Assembly: GCA_963969365.1 (NCBI GenBank)
Contig: OZ017746.1
Span: forward strand, 1,798,001 to 1,862,000
From: Asterochloris sp. CNOR1
Lineage: Eukaryota; Chlorophyta; Trebouxiophyceae; Trebouxiales; Trebouxiaceae
Direction: 5' to 3'
DNA: 64,000 nt
Of the stretch, positions 1 to 64,000 are shown in pieces (the first letter of the stretch is position 1; the number at the start of each line of letters is the position of its first letter). Both the position numbers and the translations under genes were made by a program. Below the pieces are notes generated by a model, which was not told where the DNA came from, did not search any database, and saw nothing but the letters and a program-made list of their open reading frames with translations.

Positions 1-3000
1 AAGCTGTTGTGAGCCTCCTGCAGACAGGGTAGCAACGGGCCCTCGGGCAGCAGGCTGGGGACAGCTACGCCTGTGCACACAGGGGCCTCTGCAGATTGGG
101 AGCAGCTGTCCAGCCAATTGCTTCTTGCAGGAGGTCAAAGCATCTCGTTATTGCAGCCAGCCCAGCGTCGAACAGCACTGCAGTGGCAGCGTCGAGAGAT
201 AGTACCAGGCGCCACTGCTACACAACAGAGGGCTTACTTGGCCTCAATGACGAGCGCCCCTGCCAGCTCCAGCTTGTGGAGGGTCACCTCTGCTGCCTCC
301 ACCACCAGGGCAGCATTGCGACTGATGTGCACATCCTGGGGCTCAGGCAGCCGATGCTGCAGCCAGAGTGAAGGGGTTCGTGTAGTAGAGAGGGGAGAGT
401 GAATGCAACAGGCCGCCGCAGCGCTGCAGCTGATGTGCATCTCCCAGGCCTCAGGCAGCCGGTGCTGCAGCCAGAGCGGGACCGGGGGGGAGCAGGAGAA
501 GGGCGGGCAGCTGACGCGACCTGTGCAGGGCAGGTCTGATGCAGGCCGCACAAGCTGTGGCTCAGGCAGGATAGTGCAGGGGGTTGACCATGCCTGCAGT
601 ACAGCCTGGTGGCCTTCTGCTGCTTGCAGGCGCAGTGCTCACCCTCAGGTCATCAAATGTCAGCGCAAAGAGGGGGGTCCAGCTGACTCGAGGGTACAGC
701 TCTACATCCAAGCCATTGAAGGTGGCATCCACTGGGCCATCCACGTCTGCACCCACCAGCTGCAGCGATCTGCAGTCACGGAACACTCTGAAGCAAGTGG
801 TCTCACACTTCAATAGAAGACCGTACCAGTAGACTTCAAAGCCCATCAGTGACCAGACGGTCAACTTGTTCTGTCACGCTAGACCATTTCAGCCATGTGT
901 CTTGCAGGCAGGCTCCATAGCTCAGAGCCCTTCCCAGCCGTGCTCAGATAGGGTGACCTGCCTGCGGTTGGTCTAGTAATCCAGCAGGACGCACAACTCG
1001 CACAGGAGTGTGGCAGCCTGACAGCTTGCCTGCAGTTAGTCTTATATATGTCCAGCTCCCCAGTCGTGGCGCTGTGGCTTGGGCCGCCCGCCTTGGCCTT
1101 GGCCAAGGCATCTGCTGGGGAATTTTTCACCGGCGAGTAGGTGCTCCACACCTGCGCAGGGGCAAGAGCGGAGGGCTCAGCGGGTGGCCGCAAGAGGCAC
1201 AGCACCAGGCACTGCAAACACACACTGCCACCAGCCTCAGCCCATCCGCATTGGGGAGCTGGCACTGTGCAAACATGAGACGACCACATCAAGTCGTACC
1301 TGAGTGTCACCTGTGAAGCCCATGACCCGACTCCAAGCTGTATCTCAGTGACTATGACGACTTGGGGGGTAATCATGAGCCCATGCTGGCAAAGCTGCCC
1401 AACATGGTTCTGCAGAAGCCGACAGCATGGGCAGGTCCTGCCCAGGCTTAGCTGCCTGACCCACCTGGTTGACGACAGTGAAGCCAATAGCAGCTGAGCT
1501 GCCCAGGGCCTTGGGGTAGTCCTGCATCATGCACTCCAGGCGCGTGCTGCTCTTGAAGGTCGTCTTGGAGGCGTCTTTGTACTTGGGATTGATAAACTCC
1601 GCGATTAGGCCCCGCGTGCGCGACAGGGAGGTGGCATAGGAGCTCATCTTGAGAATGAATTGGTTGATGTTGCCTGCAGTCATAGACAGCTCAGCTACGC
1701 TCAGCACAGGGCATACCTGTTCTCCTGGCGAGAATGACACTAAGTGATGGCCATGTGTGTAGCTTCAGCTAGCCTGGCTGGGCTGCAGATGCTGCCTTTA
1801 GGCACATGCAGGGTCAGCTGATTGAGAGCACAATCTTCCTGCATGCAGAGAGGATGAGAAGCTGTTGGTCTGTATGGCAGGCAGGCTCTCACCAGGGAAG
1901 GGGGACCACCCGCTGTCATCGTTGACGTCCCCTTCAGGGCTGACCGTGGCCCGCAGCAGGGGATCCAGCTGATTGTACTCCACATTGATGGTCATGCTGC
2001 TCCCGCTGCGCTCGCTGCGAAGGCGAGCGATGCCCCCAATTGCCTCCCCCGCCTTACGCGGCACGCACAGCGAGTTGACGTCATAGCCGTTTTTTGCACT
2101 GACGCCTGCATGTGAGCGAGGGGTGTGAGACATGTGATGCCAGCAAGCCTTGCAGGGCATTCACTTGGGCCACATCTGGTCCTTTTGCTGACGCCTGCGG
2201 CAGCATGGTTGGCAACACCTTCTGAGCAAAGTTGCAGGTCTTCCAGACAGGGCAGCATCCAGGTGCTGCAGGCAGCCACCACGCACACTCACCCAGCGCG
2301 GTGGGCAGCCCCCGGAAGACGAGGCCGTTGGTGTCCTGGAAGAAGCAGACCCACTGGATGCCGGCCTGCTTCCACTGGTCCACCAGGCCAGAGGAGTGCA
2401 GCAGGGCATGCACGTCCCCATGCCCATGGGGCTTGGTCTGCAGCGAGTAGGGGTCGCGCTCATCCAGGGCCAGGTGGGCATCATTGTCCATCAGGCAGGC
2501 CACCTGCAGGCCACTGCCACACGTGACACGTTGCAGACCTTTGAGGGCAGAATGGGGCTGTTCGTCAGCCTCATCTTCAGACGAGCAGCCCACCTGCAGC
2601 GCATGACGCCACAGGTGGTCCAGTGGTGGGAGACGTGCTAGACATTGAGGAGAGTGGGCAGGGTGCAACAAGCTGTGCCAGGCCAGGCATGCAGGTGGGC
2701 TCTGCCGCGCATCAGGCTGGCCACGTGCAAAACTCAGCTCAGGTGGGGACACTTGTGCAGAGCGACTCTGAATCTTGTACATTAGCCTCACTCCCTTGTT
2801 GCATTTGCTAGATTGTGAGGCAGCTGCAACGACCTGCACTGCTGCCCAAGGCATGCAGGTTAGCCTCATGGTCAATGCGGCAGGCAACTGCAGGAGGTAG
2901 AGCACAGGGATGAGTGGGCACCATGTGCCAGGTTGGGCATCTCAAAAGTGGCCCAACTCCTGGATAGGCATGCACATGCAGGTGCCAGGGGCTGCAAGTC

Positions 3001-4962
3001 GGCCCTCAGCTGCTGTGGACCAGATGTCAAGGACTGCATGACGTCCTGTGCACATGAAGCAGTGAAAGCGAGAGTTCAACCTGGACTGCAGCTGTGATGC
3101 AGCGGACATGCTTTGCCCCTGGCAGCCAGCTGTGTGGCAGCAAGCAGCATCTGCAGGTGCCACAAATGACACTGCCCAGCAGTGCAGCCAGCCTGTGCCC
3201 CGCAGTCTGCTCCTCACCTTCTCCTGCTTGAGAAGGTGCACCTGCTTGGGGGACAGGCCAAAAAAGGAGTGGCTCTCCAGCAGCTGCTGCGTGCGCTGGT
3301 GGGTGTCGTCACTGGTCATGATGACCAGGGGGAGGCGGTTGCTGCTGCCGCCCTCATGCGCCTTGTGCTGCAGCGCCAGGATGCTCTCTGCATAGACCTG
3401 CAGGGGCAGCGCCCAACTGTCGCAGGAACTTACCTTCAAGTGCCTTGTCCCTTGTTCAGGGCAGCTGCCTGTCAATGCTGCACGTGTGAGCAGTGACTTG
3501 CCGGGCCACAATGCTCTCTGCGCAGTCCTGCTGTGGCTGACAGTCAGCCAGCCATACTGGGTGGGCTGTGTTGCATCCCAGAGACGGTGACAACATGCCA
3601 GACAGGGTGTCTCGGGGAAATTTCGGATGAGGAGGTCAAGGGTCCTGCAGCCTGGGACCCTGCACCATCAAGAGTATGCAGTTCTTGGGCTGATGCAGCC
3701 AGGGCGTCAGCTAACCTGAAGGTAGCAGGCCCCACGAGCAGAATCTGCTGGGAGGGCCAGCTTGATGCCGCTGTACCCTAAACGCTCCCCGAGGCCCCCA
3801 GCCACCAGCACGAAGGCTGCCGACCCAGCAGCCTCCACACCTGCATGGCAAAGTCTTCTCAAGGCAGGCATTACACAAGCCATATATTTGTGGAAGCAGA
3901 GTGTTGGGCACACAAAGCTGCAACCCCCACAGTTACATGGCCGAGAGGTGCTGCCTGCTGGAGGCATGAGCAGTGGCAGGCATGCAACATGGGAAGGGAC
4001 GTGGACCCCTCCAAAAACTTGACTTCCTCTAGCTGCAGGCATGGCTGGGGCAAGCTGCTGTCTAAAGACAGTGGATCATGAAGCCTTTGCAGCACACCAA
4101 TGCGTTCGTAGTCAATGAACTGGGGGCTGCCGAAGTCCAGCTTCACGCCCTCCGGCACTTCTGGCACGTAGCCCTCATATGGATTTGAGCCTGCAGCAGC
4201 AGGTTGCAGGGTTGCCCAGCCGCGTGAGCCCAGCACATGACTGACAGATTGGGAAGACAGGCATGGCCAGGCCAACACGTGAGCCCTGCGAGCAAACTTG
4301 GTTCCCAATTGGTCTCTTGCTCCCCAGCTGGTTCATGTGCAAGATGCATGCCAGCAGCTGCAATGTAGCCACAGTCTCCACCAGCGGTGAGTGCATTGCA
4401 TGTTCGGGATCAATTTTTGGTGCATACTCAAGCTGTCCTGAAGCATGTAGCGGCACGTTCCTCACCACCTGTGGAGTCTCAAGCAGCTGGTGCAGGCACG
4501 CCGTGTGGCAACAGCTTGTGTGAAGGTGCTTACCGTCTTTGGCGGCCTGCAGCAGCTGACGAGCGTGGTGCAGATATGCTCTCAGGCCCCCAGCATACGT
4601 CTTGTCCAGGTGGGCCAGCTGCTCGATCAGGCGGCGCTTGTCATCGTCATGCTTGCCTGCAGGTGCCCACAGGCAGCAGCCTCAAGGAGGGGCACACTGG
4701 GCATTGCCATGGCCATGGGTGAAAAGGGGCCGCCAGGTGCATGGGCACCAGAGGCAGCAGCCTCACATGATTGGGGGCCATGTCCATTGCTGCATTTTGT
4801 GTGTTGGGATCAGAGGTGGCACGGAGTGCTGGAGGACTGATGAGGACATTGACAGGAGGACAAAGTCTGGCTTCCAGGTGTACCTGGCTTCGGCCACTTG
4901 GCAAACAGGTGTTCCTGCCCCGCCTCCAGCAGGTGCTGCACGAGAGGGACCTCCTGCAGCAT
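1..4962 (-). CDS. USP: UDP-sugar pyrophosphorylase (USP), 3' end beyond or unresolved at window edge
   Basis: Converts sugar-1-phosphates plus UTP to UDP-sugars in the cytosol. Reading leftward, exon 1 (4962-4884) carries the N-terminal signature [10 protein letters not shown], exon 2 (4656-4534) [12 protein letters not shown], then [15 protein letters not shown] near 4190-4100. The nucleotide-binding loop [20 protein letters not shown] lies near 3820-3760, [13 protein letters not shown] and FFQDTNGL near 2440-2320, [14 protein letters not shown] near 1990-1940, [17 protein letters not shown] near 1550-1510, YSPVKNSP and HSATTGE near 1140-1060, and [16 protein letters not shown] near 710-670. 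Exon phases checked at the first introns agree. The start is the first in-frame Met after a stop at 4986-4984. The last recognised exon ends near 236 at a GTAAGC donor; the final 50 or so residues expected for the family were not found in 1-230. USP is known from plants, algae and some protists. Family assignment is very secure. Confidence 0.93.
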
Positions 4963-5487
4963 GGTACCATGACGTTGCAGCGCCTACAGGGGCCTTACGC
5001 CAATTGCTGGACCCTTCTGATTGCGCAGGACAATGCGCAGGATGCCTACCCAGTCAAAGAGGATCCCTTCATTGCCCTTAAGAGGGGACCTCCTGTTGAC
5101 ACGCTGTGGAGGTGGACTGCCGGGGGGCTCCCTCAAGCCCGTCAGTCGCCATCTGCAGGCAGACCAGCCCAAAAGAGCACATCAATCCTCCACTTGTGTG
5201 TGCGGGATAGGATCAACCAATGATGTTGAGGCTGAGAGCCCATCTTACTTGTTCTTGTTCACCCAGACCGTGCCTACGAATACCGTGACGACTGCAGTGT
5301 GGCATTCAAATGGCTGAGTTGGGGCAGGGCAAAACTGATGTCCAAAGATGTGGGTATCGGACAGCTTACCTGCTGCAAGGTTCCAGTCATTTATCAGCAC
5401 CATTCTGGCTGCCAAATGTTGCCTGATCTTGAGGATACCCTACGTTCATGACTCATCAGCTATCTGACAGCTGCAGTCAGTCATTTC
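4963..5487. promoter_or_regulatory. Divergent intergenic region between USP and MATE gene
   Basis: 525 bases separate the two start codons, so both promoters and both 5' UTRs must lie here or just outside. Several reading frames are open but none matches a family or joins in phase to either gene. No convincing TATA box was seen. A further 5' exon of USP cannot be excluded, since part of the interval on the minus strand is open. Confidence 0.5.
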
Positions 5488-8400
5488 ATGGAGCAGGAAG
5501 CGGCAGGCTTTGGTGGTACGCAGGGCACGTCCAGCTCCGTAATGCACCCCGCAGGCAAGGAGCGCCTACTGGACGAGTCCATCCCTAGCAGCTCGGAACC
5601 CGAGGCTGGCACAGCACACTCGTCAGACCCGCCGTCTGGCTTTACACCTCAGCTGCTGCATTCGTTTAAGGCTGAGTCCACCAGGTAAACATGCACAGTG
5701 TACTTGGTATTGGCTACAGAGCAGCAGGCTCTCACTGCATTCTCGAGTGCAGGCAGTTGGAGCTGGCATGGCCGCTGAGCGTGGCAGAAGTGCTGCATCA
5801 TGCTGGCTCAATCGCTGTCACGGCAAGCCAGAGGACTGTAGCATTGTTGAGCTGCCAACCATCCCCTGTGATGCTGATGCCTTACTACCCTGCTGTTGCT
5901 GCTGCAGATTATGGTGGGTCGTCTGGGTGCAACAGACATTTCAGCTTATTTCCTTGCGCAGACACTGACATCAGCAACAGGTATGAGGGCTTACAGCTCT
6001 GCACCCCTTCATTTTTGCAAGCCTCTAAGACTGCTGATCTTTGCTGTAGGGTTGGCTGTCGTATTTGGCATTGGAAGTGGCCTTGACACATTTGCTGGCC
6101 AGGCTTTTGGGGCCAACAGGCATGCCCTGCTCGGCGTTGTGCTGCAGCGGGCAATACTGCTCTCGCTGCTGGCCTCTGTGCCATGCATTGCCCTTTGGGT
6201 GTTTGCTGGAGAACGGCTACTCAGGTTGTTAGGTGGGAGACTGGCTGTTCCTGATGCATTCCAGCTTTGCAGGTGTAGCTGCGCCTGACCTGTCTCATGC
6301 ATCTGGCATCCTCACTGGCAGCATCTTCCAGTGTGCAGCAGTCATAAGCAAGCTAGACCCTCAGGATGTCACGACAGCTGCTCCTTGCACTGCAGGGCAG
6401 CAGCCAGACCTTGCTCACATTGCAGCCCATTATGCCTCTGTCTGGTCCCCCTGCCTTCCACTCATGGCAGCTGCAGAGTGCTGCAGAAGGTACCTGATTG
6501 TCCAAGGCAAGCCACGCATGCCAGCCTATGCAGCAGAGTCCAGGCTGAGCATTCAGCGATGCAGCCAGAACCAGCTGGTCGAAGCTGCAGCCAACTGCAG
6601 CAGATATGTGGCCACTTCTGAGTTTGGCTGGCGCTCTGCTGCAGTCACCATTTCTACGTCAGCTTTAACAATTCCACCCCATCTCAGGTGTCGTCAAACC
6701 TGTGATGGTTGTTGGAGGGATCGTGAGCTTGGTGGCACCCCTTTGGTGCTACCTTTTCATCTATGCAGCAGGCTATGGCCTCATTGGGGGTGCCATGGCG
6801 TCCTGGGGCATCGCTGGCACCCACCTGCTGCTGACCTTGGCCTTTGTGGTTTCCCACCACTCAGGGCGCCACCCAGATGAACAGTGAGCCTGCCCGCCCT
6901 CCCAGCAAGCCTTGCTGCATGCGCGCACGGCAGGTCTTCAGCACGCCCATACAGCTGCGCCAAATGAGCCAGCCCTGTGCTGGGAAGTGAGACGTTGTGC
7001 TGCTCTGTACCTTTCCTGAGCAGCCTCTATGCTCTTGTGAGCACAGAAGCTCAGATGGCATGTTTCTTCTGTGCTGCTGCACTACAGACTGCTGCAATGG
7101 CAGAGGCTGCTGCTGCAGGGCCTGGACCGGGTGGAGCAGGGAGGCCTGGAAAGACACTGCTGCCTTCATGTCAGTGGCCTTGCCGTCCACAGCCATGACT
7201 GCGCTGCATTGGTGGAGCTATGAGCTGATCATCATCTTTGCAGGCAAGCAATGGGCAATCTTCTGAAAGCATGCAGCAGCAGCTGCTGATACGGCTCGTT
7301 TCTGTGTGTCATCAGCAGCTGTGAACCACAGCAGGCTTGTTTGTGCTGCTGAGTGGAGGGCATAACAGCCTCCGTTTCCAATCAACCTTCATCCAGCAAT
7401 GTGGGCCACGTGCCCCACCATGCTGCATTGTATCACTGCGCCAGTCGTGTGTCTGGTCAACAGGCCATGCTGATGCTGCTGGTGACAGGTATGTCCCGGT
7501 GTCCATGTAGCAAAGCATGGCTGATGCACCTCATGCGCTACAAAGAGGTGTGGCAATGCATGTGGCTACCCCACATTTAGCCTGTTGGGCCTGCTGATGC
7601 AGCTGGGAGGGCCTGGTGTGCAGGCATATCGCCCCACACCTGAGGACATACCACATTGCTGTGCAGGCATGCTGCCCAATGCGGAGGTGATGGTTGCTGC
7701 CACGGGGCTGGCCCTGCGCACCCACAGCTGGGGATTCCTGGGCGTGCATGGCGTTTCCAATGCCGTGGGCACGCGAGTCAGCAATGAGCTGGGAGCGGGA
7801 AACCATGGAGTGGCCACACTGGCTGTAAAGGTCAGCCAGGGCTCAGGTTAGGTTCATGCTGGCAGGCCTCCAGTCCACTGCTCCCAGGCTTTGCCTGTCC
7901 CTCCTCGTCCTGAACAGCTTTGCAGCTGGTAACAGCACAAGGCCGCGGTGACAATGTTGTGAGCTCTGCCCATGAAGCCTGAGGCTGTCAGTACATGCCT
8001 GTCAGCATTACTGCAGATTGTGCTGAGTGAGGCGGCAGCACTGTGCCTGGCCGCATGCAGCCTGGCATGCACAATAGGCCCAAGCCTGCCCTGCACTGCT
8101 GCAGGTGGCTCTTATAATGGGGTGTGCCATATCAGGGGTATTTGCAGTCGTCATCTGCTGTAGCCGCAATGTGTGGGCCAAGATGTTCACCAAGGATGCT
8201 GCTGTGGTTGCAGCTTTTGCTGGCATTGCCATTCCCCTGGGCCTTGCCCTCCTGGGTGAGTCTCCCCTGTGCAAATTAAAGCTCAGCAGATGCACTGCAC
8301 AACTGATCCCAGGCAAGGCAGCTGATGTGTGCACTGCTCTGCAGGCGACGGCATTGTCTCCGTGGTTTTTGGCGTGCTTCGAGGCTGCGGCAGGCAGCGG

Positions 8401-8760
8401 CTGGGAGCCATTGCTAATCTGACAATCATATGGGGGCTGGGCATGCCCCTGGCTGGCATCTTGACCTTCAAGCTGGGCATGGGCATCCTGGGGCTTTGGC
8501 TTGACCAGCTGGGCATCTCAGTGGCCATGGCAGTCGTCTTGCTTACCTGCCTGTCCAGGTTCAGCTGGCACGAGGAGGCAGAGAAAGCGCACGACAGGCT
8601 CCTGGTGGCCCATGGAAAGGCACTTCTCAAGGCTGCGGAGCCGCCAGCTGCAGCACCTGACAGCATCGCAGATAAGACCGGCGGGAAGCTGCCAGCTGGC
8701 AAGGCACAGCTGCCGCAGAGAGGCGGCAGCACCATAGGGACCAGCATTGCAGACGTCTGA
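5488..8760 (+). CDS. MATE family multidrug and toxin extrusion transporter (10 exons)
   Basis: A cation- or proton-coupled antiporter of the MATE superfamily with about twelve membrane segments. Exons with matching phases: 5488-5684, 5753-5822, 5908-5980, 6050-6232, 6396-6506, 6688-6883, 7119-7243, 7667-7830, 8105-8255, 8345-8760, giving 561 residues. Family motifs are clear: IMVGRLGATDISAYFLAQ in TM2, GSGLDTFAGQAFGA after TM3, ALHWWSYELIII in TM7, and AVGTRVSNELGAGN after TM8. The first 65 residues are a hydrophilic acidic/serine-rich cytosolic leader and the tail after TM12 is polar. Three of nine introns (donors at 5823, 6507, 7244) appear to be GC-AG with a GCAAGC donor; the second has no GT alternative that keeps phase. 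Plant relatives move flavonoids, citrate or hormones; substrate and membrane (plasma membrane or vacuole) cannot be told here. Confidence 0.93.
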
Positions 8761-8948
8761 CCATGCTGATCTGCCGGCACCCTCTGTGTCCCTGATGAGT
8801 ATGCCTGCCCACCCATAACTTAAGACAGCAATCAGAGTGATCCTGGGACTATGTCATCAATCCCTTGCTTCAGCTACTCACTGACCATAACTATCATATA
8901 TGCCAGATAACCTGACCATGCAGCTGCCTGCATAATGAATTTGCGCCA

Positions 8949-10104
8949 CTAGTTTGCACCAAGCATGCCCTGAACTCTGGACAGAATCGAGTCCTGGCTG
9001 GGATCGTATGGGTGCTCCTTACTGGGGATCTCCAAGACTGCTGGGATGGGCTGCAGTGCATCAAGGATGGTGTCAGGAACAGCATTACTGCCGCAGCCAG
9101 GGAGTGACAAGGCGGGAAACCCTGCTCACCTTGCTGTAGTTTTGCAGCATGTGCCGGATCATGTTGGCTATCTGCAGCAGGTTGAAGACAGCATCAGAGT
9201 CAGGCCTGCCAGCTGCCAGATGCAATGGCAGGGCGGTACCAGCTTCTGTGCATGAGCAACAGATGCAATGTGCAATGCGCTTGGAGATGTCACTTGGATG
9301 GTGGGTTTCAGCATAAGCGTGGGGTTCAGGATGCATCAGCCTGTGAGGATGGCCATGCACAGATGCTCCGCAGGTCAGGAAGAAGAACAGAATGCAGGTG
9401 CTGCATAGGCTGCTGCACAGGGCCTCATGCAGTCAAGCAACAGCAGGGCAGTGTCAGCCTTGAGCACCTCCCACAAGGCCATGCAAAGGGGCTCACATAT
9501 TGGCTGATCATGACGATGGCGATGTCCTCGCGGGTTGTGTACTCCTTGAAGGCATCCTCGATTGTTTTTATGGGGGTTTCTGCAGCCAGTGATGCAGCCA
9601 GGCTCAGGCTGCATGAGTCAAGCTGACTCCAGATGCAGCGTCCACAAGCTGGGGACTCTCATAAGCCAGGCTCTGGTTTTGCTGAAATCTGGCCAGGCTG
9701 GTTCCAGCTGTGCCAACACTGTTCTGCTGGTGCAGCCAGGCTCAGGTGCAGCTTCAAGGGCCAAAGCCCTCATTTGGTTGATGCTAGAGCACTGGGCTGT
9801 GGGGGAGGGGACTTCAGCGAGCTGAGTCACATGCTGTCACACTTACTCTCTGTGACAATCAGGAAGTTTGTTTTGCGCCTGAGGTCCACATTGCCCACGC
9901 CAGCCAGCAAGAAACCTGTCACGGTGTCCTGCAGGGCAGCAATTAACAGAGTTGTACGTTGCACAAGATTGCAGCCAGCTGTGTCCTGATGCATTTGGCA
10001 AGTGCTGCGGTCAGCAGCCTGCTGGCTGGTTCAGGCTGCAAGCTTGCCTCATCGCCAATTACTGCCAGCAGAGAGCCCTCCTGGCCATGGCCAGGGGCAC
10101 TCAT
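8949..10104 (-). CDS. VATF: V-type proton ATPase subunit F (5 exons)
   Basis: Central-stalk subunit of the vacuolar H+-ATPase V1 sector, coupling ATP hydrolysis to rotation. Exons 10104-10048, 9928-9847, 9579-9497, 9171-9130 and 9050-8949 join in phase to 121 residues, close to the usual 115-130. The family core is nearly intact: SLLAVIGDE then [48 protein letters not shown] and [19 protein letters not shown]. The start at 10104 gives a short leader before AVIGDE. Intron 1 uses a GC donor (minus-strand GCAAGC at 10047); the nearest GT donor would delete the conserved VIGDE. The gene ends tail-to-tail with the MATE gene 188 bases away and starts divergently from PIG-L. Confidence 0.96.
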
Positions 10105-10345
10105 TTTGAACTGCCTGGAGCACCTCTCGTTGTGACGCTGGGGAATGCCAGGCTCTTGAGCAAGTGCCCAGAGAACCCTTTGGTCCTGCTATTGCCTATG
10201 CAACTTTCTGATCAGGGACCAATCCTCGATCACTAGATGGCAGTCAGAGTCAGACGTCAATAGATAGAACCCCTCTAGCAGGCTAGCAAGTTTGACCTAG
10301 GGCTTTGTACTCGACCAGCCTGTGGGGATCTGAAGAGCAAGCCAC
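10105..10345. promoter_or_regulatory. Divergent promoter interval, V-ATPase F / PIG-L
   Basis: 241 bases lie between the two opposing start codons and must hold both core promoters and UTRs. No TATA-like or other defined element was recognised. The placement rests on the two gene starts only. Confidence 0.5.
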
Positions 10346-11591
10346 ATGGCATGCCGCCCCCAGAGAACATTGATAGTGACAGCGCACCCTGATGATGAGG
10401 CAATGTTCTTTGTACCCGCCATAATCGGCCTACAAAGATCAGGGCACGACCTCTTTGTGTTGTGCCTCTCCACAGGTAACGGCAGCGCTGGGAATAGTAC
10501 AGAGACAGTGCTGGCACCAAGGCTGTTCTGTGCGCCTGCAGGCAATGCTGAAGGGCTAGGGCCTGTTCGGCAGCAGGAGCTCACCAGAGCCTGTGGCATT
10601 CTGGGGGCAAGGCTGATGCTCAGGGCAAGGGCTCAAGTGGAGCTGTACCCTGCCTGCCCACCCACACTGGTGCCACCTGCAGGTTCCTGTGGACCATGTC
10701 GAATGCCTGGACCATAGCGAATTGCAGGTGAGGCAGGGCCACCAATCGCCAGGCAGGGTGTGTGATAGCTGGCAACGTGGCATCCTGGTCATGCAGGATG
10801 GCAGGCAGACCTGTTGGCCTGCTGAGACTGTGCAGGAGTTCATAGCGCAGGCTGCCTTCAAGCTGCATCCAGACTTGGTGGGCTCTGCATCTGCAAGCAG
10901 CCAGCTGTGATCGAGTGCCTTCTGCCTCCACCTGCACTGCAGCTGCCAGCAGCCAGATGAGCAGTCCAGGAGCTGCTGCAGGTTCTCACATTTGATGCTG
11001 GAGGAGTCTCTGGCCACCCAAATCACCGTGCATGTCACCAGGGTGCACGGTGAGCTTGATGTCTCAATGCTTGCAATGCTCTGTGCACGGCCTGCGTGAG
11101 GCTGATGCCTCAGTGATTGTAGTGCTGTGTGTGAAACTTTTACCTGACGTCTGCCACTGCAGGAGATGGCTGACTCAGCACCCAAAAAGCAAACTCATGT
11201 GCTTGGTGAGTCTCAGCCATGGCTGTCTGTCTCCTGCTGCCCATGCTCTTTGCCACACCGGCTACTTCGGCTTTGCAGGATACAGTTGGGCTGCTCCGCA
11301 AATTTGTGGGGCCGCTTGACACAGTCTCAGCCATCTGTCAGCATTTTCTTAACAGCAGCCAGAGCACCTTCTGCAGCTGGCAACCCTGGCTGGTGTGGCA
11401 GGCGATGGCTGCCCACCACTCTCAGTTCGTCTGGTGCGACGACTTCCTGCAGCCTTTGGCAGAGCAGCATGAATCCTGCAGCTTGCCCACTTCATGTCAG
11501 CTGCACCTGCTGCAGGTATCGCAGGCTGTTCATCGTGTTTTCAAGATACACTTTTGTGAACACCCTTTCCACATATCTTCCTGAGGCATAA
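10346..11591 (+). CDS. PIGL: N-acetylglucosaminyl-phosphatidylinositol de-N-acetylase (PIG-L), 8 exons
   Basis: Removes acetate from GlcNAc-PI in the second step of GPI-anchor synthesis at the ER. Exons 10346-10475, 10542-10606, 10683-10727, 10797-10877, 10982-11049, 11163-11205, 11279-11433 and 11516-11591 join in phase to 220 residues. The metal-binding AHPDDE motif is at residues 14-19. The second zinc motif region reads LTFDAGGVSGHPNHRA, and the C-terminal family block RRLFIVFSRYTFVNTL is present. Animal PIG-L starts with a membrane helix before AHPDDE; here the catalytic motif begins almost at the N terminus, so ER anchoring must occur another way or a 5' exon is missing. Intron 2 appears to use a GC donor at 10607. 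Identification is secure. Confidence 0.94.
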
Positions 11592-11870
11592 CCAGCACCA
11601 CGCCACGCACAATTGCCAGAGGAGGCAGGCGGGGCCTTGGAAGCAGCAGATGCGCGCACTCATGCCATCAGAGCAACCTGCCACTGTGTGGCAGCCGCTG
11701 TCAGGTCAGACAGATAGTAAACAAGGCACTTGCGGCGCTTGCAGCACTCAACACATTGGCAGCCCCCTGACTCGCTTGAGTCTTGCGCTTCAAATCATGA
11801 CGGCTTTTTTCGTCCCGTGTATCACTGTTGTAGGCAGGTATGCAGGCTGGACACATGCACTCGTGGCCCT

Positions 11871-13620
11871 TCACATCATTTTGGCATTGCTGAAATCCAT
11901 CTCTGGGTGGGCGCTCATGAACTTTTTCAGCATCTCCTGCTTGTTCTGCTCCTCGCTGGTGGGCAGCCCCATCTGCTTCTGCCGCTGGTCATACATCATC
12001 TTCTCAACTGTCTGCCGTGTCTCGCCATCCAAGTCGCTGAGCTTCGAGTTCTCAGGCTCCACCTTGCCTGTGTCAATCTCATCTTGGCCCTTCACAATGC
12101 TTTTCCACCACCCCATTGTGTTGACCTACAGAAAAAAGCAGGCACTTGTCATGAATTGTTGTCTGCCAGGATAAAGTGGGCAGCAGCCTGGAAGTTGCGC
12201 TGCAGCGACCAGATGCAAGGCGGGCCAAGCAACAGATGTGTTCACATGACACGAGAGTAGTGGCCTGAGATCATGGGTGGAGGTGCTTACCTTCTGCAGG
12301 GTGATGTCAATCACCCCCCCGCTGATGCCCTGGTCAAGGTTCCACATGCTCTCATCAGCCTTGACAGGCTCTGCCAGATCACCCTCAAGCACTGGCGGCT
12401 GCCCCTTGACGCCAACCTGCAGTTCAAAGGCAAGCATGAGGGAGAGTTCTGCAAACAGCTCAGGAGCATTGCACTGCTGGCCTCAACAGACAATGAGGCA
12501 GTCTTCTGCTAGTAGAAACAACGCGGGTGCTGCTCACCCTGTGTCAGTAACTAAGTTTGCAGCCAGCCATCTGCCACCGGCTGCCAATCAAGGAGCAGGC
12601 AGTGGGGGTGAGGCCCACCTTAATGTGGTTGCGCTTGATCTGCACATCACACATTTTGCCCTTGGTGCCTGGCGGCACCTTCACGCTGACAGTCACCTCT
12701 GCCAGAGTCTGCACCCAGGAGTAGTGCTCCAAGTCAACCCCGTTGCCGGCATTGGGCTCTGCATCAGGCAGGGCACCACCTCACCGCTGCTGCAGTCAGC
12801 CAGGCACCAAGCACACTGCACACAGGCACAGAGAGCGTCTGTGCACATGGCATTGCAAGATACCATGGGGGCTCCCTGCACTCCAGCTGCGCAGGCCACA
12901 TAGAAGCAGTGTGTGGTCATCCCTGCCTGAGAGCTGGCATGACCATTGGCATTGTGGGCGCGCTGGTGCCAGGTGAGGACCCCACCAAGGGTTTGCCATC
13001 ACTGGCACTGCAGGGCTCACTCAAGCCTTTGGGCTTCTCGCTGTCCTCCTCAGCCATGGGCAACTCTGCAGGCGCCTGCTGAGGTGCAGGGGCTGCCTCT
13101 GCTGACAGCTGGTCCACAGATGCAGCACCTGAAGGAGTTGGCGCTGCAGCTGCTGCCGCAGTTCCAGCTGCTGAGCTGCTTGGTGCGATGACTCCTGCTG
13201 AGGAGCTCGTTTCCTGCAGCAATGAAAATCAACCCCAAGCACTGATACTCACTGCTGAGATGCCCAGGCCGCAGGGTTGGATGTGGTGAACAGGGGAAGT
13301 GTTATTCAAAGGTGGTCCAGGAAGCAGCAGGACAAGTGCACCTTGTCAGGCATGTTCGACTGGACGCCGTTTGCTGCTCTCTTGCTGCTGCCAAGGAAGC
13401 CAGTTCTCACACCAGCACTTCCAGCTCCAGCTGCCCCCCGAGCAACGTTTGTCATCTCCTGGGCGATCTCCTTGGGCAGCCTGCCCTTGCGCTGCAGGAA
13501 TTCTGCAGCAGAGCTCATCATCTCCACAGCATCCCCATGGTAGGCATCAAGCAGTTTTTCAAAGTACTCCTCCTTGTCTGTGATCTCTTCGATCACTGGC
13601 TTGGAATGCAGCCTTGCCAT
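11871..13620 (-). CDS. NUDC: NudC nuclear distribution / dynein co-chaperone (5 exons)
   Basis: CS-domain HSP90 co-chaperone acting with dynein regulators and in protein folding. Exons 13620-13411, 13213-13021, 12758-12619, 12416-12291 and 12125-11871 join in phase to 307 residues. The CS domain starts at [17 protein letters not shown], followed by [11 protein letters not shown] and [12 protein letters not shown]. The C terminus is the hallmark NudC tail: [43 protein letters not shown] and [16 protein letters not shown]. Exon 2 encodes an alanine/proline/serine-rich linker. The first exon ([16 protein letters not shown]...) is only loosely like the usual NudC N domain, so the start is less certain than the rest. 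Confidence 0.94.
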
Positions 13621-14074
13621 GGTTTTTGCCGGGTGGAAGGCAAGATCAAGGCCAATGGCGACGATGGCCTGGGAGCTAGTCTGGGCAATGAATTAGGTCT
13701 GAAGCTAGTCTGACAAGCAAACTCGAACACTACAGGCTTTCTCCACGCGAAAATCCTCAATTGCCTCAGTACATAGTGATTGAATCTGAATTCAGCAGCA
13801 AATTGTCACAAGAATTGCCAAACCAAAAGTTGTCAAAAGAAGGCCACTGCCACAGCAATAGGCTGTGCGTAAGGCAAAGACAACACCACTCTCAAAGGAG
13901 AAAGGATGGGCAGACATTGCATGGCACCTGGTGCTGCCTTAACTAGCTAGAAAATAATGGAGGTAGGCAGATCAATACGCTAGCTGACATGGGACACCAC
14001 ATCTGGTGTCTCCTGAATCGACAGGCTAAAGCCCTGGATGTTCTTGCCATCCTGGCATGGCAAATTGATGATCC
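13621..14074. other. Intergenic spacer between NudC start and the downstream end of the membrane-protein gene
   Basis: 454 bases, partly AT-richer than the surroundings. It must contain the NudC promoter. The minus strand around 14090-13989 is open in another frame (INLPCQDGKNIQGFSLS... to a TAG at 13991-13989) and could be an alternative last exon of the neighbouring membrane protein if a 68-base intron is removed. Nothing else was recognised. Confidence 0.5.
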
Positions 14075-16017
14075 TCAAAAGGGGGTTCCGCTCTGCGGCT
14101 GCTTTGTGCCCTCTGCTACTTCCTCTGTATCACTGTTGCCTACAGGTCTAGAGCTGTAGCTTTCAAAGGGCGATGTCCACCTGCTGGAGGTGGATGTGCT
14201 GCAGCCAGAAGCAGCAGCTGTGCTGGAGGTCGTGCTGGGCTCAGTATGTGACAGCATGGGCATGGCGCTGAGGCTCTGGCTGGTGTCCATCACATCAGAC
14301 TGGCTGGTGCTGAGCACAGACGCTGGGGGATGCCTTGCCGTGACACTGCAAGCAGCCAAATGTCTGCTTGACATGTGCAAAAGAGCCAGCTGCCAGGCTG
14401 AGATTGTGCTGAGTTCCTAACGAAGAAGCTGAAGTTGCAAAGGGCAGCCTGCTCACCACATGGTGTCCTCGTTAAGTGCGGCAACTGATGGCTGCCTGGC
14501 AGATGGCTGCTGAGCGTCTGGCTGCAAGGCCTCTGGGTTAGCGCCAGCCTCTCCCAAGTGAGCCGATATGCAGCGCAAAGTTGGCACTGAACCAGGCAGT
14601 GCGGCCACGGTTGAGGCCAGGGAGTTGCTGTACTGCTCTGCAGCTTGAAGGTTATGAGGGACGTCACACTCCTTGAGGCGGCCTGACTTGTAGCTGGACA
14701 TGCGCCGGTGCGAAAGGGCTCCACCGGCTGGTCGAAACACCTGCACCCACCACACTGTTTGTGGGTTGCTGGCCTCAGAAAGACAAATAGGCCTAGCCTC
14801 TGCCTCATGCACATTGTGTTAGGGCACATTTGCATGGGATGAACAGGCCGCCATGCTTGTGCCACAGAGGGGTGACATGCTGCATTCATTGCAATTGTGA
14901 AACCCCCACCTGCTGCAGGCTGCTCAAGCTGCTGGAGCGCTCAGCCGCTGGCGTGCCCGATCGCCCCGAGGCTGCTCCTTGCTGGCGCTGTGTGAAGCTC
15001 AGATTGCCAGAAAGGGTGCCATGCCGTTCAATCTCCAACATCATGAAGGGGACCTGCCGCCTCCCTGCTGCATCATGAGGGGAAGGCTTGAGCATCCCCA
15101 TGCAAGAACTGCTTGACACCACTGCCTTTTGGTCATAAGACGGCTAGCGAAGCAATGCAGATTGTTGCGCCGCATGCCCAGCTAGCAACCAGCTCAATTG
15201 AGGTTGCGTCAGCTCACGTCTTGACTTGTCCTGCTGCTGAGGGTCCTGACTGGCCTGTTCCTCTGGCGTCCAGCCTGCCACAGGTGGCAGAAAGGCAGAT
15301 CCGCCTTTGTCCATTGATACCCTCAATCCATAAACCAAGCTGTCATTGGGCTGGACGATAATGACAGGTGGCTTGGAAGGCGGCATTGGATCCCCCAGCT
15401 CTATCTGCCCTTCACCAGGCTGAGCTTGGGAGCCTGCAGGCAGCCTGTGTTGGCAGCGGCAAGCAAGGTGGCACACATCATTGTAGGCAGCGGACACATA
15501 AACATAAAGCAGATTGGCGGATGATCAGAACACAGCCTTCAGACTGTGTTGCAATTTCTTCATGCAGACAACGTCACAGGCAGACTGGCGGAAGAGCTCA
15601 CCAGTGCCTGTTGCATTCAGGCGTGCTCGCTGGCGTCTCCTTCTGTCACAAAGAATAAATATGATACAGCTCAGCAGGAAAGCTGTGCCAATAACTGCTG
15701 CCACCACCCCTGCAGCACATGAGTGGTGAAGAGATGGTCTCATGCGATCCCATTGCAAAGAGCGTGCGCTTACAAGGTGTGCTGCATTATATAGCCATCC
15801 ATGCACGAAGTTCACCTATAAAGCTGCCGTAGGCCCCTTGCGAGGTCCCTATGGGCTGCAGCAAGAGCCCTGAGACACCAGGCGCTACTGTATTGTTTGG
15901 GTTGCCGTCCCCCACTTGCAAGAGGTGCCTATGTGGCGCAGAGGCTGATGCGCAGGGAACACCAGCCAGGGCAGCAAGCACAACCGCCAAGGTTGTCAGC
16001 ATAACGCGCCCTGGCAT
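14075..16017 (-). CDS. Unknown type I single-pass membrane protein with Ser/Gln-rich cytoplasmic tail (6 exons)
   Basis: No family recognised. Exons 16017-15816, 15709-15602, 15433-15218, 15121-14910, 14740-14457 and 14345-14075 join in phase to about 430 residues. A start at 16017 gives a signal peptide (MLTTLAVVLAALAG, then ASASA). A short ectodomain of about 45 residues follows, then a membrane helix at about residues 68-89 (GVVAAVIGTAFLLSCIIFIL) and a basic stop-transfer CDRRRRQR. The remaining 335 or so residues are predicted cytoplasmic and low in order: PPVIIVQPNDSLVYGLRVSM, an ESMMLEIERHG-like stretch (FMMLEIERHG), and long Ser/Ala/Gln segments without a kinase or other catalytic fold. 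It could be a receptor-like or scaffold protein. The 3' end is uncertain (alternative exon ending at 13989). Confidence 0.72.
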
Positions 16018-16324
16018 TGGCCATGTCAACTCTGCATGAACTGGTGTCAGGTGCATCAGTAATGCATCCAGTAAGTCTGATGATATCGCCACGCTTGTTA
16101 GCCAGGCACCAGGGCTGCGCAACAGTTGTAGGCATCACTACATAGTGTCCTGACAACATGACGCCTCACCTCGTCGACAGTAAGCAGGTGCCTGTTGCCC
16201 TCTGTTGACTTTCGGCAGAACTGACATGGGAGACCGCCAGCAAGCCTAGCCGCGAGGTATTGCCTTGTACAGATAGAGTTTGAAAATGGCCTGGGATACT
16301 AATACTTAGACTTTCGTTCTCGCA
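16018..16324. promoter_or_regulatory. Divergent promoter interval, membrane protein / DUF155 gene
   Basis: 307 bases lie between two opposing start codons. The stretch 16261-16320 includes an AT-richer run (gatactaatacttagac) that could be core promoter for the plus-strand gene. No defined factor site was recognised. Confidence 0.45.
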
Positions 16325-18926
16325 TTGCAAGCGTTGCATGCACTATCACACAGGAGGTGCTGCAGTCGTATCTCAGTCTGTTGTATGCAGAGAAGATCAG
16401 TGTGTCTGTTGGAACATCTGGTGTTGAGACGAGTTCTCAGGCAGCTGCACTGCCCAGCTGCAGCATTTTCTGTGCCACCTGCACCGGCATCAAGGCAACC
16501 CGACTCAGGGAATGTCCTGCGTCAGGCATGGCAGGAGAGCCAATGTCACAGACCTGCCAGCTGCTTGCGTGCTGGCTGGCCTGCCTGTGGCAGTAGGCAA
16601 TTCACAGCTGTGCCACAGGAGACGTATGAACAGCATCAACAGCCCCAGCAGGAACAGCAGCAGAACATGTACCATCAGCCCGGGCCCCAGCATTCCAGCT
16701 GGGGCCCGCAGCAGCAGTATGCCGAGCACCCTTTACCGGCTAAGGCTTATTACCTAGGTGAAGAGGGCAGCACCAATCCTTGCCTCATGAAGCTCTTTGC
16801 TATTGCACCGAGCGACATGCAGGAACCCATTCCAATCATCACCTGCTTGTCTTGGGCGCCTGCAGGCAAGCATCTCAATACCACTGGGCTGGCTCAGGCC
16901 GCCAGTCAGGCAAAGTACCCTGTGATCCACCTGAAAAATGGTGTCATCATCTCAGCAGCTGCGCGACGTGAGAAGAATCCCCTGCGGGAGGGGCAGTGCC
17001 TCACGGTGAGTCTGCTGCCATGCAGCGCAGCCCAAGCTGGCCGGCAGGCAACGGTTCCAGTCCGTCTGCTGCAAAGCGCAAGCCCCACTGCCTTCACTGC
17101 CTGACCTCAGCATCCGCACCCGCGGGGGGCGAGGGCGGGGGCACAGCCCTTCCATTGGACTCATTCTTTGAACTTGGTGTGTTAGAGTTGGGTGCTTGGC
17201 CCCTGCTGTCTGCGCCAGCCCTCTCTGCAGTCGCTGTTTGCCTGCTGGATCAGGGCCTGCCCCTGGAGACCTACCTGGTGGCCTACAAGTACGGCGCTGT
17301 CGTCCTGTTCAACGTGGGCAACGAGGAGAAGGAGAAGCAGATCCTCAAGCTGTGCATGCCCCACATCAGCGACCCTCCTCGCAGAGGCACCACAATCACA
17401 GATGGTGCGACCTCAGCAGGCCCCCCGCTTTGGCCCTGATGAGCATGCGAGTGCTTCAGCCGTCCCAAGAGCAGCTGTAATTCATGTTGGGCATCGCTGT
17501 GTTGTGTGGAGTCACATCGCAGATCGTACTTGGGTCACCTGGTGCTGGCAGTCAGCTCACAGCATGCTGCCTCAGTGACTCCATACAGCTGACTGACTGG
17601 ATCATCTGCCTCGCTGTGCACCTGCCTGGCTGCCTGCAGAGTACAAAATCTCCATCGTGCCTCAGATGCCGCGCCACAGCACCCTGAACGCAGACCGCGT
17701 CATGCTGCAGCAGCTGGACTGGAGCAATCTAAGCACGCTGGCCATCGTGCTGGCACAGTCGGTGGCCCTGGACCACTACGCTCAGGTGGGCCGCCAAACC
17801 AGGCTGCAGGCCTTGCTGGACAGCCAGACGCAAGCTGCAAGCCGAAGGCTGGCAGGGCTCCGCTTGTTGCTGCCTGGGAGCTGCCTTCTCGTGGAGGCTG
17901 CTGCAATGTGCAGGCCCGTCTTTGTGACTCTCGTCCGGCTGCATCTGCCAGGGCAGCCTGCTGCAGCAAGGCAGGTGGGACAAGTCCCTGGCGCCCTCGT
18001 TGCTGAGCATTGTGGTCTTCAGCGGCTGCCCTGCTGCAGGTGGCTGAGAGCATGCTGCAGACATTCTTGGAGTACAACAGCAGCATGGCCAAGACTGGGG
18101 ACTTCAGGGATGTCCACAAAGAGGACCTGCTCCGGGTGGGCACAACTCCGCAACGGTGCTCAAGAGCATCGTGCTGTTCAGTGGCACTTCTTTGAGGGGT
18201 CTGGCTTTCATGTGCTGTCTTTGTGCTATGCACTGTTGGCAGGTGTGCTGTCCACAGGTTGTTCAGGCAATAACTTCACAGCCACACCCAAGCCGCCGTC
18301 ATCAGTGACTGACGTCAGCTGGGCATGCCCTGCAGATGATTGCCAAAAACACGATCATCCTGACCGACATCATTGTCAAGCTGGGCCTGGAGGAGCGCTT
18401 TGACGTGGCCTGGCGCAGCGCCCAGCACGGCCAGGTGCATGAGCACATGCGCTCAGAGTTCGAAATCGAGGAGCGCTTTGAGCAAGTCAGGACCAAGGTG
18501 GGCGGGATCTCTGCCCAGCCTCCAGTCCCAAAGGCGGTGACACTGCTGTGCTGAGAGCAAGCCAGGCTGTGCCTGCTTCTTGTGGCCCTGGTTGTTGAGG
18601 GCAGCATTGCAGTGGGTCCCCAGAAAGCCCACTTTCAATTCCTGCACTCACCCGGCATCGTGCTGGCTGCAGGACGGGGTCTGCTTCTGGGCTGCTGGGT
18701 TGCCGCGATGGCTCAACAAGCTGACTTTGTCAAGTTGTGCCTGCAGCTGGAGCTAGTGCAGGAGAATGTGAAGTACTTCCTGGAAATAATGCAGAACAAG
18801 AAGTCCGTCCTGCTGGAGTGGTTCATCATCATCCTCATCGCAATTGAGATTGCTTTGGGTGTGTATGACAATGGCCTAGCCTCCATGTCATTTGAGCTCC
18901 TAAAAACCTTAGTGCCTGGCCTTTGA
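16325..18926 (+). CDS. DUF155 (RMD1/RMND1/RETARDED ROOT GROWTH) organelle membrane protein
   Basis: Members of this family are needed for mitochondrial translation or organelle division in yeast, animals and plants. Exons 16325-16757, 16866-16967, 17111-17404, 17640-17785, 18040-18135, 18336-18497 and 18747-18926 join in phase to about 470 residues. Conserved blocks are KYPVIHLKNGVII, YLVAYKYGAVVLFNVG, LSTLAIVLAQSVALDHY, NTIILTDIIVKLGLEER and the C-terminal helix LLEWFIIILIAIEIALGVYD, the family's membrane anchor. The first 60 residues are rich in Arg, Ser and Cys with almost no acid, as in a mitochondrial presequence; a Gln-rich segment follows. The end of exon 2 is ambiguous: a later GTGAGT donor at 17007 exists but breaks the phase with exon 3. 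Intron 1 (108 bases) has no stop and is a multiple of three. Confidence 0.88.
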
Positions 18927-19089
18927 CTGTCCTGCCAGCCACACAGGGATGGCTGCCAGGGCATATTCATGCCACATGCATAGCCCATCACTTCCTGAAT
19001 GGTATTGCCCACTGTGACATTCCTTGCAATTTTTGAATTGCTTTCCCCGCTTCAGATAAGTCAAGCTTTATGCCTGCTTCATGTTGATG

Positions 19090-22000
19090 TCACATCTGGT
19101 TCAGGTGGGTGGGCAAGACTTTAAAAGTCTGGTCATAGCAGAAGGGTTCTAGATTGATTTCGAGGGCAGAAACAGGGAAGGGGATGTCAAATGCTTTCAG
19201 CACTTGAGGGTGAATCACACCAAACTTTCCTATGCACGCAGCCACTGAAGCAGCACTTTCTCTTATGCCATCAGCTTCCTGTGATGAGGCCTTTCCTTTC
19301 CAAGTAGCCTGAGAGCTTGGGGCAAGTGCAAATACATCTGCAGCCCTCCCCTCAAAGAATGTCTGGGAGTCATTGTGGCTGGCATCAGCCTCCTGCCAGT
19401 AGTACCCTCCCTGGGCAGGTGTGCCTTCAGGGTTGGTCTCAGCTGCAGGCAGTGGCACTGAAGGGCAAAATCAGGTGGCTGCTGTCGTAGCAACAGGTTG
19501 AGCACCCACTCCTCCAAGGTCATATTCTGAAAACGAGATGTGACACCCTGCTGGCTGGCGAAGAACCCATACATCAACACCCTCAGCAGTGGCAACCTCA
19601 GCGAATGATCTCAAATGCAGATCTTGCATCTCTATCCATCACAGCACTGCCGACCCTAGCAAGTCCATCAGCAGGCCTGTCAACAGGCTGTGCTTGATCT
19701 TGCCTTACCTTGCAGCAACGGGACACCTAGCACCTCCATGACCCTGTTGAGCAAGCCATGGATGATCTCGAAGCCAAATTCTCTGCTGCTGTGCACCGCT
19801 GCCAGCCTGCGCTGGTTGCAGGCTCCTGACTCAGCCTGACTGTCCAGGAAAATGACATCTGACACCTCAAACAGCTTGACAGGGAGGGGGGCATCCTTGT
19901 TGGCCCCCAGCGTCTTCAGCAGACCTGCAGTCACCAAACACGATGAGCATGTTGACAAACTAGCAGCCTCAATGCCGCCAGCGTGCAGACGACCTGCAAG
20001 CAATGCAAAGCTGTGGCTCTAGAGCTATATGGTGTGCATGACAACGGTCCCAGACAGGAGACACAATCTGGATTTGGCACCCACCTGGCAGCAGAGTGCT
20101 CCGGCAGACCTCAAACTCAGCAGTGGCGGGGTTGCCACAGCAGACTGCAGTCCGGCCATCGTCGTTGCGCCTGAGGGCCTCAAAGTTCTCATGCCGTGAA
20201 CAAAGCGCCCAGGTAAGAACCTCTGAAAAACCTGCACAAGCAGTAGCAGAGTTGAGAGGTGTTCGCTTGCAAGACAGCAGCTGCTCATCCTGCCTCCAGG
20301 GCTGATGATGCTGGGCAAAGCACGAACCCAACAGCAGTTGATGGCCTGTACTCCTCACAGTCAGCAGAGCATGGCCATCACTCTTCAGACATAGCCCTTC
20401 ATTGCAGCGTGTCACAGCTGTGCTGGAAGTAGCTGGCACCTGACATGCTGCTGTGCACACTCCAGTCCCCACTATGAAGACATACAAAAGCACCCTGCAG
20501 CACTGGGGACGCCCTCAAGCAGCTGATAGAACTGACCTGCTGCTGCACACTCGCCCCTTAGCAGCTCCACCAATTGGTTTAAGGGTAGCTCCCGCCCCGA
20601 AGTCACAGTCTGGGGAACGGCCTCCTGCAGCTGATTGTAGCCGTAGGCGATGGCCACGTCCTGCGTGGCAGCAGGAGCAGGTCTGCATTTTGCTGGGCCG
20701 TGCTCGGGTCTGTGTTGCAGCAGCTCTGTCATCAAGCCGCAATCACCCCCATCAGCTCCAAACAGCAGAAGGCCTGGAGGCCTTCATACAAGACACCTCC
20801 ACGCGTTGCAGGATCCGATCACAGCTTCATGCAAATACAATGTCAAAGGCTGTGCCTATCACTTCTACAGCTGGAGGTTGTTCATCCGGCATGTGCTCGG
20901 CTGCCCACAAGACCCCTGCACAGACAACAAGCCGCTTGAGGCTCACCTCCACAACGTCACAGGCGTGCAGGACATCGCTGCGTGTGACGGGCACATTGCA
21001 GTGCACCTCCTGCCCATCCTGGGAGGCTGTGGCACTGAGCTGCATCTTGCTCAGTAGCCTGGCAATGGTAGCAGCATCCAGGGAGGTGCCCACCACGCCG
21101 TTCACCTGCCGCACCGGTACATCCAGCTGCCAGCTGCTAAGACGCGGCGTCACTGCAGCATGTGCAGTAGAAGTGGGCGGCTGAATCTGCTCAGGTACAA
21201 CAGGTGGGCACTGCAGTTTACACAAGGCGGTTATGCATCAGTTTCGTCAGCTGCTAGCTGTCTAGACATCACTGCAGTGTGGCCTCTGGCTGGATGAGGA
21301 GCAGCCACTCTGCCAAAGGGCAACCTCAAAGGCATACTGCGCTACAGAAGCAGTTGCTCAGGCCCTGCCATTCTCCAATGCATCTGCAGGAAGACAGTCT
21401 CAGCTGTGAACTGCCCTCCTGCACGCTGGGAGCAAGTGTGGGCACATCAGCGCCCCAGGGGTTCACATCCAACGGTGTCAAGCAGATCAGGCTGCTGCAA
21501 CCCAGGATTCTCGTGCGACTGCCCTCAGCTGTGTGACCTGCTTGCCAACCTCAGATGGTGCTAAGCAGACGGGGCTGCGGCAGCCCAGAACTCCCCTGCC
21601 GTTGCCTTCAAGTGTGACCTGCCCCATCAGGACCCAACACCCGCACTGGCGTGGTCAGGACCTTCAGTAGTTACTGTGGAACTGGCGCAAGGCTCTCTGA
21701 CCATCTCCCTCACCTGTGACCTGCCCATCAGGGCTCACCACCTCTACAGGCTCCACCTCATATGGCGTGGAGCAGTACTCCCCAAACATGGCGCACAGGG
21801 TGGACACCACCACATGGGCCTTGGTCAGGTCGGTGGCAGTGGCCTCAATCAGGATGTCCCGCGTGTCCAGGCTGATCTGCAGGGCAGTTGCACAGGGAGA
21901 CTGAATGACCTGGGGCGAGCGGCCATGCAGCAGGCAGCCCGGTAGGCAGGGGGTGAGATAACTGCCAGGCTGGTGGTCTTGAGGCTGCCTCAGGACCTTT

Positions 22001-24959
22001 TGAGTCTTCTTGCCTCCATGCAACAGGCATAGCTCAGACACAGCTGCTGCCTTCTTGCAATGCCTGCCTCACTGCAGTGGGCAGAGGGGGAAAGACGAGG
22101 GGCTCCATGCCACCTTTGCATGACAGTACATCTGCAGCAATGAAGCAACGCCTCCCCATGAGGCATGTGGGCTTGGATGCAGGTGTTCCAAGCACCGCCG
22201 AGTGAGCGCCGTTGATGATGGGAGGCAGTGATAGGACTGTCCTGTTGGCGTCCAGGACCACTGGGTACACGATGGAATCGAAGATGAGCGGTACAAATTT
22301 CTTGAGCTTCTGGTCATGCTCCAGCATGTGCTGCAGCAGGGTCACACTGATGTTGAGGGTGGTGTGAGCTTGTCAGCAGCAGAGCAGAAAGGTGCACGCA
22401 GCAGCAGGGCAGAAGGGTGAAGGCAGCAGCACCGCCGGTTTCGCAGCAGGAGACAGGGTGACGCATCAGCAGCCTTGCTGGCTGAGCAGCAGAGCCCACA
22501 AGGTTTCAGGCACAACCCAGCAGCGCTGACAGGCTTGCAGCACATCACGTGGGTATGTACAGAACCACAAACCCAGGACCGGGCAGGGGACACGTCACAT
22601 CTCACACAGGCAACAGATGCAGGTGGCTTCGGCAAAGCTGGCATGCTCTCAAAGTAATGCAGCCTTTGAGAGACAGGACACCAGTGACGTCACCTCCAGC
22701 AGCTGCCGGCTCTGATATGTCTTCTTCTGCTTCAGCGGCACAAAGTTGATCTCCTCCGGGCGCAGCGCTTCGTAGGTGAAAGGGCCCTGCAGGGGCAGCA
22801 CATAGGATGTGCTGCTGGCCAGGCCTTTTCTGCTGGGTCTGATTGCTCCAAGCCTTGCACATACTAGGCTATGCGCGAATCTAGGACCCTGTCCCTGACC
22901 TCCAAGAGGGCGACCACTGAGGAAATCGACCCTCCCAGCAGACATGGAACCAGCACCTTTGAAGGTATAGATGCTGCAGCCAGATCTGCAGGAAGTCCAT
23001 TTACAGCAGTGCTCCCACTAGTGTCATTCAGCAGCAGCGCCATGCAAAGCCCCAGCTGCCTGCGCCCTCACCATTTTCAGAACATCCGACAGCCCAACCT
23101 TCTGTAGCACAACCTGTGCGCTTGCGCAGGCAATCTTCCCTGCCCTTCAGCGGCAGAGGACAGGGCTAAAGCGACAAGTTACAGCAACATGATAATTAGA
23201 TAGGCCCCACCCGGTCTGTTCCCGGGTCGTGCATCTCAATCAAGACTAGGAAGTGCTGACAATGCAGACCGGCGTGGAGGGAACCCCCGCAGCGCATTGA
23301 GCTGCAGTCCATGTGGTGATTCAGATGTCCATGTGAATCAGCAGCAGCGCAGAAGGCCCACCTGCACAGTCCCCAAGTCGTGCGTCCCGATGGAGACCAG
23401 GGAGCGCTGGCGGCACAGATTGGCGTGCAGCTTGTCCTGAAGGTCGATGAAGCTGTTGTAGCGCGCAGCATCAAATTTGACCCCCCGCAGGACAGCGCAC
23501 ATGAGAAAGGGGCGCACCAGCGCTGTCTCGGGGCGCACCACCACGCGCTGCATCTGGCGGCCTGCAGTCGTACGGGTTGCAGGCTTTGGCAATGCCAGTG
23601 TTTCAAGCCATGTTATGCAGCTTTCTGGGAGCACCACGCGCTGCATCTGGCAGCTGCTGCAAGGTAGCAGCGGTGCTAAGCACCGAAATATGAGGATGTC
23701 CAAGGCAGGCCCAGGTTGACTGCAGCTCTCCAGTGTCAGCAGTGCCTGCGCATCTGTGTAATGCCAGTGAGCAGGCTGGTCTAGGGTGGTGGGCGGACTT
23801 CCACACGATGCTGGCAGCCCGCAGGCAGGCAGCTTTTGTGGCGTCAGGCCACTTGAAGGCACGGCAGTTTACATTAGTGGCCTTGACCCTTTGCTGTGCA
23901 CTCTGCAACCTGTGGGCGGGGCCCTGCTTGTGGGTTTGCCACCTAATTGTCAGCTGCCATAATCAACTGAGGCCGCCTGACCCACACAAAGCAAAGCCAC
24001 TTAGAGGCCTTTCTCCAGAAGCTCGTCAGCAAAGGCAGCCAGCAAGTGGCATCTATCTCACTTTGCATGCCCGTCCGTCTGCATTTGGTGGTGGCCATGC
24101 AGACTGCAAGCCCTGCGATGCCATGCAGGGCGCTATGCAAGGGAGGATCAGAGGCCAAAGGCTTCAGCAGAGACGGCAGCAGCCTCGCCAAGGGACCCCA
24201 TCGGGTGGCAGGTGCCTCACCCTTCATGTCTGCAAGCTTGAAGCTGGGAGTGGCCATGCGATCATTGAAGATGTTGAGCGCCCGGGCGATTCCCTCCAGG
24301 CACAGCATGTCATAGCGGTTGGCAGGGATGTCAATCTTGTACACCACCTCATCGCTGCCACCAGCAGCCTGCAAGCCAGGATGTTTGCTTCTCTGGTTTG
24401 GGAGAGGGCCTGCAGTATTGCGGTGGCTTGCAGGGGCATGGAGTTTGCTGGACACCAGGTGGGTGCTGCAGGGTTTGCTGGAGGGGGGGAGTGCCTGCAG
24501 TGTTGCGGCATCCTGCAGGGCATGAGCGTTGCTGTAGAGCAGGTGAGTGCTACAGGGGTCCGGTAACGCCGGGCGGCTATGGCAGGCTCGGCAACCCCGT
24601 CAACCTGGAGTCCAGCGTGCAATGGCCATCACCTTGCCCCCTGCTTCCTTGCGGAACAGCTCCTCCTCGGTGACCTGCAGGCATGGTAGCAGTCAGGGCT
24701 GGCTGGGGCTGCTGGAGAGCCAGCTGCAGAGAGATTGCGGTAACTCACTACATCGTCCAATTCAATGCCATAGTTGAAGCACAGCTGCTGAAACTCATCC
24801 TCAGCTGCAGCCAGAAGAGCAGGGGTTGTTGGCAGCAAGTCAAAGGGCTCGACTTCATGCACATCATGGTGGGGTGTCATGCTATACAGCCGTCGCCTTA
24901 CTGTAACTCGTTCCCAGAGCTTTGAACAAGCGATCCCGGCCAACGCTGACAACAGGCAT
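19090..24959 (-). CDS. FARSB: Cytosolic phenylalanyl-tRNA synthetase beta subunit
   Basis: Beta chain of the cytosolic alpha2-beta2 enzyme that charges tRNA-Phe. Exon 1 (24959-24902) starts MPVVSVGRDRLFKALG and exon 2 (24804-24749) continues TEDEFQQLCFNYGIELDDV; the phase at this junction agrees. Further exons recognised: VTEEELFRKEAGGKVMAIAR (about 24675-24600), VYKIDIPANRYDMLCLEGIA (about 24345-24230), FLMCAVLRGVKFDAARYNSF and LVSIGTHDLGT (23571-23363), FTYEALRPEEINFVPL (about 22790-22690), FDSIVYPVVLDANRTVLSLP (about 22330-22170), ISLDTRDILIEATATDLTKA (about 21885-21725), REVNGV-like B5 segment (21150-20945), IAYGYNQLQEAVPQT (about 20660-20530), NFEALRRNDDGR (20190-20090), PLPVKLFEVSDVIFLDS (about 19925-19720) and a C terminus FGVIHPQVLKAFDIPFPVSA. 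The last 17 residues go beyond the usual end. Introns here hold several decayed exon copies (reported separately). The gene starts 67 bases from the divergent thioesterase gene. Confidence 0.94.
21471..21732. repeat. Imperfect tandem repeat, about 81-base unit, spanning an exon 3' end of PheRS beta
   Basis: Two diverged units at about 21471-21541 and 21552-21622 share blocks such as ggtg.caagcaga and tgtgacctgc. The block gtgtgacctgccccatcagg (21612-21631) is again nearly repeated at 21714-21732, where it is the coding end of the exon ...SPDGQVT plus its GTGAGG donor on the minus strand. The intron downstream of this donor is therefore built from copies of the donor region. Confidence 0.7.
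23218..23280. repeat. Decayed copy of a PheRS beta exon 3' region inside the next intron
   Basis: Without gaps, 23218-23280 matches 23369-23431 at 43 of 63 positions. The latter is authentic coding sequence (minus strand, ending KLHANLCRQRSLVSIGTHDL). Translated in the same frame the copy gives SLHAGLHCQHFLVLIEMHDP, so reading-frame similarity is also visible. The copy lies about 150 bases downstream of the true exon in transcript direction. Confidence 0.72.
23633..23652. repeat. Copy of the 5' edge of a PheRS beta exon in the preceding intron
   Basis: A 20-base block (caccacgcgctgcatctggc) is identical at 23633-23652 and at the true exon start at about 23540-23559, which encodes QMQRVVVRPE on the minus strand. 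The copy reads QMQRVVLPES and is about 95 bases upstream of the true acceptor in transcript direction. Confidence 0.72.
24405..24560. repeat. Two-copy imperfect tandem repeat, about 75-80-base unit, in a PheRS beta intron
   Basis: Units near 24408-24478 and 24489-24560 share the order gcctgcagt.ttgcgg, tgcagggcatg, gttgctg and caggtg.gtgctacagg or close variants. It is intronic and matches no gene product. The unit carries both an AG-like and a GTGAG/GTGGG-like border. Confidence 0.6.
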
Positions 24960-25026
24960 GGCCTCCCTTGCGTTTGCTCTTGGAAAGAAAGCAGTTTAGG
25001 TCTGTTGACTGGTCTACACTTTGAAG
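24960..25026. promoter_or_regulatory. 67-base divergent interval between PheRS beta and thioesterase start codons
   Basis: The two predicted start codons face away from each other with only 67 bases between. Either both transcripts have very short leaders driven by one bidirectional core promoter, or the transcription units overlap at their 5' ends. The thioesterase frame has a stop at 25006-25008, so its start cannot be moved upstream without an extra exon. Confidence 0.6.
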
Positions 25027-27317
25027 ATGAGGCTGTGCTGGTGGTGGGTGCAAGATCTGCTGCGGAAGGATGGCATGATAATCATCAAGGACAAAGGCCG
25101 CATATGCCATCACACGTTTGAACACATCCAGGGAGATCTGGTGCTCACTGAGGCAACAGCCGCTGAGGTCGAATGCAAAGCCCTTGTCTGAGCTGACATT
25201 GGTAACTACAGTTCCGAAACTTGCTGGAATGTGGCCTCATTGAGGATGACCTGGTGTTGTGGAACAGCCATGACCATCAGATACACCGCTGCCTGTCACT
25301 GACAACCTATGTGCAGGGACACACTCACATCACCCACGGTGAGGAACTTGAACCTGCACTGGGAGACTCAAGGGCCCACCATAGCCCTGAATTTTGGCCT
25401 GCATGCCCCAAAAGTTGATACTTAGCCCCTTGCTAACTGCGCATTCATAGCCAGTCTTGACATTGCCAGATCAGACTCCCTGCAGTTGGTGCCTTCTGCT
25501 CCACCTGCAGGTGGAGTGCAGCTCATGATCCTGGATGAGGTGCTGGGCAACTTGGACTACGCAGCCAGGCAGTCTGGGCTGCTGAAGGCTGGTCCAGCAG
25601 TCACTGCCCGCATTGAGGTGGAGTTCAGGCAGGTGAGCTGTCCTGGGAGGCTCTTCCAGCTGGACGCCAGCCCCATGTCATTGATTTCCAGACGCCTTTC
25701 AGGTTGCAGCTAGAAATCGGCTGCAGACCAAGCGGCTAAATGTAGGGGCATTGCTCTGCATGCACTGTACCTGCTGCCCGTGCAGCCTTCAGGAGCAGCA
25801 TGCAGTAAAGGCAAGGTCTGGTGCACTTTCCTGTTCCCTGCCATGCAGAAGGTGCCAGTACCCAGCAGTGTGTTCGCCACAGCTCAGACGGTGTCGACTG
25901 CTGGGCGCAAGACCTGGCACAGCGCTGTTCTGCAGGCCAGTCCAGACGGCCCTGTGTATGCCACTGGCAAGGCACTGTTCATCATGCCGAGGCAGCAGCA
26001 GGCAGCGGCAGGCACACACACCTCAGCTGCAGCGCAGTGTGGTGCACCCCCTGAGCAGCCAGCAGGCGTGCAGACACCAGCAGTGGAGCTTCAGCCCCCG
26101 GCTGGGCAGCATTCTGCTCAGGCTGCACAGGTTCCTCTGGCAGGTGAGTCATTGGCAGGTTGTGCATGAACAATGTGCCCAAGGGCTCTGCAGGTGCGGG
26201 GCAGCAAAACACTTGCTGACGCTCGGGATTGATGCCCCACTGTGCGCCTGGCAGCCTGATGTCCATGCTCCTGCTGCACTGCAGTGCTTTTGGAGCAGTA
26301 CAGCAAGCCTCTGACACCGCTTGGCGTGGAGCTGCTTCACATACCCTGGGTGCAAGACCTTGTGCAGCAGGGTGGCGGCCAGAGGGTCTGGATGGATGGC
26401 CTGATCTGGAAGAATGCGCCAAACCCGCTGCCTCCCTCAAATCTGGTGAGCTGCCTACTGTCCATGCTGTCACTGCCAACACTAGCTCATCAGCACTGAA
26501 CAGCATGGGCAGAGCAACTGCAGTCAGCGCCTGCAGCAAGTGCATGTTGAGTGACACGCAGGTCTCATGCTGTGTCCCAGCAGCCACAAGCTTGAGTTTG
26601 CCATGCAGATCAAAACTCTGATTTGCTCCGGCATGATGCATGACCATATCTTGCTGTGGGAGCGTGACGTCTTCCGTTTCACCTACATCTTGCGTCTGGG
26701 CCACGACGTGTGTGGATTCCCAGGCGTGTTGCACGGTGGCATGATCTGTGTCATCCTCGACGAGGTCTTAAGCGCAGTGGGTTCTCCATTTTGCTGAATT
26801 GCAAGCCGTGCTTGCTTGCAAAAACAAAGGGTCTGTCCTGGGGCCTTGCTGCTGCTCGCATGCACTGCAGAACAAAGCATCCCTGCTCGCTGCAGCCCAT
26901 GAGGAAGATGACCCAGGAAGGGGAACTGCCCCAGGGGCTACCTTACACGGTCAAGCTGGTTGCAGAAATGATTGAGGTATGGCTAAGCGACGCACTCATG
27001 GGTTCTCTATGTCTGCTAGCCATCTTCAGGATTTGGGGGAAGCGCCAGCACAACAAAGGGCTGCTTGTGATGCATTCTACATGGCAACATGGGGCATGAG
27101 CAGAGCTAGACTTGCATTGATGCAGGCCATCCCTGTAGGATCCATTCTTTTCTGTACTTCACATCTGGTCAGGGCTGAGGGACGCCAGAGTGTGTTCAGA
27201 GGGCAGCTTCAGGACAAACCAGGAGGCAAGGTTTTTGCCAGTGGTGAAGCACTGTTCGTGACAGCGCTGGCCCTGGGGGTGCCAGCCCTGCAGAAGCCAC
27301 TGCAATCAAGGCTGTGA
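25027..27317 (+). CDS. Acyl-CoA thioesterase-like protein with two tandem hotdog domains (8 exons)
   Basis: Probable 4HBT/PaaI-class thioesterase hydrolysing acyl-CoA-type esters. Exons 25027-25140, 25212-25338, 25511-25632, 25849-26143, 26285-26445, 26591-26776, 26896-26976 and 27126-27317 join in phase to 425 residues. Each half has a hotdog signature: ITHGGVQLMILDEVL at about residue 79 and VLHGGMICVILDEVL at about residue 321. The halves align over their length: WVQDLLRKDG with WVQDLVQQGG, GLIEDDLVLW with MMHDHILLW, and exactly 35 residues between LDEVL and the next shared PV.S motif. The linker between halves (about residues 175-230) is Gln/Ala/Pro-rich. So one chain contains an internal duplication able to form a hotdog pair. 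No clear targeting peptide. The start and the 71-base intron 1 are the least certain parts. Confidence 0.85.
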
Positions 27318-27416
27318 AAGCCAGCAGACTGGCGCTCAGAAACAAGTTTCTGGGCACCGCATTTTGATCAAGTATTGCAGCAACAAACAAATGACAGCCA
27401 TGAATGGACTGCGTCA

Positions 27417-30400
27417 TCAACTGCTGCCTGCAGGATGCCTGTCCAGCAGGCCCTGCGTCTTCAGCAGGAATGCAAAATTCAGGGCTGTCTCGTGAAGTTT
27501 GTCAAACCTCCCACTCTTGCTGAAGTGGCCAGCGCCCATATCGCACTTGAACAGCAGCAAGTTCTTGTCTGTCTTGTGCTCCCTCAGCTTGGCCACAAAC
27601 TTGGCAGGCTCCCTGGAAGCATGCACAGTGTTCTACAATGATCAAGCAAATTCTGATTGAACAGGCAAGACCTTTCATACTGATGCCTGCCAGTACTGAC
27701 ACATGCAACAAGATGTACAGCACTCACCAGTACCCCACACGCGGGTCGTGCAGGCCCGCGGTCACCAGAATGTTGGGATACGCTGCAGCCTTGACGTTGT
27801 CCACTGGTGAGTAGCTCAGCATGTATTCATAGTACTCCTGCTTCTGCATCACAGGCCGGGCAGACGTTGTCAGCACACTGCGGTGCAGGCAATGCAAAGC
27901 ACTACAAAGGGGACAGGTGCTGCAGCTCAGGCCTCCAAATCAGCACACAGCTGCACTTATGCTGTCAGCTTGCTGCAATACAGGCAATGCAGACCAGCAA
28001 CAAGGAGCAGGTGGGTAACGCTCATATTGCTCGTGGAGCAGCGCTGTCAACAGGCAGCTGTGTGATCAATGCAGAGCATCAGCAAGGTGCAGGCGCCCAA
28101 GGCTCAGGCTTGGCAGCCGCACCACAGGTGAGGCAACGACGTCAGCATGCAGGCAATGCACAGCAGCAGAGGCCAGACGCGTGCAAATCATGCTGAGGCG
28201 GCAGCGCTGCTCCACTGTAGGTTCACCTCTGGGTCCCCCCTGCAGCAGCCAGGGTGGCCAAGGTTCAACAACGAGTTGTGCAGACATTGCTGAGAACTGA
28301 TGCACAACTGCACCAAGATGTGGCAACTGCGCCATGTGGATGAGCCGCTGACAGCCACTGTGCTCAACATTGCACCTCACATAAGTGCGAGCCTGGCAGG
28401 TGCAAAGGCCGCTCAGAGCTGCGAACATCTGACCTGCCTAGGAACGGCCAGGCCTGACATGTACAGGCCGCCCAAGACTACAGCACAAAGCTGACAAGTG
28501 AACCAGAGCTGGGCAGGCCTGACACAGGCAAGGACTGCACACAGCTGCAAGGCAGACAGCCTGGCCGCTCACCACTCCTCCTTCTCAATGTTGGTGAGAG
28601 GGATGCTCTCATCCATCATGGTGGTCAGAACATCAACAAATGGCACGCCCATGATGGCTGCGCTGAAGAGGTCAGGCCGCATGTTGAGCACAGCCCCCAT
28701 GGTCAGCCCGCCGGCAGAGCGCCCCTGCAGATGCACACACTTTCACAAGCTGAGTGCTGCTCTGGCACAAGCAGCCCTGCCATGCAAGCCACTCACAGAT
28801 CAGCATGCCATAAGTTGTGCACCAGCAGGAGCCAGCAGTGGCAAACATACAAAGCAGTGACTTGGGCTTGCCACCAGCCTGGCAGATGCTGGCACCACCG
28901 ACATGCATCCAAGGCGCAGCAGAGAAGGCTGTCATCTCAGAGTGCCATCAAGGGTCTGCAGTGGCCCCAGCCGGCAGAGAGGCGGCGATCACCGCTGCGC
29001 AGCAGACCGGCTCTGCTGCCCACTACCAGGCACCTGCAGCACATGCACCGGCATGCAGTCGCTGACCTCAATGCACAACTTGTCGTTGCTGGTGTAGCCC
29101 TGGCTGATGAGGTGCTCCGCACAGCTGATGAAGTCCGTGAAGGTGTTCTTTTTGTGGAGGTACTTGCCTGCAGGCCAGGTGGCATCAGTGTCCAGCAGAG
29201 ATGCGACTTGCAGGAAGTCACAACGCGCGCACTAGCATGCTCCAGTGGCTAGTGGCTGTTGTCACATCTGCTGCATGCCCAGATGAAGATCGCAATCACA
29301 GGCAACCAGGCACCTGTCACCATGCACCTGGAGCCTGCAGGCAGCCTGCTCACCATTCTCATACCAGAGGCGGCCCAGCTCTCCACCCCCCCTTGCATGC
29401 GCGATGGCAAAGGAGAAGCCCCTGTCTAGCAAGCTGATCCGGATGGAGGAGAAGTATGGATCGTTGCAGATTTCATAGCTCGCATACCTGTGGGGCAAAC
29501 AGCAAAGGTCATGAGCCTGACAGTGAGCTGCAGAGGGCTCCCGCTGCCACGCCATGGGCAGCAGCAGAGACAGATTGCAGCCTTCGTCGCAGGCTGCTGG
29601 GCTGCCTGAATACAACTCAAGCAGCTACATGTGCTGCAGGGGCAGGAGAGCTGCCTGGATCCATCACAAAGCTGGCGATGGAACTGGGGACTCTGACAAG
29701 CTGCACTGGGGCACAACCAGCAGGGCAGCAGCCCAGCTGCGGCCTCAGGCAGCCCACAGCACGGGGCAGACCCACTCCTTCACACTAGCCACAGGCAGCA
29801 GTTTGCAGCATATAGCAGGACGATTGGTTCATATCAGCCACAGGCAAGGCAGCAGCTTGCTGTGGCCTCAGCCCGCCTGCAGCATGTGGCAGAACCCATC
29901 TTCGTTCAGTGTGCTACCCATTGCGGCTGCCATCATACACACCAGCAAAGCTAGGCTGGGGCCTCACCCGTCCAGCAGCATGGGGCATGACCGACTTGTT
30001 GACATCAGCCACCGGCAGCAGCCGCGCTGAGGCCCACGCCAACCAGCAGCATTAACCAAACCCCAGCCTTTTTTAGTCGAGTTGCCCTTCCAACCTCCAA
30101 CATGCCCACCGGCCAGCAGGCAGCCAAGCTGACGCCTCACCCATTCAGCAGCATGGGGCATGACCCATCCTGTTTAAAAAAGTCCTTGCGGTAGACCAGG
30201 GAGATGGGCACCTTGGTGCCGTCCTTTGCGGTAGCCCACAGGCGTTCAGTGTGGTACTTGCTCTTGTCAAAGCCACCCAGCACCGGCTGCACCTTCTTGA
30301 CCTCCCTGCAGCGCAGCACGATTATTTTCTTCCCAGACTGCTAGGCAGCAGAGACAGGCATACTGCACCTGACAACCTTCCTGTAGCACAGCAATACCCT

Positions 30401-33400
30401 TCCTGCTAAACAACTTCGCTGGGTGACAGAGGCACATACCTTCAAGAGCTTGCCCAGGCAGCGGGTCCAGCACGTGCAAACCCCACAACACTGATCTTCA
30501 GGGCACTCACAGGCATGGAGGAGGTGCAGTACAAAAGTTCCAGGCAGGCTTGATGCTATGCCAAGGTGAGGAGTAAGTAGTGCTATGCCAAGCCTCTGGC
30601 GGGTCACAGCTGCCCCACTATCAGCACATGCAGCATCAGGAAGCAGCCTATCTGTTGTGGGTGCGCATGTTGTAGTCAATGACTGTGCCAGGCGTGGTCA
30701 GGCTGGTGTAGTCCATCCTCAGCAGCGAGCTGCAGCACCAGTGGCCATGATTGGGAGACGCTTCAAGTATGCAGGCAGCTTGCCAGCCAGCAAGCTCTGG
30801 CTCGATAGCTAGCACACAAGGTTAACAGGGGTACAGGCAGGCAACATGACTGAGCTCAGGCACACCAAGCACACTGGCTTGCCCTGGCCGCAGACACCTA
30901 GGCTCAATAGAGAGCTCAGAACCAGCAGGCAGCACGGCACAGCACAGAGGCTGAGCTCTAGGTAGAGCTGCACTCACCTGCTGTACTCCCCACAGTTGCC
31001 CACGGACAGCTCATAGGCTGGCTCCTCAAAGGTGATCTGCTTGCCATTGCCTAGGGAGGTGGGCATCTCTTCTTGCTCTGGCAGGCTGTACACGGTGCCA
31101 ACCTGTAGGAAACTGGCCAAATTGATCTGGCTGTGGCCCTGTTAGTAGTCTTGTGAGCGCCCCATTCACGATTAGCTGGCAGGCTGAATCAGGCAGGCCA
31201 GTTCACAGGCTACTGCCAACCCAACCTGCTTGCAGTGCAAACCTTCTGCTGGCCCATCAGCAACTTTGCTGGCAGGCAGGGAAGCTTCACTGGACAGGCC
31301 TGGGGCATGCAGCCTCCAGATCCTCCACCTGCAGGCCGTCGATGCGCTGGAACACCGTCAGGAAGTCCCGTGACACCTCCACATGCTCAATCTTGACATC
31401 CTTGCGGTGGGGAATGAGCACCTGCACCGGCCAGCTGCCTGTCAGGTGAAGACAGCCACCAGATCCAGCAAGACATTCAGCAGCCGGCAACAAGGCCACT
31501 GGCGGGTCAGGCCAGTGCGTGCTTGGGTTCAGCTGCCATGATGATCGCGGGCAGACAAGGGTCAGCAAGGCCGCCGAGCAAGCTTGCGCCTTGCATGGCC
31601 GCACCAGGGCCAGTTGCTGGGTCAGCAGCTGGGTTGAAGAGCCAGCAGGTAAAGATGAGCAAGGCCACTTCAACGCCAGGCATGTGCACCCCTTGGACTT
31701 GGCAGAGGTGGAGACCAGGCTGGAATACCGGCGGGTGCGACCTGGCAGGTTCAGTGCACGCCAGGCAGGTGCGTGCCTTGACGTTGGTGGGGCTGGCCAT
31801 GGGGGCCACCACCACTTCAGAATTGGGGCGCTTGTCGTCCCGAATGGTGATGAAAAAGTGATCGCCGCGGTGGGCTGCACTATACTCCACATCCTGCTGG
31901 CGCGGCAGGATAGTCTTGAACTCCCCGCGAGGGTGGTCTGCTGGCAGGTAGCTCTCATATGAGGTTACTGCAGAGCCTGCAGGCACGCACAGGAAACCTC
32001 AAAGCCTTGGCTGCCGCCAAGCAGTTGTAGGCCTGCCAGTGCGGGAGTATACTATTGAGCTCTAGTCTGTTGGCAAGTCAGGCTCACAAGACGTGACAGC
32101 TGAAGCTGCAGGTGTATGTGGGTGGCGTGACGCACCCCACGTGGCGCGGCGAGGGGTACTGTTGCTAGATTGCTTCAAGAGCCGTACAAGCCTCCAGCTC
32201 TTTAAAGTCACAGTGATAGTGCTAACAGCAATCACATGTAGCACATACACCGTGGCCACAGACCTGGCAGCAGCAGGGCAGCAGGTCCAAGCAGCAGGAC
32301 TGACTAACACAAAACCCTCAGAAGGAGCCCGTTTCAGCACGGGCAGGCGCCTCCGTCAGCTTGTAGCATAACACCCGCAGCGATTGCGCATGCCCACGCA
32401 TGCAGGCAGCAGGAGGTGCCACAGCACGAAAGGACACAAGATGTCCAGATGTAGCCCACCTGCACTGATGTACAGCACCTTCTCGCTCTTTGACCTGGAA
32501 ATGCTGATGTAAAACTGGTCGTCGGTCTCGTGGTAGGCCACCTCATCCTGGCCTGGGTCGCTGCCAACCTTGTGCCGGAAGATCTGCAGCAGCCTGGGCG
32601 CTGACATCCATTTGACATGGGACAAGCACTCATTTCAAGGGGCAGCGGCAGCGGCAGCATCGTTTGCCACAGGCGCAGGTGCACAGGCACAGATCTGAGT
32701 CATGACAGCCACATAGGAGGGGCTCTGCGGTTTCCCACTGGCCATGCTGAGTCTCAGCAACCAAATTGGCCATGCCTCAGACGCCTCGAAGCTGCCAGTG
32801 CAAAGTGCACTGGAGTACAGTTGTGCCCTTGCGGCTGCAAAGCAAAGGGGTGAGGGCCGGCAGATGGGTGCTGGTGCCAGGATGCTGCTTTGCACGAGCA
32901 TCTCTGCAGTGGCTGTGCACATGGCAGGCTTGCCTTGTAGGGCCTGTCCAGCTTGTCTTTCACAGTGTAAAACAGGTGCTGGTTGTCATTGGCCCAGGCC
33001 AGATTTCCTGCAAAGGGAAGACGTGCTGAGGCTGCACAACCTGGGCACAGCGTGGCCGGCAGGTCAGCACATGCTTGAACAGAAGAAGCACATGGGTTCT
33101 GTCAAGCTTGGAGTTGTGTGCAGGGCAGTTTCATGCAGCCTGGAAGTGGTGTGCCAGCAGTGCTGCACAGGCTCAGAGTGCAGTGGTCGGCAGGCTGACC
33201 TGCTGTCTCCTTGATAGGCTCTTTGAGCAGCTCCTTGTGGGTGGCCAGATCGCGCACGTGCAGTGTGAACTTCTCACCGCCTGCAGACAGCCTACAGAGC
33301 TGCCGCTTGACGCTCAGCAGGGCACGAAGCAAATGCTGAAACCCAGACAGGCCGAGCTTCACAAGTGAAGCTGGCAGCATGCCCCAGGCACAGCAGTGCA

Positions 33401-35516
33401 GAGGATGGGATGGCATCCAGACAGCCTGAGTGGGAGCCTGGCAGCAGGGCTGCTGGCCACCTTACCTTCCGTGTCCACCCCAAAGGCGTAGAGCTTGTGG
33501 TCGGGGGAGACTGATGCGCCTCTCACCTGCAGGGGACAGCAAGAGCTCAGCTGCTGTGTGAGGCACAGCACGCCAGCCACGACAGGTGTCAGGCCACGGC
33601 GCTGCAGGCAGGCAGAGCAGAGCAGGCCACGACTGCAAGTCTCAGGCCCAGGGCATAGCAGAGGGCTTAGCCACAGGCCGCAACTGCACATCTCCAGCCA
33701 CAGCACAGCAGATGGCAGGAGCCAAGCAGGCCCTGACTTGCTCTGGTGCAGTGCCTCACCATGTAAAACTCGTGCTCCTCAGCCTCCTTGTTCTCATCCA
33801 GCAAGACCTCCTCAGGCTGGCTGGCGTCCAGCACATCCGTCTCTGCAGGGTGGGCAGCAACTGTCAGGGAGGCTGCATGTGTGGTCACACATGCTGCAGT
33901 CAGCGCGCCACACTCAGAGCCTTGTCAGCAGAGAGCAGCCTCATCTGCAGGCCAGGGACAGAGTCATGCAGGGTTCCGACTGCATGTCTGGTCAGCTGCC
34001 GGGTACTGCTGCGTGGTGACCCCAAGCCGGCATGCTGGCACAAATGGTCGACTGAAGGACTGGCATAGCCACTGGCTGAGTCTGGCCCTGCAGCGTCTGC
34101 CGCCTGCCGAATCAGGTGGGGGCGCACCCGAGGGGGGGCCTGCTCCCTCCGCCAGCCGCCGCCGGCAGTGCACACGGTACTGCTTGCCCTCCTCTGTCCT
34201 GCTGTAGTACATGTAGGGCCCATCCCTGCAGGCAGCACAGCTCAACATCCTGCACACAGAATTGCCCAGAGCCATCCCTGTGAAGAGCAGGCCACTGGAG
34301 CCCCTTGCAGGCCCAGGGCACCTGACCCGTTATGCAGACGCCAGCAGCTTCGACATCTCAGCTGTGTGCAGTTGCAGTTGCGTGCACAGTCTGTAGGTCA
34401 GCACTGATCGCAGACGGCTGGCTGGCAGCAGCTTGGGCTGGCAGGCACGCCTTGAGGCTGCCAGCGCCTCACGGGCCCAGGCTGGCAGGCACCCACCTCT
34501 GGGGCACCCCCTGGTCGGCCTCCTGTATGCGGCCACGCATCTCCTTGTACAGCTGCTCCTGCAAGCCCTCTGTGTCCCGCAGCACTGACTTGGTGTAGGC
34601 AGTCTCAGCCTGCAGGGCTGTCACGCGGGACAGTGGATGCCAAAGTATTGACAGGCATCTCAGCAGCAGCCATGGAATTGCGCTGCAAGCAGTCCTGGGG
34701 GCTATTCTGCCACAAGCAGCTGCCACACCAGTGCTACTCATGACACATGTAGGGGCTAGTGTCATTTGTACAAAGCATGCGGCTCAGTGTGCTGTCCCCT
34801 CAAAAGCCTGCCAAAAGGCATGCGTGTCACACCTTGAGGTGCTCAATGATGGCAGGGTCCTTCCGCTCATCGTCCCTCAGCCAGTAGTAGGGGTCATCCC
34901 ACGGGGCAGCATTCACATTCGGCGGCGGCTCCACCTGGTGCGGGCGCTGCTCCGGCCTGGGAGGGTCCAGCACCTCTGCAATGGCAAGCAAGCACACGGT
35001 GCAGGCCTGACTTTGGCACTGACAAAAGGTATGTGCTGTAGACTTGCGACATACCTCATGCACACTGCCCACACTTGAGTGCTACTGCATTGGCCTCAAA
35101 GCGCTCATGAGAGGCGTTTATGTCCACTAAGCAGGAGCAGGTGCTGTGTGGGATGAAGAGGCCTACCTAGCCTCGCTTGCTCCACGTCCTGCACAGAGGC
35201 CGAGTTGGCAGTATATGCCCGCACTGCTTGCATGAGCTTCTTCTTCTCCCCGTCTCTGGTGCCAGCGTGTGGCCAGTCCCGAAAAATGTAGCTGCAGCCA
35301 TGACGCTGAATCAGCTGAAGGGCTGCCTGGCGGTCCCTCCCACTCAGCAGGCGCATGTTGCCGCCATGCAGCAGCTGTCTGACAGGTCCATGGGCCTGAC
35401 TGCGCCTGAACAAGCAATAAGGGCTCATGCAGTGGGACCTGGCTGAAACAAAGTGTGGTGCTCACCCCAGCAGATGCATTAGGCAGCACTTGCTTCAGAA
35501 ACGCAAAGCTTGTCAC
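27417..35516 (-). CDS. Oligopeptidase B / protease II family serine peptidase (about 20 exons)
   Basis: Prolyl-oligopeptidase clan enzyme that cuts short peptides after basic residues. The catalytic Ser lies in [20 protein letters not shown] (about 28720-28660), Asp in [16 protein letters not shown] (about 27785-27735) and His in [14 protein letters not shown] (about 27560-27520), so the triad is complete. Propeller exons include [18 protein letters not shown] (34915-34850), [20 protein letters not shown] (34225-34165), [19 protein letters not shown] (33520-33465), [20 protein letters not shown] (about 33005-32945), [17 protein letters not shown] (32515-32465), [19 protein letters not shown] (31976-31920) and [20 protein letters not shown] (30290-30230). 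The presumed first exons (35516 to about 35174) encode a leader [17 protein letters not shown], which could be an organelle presequence, and a segment resembling the USP N terminus (see findings). It joins the OPB body in phase through a GTAGGC donor and EVLDPPRP. Starts upstream remain possible. Confidence 0.9.
29961..29992. repeat. Copy of an oligopeptidase B exon end and its donor, inside the following intron
   Basis: 29961-29992 matches 30134-30165 at 30 of 32 positions without gaps. The latter is the end of the exon encoding GSCPMLLNG on the minus strand together with its GTGAGG donor; the copy reads SCPMLLDG and keeps GTGAGG. The surrounding intron (about 29500-30133) also holds looser repeats of cagccacaggcagcag-type segments. 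Confidence 0.8.
32064..32112. repeat. Decayed copy of an oligopeptidase B exon start with its acceptor
   Basis: 32064-32112 matches 31936-31984 at 34 of 49 positions without gaps. The true exon starts with [14 protein letters not shown] after CCTGCAG on the minus strand; the copy reads [14 protein letters not shown] after GCTTCAG/CTGCAG and then meets a stop. It is 128 bases upstream of the true exon edge in transcript direction. Confidence 0.78.
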
Positions 35517-35818
35517 CTGACAAGCACAAATGATAGGGCTGCAGCAGATGCTGCAACTGCCCCAACCATTGGAGAAGGTCTCCTCATGCTAGGCAGGTTG
35601 TGACAATGATCTGGGGGACAGTTGGGGCTTTGACTAGGTCACGGGGTGACCTATCAGTGGAGCCAGATTCAGCCCTGCAAATCGAACATCCAGTTCAGAT
35701 GTGTGACAAAGCAATGTCATGACCTGCTCAACGACGTGAAAGATGCTTTTGCTGGCATCTCCAGTCTTGTGCCCCAGCGACTGTCGTTGACTAACATCAT
35801 CCATCAAAGCAGCGGGGC
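35517..35818. promoter_or_regulatory. Divergent promoter interval, oligopeptidase B / SET methyltransferase
   Basis: 302 bases lie between the two opposing start codons. The minus strand is open across part of it but with no recognisable product. It presumably holds both promoters; no specific element was identified. Confidence 0.45.
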
Positions 35819-38800
35819 ATGGCGGCTCTGCTCTGGTTGCTGGCCTTCGCCGGGCTGCTTGATTGCACCCAGAGTGCACCAGCGGTTGACTGGTCCTCTG
35901 CCCCGGCCGTTCCCCTTGCCAGCGGCCAGCTGCAACTGCAGCAGGCCACAGTACGTGTCATACGCCTGTCTGGGTTTTGCAACTACAGGGTGGCACTCAA
36001 GGCAAATGACACCCCCTTTCATGCGGCCTGGGGTGTCTCATCTGAGTGGGAGCTGCTCACTCGCCCTGCCAACAGCACACGCTGCGAGGTTGGACCAGTC
36101 CACACCTCAGAGCACAGTGTGCAGCACAGCAGCGATGAGACTGCATTGTTCTTGATAGGCCCTCCACACGAAGCTGACTATGGCATACTGGATCTGCGGC
36201 TTCAAGGTAAGCGCCCAAGTGCACAAATTCTCTCTGGTCTGTGTGCCTGCATTATCGACGCTCCCTGTCACTTCTCGCTTACGAGGAAGCGCTGCATGTG
36301 GCCTGCACCATCCCCTGCAGGCACACCCATTGGCTGTTCAGATGGCAGCGCTGTCCTTCCTTCCCTGGCCCAGACAGCAGCAGTCCAGCTTCAGCTGGAC
36401 AGCCCAGCCAGCATCTACCCTCTGCACCACTCAGGGAACACCCTGGGCCCCGTGGTGGACTGGGCTCGCTCACAGGGTGCCCAGCTGCCCAAGCTGGTGC
36501 CTGCTGCCTTTGGAAGGGTGCGCGGGATGAGGGCGCTGCACGACATAGGCGCCAAGGAGGTCTTTCTCAGCCTCCCCAGGAAGCTGTGCCTGCAGGTGGG
36601 AGTGGCCGCAAGTGGCAGCATGGAACTATTGAGGGACGCCTGGCACCCTGTCGTTGGGCTGGACAGGCCCGGGGAACTGTTGGCTTGCAGCCTGACTTCC
36701 CTAGTTCAGCCAGCTGCCAGCGTCGTCATTGGCAGCAGATGCAGCTGCAGAAGCGCAGGCCTGAGAGCTGCTCTTGTGCCCCGGAAGCTTTGTGATGGCG
36801 GTGTTGACCCAGGCAAGGGGCAGCATGCACAGTGGTGCTGTGATGACCTGCAGGTGGTGGAGGGTGAGTCCACCCCCAACCCGGTGCCGCACCTTGTGAG
36901 CAACAGGGTGTGGCGGCTCATGGGAGGCGGACACTACACTGACCTGTGAGTCCTGCTGTACCCCACTGAGTGAGCTGCGTAACTCCGCAATGCTGCATCC
37001 GCCTCCCAAACGAGACTTGATCAATGTCAGGGATGGCTCATGTCAGCAGCAGCTGCTTGCAAGTCCTTACGAGCCCAGATAAGGCCACGTAATCTTCTCG
37101 AGCGGCTGGCTTCTGATATGGCATGCATGACAGGCATCAGAACCTCCAACCATTGGATGGCCGTCATCGGCCTCCCCAGCCGCTCACAGCTGCACCTCTG
37201 CATTGCAGAGCTTTGCTGCACACCCCTCTGTTGCAGCAGGGCACAACATGCGCCTGGCTGCCCCTCCCTGCAGGCCTGGACAGCTGTCATTCCTGCTACT
37301 GAGCGAGATGCTGAAGGGTACCAACTCTTTCTGGCACGCCTATGTCCAGCACCTGCCCAGCCACCACAACCTGCTGGTCAGGTGGAGCACCAGCGAACTG
37401 GCAGCGCTGCAGGACGCAACACTGGTGTCTGAGGTGATGGAGTGGCCATAGTCCAAGGCATGCTTGGCAGACTCTATGCTGAGGGCTGGTCCAGCAACAC
37501 TGCTGGGAAGGCTCTGGGTTGAGTCCCCAAACCAGGCTGCAGTCCTAACATGCATGCATCAGCTCATGCACACATGCATGCGTGCAGTGTGCTGCAAGCA
37601 GGGCCACACTGCACTCTGGTAAATGTGGTCTCTCTGCCATGCTGCTGCCTCGTTTCAGCCTCTGACCCCCATTGTAACTATGCTTGCTTGCTGCAGGCAG
37701 TAGGTGCAGCATGCGGAACAACTGGTGCACCAGCCACATCTGTTCTGAGCCCTGCCTGTGCAGGCGTCGTCACAGCCGTACCTGATCTGTGCTACCCTCA
37801 CTGTGCAGGCAGTGCTGCAGAAGACCACCCTGGAGGACGCATACCAGATGATCCAGGATGAGCCCATTGTGCAGAAATATGGCATAACCCTGGACCAGTT
37901 TGTTTGGGCCGCATGCCAGCGCATGAGCCGGGCGTTTAACCTGCCACCTCGTGCAGGTGGGGCTCTGCATGCACCAATGTCCACTGTTGCCTGGCTGCAA
38001 GGACACTGCAAGCGATGTTTGGTGCACAACAAGAGCTCAGCTGGCACCGATGCTGGCATCCTGCTACTCAGCCCTGTCGCCAGCTCCCCTGATCTGACAC
38101 ACTGTACCCCTATGCTCAGTGGAATCCAAGCGCTGGCATGAGGGGAGGTCAGACCAGCACCCAATGATGCTACACTGCCATGTACGCAGGGTCACCTGGG
38201 CCCAACCCTGGGGGCGGCGCTCCCTGCACATCAACTTGCCTGCAAACAGGCGTACCTTGCCTGCCAGCACCAGTGAGCACTGAGCAGCTCTGCCTCTGCA
38301 GGGCCCCTGGGCCTCAACCCCTGGGCTGTGGGCGCCTGCCTCTTCCCGCTGATCATCATGCTGCGCATTCCCCTGGTCCAGCAATGTTGGAAGCACAGCC
38401 GCCGGGCGCATGACGTGTGCCGCGTCCTGCTGGTGCTGACCATGGGGTGGAGCCTGGTGCAGCAGCGCCTGCAGGGCAGCCAGGCTCTGGCTTTCCACCC
38501 CCTGTCTGACGCGCTGAATCACGAGCTCTATGTCAAGGCAAGTTGACTGCAGGCCATGTCCAGCACATGCCTGTGCCCTAGAACCAGATCTGTGTGCAGC
38601 TTCTAGCCCTGAAGTCTCCTGTGGTATGTGTGACACCGGCACTTTGATGCTCATGCGCTGCTGCAATGCAACAGTGGTAGCTGTGGGCCATCAGCCTGCA
38701 TGCATCAACTGGTGCCAACCCGTGCGCTCAAGTGCTTTGTGTCTGTCTGCAGGGTGAAATCAGGGCAGCACCATTCACAAATGCTATCAAGCTTGTGACT

Positions 38801-39967
38801 GGCGCAGACGGCATCAAAGCCGGCTCGGAGGTGACTGCAGTCTGTTGGCGGTCACCTCAGTTGACTGCCAGCTGCATTCTACAATTGACTGGTGTGGGAG
38901 AGGGGGCCTGTAACTTTAGGCAATCTGCGCAGCCTCCACTGCCTGCAGGTCCACATATCCTATGGGTCACTCAGAAACCAAGAGTTCCTACAATCGTATG
39001 GCTTCACCGTTCCTGACTCTCCCGAGGAGGCTGTGATCCTTTACCTCCTTGATACAGAGGTAGGTCAGTGGACTGGAGGCCAGCAAAACTGCAGACAACA
39101 TTCTGCTGCAGTGTGATTGCTGGCACATCACACTCGGCCAGTTGTGGCGCATGGGACTGCGGTGCCTTTCAAGTCACACCACCTCCCTTCCCCCTTCTCC
39201 CAGGCTGCAAAGCACAGCCGCTGCTGCACCCCTGTGCCGCAAAGTTTGCCTTGCAAGAGCTGCTGACACCAGTGACAGGCAGTACAAGCTGGGCAGCATG
39301 CCCTAGTTGGCAGCTGCCAGCACGTAACACCAGGGCACACGAGAACAGCTGGTCTCATGCGGAATGGTGGACATCATCCCACAGCTGCAGGCAGGCTGGT
39401 AGCTGCACACTGGACGTCTGAGCTGGGGTCGGCTGCAGGTGGAGCTCAAGATGGAGGGCATAGGTGCGGAGGTCCTTCAGGGTCTGAGGATGCAGTATGC
39501 CACAGAGGAGCAGATGGAGGAGGCTGCAGCCTTCAAGCCCAAGCGGTGGCTGTGGGAGGCAGTGCAGAACCTTGAGCTTCCCAGTGTGGCAGGTTTCTTT
39601 AAGACTGCCAGATTCAATAGCCTGGAGCAGAAGGTTGTGCAGGTGAGGCTTCCTTGTCAAGGGGTTGGTGAGTGCAGAAGGCTGGGCATGCAAGCCCTGG
39701 ACACTGGCAGGCATGCGTGCTATGGTTGATCCTACTGTCCTGCATGTCTTGCAGGTGCTGCTGGATGCCTGCAGCACAGAATTGAACAGCAAGCCAACCA
39801 CTCTTGGAGAGGACTTAGACTTGTTACGCAAGGCTGCCCCAGCTGAGCACAGCAGGGCTTGGCTTGCACTACAGTATCGCATTGGTCAGAAACAGGTGCT
39901 GCAGAACTGTATAGAAGAGCAGAGGCTAAGATATAACGCTTTGAGGACAAGCCCCTGGCTGTTATAG
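35819..39967 (+). CDS. SET-domain protein lysine methyltransferase (Rubisco LSMT/SETD3-like) with predicted signal peptide
   Basis: Exons 35819-36206, 36321-36595, 37209-37433, 37809-37956, 38302-38537, 38753-38830, 38949-39059, 39439-39642 and 39755-39967 join in phase to 625 residues. The SET portion begins at GPVVDWARSQGAQLPKLVPA, continues with a split insert, and contains HPLSDALNHE (usual PLADMLNH) and HISYGSLRNQEFLQSYGF with the catalytic-core tyrosine motif. The C-terminal LSMT substrate-binding helical domain follows (LLDACSTELNSKPTTLGED). The N terminus is MAALLWLLAFAGLLDCTQSA, a typical cleavable signal peptide, then about 110 residues of unknown extracytosolic-like sequence with two N-glycosylation sequons (NDT, NST). 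Intron 1 is 114 bases, in frame and stop-free, so its retention would also give a long protein. Intron 5 uses a GC donor at 38538. A 45-residue insert sits between LFPL and SDALNH. Confidence 0.86.
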
Positions 39968-40212
39968 GGTCTGTTGAAGGCTCGGAGTATCAGACAATAG
40001 GAAAATGAACAGGTTGAAGAAACTTTCTAGACAGTCAGGCTTTCAATTTCATTCAGTTCAGTGTGAAGCGTAAGAGAGCGCTCTCCTCAGTGCCAGAGCT
40101 GTGAATGTGTTAAAGCATGCGGTGCTTGATAGAGCTGCAAAATGGGGTACATGTCTGAGAATGGGGGGCTGACGGGCGATGAGGGCACGCTCTCAGCCCC
40201 AAGTTGCAAAAG

Positions 40213-43200
40213 TCAAGGCTTGTAGTCTCGTGCTGAGCCATACTCCCACTTCTCAAGTGTCCTATGGAAGCGCCACAAGGACCTGGGGTTTCTTCTGAGC
40301 AACAGCTCAACTGCTGGCCGAAAGGCATTTGCTATGCTGTAGAGCATGTTGTAAGTGACAATGCCGGCAAAGCTGCGTCCCAACAGGCTGGACGCTGCTG
40401 GACTGTCCATGAAGAGGGTGATGGCTATAATCTGCAATGCAAAGCATAGGGCTTGAAGACTTTCTGAAGCCAGGCGGCTGTGACACCAGCAAGGATCCAG
40501 CACACATTCTGCTCACTCAATCACACTGCATGGGGACATCAGCTCTGTACATCTCTGTGCACCCCTGTCACTAGCACGAGACACCTTGCTGCTCAGCTGA
40601 TCAGCGAAAGGTGTGTAGGTGAGCAGGACATCTTTTGGAAACTCACATTGCCAGGTGATTTCAAAATCTGGTTGACTACTATGCGGGAGAGGGAGCCAGC
40701 CTGCATGACATCCTGCAAGAAGGGCTTATAAACCTCCTCCCCCATCTGCTGCATCTCGCCGAAGCTGCCTCCGATGTAGTTGTTGATGAGCGATGGGTTC
40801 ACAGTGTCAAAATTCTGCCCTGTATGCACAGGCCACCACTGCCTGAGTCAGGTGCTGCCACAACCAGCGGGGCGGCCTTCAGCCAGGCTGGGCCGCAACG
40901 CTGTGTCATAGAGTATTTTCTTGTGAGGAGGCAGGGCATGGTCTGTACTCAGCACAGATGCAAGACAAACGTCGGAGCAAGCCACCATGGCCACTCACAT
41001 GCACGGGTCCCCATGGTCTGTTGCATGGCAGCGGTTATAGATATGGCTGGGCTGTGTGGCTGCAGCAGAGCCATGCTGTGGCGGCTGAGGTCGTCAAGCT
41101 CCAGTGCAGTTGTCACAGAATTTGTCAGTCTGCGCAGGTGCCGTGCAATGGCTCCGAAGCCTGCAACAAAGCAGCACCCCAGACCTGTGGCGTGACCCCA
41201 CAGCAGCAAGCAAAGTGGCATTCAAGCAAGGAAGCATGACTCGTGACAGCAACAGCCCCTGGCATGCACGACCTTGTAAATTTGCCGCCACATAGGAGCC
41301 CTGCCTGTGGCGTTCAGCATGCAAGGGCAGCAGCCACAGCGCCATGAAGCATGCCTCTGCTTGAATTGCGGCACACCTGCAAAGCTCAGCGCAGAGCGGT
41401 TGCCGGCAGAGTCCCCGATGTGCAGCAGGCGCGAGGTGCAGGGCTCCAGGGGGCTGTCGATCCAGCTGCAGGCAGCAGGGCACCTCCTCAGCCCCGCAGG
41501 GTAGGCCCCAGCCCCCCATCAAGGAGCAGGAGTGCTTCTTCCTGCCAGATACAGCTCACTTGGGCACAAATCCAAAAAAGGCACGCTGCAGCTGAACGCC
41601 TGCCAGGTCTCTGCACTCTCTGTACTGGGGCAGCAGACGCAGGTACTCTGAGTAGGCCTCCTCGAGGGACAGCCTGCCTGCAGTCATGACAGCACAGCCA
41701 TGTTGCCGCACTCTCTGAAGTGCGCAGCACCTGCAGGCATGCAGGGTGCCCCGACAGGGACCACGCTGCCCTGCACGGCAAGGCTGCTGCAGGGCCCCAG
41801 CACAGCACATGTCACAGCAGGCTTGCCTGTTGCAGGGTCCACATAGCTGAACATGTAGGTTGTGAGGCCATCCCGCGCCGGGAACACCTCCCAAAACCAT
41901 TGCACTTTACGCTGTCTGCAGCAGCCGTGGTACTACAGGGTCAGCAGTCATCCTCGACATGGTGCATGGTGGACGCGCGGGTACATCAGAGGGGTGCAGC
42001 CCCATGGCCTGAGTTGTGCAGCATGCTACTTCATCAGCGCCGCTGGCACGCGGGTGTCAAGCAGCGTGTCTTGCAGGAGCAGCATCGTCACTCCAATGCT
42101 GGCCGCAGACTGTGGCGCAGCAGGTTTGGTGGCAGGAGGGGCTCACATGTCGATGGGTGTGAAGGAGTAGAGCAGGTCTGCGGTGCTGCAGGGGGGCAGA
42201 CCTTGGCTGCAGCTGCCCACCATGAGCACCACACTGTCCGGCTTGACCCCCCCCCGTGCCTGGGCAGCTATGGGGCTGAAGCTGCCCATGGCATCAACCA
42301 CCAGGCGAGCATGCAGGGTGACCTGCACCGGCTGGTAAGCAGTCACAGGAGACAGCGCACACGCGCATCGGCAAGCCACCCCCAGGCAGCAGCAAACGCA
42401 CTCTGCACGGGCACAGGCTGGGCGTGCGCTCAGCCGGCAAGCTGCCTGACCTGGTTGCCGCAGACTCTCACCTGTGCCCGGCTGCTTGGCTGCTGTGTGG
42501 CCACGCGGAGCTCTGAGCCCTCTCCCCCTGCGCCGCCTGCAGCTGCATTGGGCTGCTTCGGTGTGGCAAACTGCAGCGCCACGCCATCAGGATGGACGGT
42601 GGCTTCCTGGAAGCCAAGCCCCTCCAGCAGAGTGCTGCAGGACAGGATGAATGCTGCCTCAGCACGCTGCAGACACCTTAGTATGTACTGAGATTCCTGT
42701 GAGGGTGGGGCAGAGGCCCAGGCTTGCGCTGGGTGCTGATTGCCCTCAGGGGCTTCTTTCATGTCAGCAATGCAGTGTCAGCAGAACAGAAGCTCACCCG
42801 CCAGCTCCCAAGAAACGCTGCTTCACGCTCTCCAGCAGGCGCACTGGGTACACTCCACAATTTAGCACGTCGGTCGTCACAATCTCTGGGCTGCCGTGCA
42901 GCGCGACCCTGCACACAGGAGCAGCATTCCTGTAGAGTCTGGAGCAGCCTGGCTAGTGCCCCATTGACTGCTGCAGGCACCTCCGCCCTGCAGCATGAAT
43001 GGATCCCCACCTGACGGGATTGAACTCAGAAACGATTGCCTCCTCCATTTCTGCTGCAGTGATGAGGCCTAGCTCTACAAACACCTGCAGAGCAGCACAA
43101 CATGGTGGCATAGCTGTACAAACATCTGCAGAGCGGCACTGCAGGCGGCAATGCATTAGTCTGGCATAAATCTCTAGGTAGACAACCTGCAGGCTGCACA

Positions 43201-44206
43201 TCTGCATGTCCTGGGCACTCCATCTGCAGCGGCCATGCCTGCCAGCTTCTGTCCTCCACAGCCTTGTCTATGTGCAGCCACAACCAGCTGCAGCCAGCAC
43301 ACTCACCTTCATTTCCTTGCGTCCAATGTTCCACTCCTGCTCACGCCCGACCACTTTATTTCTTTCAATGACAGCCACCTGCACCTATACGCAGGCAGGG
43401 GGATGCACATGACAAGGCAGCAGTTTGTCGGGCCGCGGCTGGGGATGGCGGCATCACACTAACCAGCTCATGTGCTGCAGGAGTTGGGCCCAGTCTGCCA
43501 GCTGCACCAAAGTCGTACCCAAGCAACATCAATCAGCACGGCAGAACCCACCCCCCTGAGCGCGAGCGCCGCGGCCTGGAAAATGCCAAGGGTGCCGCCC
43601 AGAACGACGACGTCAAAACCTTGCACTCCTGCCTTCAGAGGCCTTAGCGATGGCACCTCCCTGATGACCTGCTTGGGCGGCATGACAGGCGTGTGAGGCG
43701 CCTCGCAGAGCTGGTGCCAGGCCGCATCAGCCTTCTGCAGGCTGCTGTAGGCCCTGCCACCAGGCACGGTCTGCAAGCAGAATGGAAGTCAGCACTGAAG
43801 TGGGGCTCCTGATCCTGCAGCTCAGGCTAGGACTTGCTGTAGGCAAACTCACGTCCAGCATCTGCTCTACAGAGCTGGACTTGGTAGCTGATTTCTGCGG
43901 CCTGGCCTGCACCTGCTGTCTTGATGCCGCTCTACATGCATGCTGTGCTATCTGCTGCGGCATCTGGTTGTGGTGCCTGCATGTCGACCTATCCATACAT
44001 GCACCAATTGGCGACATGGGGGTGTGAGAAAACACTTTCTCTGAGTGCTCTGAGAGCATTGCCAAGGTCGTGCATCGCCTGGCATTGCCACACCTGATTG
44101 TTATAGTTGCAGATGCAAGTGTTGTGATTTGACGATTACTTTGGCTTCTTGCCAGCCTAGTTGAGAAGCTGTGGTCCGTTCCAATTGATTGATTGCAGTC
44201 GTCCAC
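40213..44206 (-). CDS. Plastid-type FAD/NAD(P)-binding oxidoreductase (lycopene-cyclase-like fold)
   Basis: A flavoprotein of the plant family described as FAD/NAD(P)-binding oxidoreductases; the reaction is not established. Exon 1 (44206-43853) encodes about 118 residues rich in Ser, Thr, Arg and Gln with few acids, a plausible plastid transit peptide. Exon 2 carries the Rossmann motif FDVVVLGGTLGIFQAAALAL and joins in phase to VAVIERNKVVGREQEWNIGR (about 43395-43325). Then come VFVELGLITAAEMEEAIVSE (about 43080-43025), SPEIVTTDVLNCGVYPV (about 42890-42840), VVDAMGSFSPIAAQARGG (about 42310-42250), FWEVFPARDGLTTYMFSYVD (41895-41840), LLHIGDSAGNRSALSFAG (about 41420-41375) and GFGAIARHLRRLTNSV (about 41160-41110). 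The C terminus is FHRTLEKWEYGSARDYKP. Internal exon borders were not all resolved. Confidence 0.88.
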
Positions 44207-44563
44207 ACAGAAGCATAAGTTGGAATCATCTCAGTGAGGCCAGGAGAGCCAGTACTTGCTCGCCAGCTGTGTGACCGCTCTGTACAGGTGTGTGCCAATT
44301 CTAGGCATTTTTCATTGTGTGTGCTTCAGGCAGTTGGATACCTTCAGTGTGAGCAACAGCTGTTGAAGCCTGCCTTGTGTGCTGGCGATTGGCAAACAGA
44401 CTGGCATGAATCTCCAGCTGGCTGGCCGTCACCTCTTGAACCATATGGCACAGGCACAATTGCCCTGCCTGCTGTGGCTTCTCAATTTGCAGCTTCGCCT
44501 CCAGAAGTGATACTCCTGATGCTGCAGGCAGCCTGCAAAGCAAAGAGGCTTGGCCCCTCAGGC
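44207..44563. promoter_or_regulatory. Divergent interval between FAD oxidoreductase and alpha-SNAP starts
   Basis: 357 bases lie between the two start codons. The plus strand is open upstream of the alpha-SNAP Met (from 44234), but MGDYDRKA matches the normal alpha-SNAP N terminus, so the upstream part is read as 5' UTR or promoter. No specific site was recognised. Confidence 0.45.
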
Positions 44564-47097
44564 ATGGGCGATTATGACAGGAAGGCTGCTGACTTGGTCG
44601 CTAAGGCGGACAAGAAGCTGAAGCCCAACTTCCTGGGCCTGGGCATCAAGTACGAGGATGCCGCAGAGCTGCTGGAGAAGGCTGGCAACCAGTACAAGCT
44701 GGCAAAGAACTTCAAGGCAGCAGGGGACACTTTTGGGAGGCTGGCCGAGGTGCAGTGCTGCTTGTATCAGAAGAGTTCTGCTTGATTGAATGCCAGCGGG
44801 TCAATGGGACAGGTGCCTCCCACTGCTGTGCGCTGTCAAGAGCTGCATGGCAGCAGATGGAAAGCTTTCACTGTCTGGCCGAGGTGAGAGGCTGTTCATA
44901 AAAGTCGAGTTGTGCGAGAAGGTGAGCTGTGACAGTACCCGGCCAACACCTGCTGCTGTGGTGCACAGACGCTGCCCAGTGCAGGGTGCTGCCAAGGTAG
45001 CAGGCCGCCTCTGCAGGCTGGCATTGGTGGTGTTGCTCCACCGAATTGCTGCTTCAACAAAAAGAGCATCCCCAACCTGCAAGCTGCTATCTGTCCAGCG
45101 CCCAAGCTGCACCAGGCGTTGAATAGCCTCCTCAAGGCATGGCCACCCAAGATACAGTGCGCTGTTGCAGGTGCACCTCAAGCTAGACAGCAAGCATGAG
45201 GCTGCCTCAGCCTATGTGGAGGCTGGCAAGGCTTACGGCAAGGTTGATAAGGGACAAGCCATGCGGGCCCTGCACAAGGTGAGCACCACGCCTCTCCCAG
45301 CAGATTGCATCTGCTGCTCTGCCCAATGCATACTGCTGTAACTGCAGCGCCACCTGTGGCTGCCAGGCACCGCCAGCGTTGCATTCTGGGCCATTGGCAG
45401 GCATATCTGTCAGCTCCAACACCTCATCTCATAGCATTGCCTGGAGCCTAGGCTTGTCAGCACCAGACTCCATCCACAAGCGCTGCCAGGAGGCAGCTGG
45501 CTCTGAGCCAGAGAGCTGCAGCAAACTTTATGGAATGCTTGCAACGTCTGCATCATTCAACCAAATCTCGCACTCTATAAAGGGGTGCATCGGCATGGCT
45601 CAGTGTAGCTTGCAGGTCACCCCCAGCTTTGCAGGCCCTCAAGTATCGCCCTGGACATGGCTCAGGTGCAGCCTGTAGCCAGCCTCACCCACCCGGAACA
45701 GGTTTGCGACCCAGCTCTGTGCCCCCCTGCAGGCCATCGAGTTCTACACTGAGATGGGGCGCATTGGCATGGCTGCCCGCAACCTGAGGGAGGTGGCAGA
45801 GACCCAGGAGAAGCAGGGGTCGCGGGATGAGGCTGTTGTGTTCTGGGACCAGGCAGCAGAGCTCTTTGAGTCCGACCACCAGACCTCGGAGGGGACCAAG
45901 TGCCGCCTCAAGGTGGGGATGGGCGCTGCAGCATCTGGGCTGCCCATGTGGCCCCCACAGAAATATTCCAGACCATTGCCAAGCGAACCCTGAGATGTGC
46001 ACCATGCTGGCTGCCGCTCTGTCACAAGCGTGCTGCAGCGTCACGCTCGATGCTCTGTAGAAAAAGCGTTCCACGGCTGATGTGAACAATGTTGCTGAGA
46101 GCAGCATTAACATCTCCTGTTGTGCCTGCAGGCTGCACACATCAGCGCAGAGCTGGAGCGGTATCCGCCAGCCATCGAGGCCTTTGAGGCAGCTGCAAAG
46201 GCTGCTGTCGACAACAACCTCCTCAAGTACAGCGCCAAGGGCTACCTGCTGAATGCCGGCATCTGCCAACTGTGCAGTGAGTGCTCACGCGCGCTGCGTG
46301 CAGGCATGTGCAAGTGTGGCCGATCCCTTTGCGGTCCTAGTTGGGGCGGCCTGGAGCATCTGCCTGATGCACACAAGCTTGCACTGCGTCCCTGCACCCG
46401 TCTTGCCCCCAATAACGTTGCACCTCTTGCTCCTGCATGTTGTGTCTGTCTGCGCAAGCAGATTCGAAACTTGCCTGGCGGGGTGCGAGAGCCATCGTGG
46501 TGCCATGAAGGCAGCTCACAACTGCTGCTCCTGTCTCCAGGCTCCTGCAGCTGGCAAGGCCGTGACTGCACTTGGCTGTCTGCTCAACCCTGTGTTTATT
46601 GTAACCCTGCAGCTGGCAAGGTGGAGCCCATTTCCAGCATGGTGGAGCGGTACGAGGACATTGACCTCAACTTTGGTGGCAGCAGGGAGCACAGCTTGCT
46701 CAAGGTGAGACTCTTATTGACATTACTTTTTTCCACGTGCTCAGAGTTGAGCTGGGAGTGGAACCTGCTTGTTCGCTGCTTGATGCTCTTGTCACCTGTG
46801 AAGGCATGCTTTGAGAAGATTTTTGCAATACATGCTGGGCCAAAGGCAGCACAGCAGGCTCAAAGAGTAGGCGTGCCAGCGCTGTACACCTGAGGCAGAT
46901 ACCTGCACCTCTGTCTCCCGCAGGGTCTTGCTGATGCCTTCGAGCAGGGAGATGAGCAAGCATTTACAGACGCCATTGCTGAGTTTGACAGCGTCCAGCG
47001 CCTGGAGCCGTGGCGCACAAGCCTGCTGCTGCGCGTCAAGAAAAGGCTTACCACTCACGGTGGCGGTGATGACATTGAAGAGGAGGACCTTACTTAG
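44564..47097 (+). CDS. Alpha-SNAP (Sec17-type NSF attachment protein), 6 exons
   Basis: Adaptor that recruits the NSF ATPase to SNARE complexes for disassembly after membrane fusion, a cytosolic peripheral protein. Exons 44564-44749, 45171-45278, 45733-45912, 46132-46276, 46613-46704 and 46924-47097 join in phase to 294 residues, the family's normal length. TPR-like helices are evident: [78 protein letters not shown] and [16 protein letters not shown]. The acidic C terminus (DDIEEEDLT) is where NSF is activated, with the penultimate hydrophobic residue present. All introns are GT-AG. It ends tail-to-tail with the PI4K gamma gene. Confidence 0.95.
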
Positions 47098-47527
47098 TCT
47101 CACTGAAATTTTCATGGTCACCTGGCTGAAAGAAAGGTGCAGGGTCGTTGTTCTTCTTGATTGCTGTAGATTGGTCCCATTGAAGGCATTGCAAAGCTTC
47201 TTCACCAAAACATAGGTGTTTATGAGCCACCTGACTTGGGCCTGGGTAAAAATATGGGCACATACAACACAGTTCAGTGGCTACCCTGATACATGTTGTG
47301 CAACTTCACTATACTGTGCACAGTATACAGTTGAATCACTCTAACAACAAAATGACAGTGATGATGTTGGGCCAGCAGCGCGGCGTGCAGGTGCCGTCAC
47401 CTGCATGATCACATTATACCCAAGATGTGCATCATGACATCACACAAAGGGGGGCATTGGTGCATCAAAGGGTGGAAGTCTCTCGATGTCACATGATTGA
47501 TAGCTGGATGGCTGCAGGGGCAGCAGC
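47098..47527. other. Convergent intergenic region, alpha-SNAP and PI4K gamma 3' ends
   Basis: 430 bases between the stop codons of two convergent genes, holding both 3' UTRs. The stretch 47240-47440 is AT-richer than the coding flanks. No separate gene or hairpin terminator was recognised. Confidence 0.5.
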
Positions 47528-50500
47528 TCAGAAGCGAGGGCATGAAACACCCATATTCTGCATGGCATGCACGCCTCTGCCCTTTTGCACTTCCTGCCTC
47601 CAGCGGCTGTCCTGCAGGCCTTCATGCACCTACAGGGGAACAGAGCCATGTTGGGCACAAGACAGCACAAGGCTGGATGATCCAGCAGTCGGCCTTGCAT
47701 CACTGCCAACGGGGCATGCAAGGCTGTGCCACAGCGCACACGGGTGCCTGGACTGGGGCTGCTGGAGGTAGGCTGGCAGTGATTTAGCAGCAGCAGGCTG
47801 CTAACAGTGCAGCAGCTACCTGCTCCAAGAGAAGCTCGAGGAAGAACTCCCACTGCTCCGCAGTCATGTTGCTGAACACAGGATTTGATGCGTCAGGTTG
47901 CACAGGTGGAGGATAGGCCTGCACGCAGCCAGAGGGAAAGGTCAGCTCTGCAAGCACCTGGTCAGATGCTGGACCATTTACCCACAGCGCCAAGAGATGC
48001 CAGCCAAATTTAGCATGTTGACATGGCACAGGAAGCGGACGCGCTGTGGCCAGCGGTCTCAGTGCATCTGTTGTGCAGCTGTGTTCTTACAGCTGTACGA
48101 TGCAGTCATACCTTGGCTGTCTGCTTGGGGGTGCCCTGCTGCCCATGGGGGCGCCTGTGGCGTTGGCGCTGGCGGGCAGGGCCCCTCCCCATGAAGCCTG
48201 TGGGGTCCAGCGAGGCAGCCATGCCCCCTGCTGGGCCCTCCCCACCCCGCACCCTCAGCATAGACTGCCCCAGCTGCCGGCGTCGCTCGGCCAGGTAGGC
48301 AGGCTCGGGGGAGCGAGGTGGGTCTGCCATGGCGCAAGCTGCAGGGCACAGGGTTTGTTTTCAAAGGAAAACCTCTCCAAAACTGTTTCTCCAAGGGGCC
48401 ATCACTCTCCAGGAAGAGATTCATAACACATATGTCGACACATACGTCAGCACAGAGGTGGCATCCCTGCAGAATTCCGGAGAGGTTGACTGCCTGCAGG
48501 TCTGAGTGCAGCCAGCCTTGCACCGCACAATCAGAGGCCTGTGCCACATGCAAAGGTTGCTGTCCTACTAACACCAACAAGCTGGGCTTCAAGCAAAGCA
48601 CCACCCAGGGTTGTGGGCAGGCAGTGGGTGCCTGTCCCTGTGCCAAGGAATCACCTCTATGTTCCAGCAAGCCCTCGAAGGCAGGGCCGCACGCAGAGCA
48701 CTCACAGGCTTGGGCAAGGCGGTGGGTGGCTGTCCCTGCTCCCAGCGCTTGCAGCAGCTTCGCAGGGGCCACAGGCGGGCAGGCCGCCCCCAGGCGTGAC
48801 TGCAGCGGTGAGATGGGCACGGTGCGGGTGTCCTCCAGCTGGAACACAAGTTCTTCACTCTTCTGGCCTGCAGCACACGGGGCCTCAGCCTTGCTATGGC
48901 CAGAATTGCAAACCATGACGTGTGTTGTTCAGTCATTCCCTGAGAGAGGGAGCCCCAAGAGGGATTTCAGGCATGCCGCACCTCTGCTGCCGTCTCGACT
49001 CTGCATCTGACCAAGCGCACACACGGAACGCACAGGCAGCGCAGAGCAGAAGCAGGCAGTATGGCATCCCATTGAGTTGATCAGCAGCACAGCAGCTGCA
49101 GCATCCATTGCAGCATCTGAGGGACATCTATCCTCCCACCATGGGTGACCTCTGGCAAAACGCCGGTTGCCAGCGGTTGCTCACCTCCCACAAGCAACAT
49201 GTCTGGGGCCACGCAAACTGCCATGTACGAGCAATGCAGCGACCCGTCAGGCACCTGCAAGCGCGCTCATCCTGCCACTGGGCGTGGCCACCAGGCTGCT
49301 GTTGAGGCCCAGCGAGCTGCCCTCAAAGATGTCACTGCGGTGCCCCAGGCTGAGACTGCTGCTGCTGCTACTCAGCATGCGGTGCCCAAGAGACAGGGCT
49401 GCTTGCCGGCCCCTGCTGCAATTGCGTGTCTCCCCCGGCGCCTGCAGGAGCAAGCAGAAGGTCAGCTGGCTGGACTATAGCTACGGGGGCAGCTCAAGCC
49501 GTGGGCATCGGCGCAGAAGGTGCCTGAAATTAAGTTGCAGGCCTCCAGTGCCTCCCCGCCAACCACCACAGTCACGAGCTCAGCAGCGGTGAGCCACAGG
49601 CCTCCTGACAGCACCACTTTGTGCCCCCAGTACGTCTGGCTGGTCCCCTAGTTCAAAGCCCCAGGTTGCTGGACTGCGGGAAGTCAAACAGCTGCCCTGC
49701 CTTGCTTCTGCAAGACATCTGAGTGCCATGGCAGCTGTCATGGGAGCCCAGCCCTCAGGCGGATCCAGCAAGTGTTGTAGTTGGCCACTTGGGTCCCTGA
49801 GCAACTGCAAGTGCTGCTGCCCTGCCAGCTCTCAAGTGGTCACCTGGGTGTTGGGGCAGCTGCCGCTGCTGCTGGCCAGGGAGCCGCCGAACCCGGGCGC
49901 CTCATCCTCGCTGCAGCTCTTCTCGGAGCAGCTGCTGTCGCTGTCATCGCTGCTGCCGAAGCCCCTGCCAAAACCCCCTAGGGCTTGGTGGCTGTCCACC
50001 TCCTGGCGGGCCAGCATGCACATGCGCTCCAGGTCAGAGGGCTCCTCATCCATGCCCACCTGCAGCACACGGGGTGATCAGCGCTCAGGCTAATGCTCAT
50101 GTCTTGCTGGGCCTAATGTCCAGCCAACGACTAGCAAGGAGAGGGGCCCAGTGCTCTGTGCCTGCCGATGACATGAGCCTGGTCTCAATTTAATGCCAGG
50201 CTGCAACATCATGCACTGGGTCCCTGTCAAGCAGGGAGAGAGGAACCATTGCTGCCAGCCGGCATGCTCAGCTTGGTGCTGGGGCCGCCCATACACATTG
50301 GGATGCCCCTGCCAGGTGACCACAGAGATCAGCCCCGCACGTTGTATCCAAAAGTGTGACTGGAGGCTAGTCGGGCACCTCAGGCAGTCTCACCAGTGGA
50401 CGGCTGATGATGGTCCCGATCTCTGCCAGGTTCAGCCCTGCGGCTGCGCAGCGCTTGAGCAGGGTGGTGGCCACCTCCAGCACACGCAGAGCCTCCAGGC

Positions 50501-53500
50501 GGAACCCTGGCAGCTCGCGGCACAGAAGATCAATGTCAGCCTTGGGGTCCAGCGCCTCAATGTAGGCCAGCTCCTCCGCGTCAAAGGGGATTATGGCCTG
50601 CAGGCAGGCTCAGCAGCACTTGACAAACACTGCTGAGGCCACAGCCAATCCTCAAGCAGTTCTGCAGTGAGGCAGCTCATTGAAATGAAAAGCGCCGCGG
50701 CCTGCAGATGCCAAAGGAGGTCATGGCCTGCAGAGGAGTCGAAGCTTGGTTGGCACTGATGGCAGCATGTTTGAACGCAGTGCAGGCTAACTTCTCAGCA
50801 TCAATGGGGATTAAGGCCTGCAGTGGCAAGATGACAGCTGCAGAAGCCAATGGAGACAGTGACTGCGATTGCAGTGCCACGCCTGCACAGCCCAGGGGCT
50901 CATGGCCTGCGCAGGGGAGCAGCGTCAAAGGCAACCACGCAGAGGACACCTCACAAAGCAGGCAGAAAGCGTACTGCGCTGCCTTGACTGGTGGGGCACC
51001 TGAAGCCAGTACGTACCCCTTGAGGCCTGGCAGTTGTCTCCATCATGGCACAGCAAGCCACAAAGATACTGCATGCTTGTGTGGTACTGATGGGTGGCTT
51101 ATCCAGCCACATCAGTGCAACATTGTACCACCGGCAGATTTCAGAACAATGACTGTACATTAGCAGCTGACCTGGGGCCAGTGCAGCCACTCCAGGTAGG
51201 GCGGCTCCAGCGCCTCAGGCAGACAGAAGCCGTGGTCGATGGGCACCAGGCGGCAGGTGCGCTCCTGCAGACCCCCTGAGCTGCCCCGGCCTGCAGGCAG
51301 AGCCGAGGGACCTCATGGCTGTCTGAGTTCCGCGCCTGCGCACTTGCAAGCTGGGCAAATCACCCTCCTGCCGGACCAGCAGCAGCAGCCAGAGGGCCTC
51401 ACCTGTGTTGCAGAACTGAACCAGAATGTTGCCTGCAGGGCATGTGAAGATGGTCAGGGCACTCATGTGTGAGCCAGTTAAGGGAATCCATGAGTGAGCC
51501 AGTACGTAGAGTGGCTTGACAGTCGCCCCCACAAGCCAGCCTGTCTGCTGCCAAGCAGCTTGTGCAGCTGCCTGCCTGTCACAAAGGCATCCCTGACGGG
51601 TTGAGACCAACCTGCATGTCTGTCTGTGTTGAAGAGCCTGCAGGGCAGTGAAGGGTAAAGTGAAGGGTAGAGACACACAGGCACCATGAGCAGACAGCCT
51701 TTAAGGGGCTTCCAAGCCTACCTGATGTCCAAAATGCCAATACGGTGCACATCCTTGGCTGAGTATCTGCACAGCACCGCGACAGCACCTCAGAGTTGCC
51801 ACCGCAGATTGGCTGTCACAGCTAGTCCAGTGCTGCCATGCATTCGCAGCCCCCAAGTATGATGCAGCAGCAGGCGGACCAGGATGCAGTGCACAAGAGC
51901 ATCCAGTCTGAAAGCCAGACCAAGCAGCATCATGCCCGCCGCTCACCTGCTGGCGCCCATCTCGCTGGTGTCCCCATCGTGCTGCACAAACTGCTGCAGC
52001 GAGCCCAGCTTAGTGGGGCCCAGCAGATGACTTGAGACAGGGCAACCCTGCGCCTGCTCCTGTTGAACATGCGAGTCCCTCGACAGCGCAGCGGCCCCAG
52101 CAGCAGCAGCCAGGGCTCTTCTGCTGCTGCCACCGCCCAGAAGAACTGTACTGGCAGCCCCAGCAGCAGCAGCTGTAGCTCTGCTGCTGCTACCGCTGCC
52201 CAGGGAGAGGCCCAGGATGGATGCCCTGCCGTGAGGGGGTGCTCGAGTCTGCACGGCGTCGCGGGGCTCTCCGCGGGCCTCTGCCGGCGCAAAGCCGTAC
52301 TGGCTGGGCGGCCGTGCGACGTCCAGGCTGCGGCTGAGCCCCCTGCCAGACGTTCCCTGGGAGCTCTGGCTGCTGCCCTCAGCAGGGGTGGAGGCAGGGG
52401 CAGCTCCTTCCTCTGCAGCCCCCCAGTCCGCCGCAAACCTGCTGCTGTACACATGCTCCAGAATAAGCTGGTCCAGCAGAGGAGCAGCGCCCTTCAGGGA
52501 GGCGGCCCCATCGTGGGGCAAGCCCCTGCACCCAGGCGTCGAGCTGCGGAGGCTGAAGCGTCCTGGGCCTGCATCTGAGCTCTTCCAGCTGGCAGCTGCC
52601 TGCTGCCTGCCAGCCGGTGGGCAGGTGGCCTCTGCCTCTGCACCCCCCTCCAGCAGGCTGTGTTCCTCCACACAGCCCAGCTGGCTGCCAGCACCCCTGC
52701 AGCCGCCCCGCCCAACCCCAGTGCAGCAGGTGCAGAGGCAGCTGGGGCCCCCAGGGCGACTCGGGGCAGCAGCGGTGCAGCTGAGCGCCCCAGCCCGACT
52801 GGGAGCAGAGGCACTGCTGCCAATGCTGAGGCTGTCGCTCTCAGAGCTCAGCTCTGCCAGGGGCCAGCTTGAGCGGCCTGGCAGCCCGGAGGCAACATCG
52901 CTGGAGGCCTCGCTGGGGGTTCTGCCCTCCGGAGCAGCGCTGCGGTTGACCTGTTCCTGCCGGGGGAGGTCCTGAGCTGGGCCTGGGTGGAGGGCAGGCC
53001 TGTCCGTGGACACAGCAGCAGCAGCAGCAGCCTCAGCGCTGCTGACGTTCTGCTCTGCGCCCGGCCCTGCCTCATGCCTGGCAGACAAAGAGCCGCCCTG
53101 TGCTGACCCACGGGTGAGCTCTTCCATGCTCCTGGCAGGCCTGGCGACATGGAAGCAGGAACTGGTGATTTTGACGAGCCAGGTGGGGGGAACGTGGGCA
53201 AAGTGCAGGTCGTCCAGCAGAAACGCTGCCACTTCGCGCATGGCTGCCTCCCCCACGCGCACCGTCGGCTTCAGGCCTGCATCCCCCAGCTGGCGCCCCA
53301 CAAAGCCCTGCAATTGAGGCAAAGTTTGCTCAACGGCTTGCAAATGACCCAGGGGATAGACGTTGAGCTGCAGGGCTTTGGTTGGATTGGATTGACAAGC
53401 GCCTTTCGGCCAGTCAGGCTGGTGCACAAGCACGGACCACCTTTGGATTGTTTGGGGCCAGTGGTTCCTCATCACAAGGCTTGAAAATTGCTGTCTGGAC

Positions 53501-54217
53501 AGCAGAGGCGTCCTTGAAAAAGTACGTGCCACCCAGTCCCTCCCTGGCTGATTCAGGTTCCTGCAATCCAGCACCGTGATGCAATCAGCACCCAGCAGGA
53601 CTGCGATGAGGATTTGATCAGCTTGTTTTGGGTACATTTCACAGATACATCAGCTGACACCAGGCACGCGCGTGAGCGCATGCCAATTGACACGTGGTGC
53701 TTGCGCATGGCTCACCTGACCAGCAGCAAGTCCTCCCAGGATGGCATCCACCAAAGACCGCACTGCAGGGGTGACGTTGCCATGGTGCCTCAGAAGCTGC
53801 ACCGCAGGCGCTGAGACCTGCAGATGACATGGGCATGCGCCATCAGCTCCGTGACCTCCCTTTCCATCACATCTGCAGCTGGACAGCGTTTCTCTGTGTG
53901 CTGATCTCTTGCCTGGCTGTGAAGCGTGCCCGGCAGCGTGAAAGTTTCTGCTGCATTGGCAGGCGTCTCCTGGTGGGTGGGGACGTAAGCCATGAATGTA
54001 TGTGAGGTCCTACACCAACAGGCATTGTCAGATTGCCGGCCAATGTATGGCCCAGACCTGATCTGGTAAGGCCTGCAGTGCCCTGAGCGAGCAAAGCCAA
54101 TTCGCACAAAGCGAGAGCATGTGCATTCACTTCGAATCGCAACTGCTGGCTGCCTTGGGAGTTGAAAGGATCACATTGTAACAGAAGTCTGGGTTCCACG
54201 GGTGAGGTTGATAGCAC
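47528..54217 (-). CDS. PI4KG: Phosphatidylinositol 4-kinase gamma with N-terminal ubiquitin-like region
   Basis: Plant/algal type II PI4K-like kinase. The core is secure: GGTYFFKDAS..AVQTAIFKPCDEEPLAPNN (about 53559-53475) joins in phase to GFVGRQLGDAGLKPTVRVGE and VPPTWLVKITSSCFHV (from 53307). Then follow SLQQFVQHDGDTSEMG (about 52005-51955), VHRIGILDI (about 51750-51722), FNTDRHAG (about 51630-51605), GNILVQFCNT (about 51435-51408), CRLVPIDHGFCLPEALEPPY (about 51255-51195), and FDAEELAYIEALDPKADIDL. A Ser/Ala-rich segment of about 360 residues interrupts the kinase fold (52020-53150) unless it is an unrecognised intron. Exon 48867-48706 and exon 48330 region join at matching phases through GTGAGT/CCCTGCAG. 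The last exons end VFSNMTAEQWEFFLELLLEQ and a stop at 47528, resembling the family's C-terminal block. The N-terminal part from 54217 looks like a weak ubiquitin fold (LRFEVNAHALALCELALLAQ), but its link to the kinase was not phased. Confidence 0.85.
50712..50824. repeat. Two decayed copies of a PI4K gamma exon start in the preceding intron
   Basis: 50782-50824 matches the true exon 5' region at 50562-50604 in 34 of 43 ungapped positions, and 50712-50733 matches 50582-50603 in 19 of 22. On the minus strand the true exon begins AIIPFDAEELA after CTGCAG. The nearer copy reads AMTSFG and the farther copy ALIPIDAEKLA, each after its own CTGCAG. Spacing is about 130 and 90 bases. Confidence 0.8.
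52020..53150 (-). other. Low-complexity Ser/Ala/Gly insert inside the PI4K gamma kinase domain
   Basis: Between SSCFHV and LGSLQQFVQHD, adjacent blocks in plant PI4K gamma proteins, the minus-strand frame stays open for about 1.1 kb. It encodes Ser-, Ala-, Gly- and Pro-rich sequence with internal repeats such as SRATAAAAGAAS and SRRALAAAAGAAA. It may be a disordered insert or a spliced-out segment: a GTGGGT donor near 53115 and a CTAAG acceptor just before CTGGGCTCG exist. Confidence 0.6.
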
Positions 54218-54373
54218 TCATTGCTTTAAAGCCTCTGCATGGACGTGATCAGCCTGCTGGCAGGCTCTGGGCCCCTTCCGGCCCCTGCTCGCCATTCACC
54301 CCGGTTGCACTGACCTTTAAGACTACTTCTCAAGTACATTGAAAATTGGGCAGGGCTGCACTCCGACATCACT

Positions 54374-57300
54374 TTAGCTCAAATCGAAGCCAGTGGCATG
54401 GTTGGCAGCATACAGCAACTTCTCTCTAATTTCGTGGGCAGATCGGTATGGCGGGAGCTTCAGGAGATTCATGCATGTGGCAGCAGTGGGCAGTCGATCA
54501 GTTGAAGCTGAGTCCAGCACGCTCCCAGCCATCTGAATGCACAGCGGGGGCTGCAGATAGCTGAAGCCCAGCAGAGGCGCCCTGCTGCAGGCTGTGATAA
54601 ATTTGAGCAGTTTGCTCCGATCTAAAGGCTCAAGGGTCTCCACAGCCTGCAGTGCATGGGTGCCAGTCCCACAAACATTCCGGCAGGTGAGGCTTTGCAA
54701 GTGCAACGCTTTGCATATTGCCAATGGTCAAGGCATTCTGCTGCACCCCCCACCTTCCAGAAATTCTGCATGACAGGGTGGTCTGGATGGTAGCCGCCAG
54801 CGTAGTTGACATGGCTGCGCGCATCTGCCACATTGAAGCCCTCGCCACCACCACTGATGAGCATCTGCATCTCCTCCTCATTGAACATAGCCACCTGCGC
54901 ATGGGGCTGCTCCATCCGTCAGGGATCTGTCTTGAGCACCCTGAGCTGGGGGCTGTGCCTTCCTTTCGGAGGACAAAGGAGCAGGCAGGGATGACTGGCA
55001 GCCTGCTGCAACCTGCATTTCCTCCGGCTCAGCATTTGCTCACCCAGTCCAGCTCAATCAGATCGTGAAATCCTCGCAGAAACGCCTCGCTGGCCGTCCT
55101 GATCTGCAAAGCAGGAGGACAGCATGCATTCCTATACTGCTACCATCATGGTGCATGAAGGTGGACGCAGCAGGCAGCAAAACGGCTTGCTGCCATGCAC
55201 ATGCTGCGCACCTGCTGGTTGAGGCGATGATCTGCCACGCGATGGAGATACTCCACCACATTGCTGGACGTGACTGAGCGATCACGTCCGCCAGGCACCA
55301 GCTCAATCTGCACCCAGGAAGCCCTGCAATTAGCACGCCATCAGGCACCAAAGATCATGCAAATGGTGCTGGGCTGAGGCTGCGTCGCATATGGGTGCTT
55401 GCCTCTGCAGCTCAGCACAGCAGCCAGCAAGATTCTCAGGCTTGCAGCAGCAGGCACTCAGGCCCCAGCCACACTGAGCAGCCAGGCAAGGGTGTACTGC
55501 AAGGGCACGGTGCTGGGCAGTGCTGGAAAAGTTGTGCATGTTGCTTCCAGTGCACCATCACAACTCACCTCTTGATTCCCATCTAGCACTGACTCAGCTG
55601 TCGTGAATGACAGCGCAAGGTCCCCAAAGTCTCCCTGCAGGCAGCTCGCCGCAGCTTCAGTGAGCAACATTTGCTGCGGCAAAGCAGCCCAGCCTGACAA
55701 TGCAATCCAGCACGACAGCAGGCAGGCCAGACATTGTCTTGCAACAGGCTCCCCACACATATGCTGCGCAGTGGTAGTCCAGGTTGGCAGTGCTCTACTC
55801 ACCTTGTAGTCCCGCAGGAACATCAGGTTGTTGTACAGCTCAGGGTCCAGGGTATACAGGTCGTTGACATCGGCGCGCATTGTGCGAACCTTCTTCAGGA
55901 AGAAGCCTGCCAGAGGCAGCTCCACCAAAATGCCCTGCAGTGAGGGCAAGTGACAGTCTTCAATTATATGCTTCACTGTGCCACGACCAGCCCCACACAG
56001 GTATGCTTCCAGGTTGGCAGGCAGCAGCCTGCCAGGGGCCAGCTCCAAGAGAGGTGCTTCCTGGCAGGTGGAAGCCCCCCCGCAGCATGCACCATGGTAG
56101 CTCAGCAAGTGTGCTTGCTTGCTGGCAGGCATGAGGAGCAGAGGCTGTGCATGAGGGCTCCCTTACTTGCAGGCGCTGGCCACAAGCAAGCGGTTTGCAT
56201 TGACCCATGAAGTTGCAGTGAGGAGAAGCCCCTGCAGGCAGGTACCCCACCTCATACAGGACTTTGCCCAGCATGCGCCCCAGGAACTCGTACAGCTCCA
56301 GCGCATGGGGCACCATGCGTAGCGCTGAGGGGTTTGGATACAGCCGGTTATCCTCTGTGGCCCGGAACAGGCCGCTGTCGGGGTTGAAACCAGTCTGTAG
56401 GGGCGGCAGGCAGGCTGAGGCGATGTGTCTGGCCCTGACATGATGGCAGACAGCAATCAGGCAGCCTAAAATACTGTGTGGCCCTCAGGCTGATGGTAAC
56501 GTGCAAGCCTGAGAGGCTGCTGCCTTGGCAGGCATGGAGCATAGCCTGAGTCTCCGTGGACACCCTGCCCAGGTAGTTGACTGCTAGAAATCCCGCAAAC
56601 AAGGGGCCAAGCCTGGACCAGAGGATCAGTCTCAGTTGCTCACATGCAGCTCAGCCAACATGGCCGACGGGAGCAGAGCAACACTTTATCGCATGAGGTC
56701 GAACAGGGACCACTGGGCAACTTTCTCAGTTCTTCAGCAGGCCATGTGCAGCTTCAGTTGACTGGTGTGGACCTGACAAGCTAGGGTTTGTCAGTTGAAA
56801 CCATGAACAGCAGCCATGCGAATGCAAGCTGACATTGTACAGGGAGGCCATGCAGCCCCATGGCAGCCCTTTCCTGTGGCCTGATCCTCTGGGAAGGCCC
56901 GACCTGGACCAGGGGTGTTAGGCAGTCCCTGAGCAGCAAAGCTGATTGACTGGGAGACAGTTGACTAAGTCAGACTAGCATTAAACACAAAGCTGACCTT
57001 GATAAGGGACTCCATGAAGTCCTTGAGCAGGCCGCCCCCATCCACGCCTGCCTCCTCGATTCCGTGCTCATTAATGAACTGGATGCGGATGCGGCTTTTC
57101 AGGTCCTGCCCAAGCTTGTTGAGCTGGTCGAACCCATCCTGCAGCAGGCTCAGCACCATCAACTAGTGTGAAAGACACTGAAGTCTTGCAATCAAAGCAA
57201 ATTGGGCTGGTGAAGCCCACATACTTCCAGCGCTAGTTGCACGCACTGCTGCTGGGGTCGCTGCAGCGCACACATCAAAAAGTGCCTGTGACAAAGCCAG

Positions 57301-60300
57301 CACCTAGACGGAGGCACTCATGTCTGAGTGAGCTCAGCAAAGGCAGGCTCAACGAGCTGGTCAACCTGTCCTGCAGCAAGAAGACCGCAAATTAGGGGCT
57401 GCTGCTGCTTGCTCAGGGTGGCGGAGGCAGGGCCAGTGCAGCGAGTATCTAGGTGGTGCGCACTGAGACAGTGCTGTAGCAGGACCGGCCTCTGAATGCA
57501 GGGATTCTGAGGCAATGCTGCGGCACACAGGCAGGCCCGTCCCTGCTTGCCTGCAGTAGGGAGGCGCGCCTGATGGTCACAAACACGTTGGGCCCCATGC
57601 CCATCATGGCGGCCATGTCTGCATCACGGTTGCTCTCTCGGTCGCGGCGCACAACTGTTGTGAATACCCGTGTGCGCTCCTGGAAGGGGATCAGAAAGGG
57701 CGCATGCCTACAGGGGCAAACAGCAGCAAATGTCAGGAGGGGATCGGAAAAGGGGCCTGACTTAGATTGCAGCCTGGCACAGGAGAAGATGCACACCTGA
57801 GAATGGCCCACACACGGGTGTGGGTGGCCTCCATGAGCCCGCCTGAGACGGCTGCTGCTGATCGGACCTCCTGCTGAAACAGCTCTGGCGCCAGGTTGTC
57901 GGCATAGAATGCTGCAGGAGGGGCAAATGGCCGGCGGCTGTTACGGTCAAACAGCTGCCCCAGCAGCTTGCCAACAGACTGTTTCAGTGCAATCCGTAGC
58001 TGAGCTGCAGGCCCCTGGAAGGTGCCTGCACAGCAGGACAAGGCAGCGTCAGCCAAAGGCAGTCAGCCAAGTTTCACACATTTGGGCTTGGGCACTATTC
58101 ATCAGTCCTTTCTGCCTGTGTCAGTGGGGAACAGCACAGCCACATTTTGGTGATCTCCAGCCAACGAGTGCCTGTCAACGAGTGCCTGTCAGCATTCCCA
58201 GACCACATCAGCATCGATGCAGAGTGCTGCAGCAGTTCAGCCAGCCCAGCAGGCTGCTAAGGTTTCCACTGTGGGCAGGCATGCCCTCAGCTACAGCACA
58301 TGCCACAGTGCTTTGTTGCATCTCCAGGGGAACACAGCAGCATACGACACTACACCCTCAAGAGGGCACATCTGGGCTGCTCACCATGGGACGAGGCACT
58401 TTCTGTCCACAGCACGTGCCATAGCGCAAACTTCAGCAACGCCAGCACGCCCGATCTGGGGGCGGCTGGGTCATACAGCTCCGTCAGGGGCAGCGGGCGC
58501 TGGTGCTTGTACATGTCTGTATCTGCGCTGGTGCTGATGAAGGTCGTGTACACCCGGCAAAATATGCAGAGGGGCAGCATCCAGCCAGGGTCGGCTAGTG
58601 CGTCCCGCTGCGGGCTCCAACTGCCTGCTGCAAACGTGCCCTGCAGGTCAGCAGTCCAACTCATGTGTGCATTTGCCCGTCTATAAAAGCAACAAATAGC
58701 TTGGTACAGCATCCTGCCAGAGGCTCTGGCTGCCTGCTGCAAAGGTGGCAGGTTGGGTCGAGGGCTGCATGGCAGCAGCTTGGCTTCAAGCTCCATCTGC
58801 CTCAGCAGACAAAGGCAGTTGGTGCAAAGCCGCAGCAGAGTGCAGAGCCTGCATCAGGAGCAATCGCTCCATGCTGACCTGGGAAGCAGGCAAAGGGTCT
58901 GCACAAAGATATGCTGCCAACCAGGCAATCTTACGCTCTGAGCACGACTCCAGACCCACTGCAAGCAAGCCTCACCCGTAAGCATGAGAACCAGAGGCGG
59001 GGCACCAAGTCCGCAGCCACAGCCAAGTTTATGAGGACCTGTGCCTGAAGGGCCTGCATCTCCAAAAGGCCATGCAGCAGCCTGCACAGGCTGTACACCT
59101 CGCCAGTGGGGACAGTGGGCCCCTCCGGAATGACAGAGGGCAGCTGCTGCTGCACCAGGGCACGCAGCAGGGGCCCCTCCCCCAGCTGCCGCAGCTGAGC
59201 TTGCAGCAGGGGGGGTAGCGACGCAGCTGCATTCCAGGCCAGCATCCCTGCAGGCACCCAGCACGCTCTTGTTGTGCAATGCAGGGCATAGCCACCTGGC
59301 TACCTCCTGGTCCTGCAATTGTGGAGGACCTCATCCTGTGGGCACCTGCCTTGCTCGTCTTGCTGCTACTTCCTGTCAATTGTCAAGCTCCCATGCAAAG
59401 TCCAGGGAACACGCAAAAGGCAGTTGCTTTGTTGACGAGCTGACCTGATTGTGCGCCTGCAAGGGTTGGCTCTGGCACCTCATCGTCCAACAGATCTGCC
59501 TCTGTGTTCACACCACCCAGGACTTGAAAGAGGGGCGTCACTTGCAGCAGCTGCTGCATAACCAGGGCGAAGTGGACGGCTGCTCCTGAGTCGCCCTCTG
59601 CCTGCAGGCAGCAGCTCATGCCTGCATCTCTGCAGGCCACCTTGCTGGCTGGGGGGCTGCATAAGACCGACAAGAAAGCTTGGGCTGCATGCAGTTGTGC
59701 CAGACAAACGCTCCTGATCAGGGCAGATCACACCTGCAGGGCCTTGCCCCCAACCTCTGCCAAGTTGCCCAGCAAGGCGACTGCTGCACCAGCCTTGCCC
59801 CCAATGAGGTCTGCTGGCAGCCACGTGACAACATCGGCGGCAATCATGGGAGAAAGGGCAGTGACTGCCTGGCGCCACAGTCGACTCGACACCTGCAGAA
59901 CATATTTGTGCATGACTTGAGGGCTTCTGAAGCCAGCTGTCAGAGGCCAGCCAGCATGGAGTCCGCCCTGAGCACATCATGCTGTTGTGCAATTCAGGGC
60001 AACCAAATGAGGCACAGCGGTGCACGTGCACTAACACGGACACAGAGGCAGGCTAGAGCACCCACCGTGAGCAGAACATGAGGGCACCGCCCCCACAGCA
60101 GCGGCGCACACAGCAGCTGGGGCACAGTTGAAGCCAGGCTGGCAATCCGGGGCTGCTGCTGCAAACTGACAAAGCGGACTGTCAAGTTGCTGATGAGCAC
60201 TTCTGCCAGCAATATGGGGGCAGCTGCCTGGGCTGGGGCCAGTACGGGGCAGGCAGTCAGCAGCAGGCGTGAGAGGCTCTTGAAGAGCCTCCCCCGGGAT

Positions 60301-61623
60301 GCTAGGCGAGCCAAGACCTGGGCGGCTGCTGCAGGCGCTCCCTGGGGGCCCACTGCAGGCTGCCATGCACTGGGATCTGCACATAGACATGGAGGAAATG
60401 TAAGCAGAATGTTCAATGGGCCAGTGGTGCCTGCATGCAATTGTCAGTAGCAGCAAATGCTGCCAAGGCTCTGGCTTCTGCGTCAGGGCCTCTACAGAGC
60501 ACGAGGCCCAGGAAGAGTGCACCACAGCATCAAAGTAGCGTTCGTACCTGTGAGTCGCAGAAGGACCTCAACCAGGGGTGAAGGCCCAAGAGGCGAGCTG
60601 CTTGAGCTGATCTGCCGTGGCTGCTGGAGCTCTGCCAGGTGTGCGTCACAGTGCAGCATGATGCTCTCCAGAGCAAGGATGCATACTTGGCAGGCCTGCT
60701 GCAGGATGGCACCCAGCAAATGAAGGTTGTGGGCAGTGGCTGCCACAAAAGCCAGGTTTCCTGCACAGAGGCACACCTATGGATTGGGCTGCACAAAGTA
60801 CAGCTGCTTTTGGGCGCTGAGTGTGCAGGCTTGTCCTGTGAGACGTGAGTGGATGCAAGGCCCTTCAAGGCTCTCCCCAGGCAGCGCATGCTTCAAGCCA
60901 CCACAACATTGTGGGAACTGGATCACGATGGTATCAGGACGCACCTGCGCCATCGTGGCACGTCAGCATGAGGGTGGATGCTGCTGCAATGCATTCCACA
61001 TCAGCCTGCTGTGAGGGATCGACAAAGAAAACCAGCTTGCGCAGATAGCCACTGTTGGGCTCCAATGCTAAGCTGCAGCAGACACACCACATTGAGTATC
61101 CAAAGCTGCCTTCGGCCTGCTGTTTGTCATGGAGGCTGGCCAAGCGCATGAGACAGACAGGCATTGGCAGACCTCAAAAACATTCACGGCCCACTCACTG
61201 GTCTGCATGCTCCCCGCGCTGGCCATACTGCTGCTGCCAGTCCTGCCGTGCTTCCTGCTTGGCTGCCTTGACTGCCCGGTAGCTGCGGAAGGCTGCCTGC
61301 AGGGCAACTGACAGCATGCATGCTGCAGGATCCTTCGTCACATTGCCGTTACTAACAGCCCAGCAACTCACTTGGATAGTGGTTGCTGATGTCTGCTCAA
61401 GTTTCTGCTGCTTCCGGCGCTCGCGTTCAAGGCGCGTTCGCTCAAGGATCTGCAGTGGAGAGGCCATTGTAAAGTCCCAGCATGACTGGCTTCACCGTGA
61501 TTGTCTGCAGGAACAGCACACATGACTTTTGATCAGGCATTTCACCTGCTGCCGACTCTCTGATGCTGAGCTCTTGCCTCCCAAGGAGATCTTCTTTGTG
61601 CGTGAGGCACCACTGAAATTCAT
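54374..61623 (-). CDS. HECT-domain E3 ubiquitin ligase, UPL6/UPL7 or UBE3B/UBE3C type
   Basis: Transfers ubiquitin from E2 through a catalytic cysteine to substrates. The start at 61623 gives MNFSGASRTKKISLGGKSSA, the N terminus typical of this subfamily. Then come ILERTRLERERRKQQKLEQT and an IQ-like helix TTIQAAFRSYRAVKAAKQ formed by an in-phase junction near 61380/61306. A long helical middle region (61000-57700) has weak motifs only. The HECT domain begins near DLAPELFQQEVRSA (57890) and RIRIQFINEHGIEEAGVDGG (about 57090-57035). It continues ALELYEFLGRMLGKVLYE, LYTLDPELYNNLMFLRDYK, VEYLHRVADHRLNQQ, LISGGGEGFNVADAR and GYHPDHPVMQNFWK, and ends with TAATCMNLLKLPPYRS, whose Cys is the catalytic residue, and TGFDLS stop at 54374. 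Many small exons were not individually resolved. Confidence 0.92.
58291..58314. repeat. Possible decayed copy of a HECT-ligase exon segment in an intron
   Basis: 58291-58314 matches coding sequence at 58407-58430 in 17 of 24 ungapped positions; on the minus strand both read ALWHVL, followed by a stop in the copy. A short perfect tandem duplication, caacgagtgcctgt twice, also lies in this intron at about 58163-58190. Confidence 0.45.
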
Positions 61624-61894
61624 GCACCAGAGGTCCTTGACGTCTGCAAGCAATACGTCCTGCTCTCTGGGGCAGCAAGGACATCTCTCAAGCAAACATC
61701 AGCTCAGGAGACAACCGTGCATGGTGAAATTGGATTCAATCTGGTACAAACAAACCTCAGTGGTGATCAGCTCCAGCCTCTGCAGGAAGCGCAGTAGGAG
61801 ACAGCTGTCATAGGCGTTTGCAACTCAAGTGGCGCTTCCACTTCCACCCACGGCTGCGGGAGACTGGCAGCAGGGAGCATCAGCCAGAGATTGA
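61624..61894. promoter_or_regulatory. Divergent promoter interval, HECT ligase / Virilizer
   Basis: 271 bases lie between the opposing start codons and must contain both promoters. Nothing specific was recognised beyond position. Confidence 0.45.
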
Positions 61895-64000
61895 ATGTCG
61901 AAGCCTGCTGGGGGAGGCCTGCTGTTCAAGCACATCTTGACGAAACCAAACCTCGGAGATCATGTGGAGGAGGTGACCTGGGACAGACTTGCTACATGCC
62001 TGTTGTCCTCTTTAGATCTCAGGCCTGCATCGTTCAGCAAAAGTTTCAGGGCTGGCTGTAGGCCTTGCACATGCTGCTCAGCCACCACATCCCACCTTGC
62101 TGCAGATTTGCTTTGAGCGACCAGTCCGTCTTACCCGGATTCACGTTGGCTCGGCGCCCGGAGATGCACAAGCTTATGTGCACCTCTTCGCCAGAGACCT
62201 CACAGCGCTTGCAGGAAGCAGAATGCTGTGCCTGCATGAGCGCATCGAGTTGCCTGCCAGCGGGATGAAGGGCCTCAAGTTTGAGGTCAGTTCAGCCGAG
62301 TTGCTTCATGCTGCGCTGCAATGTGCTGCGCAAGCTGCTGGCATGCTGTTAAATTACCTGCCTGGCTGACGCTCCAATTGTTGTGAGGCGGCCAATGGCG
62401 TCCTTTCGACTGCGCTGCAGCATGTCACCGACTGTTTGGTGCTGCGGGGGAGATTCCAGACGCTGCCGCTGCACATATATGGCATACCTCTTCCCCAGAG
62501 CCATCCCATGCAGGTGAAAGATGATGCCAAGTCACTCGTCTGATGCTTAAGCACATCTTTCAAGCAGCATTGCATCCTCTAGACACGAACAACTTCTGGC
62601 AAGATGGCTGCGGTATTGGCAATGCGCCGCCTGGTGCTTGCAGACCGACCAGCAGCTGACAGCTGATGCACAGAGCCGGCTGAAGAACCTTATTGGTTCT
62701 TCCCAAGCAGCAATCTCAGCAGCTGTTACAGCAAACATGCTTCTGCCGCCGCCTTCTGCGACAAGGCTGCCTGTGACGCACTTGCCAGGAGGCTACGTGG
62801 AGCTGCTCAAATCCATGCTGCCGTTCTGGGCCCTGGTGAGCAGCCTCTGCAGCGCACCACACTGCAACCATGGTGACTCATAGACAGAGTACTGGTACTG
62901 CATGCTGTGGCAGTACTGCATTGCTCCACCAGCTGCAACTGGAAGCATGGAAAAGCTTGCTTCTCAAAGAGCCTCAGCAGTGCAATAGCATAGGGCACTG
63001 CCCACTGTGGAGCCAGCCACAGTCCAGCGCAGCTGCCGAGGGGCCTGGCGTGCAGTTGTGTTGGAGCTGCCAGTGGCTGACGGGGTCTGGACATGTAGGT
63101 GCGCACCAAGGAGTCTGCTATGGTGGCCAACCCCATTAACCAGGAGCAGCTGGCTGCCCTGCTGGCCGCAGCCAACAGGGTCTGCAAGCAGGCCTGCACA
63201 CGGGAGGTGCGGTCGCAGACCATTGCTCCACGCGCAGCAGCCGAGCGGCAAGCCGCAGCCAGGGCTGCTGCTGCTAGGTTGCGTGAGGAGAAGGCAGACG
63301 AGCTGGTTGGGGACGCTGTGCTCCCCAGCGAGACGCTGTTCGATCTGGACCCCCCGCTGCAGGAGGCTAAGCAGGTGGGCCAACATGTCTCTGCTGCCTT
63401 TCATTGCCCTTGAAGCTTCTCGTTGCCGACTTGCTTGCCCTGCACTGCCATCGCCCTAGGTGCTTGCCAATGCCTGCATTGCGCTGCCTTGTGCCCCCTC
63501 CACTGCTCTGGCTCTCAGCGCGTGGCAACTCTCAGCGTGTTGCAGTGTCTGTGGCATGCAGCTGGCTCTCAGTTAAGGTAAGGCGCACTCTCATTGGCTG
63601 CTGCCAGACAGCCTGTGACCCCGAAAGGGCTCACACCTCTCCCTCTTGCAGGCTGCTGAGGCCCGGCAGTTTCAGCCCAATGGCTGTGGTTCAGCATAAA
63701 CAGCCTGTATCCAGAGGCTCTCTCTGCAGTCACAGAGCAAGGAACCTGCAGCCGGTGTTTACAAGACAAGTTGAGACCTTCTTTCCTGCAGGCTGCTGAG
63801 GCAGAGGCAGCAGCAGGTGCTGCCCTTAAGGCTGAGCCCCACAATGACGAGCCTGCTGCTGATGAGGACAGCGTGGGGGAGGTGGCAGCGCTGATGGCTG
63901 CTGAGTGGTGCAGCGTGTTGGGGGGCGCCTATGCCTCTGCAGAGTCTGTGGAGTATGGCATGGCTGGTCTGGCAGCCGCCATCATCCTGGCAACCAGCTC
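61895..64000 (+). CDS. VIR: Virilizer (VIR/VIRMA) homologue, m6A writer complex scaffold, 3' part beyond window
   Basis: Scaffold subunit of the N6-methyladenosine mRNA methyltransferase complex (with MTA/MTB/FIP37 partners in plants), acting in the nucleus. Exons 61895-61972, 62106-62285, 62388-62513, 62644-62835, 63099-63374 and 63792 onward join in phase. The N terminus matches plant VIR: LLFKHILTKPNLGDHVEE then ICFERPVRLTRIHV, and CLVLRGRFQTLPLHIYG, equivalent to the LVVRGSYRSLSLIVYG block. A long Ala/Glu-rich coiled or disordered stretch follows (ERQAAARAAAARLREEKADE), then the start of a helical repeat region (AALMAAEWCSVLGG). Plant VIR is about 2000 residues, so most of the gene lies beyond 64000. 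The third acceptor (TTGTGAG) is atypical and least sure. Confidence 0.85.
63645..63662. repeat. Possible copy of the Virilizer exon 6 acceptor in intron 5
   Basis: 63645-63662 matches the true acceptor and first exon bases at 63785-63802 in 17 of 18 positions (ctTGCAG then gctgctgaggc). The stretch is GCTG-rich, so chance similarity is possible, but the position 140 bases upstream fits the pattern in other genes of the window. Confidence 0.45.

Follow-up and report, generated by a model that had tools for sequence, protein, structure and literature searches.

Small tandem duplications, including one that crosses an intron–exon boundary, have been described before. In a potato RdRp gene, according to PMC4974935, a tandem duplication spans the end of an intron and the start of an exon and carries the 3′ splice signals along; another one, of 83 bp and lying within an intron, is mentioned as well. 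Break repair by CST/Pol alpha-primase fill-in and by end-joining produces small tandem duplications, which according to PMC8355091 are more common than any other short insertion in the human genome, and many rice insertions of 10–1000 bp are tandem (Vaughn and Bennetzen 2014, as cited in PMC7407515). Tandem exon duplication and unannotated exon copies in introns are the subject of PMC9013439, which reports such a copy, at ≥80% identity, for 0.08% of the exonic bases of the fly and 0.06% of those of the worm. Among the titles and abstract openings listed in searches of an open-access library, we found no description of decayed exon-edge copies as a genome-wide pattern.

Here we analyse intronic copies of exon edges in the green alga Asterochloris sp. 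CNOR1, starting from a stretch of 64,000 nt (contig OZ017746.1, positions 1,798,001–1,862,000; the window), in which a sequence-only reading had noticed them.

Sequences, gene models and scoring

The DNA examined amounts to 312 kb, consisting of a contiguous block of 262 kb and five 10-kb pieces from other contigs. Gene models were predicted ab initio with a self-trained gene finder, which fused the HECT and kinase genes into a single model with an internal stop and added extra exons to the PheRS beta gene that alignment with the human sequence does not support. Ungapped direct repeats were scored with +1 per match and −1 per mismatch, and those of the window were compared with five block-dinucleotide shuffles. 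Removal of 14 redundant repeats left a set of 119 pairs in the 262-kb block.

Exon edges recur in their own introns

Intronic copies of exon edges are real and occur far above chance. At a score of at least 16, 69 of the 1135 predicted edges in the 312 kb (ca. 6%) matched their own intron, as opposed to one matching an unrelated intron and none a shuffled version of the own intron; this is the comparison on which the sequence-only reading had staked its claim, and which the claim withstood. The five 10-kb pieces alone gave 15 of 163 edges versus 0. With offsets of 12–399, the window holds 22 ungapped direct repeats scoring at least 20 (0 in the five shuffles) and the 262-kb block holds 92 (0 in three shuffles). 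The window contains 30 non-redundant pairs (score ≥18, offset <400), and an intronic copy was found there for 15 predicted exon edges: 356, 2503 and 3397 in the UDPGP-family gene, 10906 in the PIG-L-family gene, 23361, 23561 and 24220 in PheRS beta, 30140 and 31976 in oligopeptidase B, 43084 in a gene lacking a Pfam match, 48705, 49843 and 50597 in the kinase gene, and 56997 and 58640 in the HECT gene. Overall, 22 of 51 predicted genes show the pattern.

That these matches arose by chance in CTGCAG-rich sequence, or stem from a transposon family, has a negligible probability. The motif TGCAG is common in introns (1145 occurrences in 174,892 bases), but the shuffles and unrelated introns, with 0–1 matches against 69, rule out composition and chance. 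Transposons and inverted repeats are ruled out by locality and orientation: the copies match only their own neighbourhood, mostly at distances of 60–200 bp, the repeats thin out past 300 bp, and 155 direct versus 14 inverted pairs occur within 2 kb at a score of at least 18 in the 262-kb block. The copies are thus as local and direct as had been claimed. Not all of them reproduce an exon edge, however: 43 of the 119 pairs in the 262-kb block are non-coding on both sides.

Relics in the genes of the window

The three genes that had suggested the pattern, for PheRS beta, oligopeptidase B (OPB) and a kinase, all contain relics. An array lies in the OPB gene, where a single donor edge and four relics make up five copies, 71–123 bp apart; the spliced junction MLLNG/YASYE aligns without gaps to the Leishmania-type OPB 2xe4.

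30122–30165, minus strand: 3′ edge of an OPB exon with its donor, edge 30140/30141 (from HSPs and sequence)
30018–30073, minus strand: OPB donor-edge relic 1, offset 102, score 20, identity 0.68
29949–29992, minus strand: OPB donor-edge relic 2, offset 173, score 32, identity 0.86, GGGTGAGG donor intact
29859–29900, minus strand: OPB donor-edge relic 3, offset 269, score 22, donor lost (CTGAGG)
29728–29779, minus strand: OPB donor-edge relic 4, offset 392, score 22, donor lost
31936–31983, minus strand: OPB acceptor edge, edge 31976
32065–32112, minus strand: relic of OPB acceptor edge 31976, score 20, identity 0.71, CTGCAG intact
23357–23430, minus strand: PheRS beta donor edge, edge 23361
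23206–23279, minus strand: relic of PheRS donor edge 23361, score 28, identity 0.69
23539–23561, minus strand: PheRS beta acceptor edge, edge 23561
23632–23654, minus strand: relic of PheRS acceptor edge 23561, 22 of 23 bases matching, score 21, identity 0.96, acceptor lost
24189–24259, minus strand: PheRS beta donor edge, edge 24220
24030–24100, minus strand: relic of PheRS donor edge 24220, score 19, identity 0.63, GTGAG kept
21465–21533 and 21548–21616, minus strand: two relics of PheRS donor edge 21713, aligned with the edge, relic–relic score 27; the first case of the sequence-only reading

Further relics, including the strongest of the window, occur in the kinase gene and in other genes. 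Among cases already proposed as weaker, alpha-SNAP (44741/44875) and a gene called Virilizer (63644/63784) are indeed weak, with a score of 17, and the two HECT edges have copies scoring 18 and 19.

50558–50603, minus strand: acceptor edge of a PI3/PI4-kinase-family gene, edge 50597
50778–50823, minus strand: relic of kinase acceptor edge 50597, score 28, identity 0.80, CTGCAG intact
49782–49829, minus strand: relic of kinase donor edge 49843 (edge copy 49837–49884), score 18, identity 0.69
48619–48647, minus strand: relic by kinase donor edge 48705 (exon copy 48717–48745), score 19, identity 0.83
56826–56869, minus strand: relic of HECT-gene donor edge 56997 (edge copy 56990–57033), score 18, identity 0.70
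58709–58747, minus strand: relic of HECT-gene acceptor edge 58640 (exon copy 58600–58638), score 19, identity 0.74
310–368, minus strand: acceptor edge of a UDPGP-family gene, edge 356
418–476, minus strand: relic of UDPGP acceptor edge 356, score 39, identity 0.83, CTCTGGCTGCAG identical; the strongest of the window
2692–2729, minus strand: relic of UDPGP acceptor edge 2503 (edge copy 2471–2508), score 18, identity 0.74
3476–3537, minus strand: relic of UDPGP acceptor edge 3397 (edge copy 3346–3407), score 22, identity 0.68
10934–10959, plus strand: relic of donor edge 10906 of a PIG-L-family gene (edge copy 10882–10907), score 18, identity 0.85
43107–43139, minus strand: relic of acceptor edge 43084 of a gene without Pfam match (edge copy 43066–43098), score 25, identity 0.88

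Geometry and placement of the duplications

When gaps were allowed, the copies of 33 non-coding pairs covered a median of 0.81–0.86 of the repeat period, indicating abutting copies, and in 38 of the 119 pairs, of the edge–intron class, the duplicated unit spans an exon edge. Copying of short segments to a nearby spaced site (templated insertion), with no tandem duplication, is an unlikely general origin, although several HSPs combine a short length with a high identity for their offset (e.g., 23 bp at 0.96, offset 93) and less of the period is covered in the 60 pairs that involve exons (median 0.48–0.68). Against it stands the period coverage of the non-coding pairs, together with the length, identity and flank measures of 23 such pairs, for which simulated tandem copies are the better match: simulated spaced copies showed a higher identity (0.83–0.89, versus 0.76 in the real pairs) and a lower flank similarity. 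Spaced copies are therefore a worse fit than tandem ones for the non-coding pairs, but may account for some cases. A point against tandem copies is that the flanks of the HSPs do not exceed the control on the exact diagonal (0.263 versus 0.262) and do so only when small shifts are admitted (0.362 versus 0.332). Identity of 90% across 60% of the unit is attained by only 2 of the 33 non-coding pairs, the copies being too diverged for exact junctions to be placed.

Tandem duplication could also have been directed to exon edges, for instance by transcription- or splicing-linked breaks, and edge–intron pairs are in fact about twice as frequent as expected from circular shifts (38 vs. 18.6), with three other annotations giving 37–42 versus 17–23, values that 300 shifts attained once for one annotation and never for the other two; additionally, an edge lies within 12 bp in 45 of 50 exon–intron pairs, compared with 1131 of 1372 simulated ones. 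Nevertheless, we consider such targeting quite improbable. Edge-crossing pairs in total number only 45 versus 36.3 by circular shift (p = 0.06), an excess that is small because exon–edge pairs are depleted in step, and random placement with selection and constraint-aided survival reproduces the class proportions. The observed ratio of intron–intron to edge–intron to exon–intron pairs in the 262-kb block (43:38:16, leaving out 22 of the 119 pairs: 15 EE, 5 XX and 2 EX) compares with 45.8:35.4:15.8 in a simulation of random tandem duplication plus selection at an exon rate of 0.25 (p = 0.83; p = 0.001 without constraint), in which the exon, splice-site and indel rates and the age range were of our choosing and units with whole exons or several edges were discarded by assumption (1459 and 883 of 10,000 draws). 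A higher indel rate gave 1077:658:441, a poorer fit by eye. Relics occur at 39 of 571 acceptors and 30 of 564 donors (p = 0.32). The period is a multiple of three in 14 of 15 exon–exon pairs, and the remaining 104 pairs are spread as 32, 39 and 33 over periods of 0, 1 and 2 modulo three. Exon edges are thus not special as targets of duplication, and the duplications seem to be random.

Decay of the copies

Differences between exon and relic fall evenly on codon positions 1, 2 and 3 (115/526, 120/531 and 135/525; p = 0.29), and the relic copies drift as non-coding DNA. Coding constraint on both copies, the mark of mutually exclusive or cassette exon duplication, did not appear in this codon-position test. 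Within the HSPs, identity is no lower in the intron part (448/553) than in the exon part (1212/1582). This is unexpected, as drift is predicted for both copies of the intron part, and may be due to motif and trimming effects.

Retention of the acceptor or donor motif, which the sequence-only reading had put forward, occurs in some relics: among those located from exon sequence alone (the exon-seeded relics), only 10 of the 34 at acceptors have TGCAG at the corresponding position, and only 10 of the 29 at donors have GT. In edge-crossing repeats, TGCAG was counted by eye in 16 of 22 acceptor relics, versus a simulated fraction of ca. 0.3, which hinted at a selective retention of relic acceptors; we do not claim it, because the exon-seeded relics fail to show it. 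These perfect acceptors would also suit intronic copies that serve as functional alternative exons or splice sites. Such a function is very improbable given the even distribution of differences over codon positions, the low motif retention in the exon-seeded set, which is unconditioned on the splice site, and the alignment of the PheRS, OPB and alpha-SNAP proteins, as spliced at the outer sites, to solved relatives.

Longer introns rather than new ones

Introns bearing relics have a median length of 342 (n = 74), versus 224 (n = 500) for the others. As to size alone, longer introns also catch more duplications. The sequence-only reading had envisaged duplication across a splice junction, with one copy surviving as exon and the other decaying as intron, as a means to enlarge or create introns. 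Its duplication, decay and lengthening parts agree with the direct local copies, the period coverage, the even codon differences and the intron lengths given above; its creation part does not agree with the following results.

Were the introns themselves made by tandem duplication (Rogers-type gain), a duplicated exonic AGGT would provide donor and acceptor, and the end of the exon would be expected to match that of the intron, or the two starts each other, at an offset equal to the intron length. Donor and acceptor do both fit CAG/G, the two splice sites of the XX pair 66497/66787 occupy almost identical positions within the unit (offset 290, intron span 284), and there is a slight excess of matches at scores of at least 10 and 11 (22/564 and 10/564 introns vs. 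30/1128 and 10/1128 controls). At a score of at least 12, however, the match is found in 3 of 564 introns, compared with 6 of the 1128 controls, and at 16 or more in none of either. Moreover, 62 of 65 introns are still at least 60 bp long (median 253) once the unit is removed, and therefore the intron existed beforehand. By these two tests, Rogers-type gain is largely refuted in this sample and is very unlikely to account for these introns. The relics had been expected to provide unusually direct evidence of intron gain, which was not borne out by the test at the intron-length offset or by the length left after removal of the unit; they are evidence for intron lengthening and not direct evidence for gain.

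Proposed explanation and shortage of young copies

We propose that small tandem duplications, with periods mostly of 30–300 bp, would arise at roughly random places in the genome and be filtered by selection, which very probably explains the relics. Where a unit straddles a splice junction, the gene would retain the outer splice site beside the rest of the exon, so that the protein would be unchanged; the inner copy of the exon edge and its splice site would land in the intron, lengthen it by approximately one unit, and drift as non-coding DNA. Repeats within exons would survive almost exclusively if their period is divisible by three. These survival filters would then account for the seeming abundance at exon edges, along with the fact that a pair decays more slowly when coding constraint acts on one of its copies. 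The events were probably duplications of DNA, caused presumably by end-joining after a staggered break, and the outer site is likely to be the only one used in the mRNA.

Young, high-scoring pairs are far fewer than simulated (score quartiles 19/22/27 observed vs. 25/38/67). Telomere repeats were found on all four contig ends inspected, yet there are very few young copies. Repeat-induced mutation was rejected as the cause of the shortage, there being no strong excess of transitions (268 transitions and 298 transversions in non-coding pairs; 259 and 267 from exon to relic). At least one in eight introns carries a recognisable duplication. A tentative and rather doubtful idea is that the introns owe most of their build-up to a single earlier episode of small tandem duplications, now almost at an end, and that much of their remaining sequence is perhaps made of older, unrecognisable rounds; if so, intron length would be a record of a changed repair regime, not of transposons, and ghost donors and acceptors would litter the introns. 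Should the shortage be confirmed, a change in duplication rate becomes testable across Asterochloris and Trebouxia.

Comparison with known systems

The relics point to a measurable route to longer introns that requires neither transposons nor a change of protein and leaves dated relic splice sites. Since ca. 6% of the edges examined carry a relic, the tolerance of genes to duplicated splice sites could be studied in this lineage. In addition, random duplication filtered by selection gives rise to a seemingly edge-targeted pattern, and this bears on claims that tandem duplication creates introns.

Rogers-type intron gain shares with our case the tandem duplication of genic DNA and the reuse of splice sites; the similarity of donor and acceptor sides at the intron-length offset, by which it is recognised, is not above control in the alga. 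The break-repair duplications of PMC8355091 and PMC7407515 are likewise short direct copies of similar size but fresh, whereas those of the alga are mostly old and decayed. PMC9013439 also deals with exon sequence recurring in introns of its own gene, involving whole exons, often expressed; in the alga, 669 of 92,097 exonic bases (0.73%) have an intronic copy, a figure obtained by a different method and comparable with the fly and worm values only roughly. In the potato RdRp gene of PMC4974935, both copies are in use and a new intron arises, whereas in the alga one of the copies decays and an existing intron becomes longer with no alteration of the protein, a pattern seen in 22 of the 51 predicted genes.

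Sequence sample and gene models

The genome comprises 56.38 Mb in 21 contigs, the window being C1:1798001-1862000, with CCCTAAA telomere repeats at all four contig ends inspected (from three contigs). The sequence analysed amounted to 312 kb, made up of 262 contiguous kb of contig C1 that include the window (C1:1700001-1962000) and five 10-kb pieces from other contigs. Among matches of the PheRS beta protein, the top one, from eukprot, bears the label jgi/Astpho2 (92% over the query, 98% of aligned columns), which we take to be from Asterochloris sp. Cgr/DA1pho, and the second-ranked was from Trebouxia (64%). For Asterochloris glomerata, the part of the published genome account used here gives 56 Mb and ca. 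9 introns per gene (PMC6652019).

A small gene finder, trained on seeds taken from the window, predicted at the penalty chosen 61 genes and 722 exons in the 312 kb, 45 of the exons being shorter than 25 nt. The acceptor that it learned, TGCAG/G, is very strong and nearly invariant over the whole sample (T 0.90, G 0.93 and C 0.94 before AG); the donor, CAG/GTGAG, is far weaker. Solved homologues align with the models of oligopeptidase B (OPB), PheRS beta and alpha-SNAP, except for one spurious PheRS stretch, and Pfam matches were obtained for HECT, PI3/PI4 kinase, UDPGP and PIG-L. The Pfam search found no match for the gene at 40-44 kb, nor for a piece of the gene called Virilizer in the sequence-only reading, a name that we keep as putative. 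At 47528-61963, the HECT and kinase-family genes, probably two neighbouring genes, were fused by the gene finder in a single model of 36 exons that contains an internal stop.

Introns contain local copies of adjoining exon edges

The decayed intronic copies of exon edges (relics) noticed in the sequence-only reading are real. For each of 1135 edges, a stretch of up to 50 bases of exon plus 15 of intron was compared with the edge's own intron, an unrelated one matched for length, and a shuffled version of the first. Chance similarity would make matches no commoner in the own intron than in the others; at a score of at least 16 there were 69, 1 and 0, respectively, with 94, 5 and 6 at 14 or more and 163, 51 and 48 at 12 or more. 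Acceptors (39/571) and donors (30/564) did not differ significantly (p 0.32).

Ungapped direct repeats within 400 bp scoring at least 20 (+1 match, -1 mismatch) numbered 22 in the window and 92 in the 262 kb, versus none in five and three shuffles, respectively. Their offsets in the 262 kb peak at 60-200 bp and are sparser beyond 300; at a score of at least 18 there were 92 pairs at 60-250 bp and 18 at 700-2000 bp, while inverted pairs, out to 2 kb, numbered only 14. Every piece from the other contigs contained 4-9 close direct pairs per 10 kb. One of them, L026 (C11:500001-510000), has eight direct repeats at offsets of 300-2000, versus 0-1 in the other four. Two older repeats in the gene at 25.1-27.4 kb, with offsets of 1277 (25843-25980/27120-27257, identity 0.58) and 1302 (25045-25074/26347-26376), suggest an internal domain duplication, and in-frame coding tandem repeats of periods 63 and 39 (52091-52820) lie in a long exon (51947-53307) of the kinase-family gene.

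The 262 kb yielded 119 non-redundant pairs (score at least 18, offset below 400). The intron-intron and edge-intron classes held 38 each, the exon-intron class 16 and the exon-exon class 15; a further 5 were intergenic, 5 edge-edge and 2 exon-edge. The period was a multiple of three in 14 of the 15 exon-exon pairs, and those of the other pairs fell across all frames. In 33 non-coding pairs, gapped alignments spanned a median of 0.81-0.86 of the period, the coverage that abutting copies should give, and in 60 exon-involving pairs less (0.48-0.68). Four relics follow a single donor edge in OPB, 71-123 bp apart, one with the donor intact; another, in the UDPGP-family gene, agrees with its edge in 12 bases ending at the acceptor, and its peptide is still recognisable. 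Exon-relic differences at codon positions 1, 2 and 3 (21.9%, 115/526; 22.6%, 120/531; 25.7%, 135/525; p 0.29) gave no sign of coding constraint on the relic copy.

Are exon edges targeted?

The edge-intron class was double its circular-shift expectation (38 vs 18.6), also with three other annotation settings, while the exon-edge (2 vs 11.6) and exon-intron (16 vs 23.8) classes were below theirs, and total edge crossings were 45 vs 36.3 (p 0.06). We simulated random placement of tandem units, kept if non-coding or if they straddled a single edge whose outer splice site stayed in use, with introns drifting freely, exons at a quarter of the rate and detection as for real pairs, all parameters being our own choices. 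The non-coding, edge-intron and exon-intron proportions, 43:38:16, matched the simulated 45.8:35.4:15.8 (p 0.83), and without exon constraint the fit failed (p 0.001). Random duplication plus selection thus suffices, with no need for targeting.

Among edge-crossing repeats, AG was kept in 19/22 acceptor relics, 16 of the 22 reading TGCAG, above a simulated fraction of ca. 0.3, and GT in 10/17 donor relics. We take this set to be biased by its own selection condition; relics found from exon sequence alone had TGCAG in 10/34 and GT in 10/29, and selection on relic splice sites is not claimed.

Introns grow, and nearly all copies are old

These tandem duplications represent growth of existing introns, not intron birth. 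At a median of 342 (n=74), relic-bearing introns exceed the others in length (224, n=500), although long introns catch more events by size alone. With the duplicated unit removed, a median of 253 bp of intron is left, and less than 60 in only 3/65. Donor/acceptor similarity at intron-length offset, expected to mark creation, was not above control at a score of at least 12 (3/564 vs 6/1128); with the threshold lowered to 11 or 10, there was an excess, but a slight and weak one. Thus, of the proposal that duplications enlarge or create introns, the first half holds.

Almost all tandem copies that can still be recognised at periods of 40-300 are old. Identity of at least 90% over 60% of the unit was found in 2/33 non-coding and 1/60 exon-involving pairs, and of at least 95% in none. 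For non-coding pairs a constant birth rate predicts ca. 27% and 12%, respectively (p 0.005 at 90%), and Tandem Repeats Finder reported five arrays of this period in the 312 kb, none reaching 95%. A steady state should leave young copies no rarer than old ones, so either the duplication rate fell or something conceals young copies; the mismatch spectrum of the pairs showed no sign of repeat-induced mutation.

Comparison with known cases

The origin of introns from tandem duplication has been reviewed (PMC3443670). In the parts of the sources used here, a duplication across an intron-exon boundary gave a new intron in potato (PMC4974935), small tandem duplications rank among the common short insertions and are ascribed to break repair (PMC8355091), and they are also reported from rice (through PMC7407515). 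To these we add a quantified green-algal case, in which junction-crossing duplications lengthen introns and then decay, and a null model of random duplication and selection under which targeting is unnecessary.
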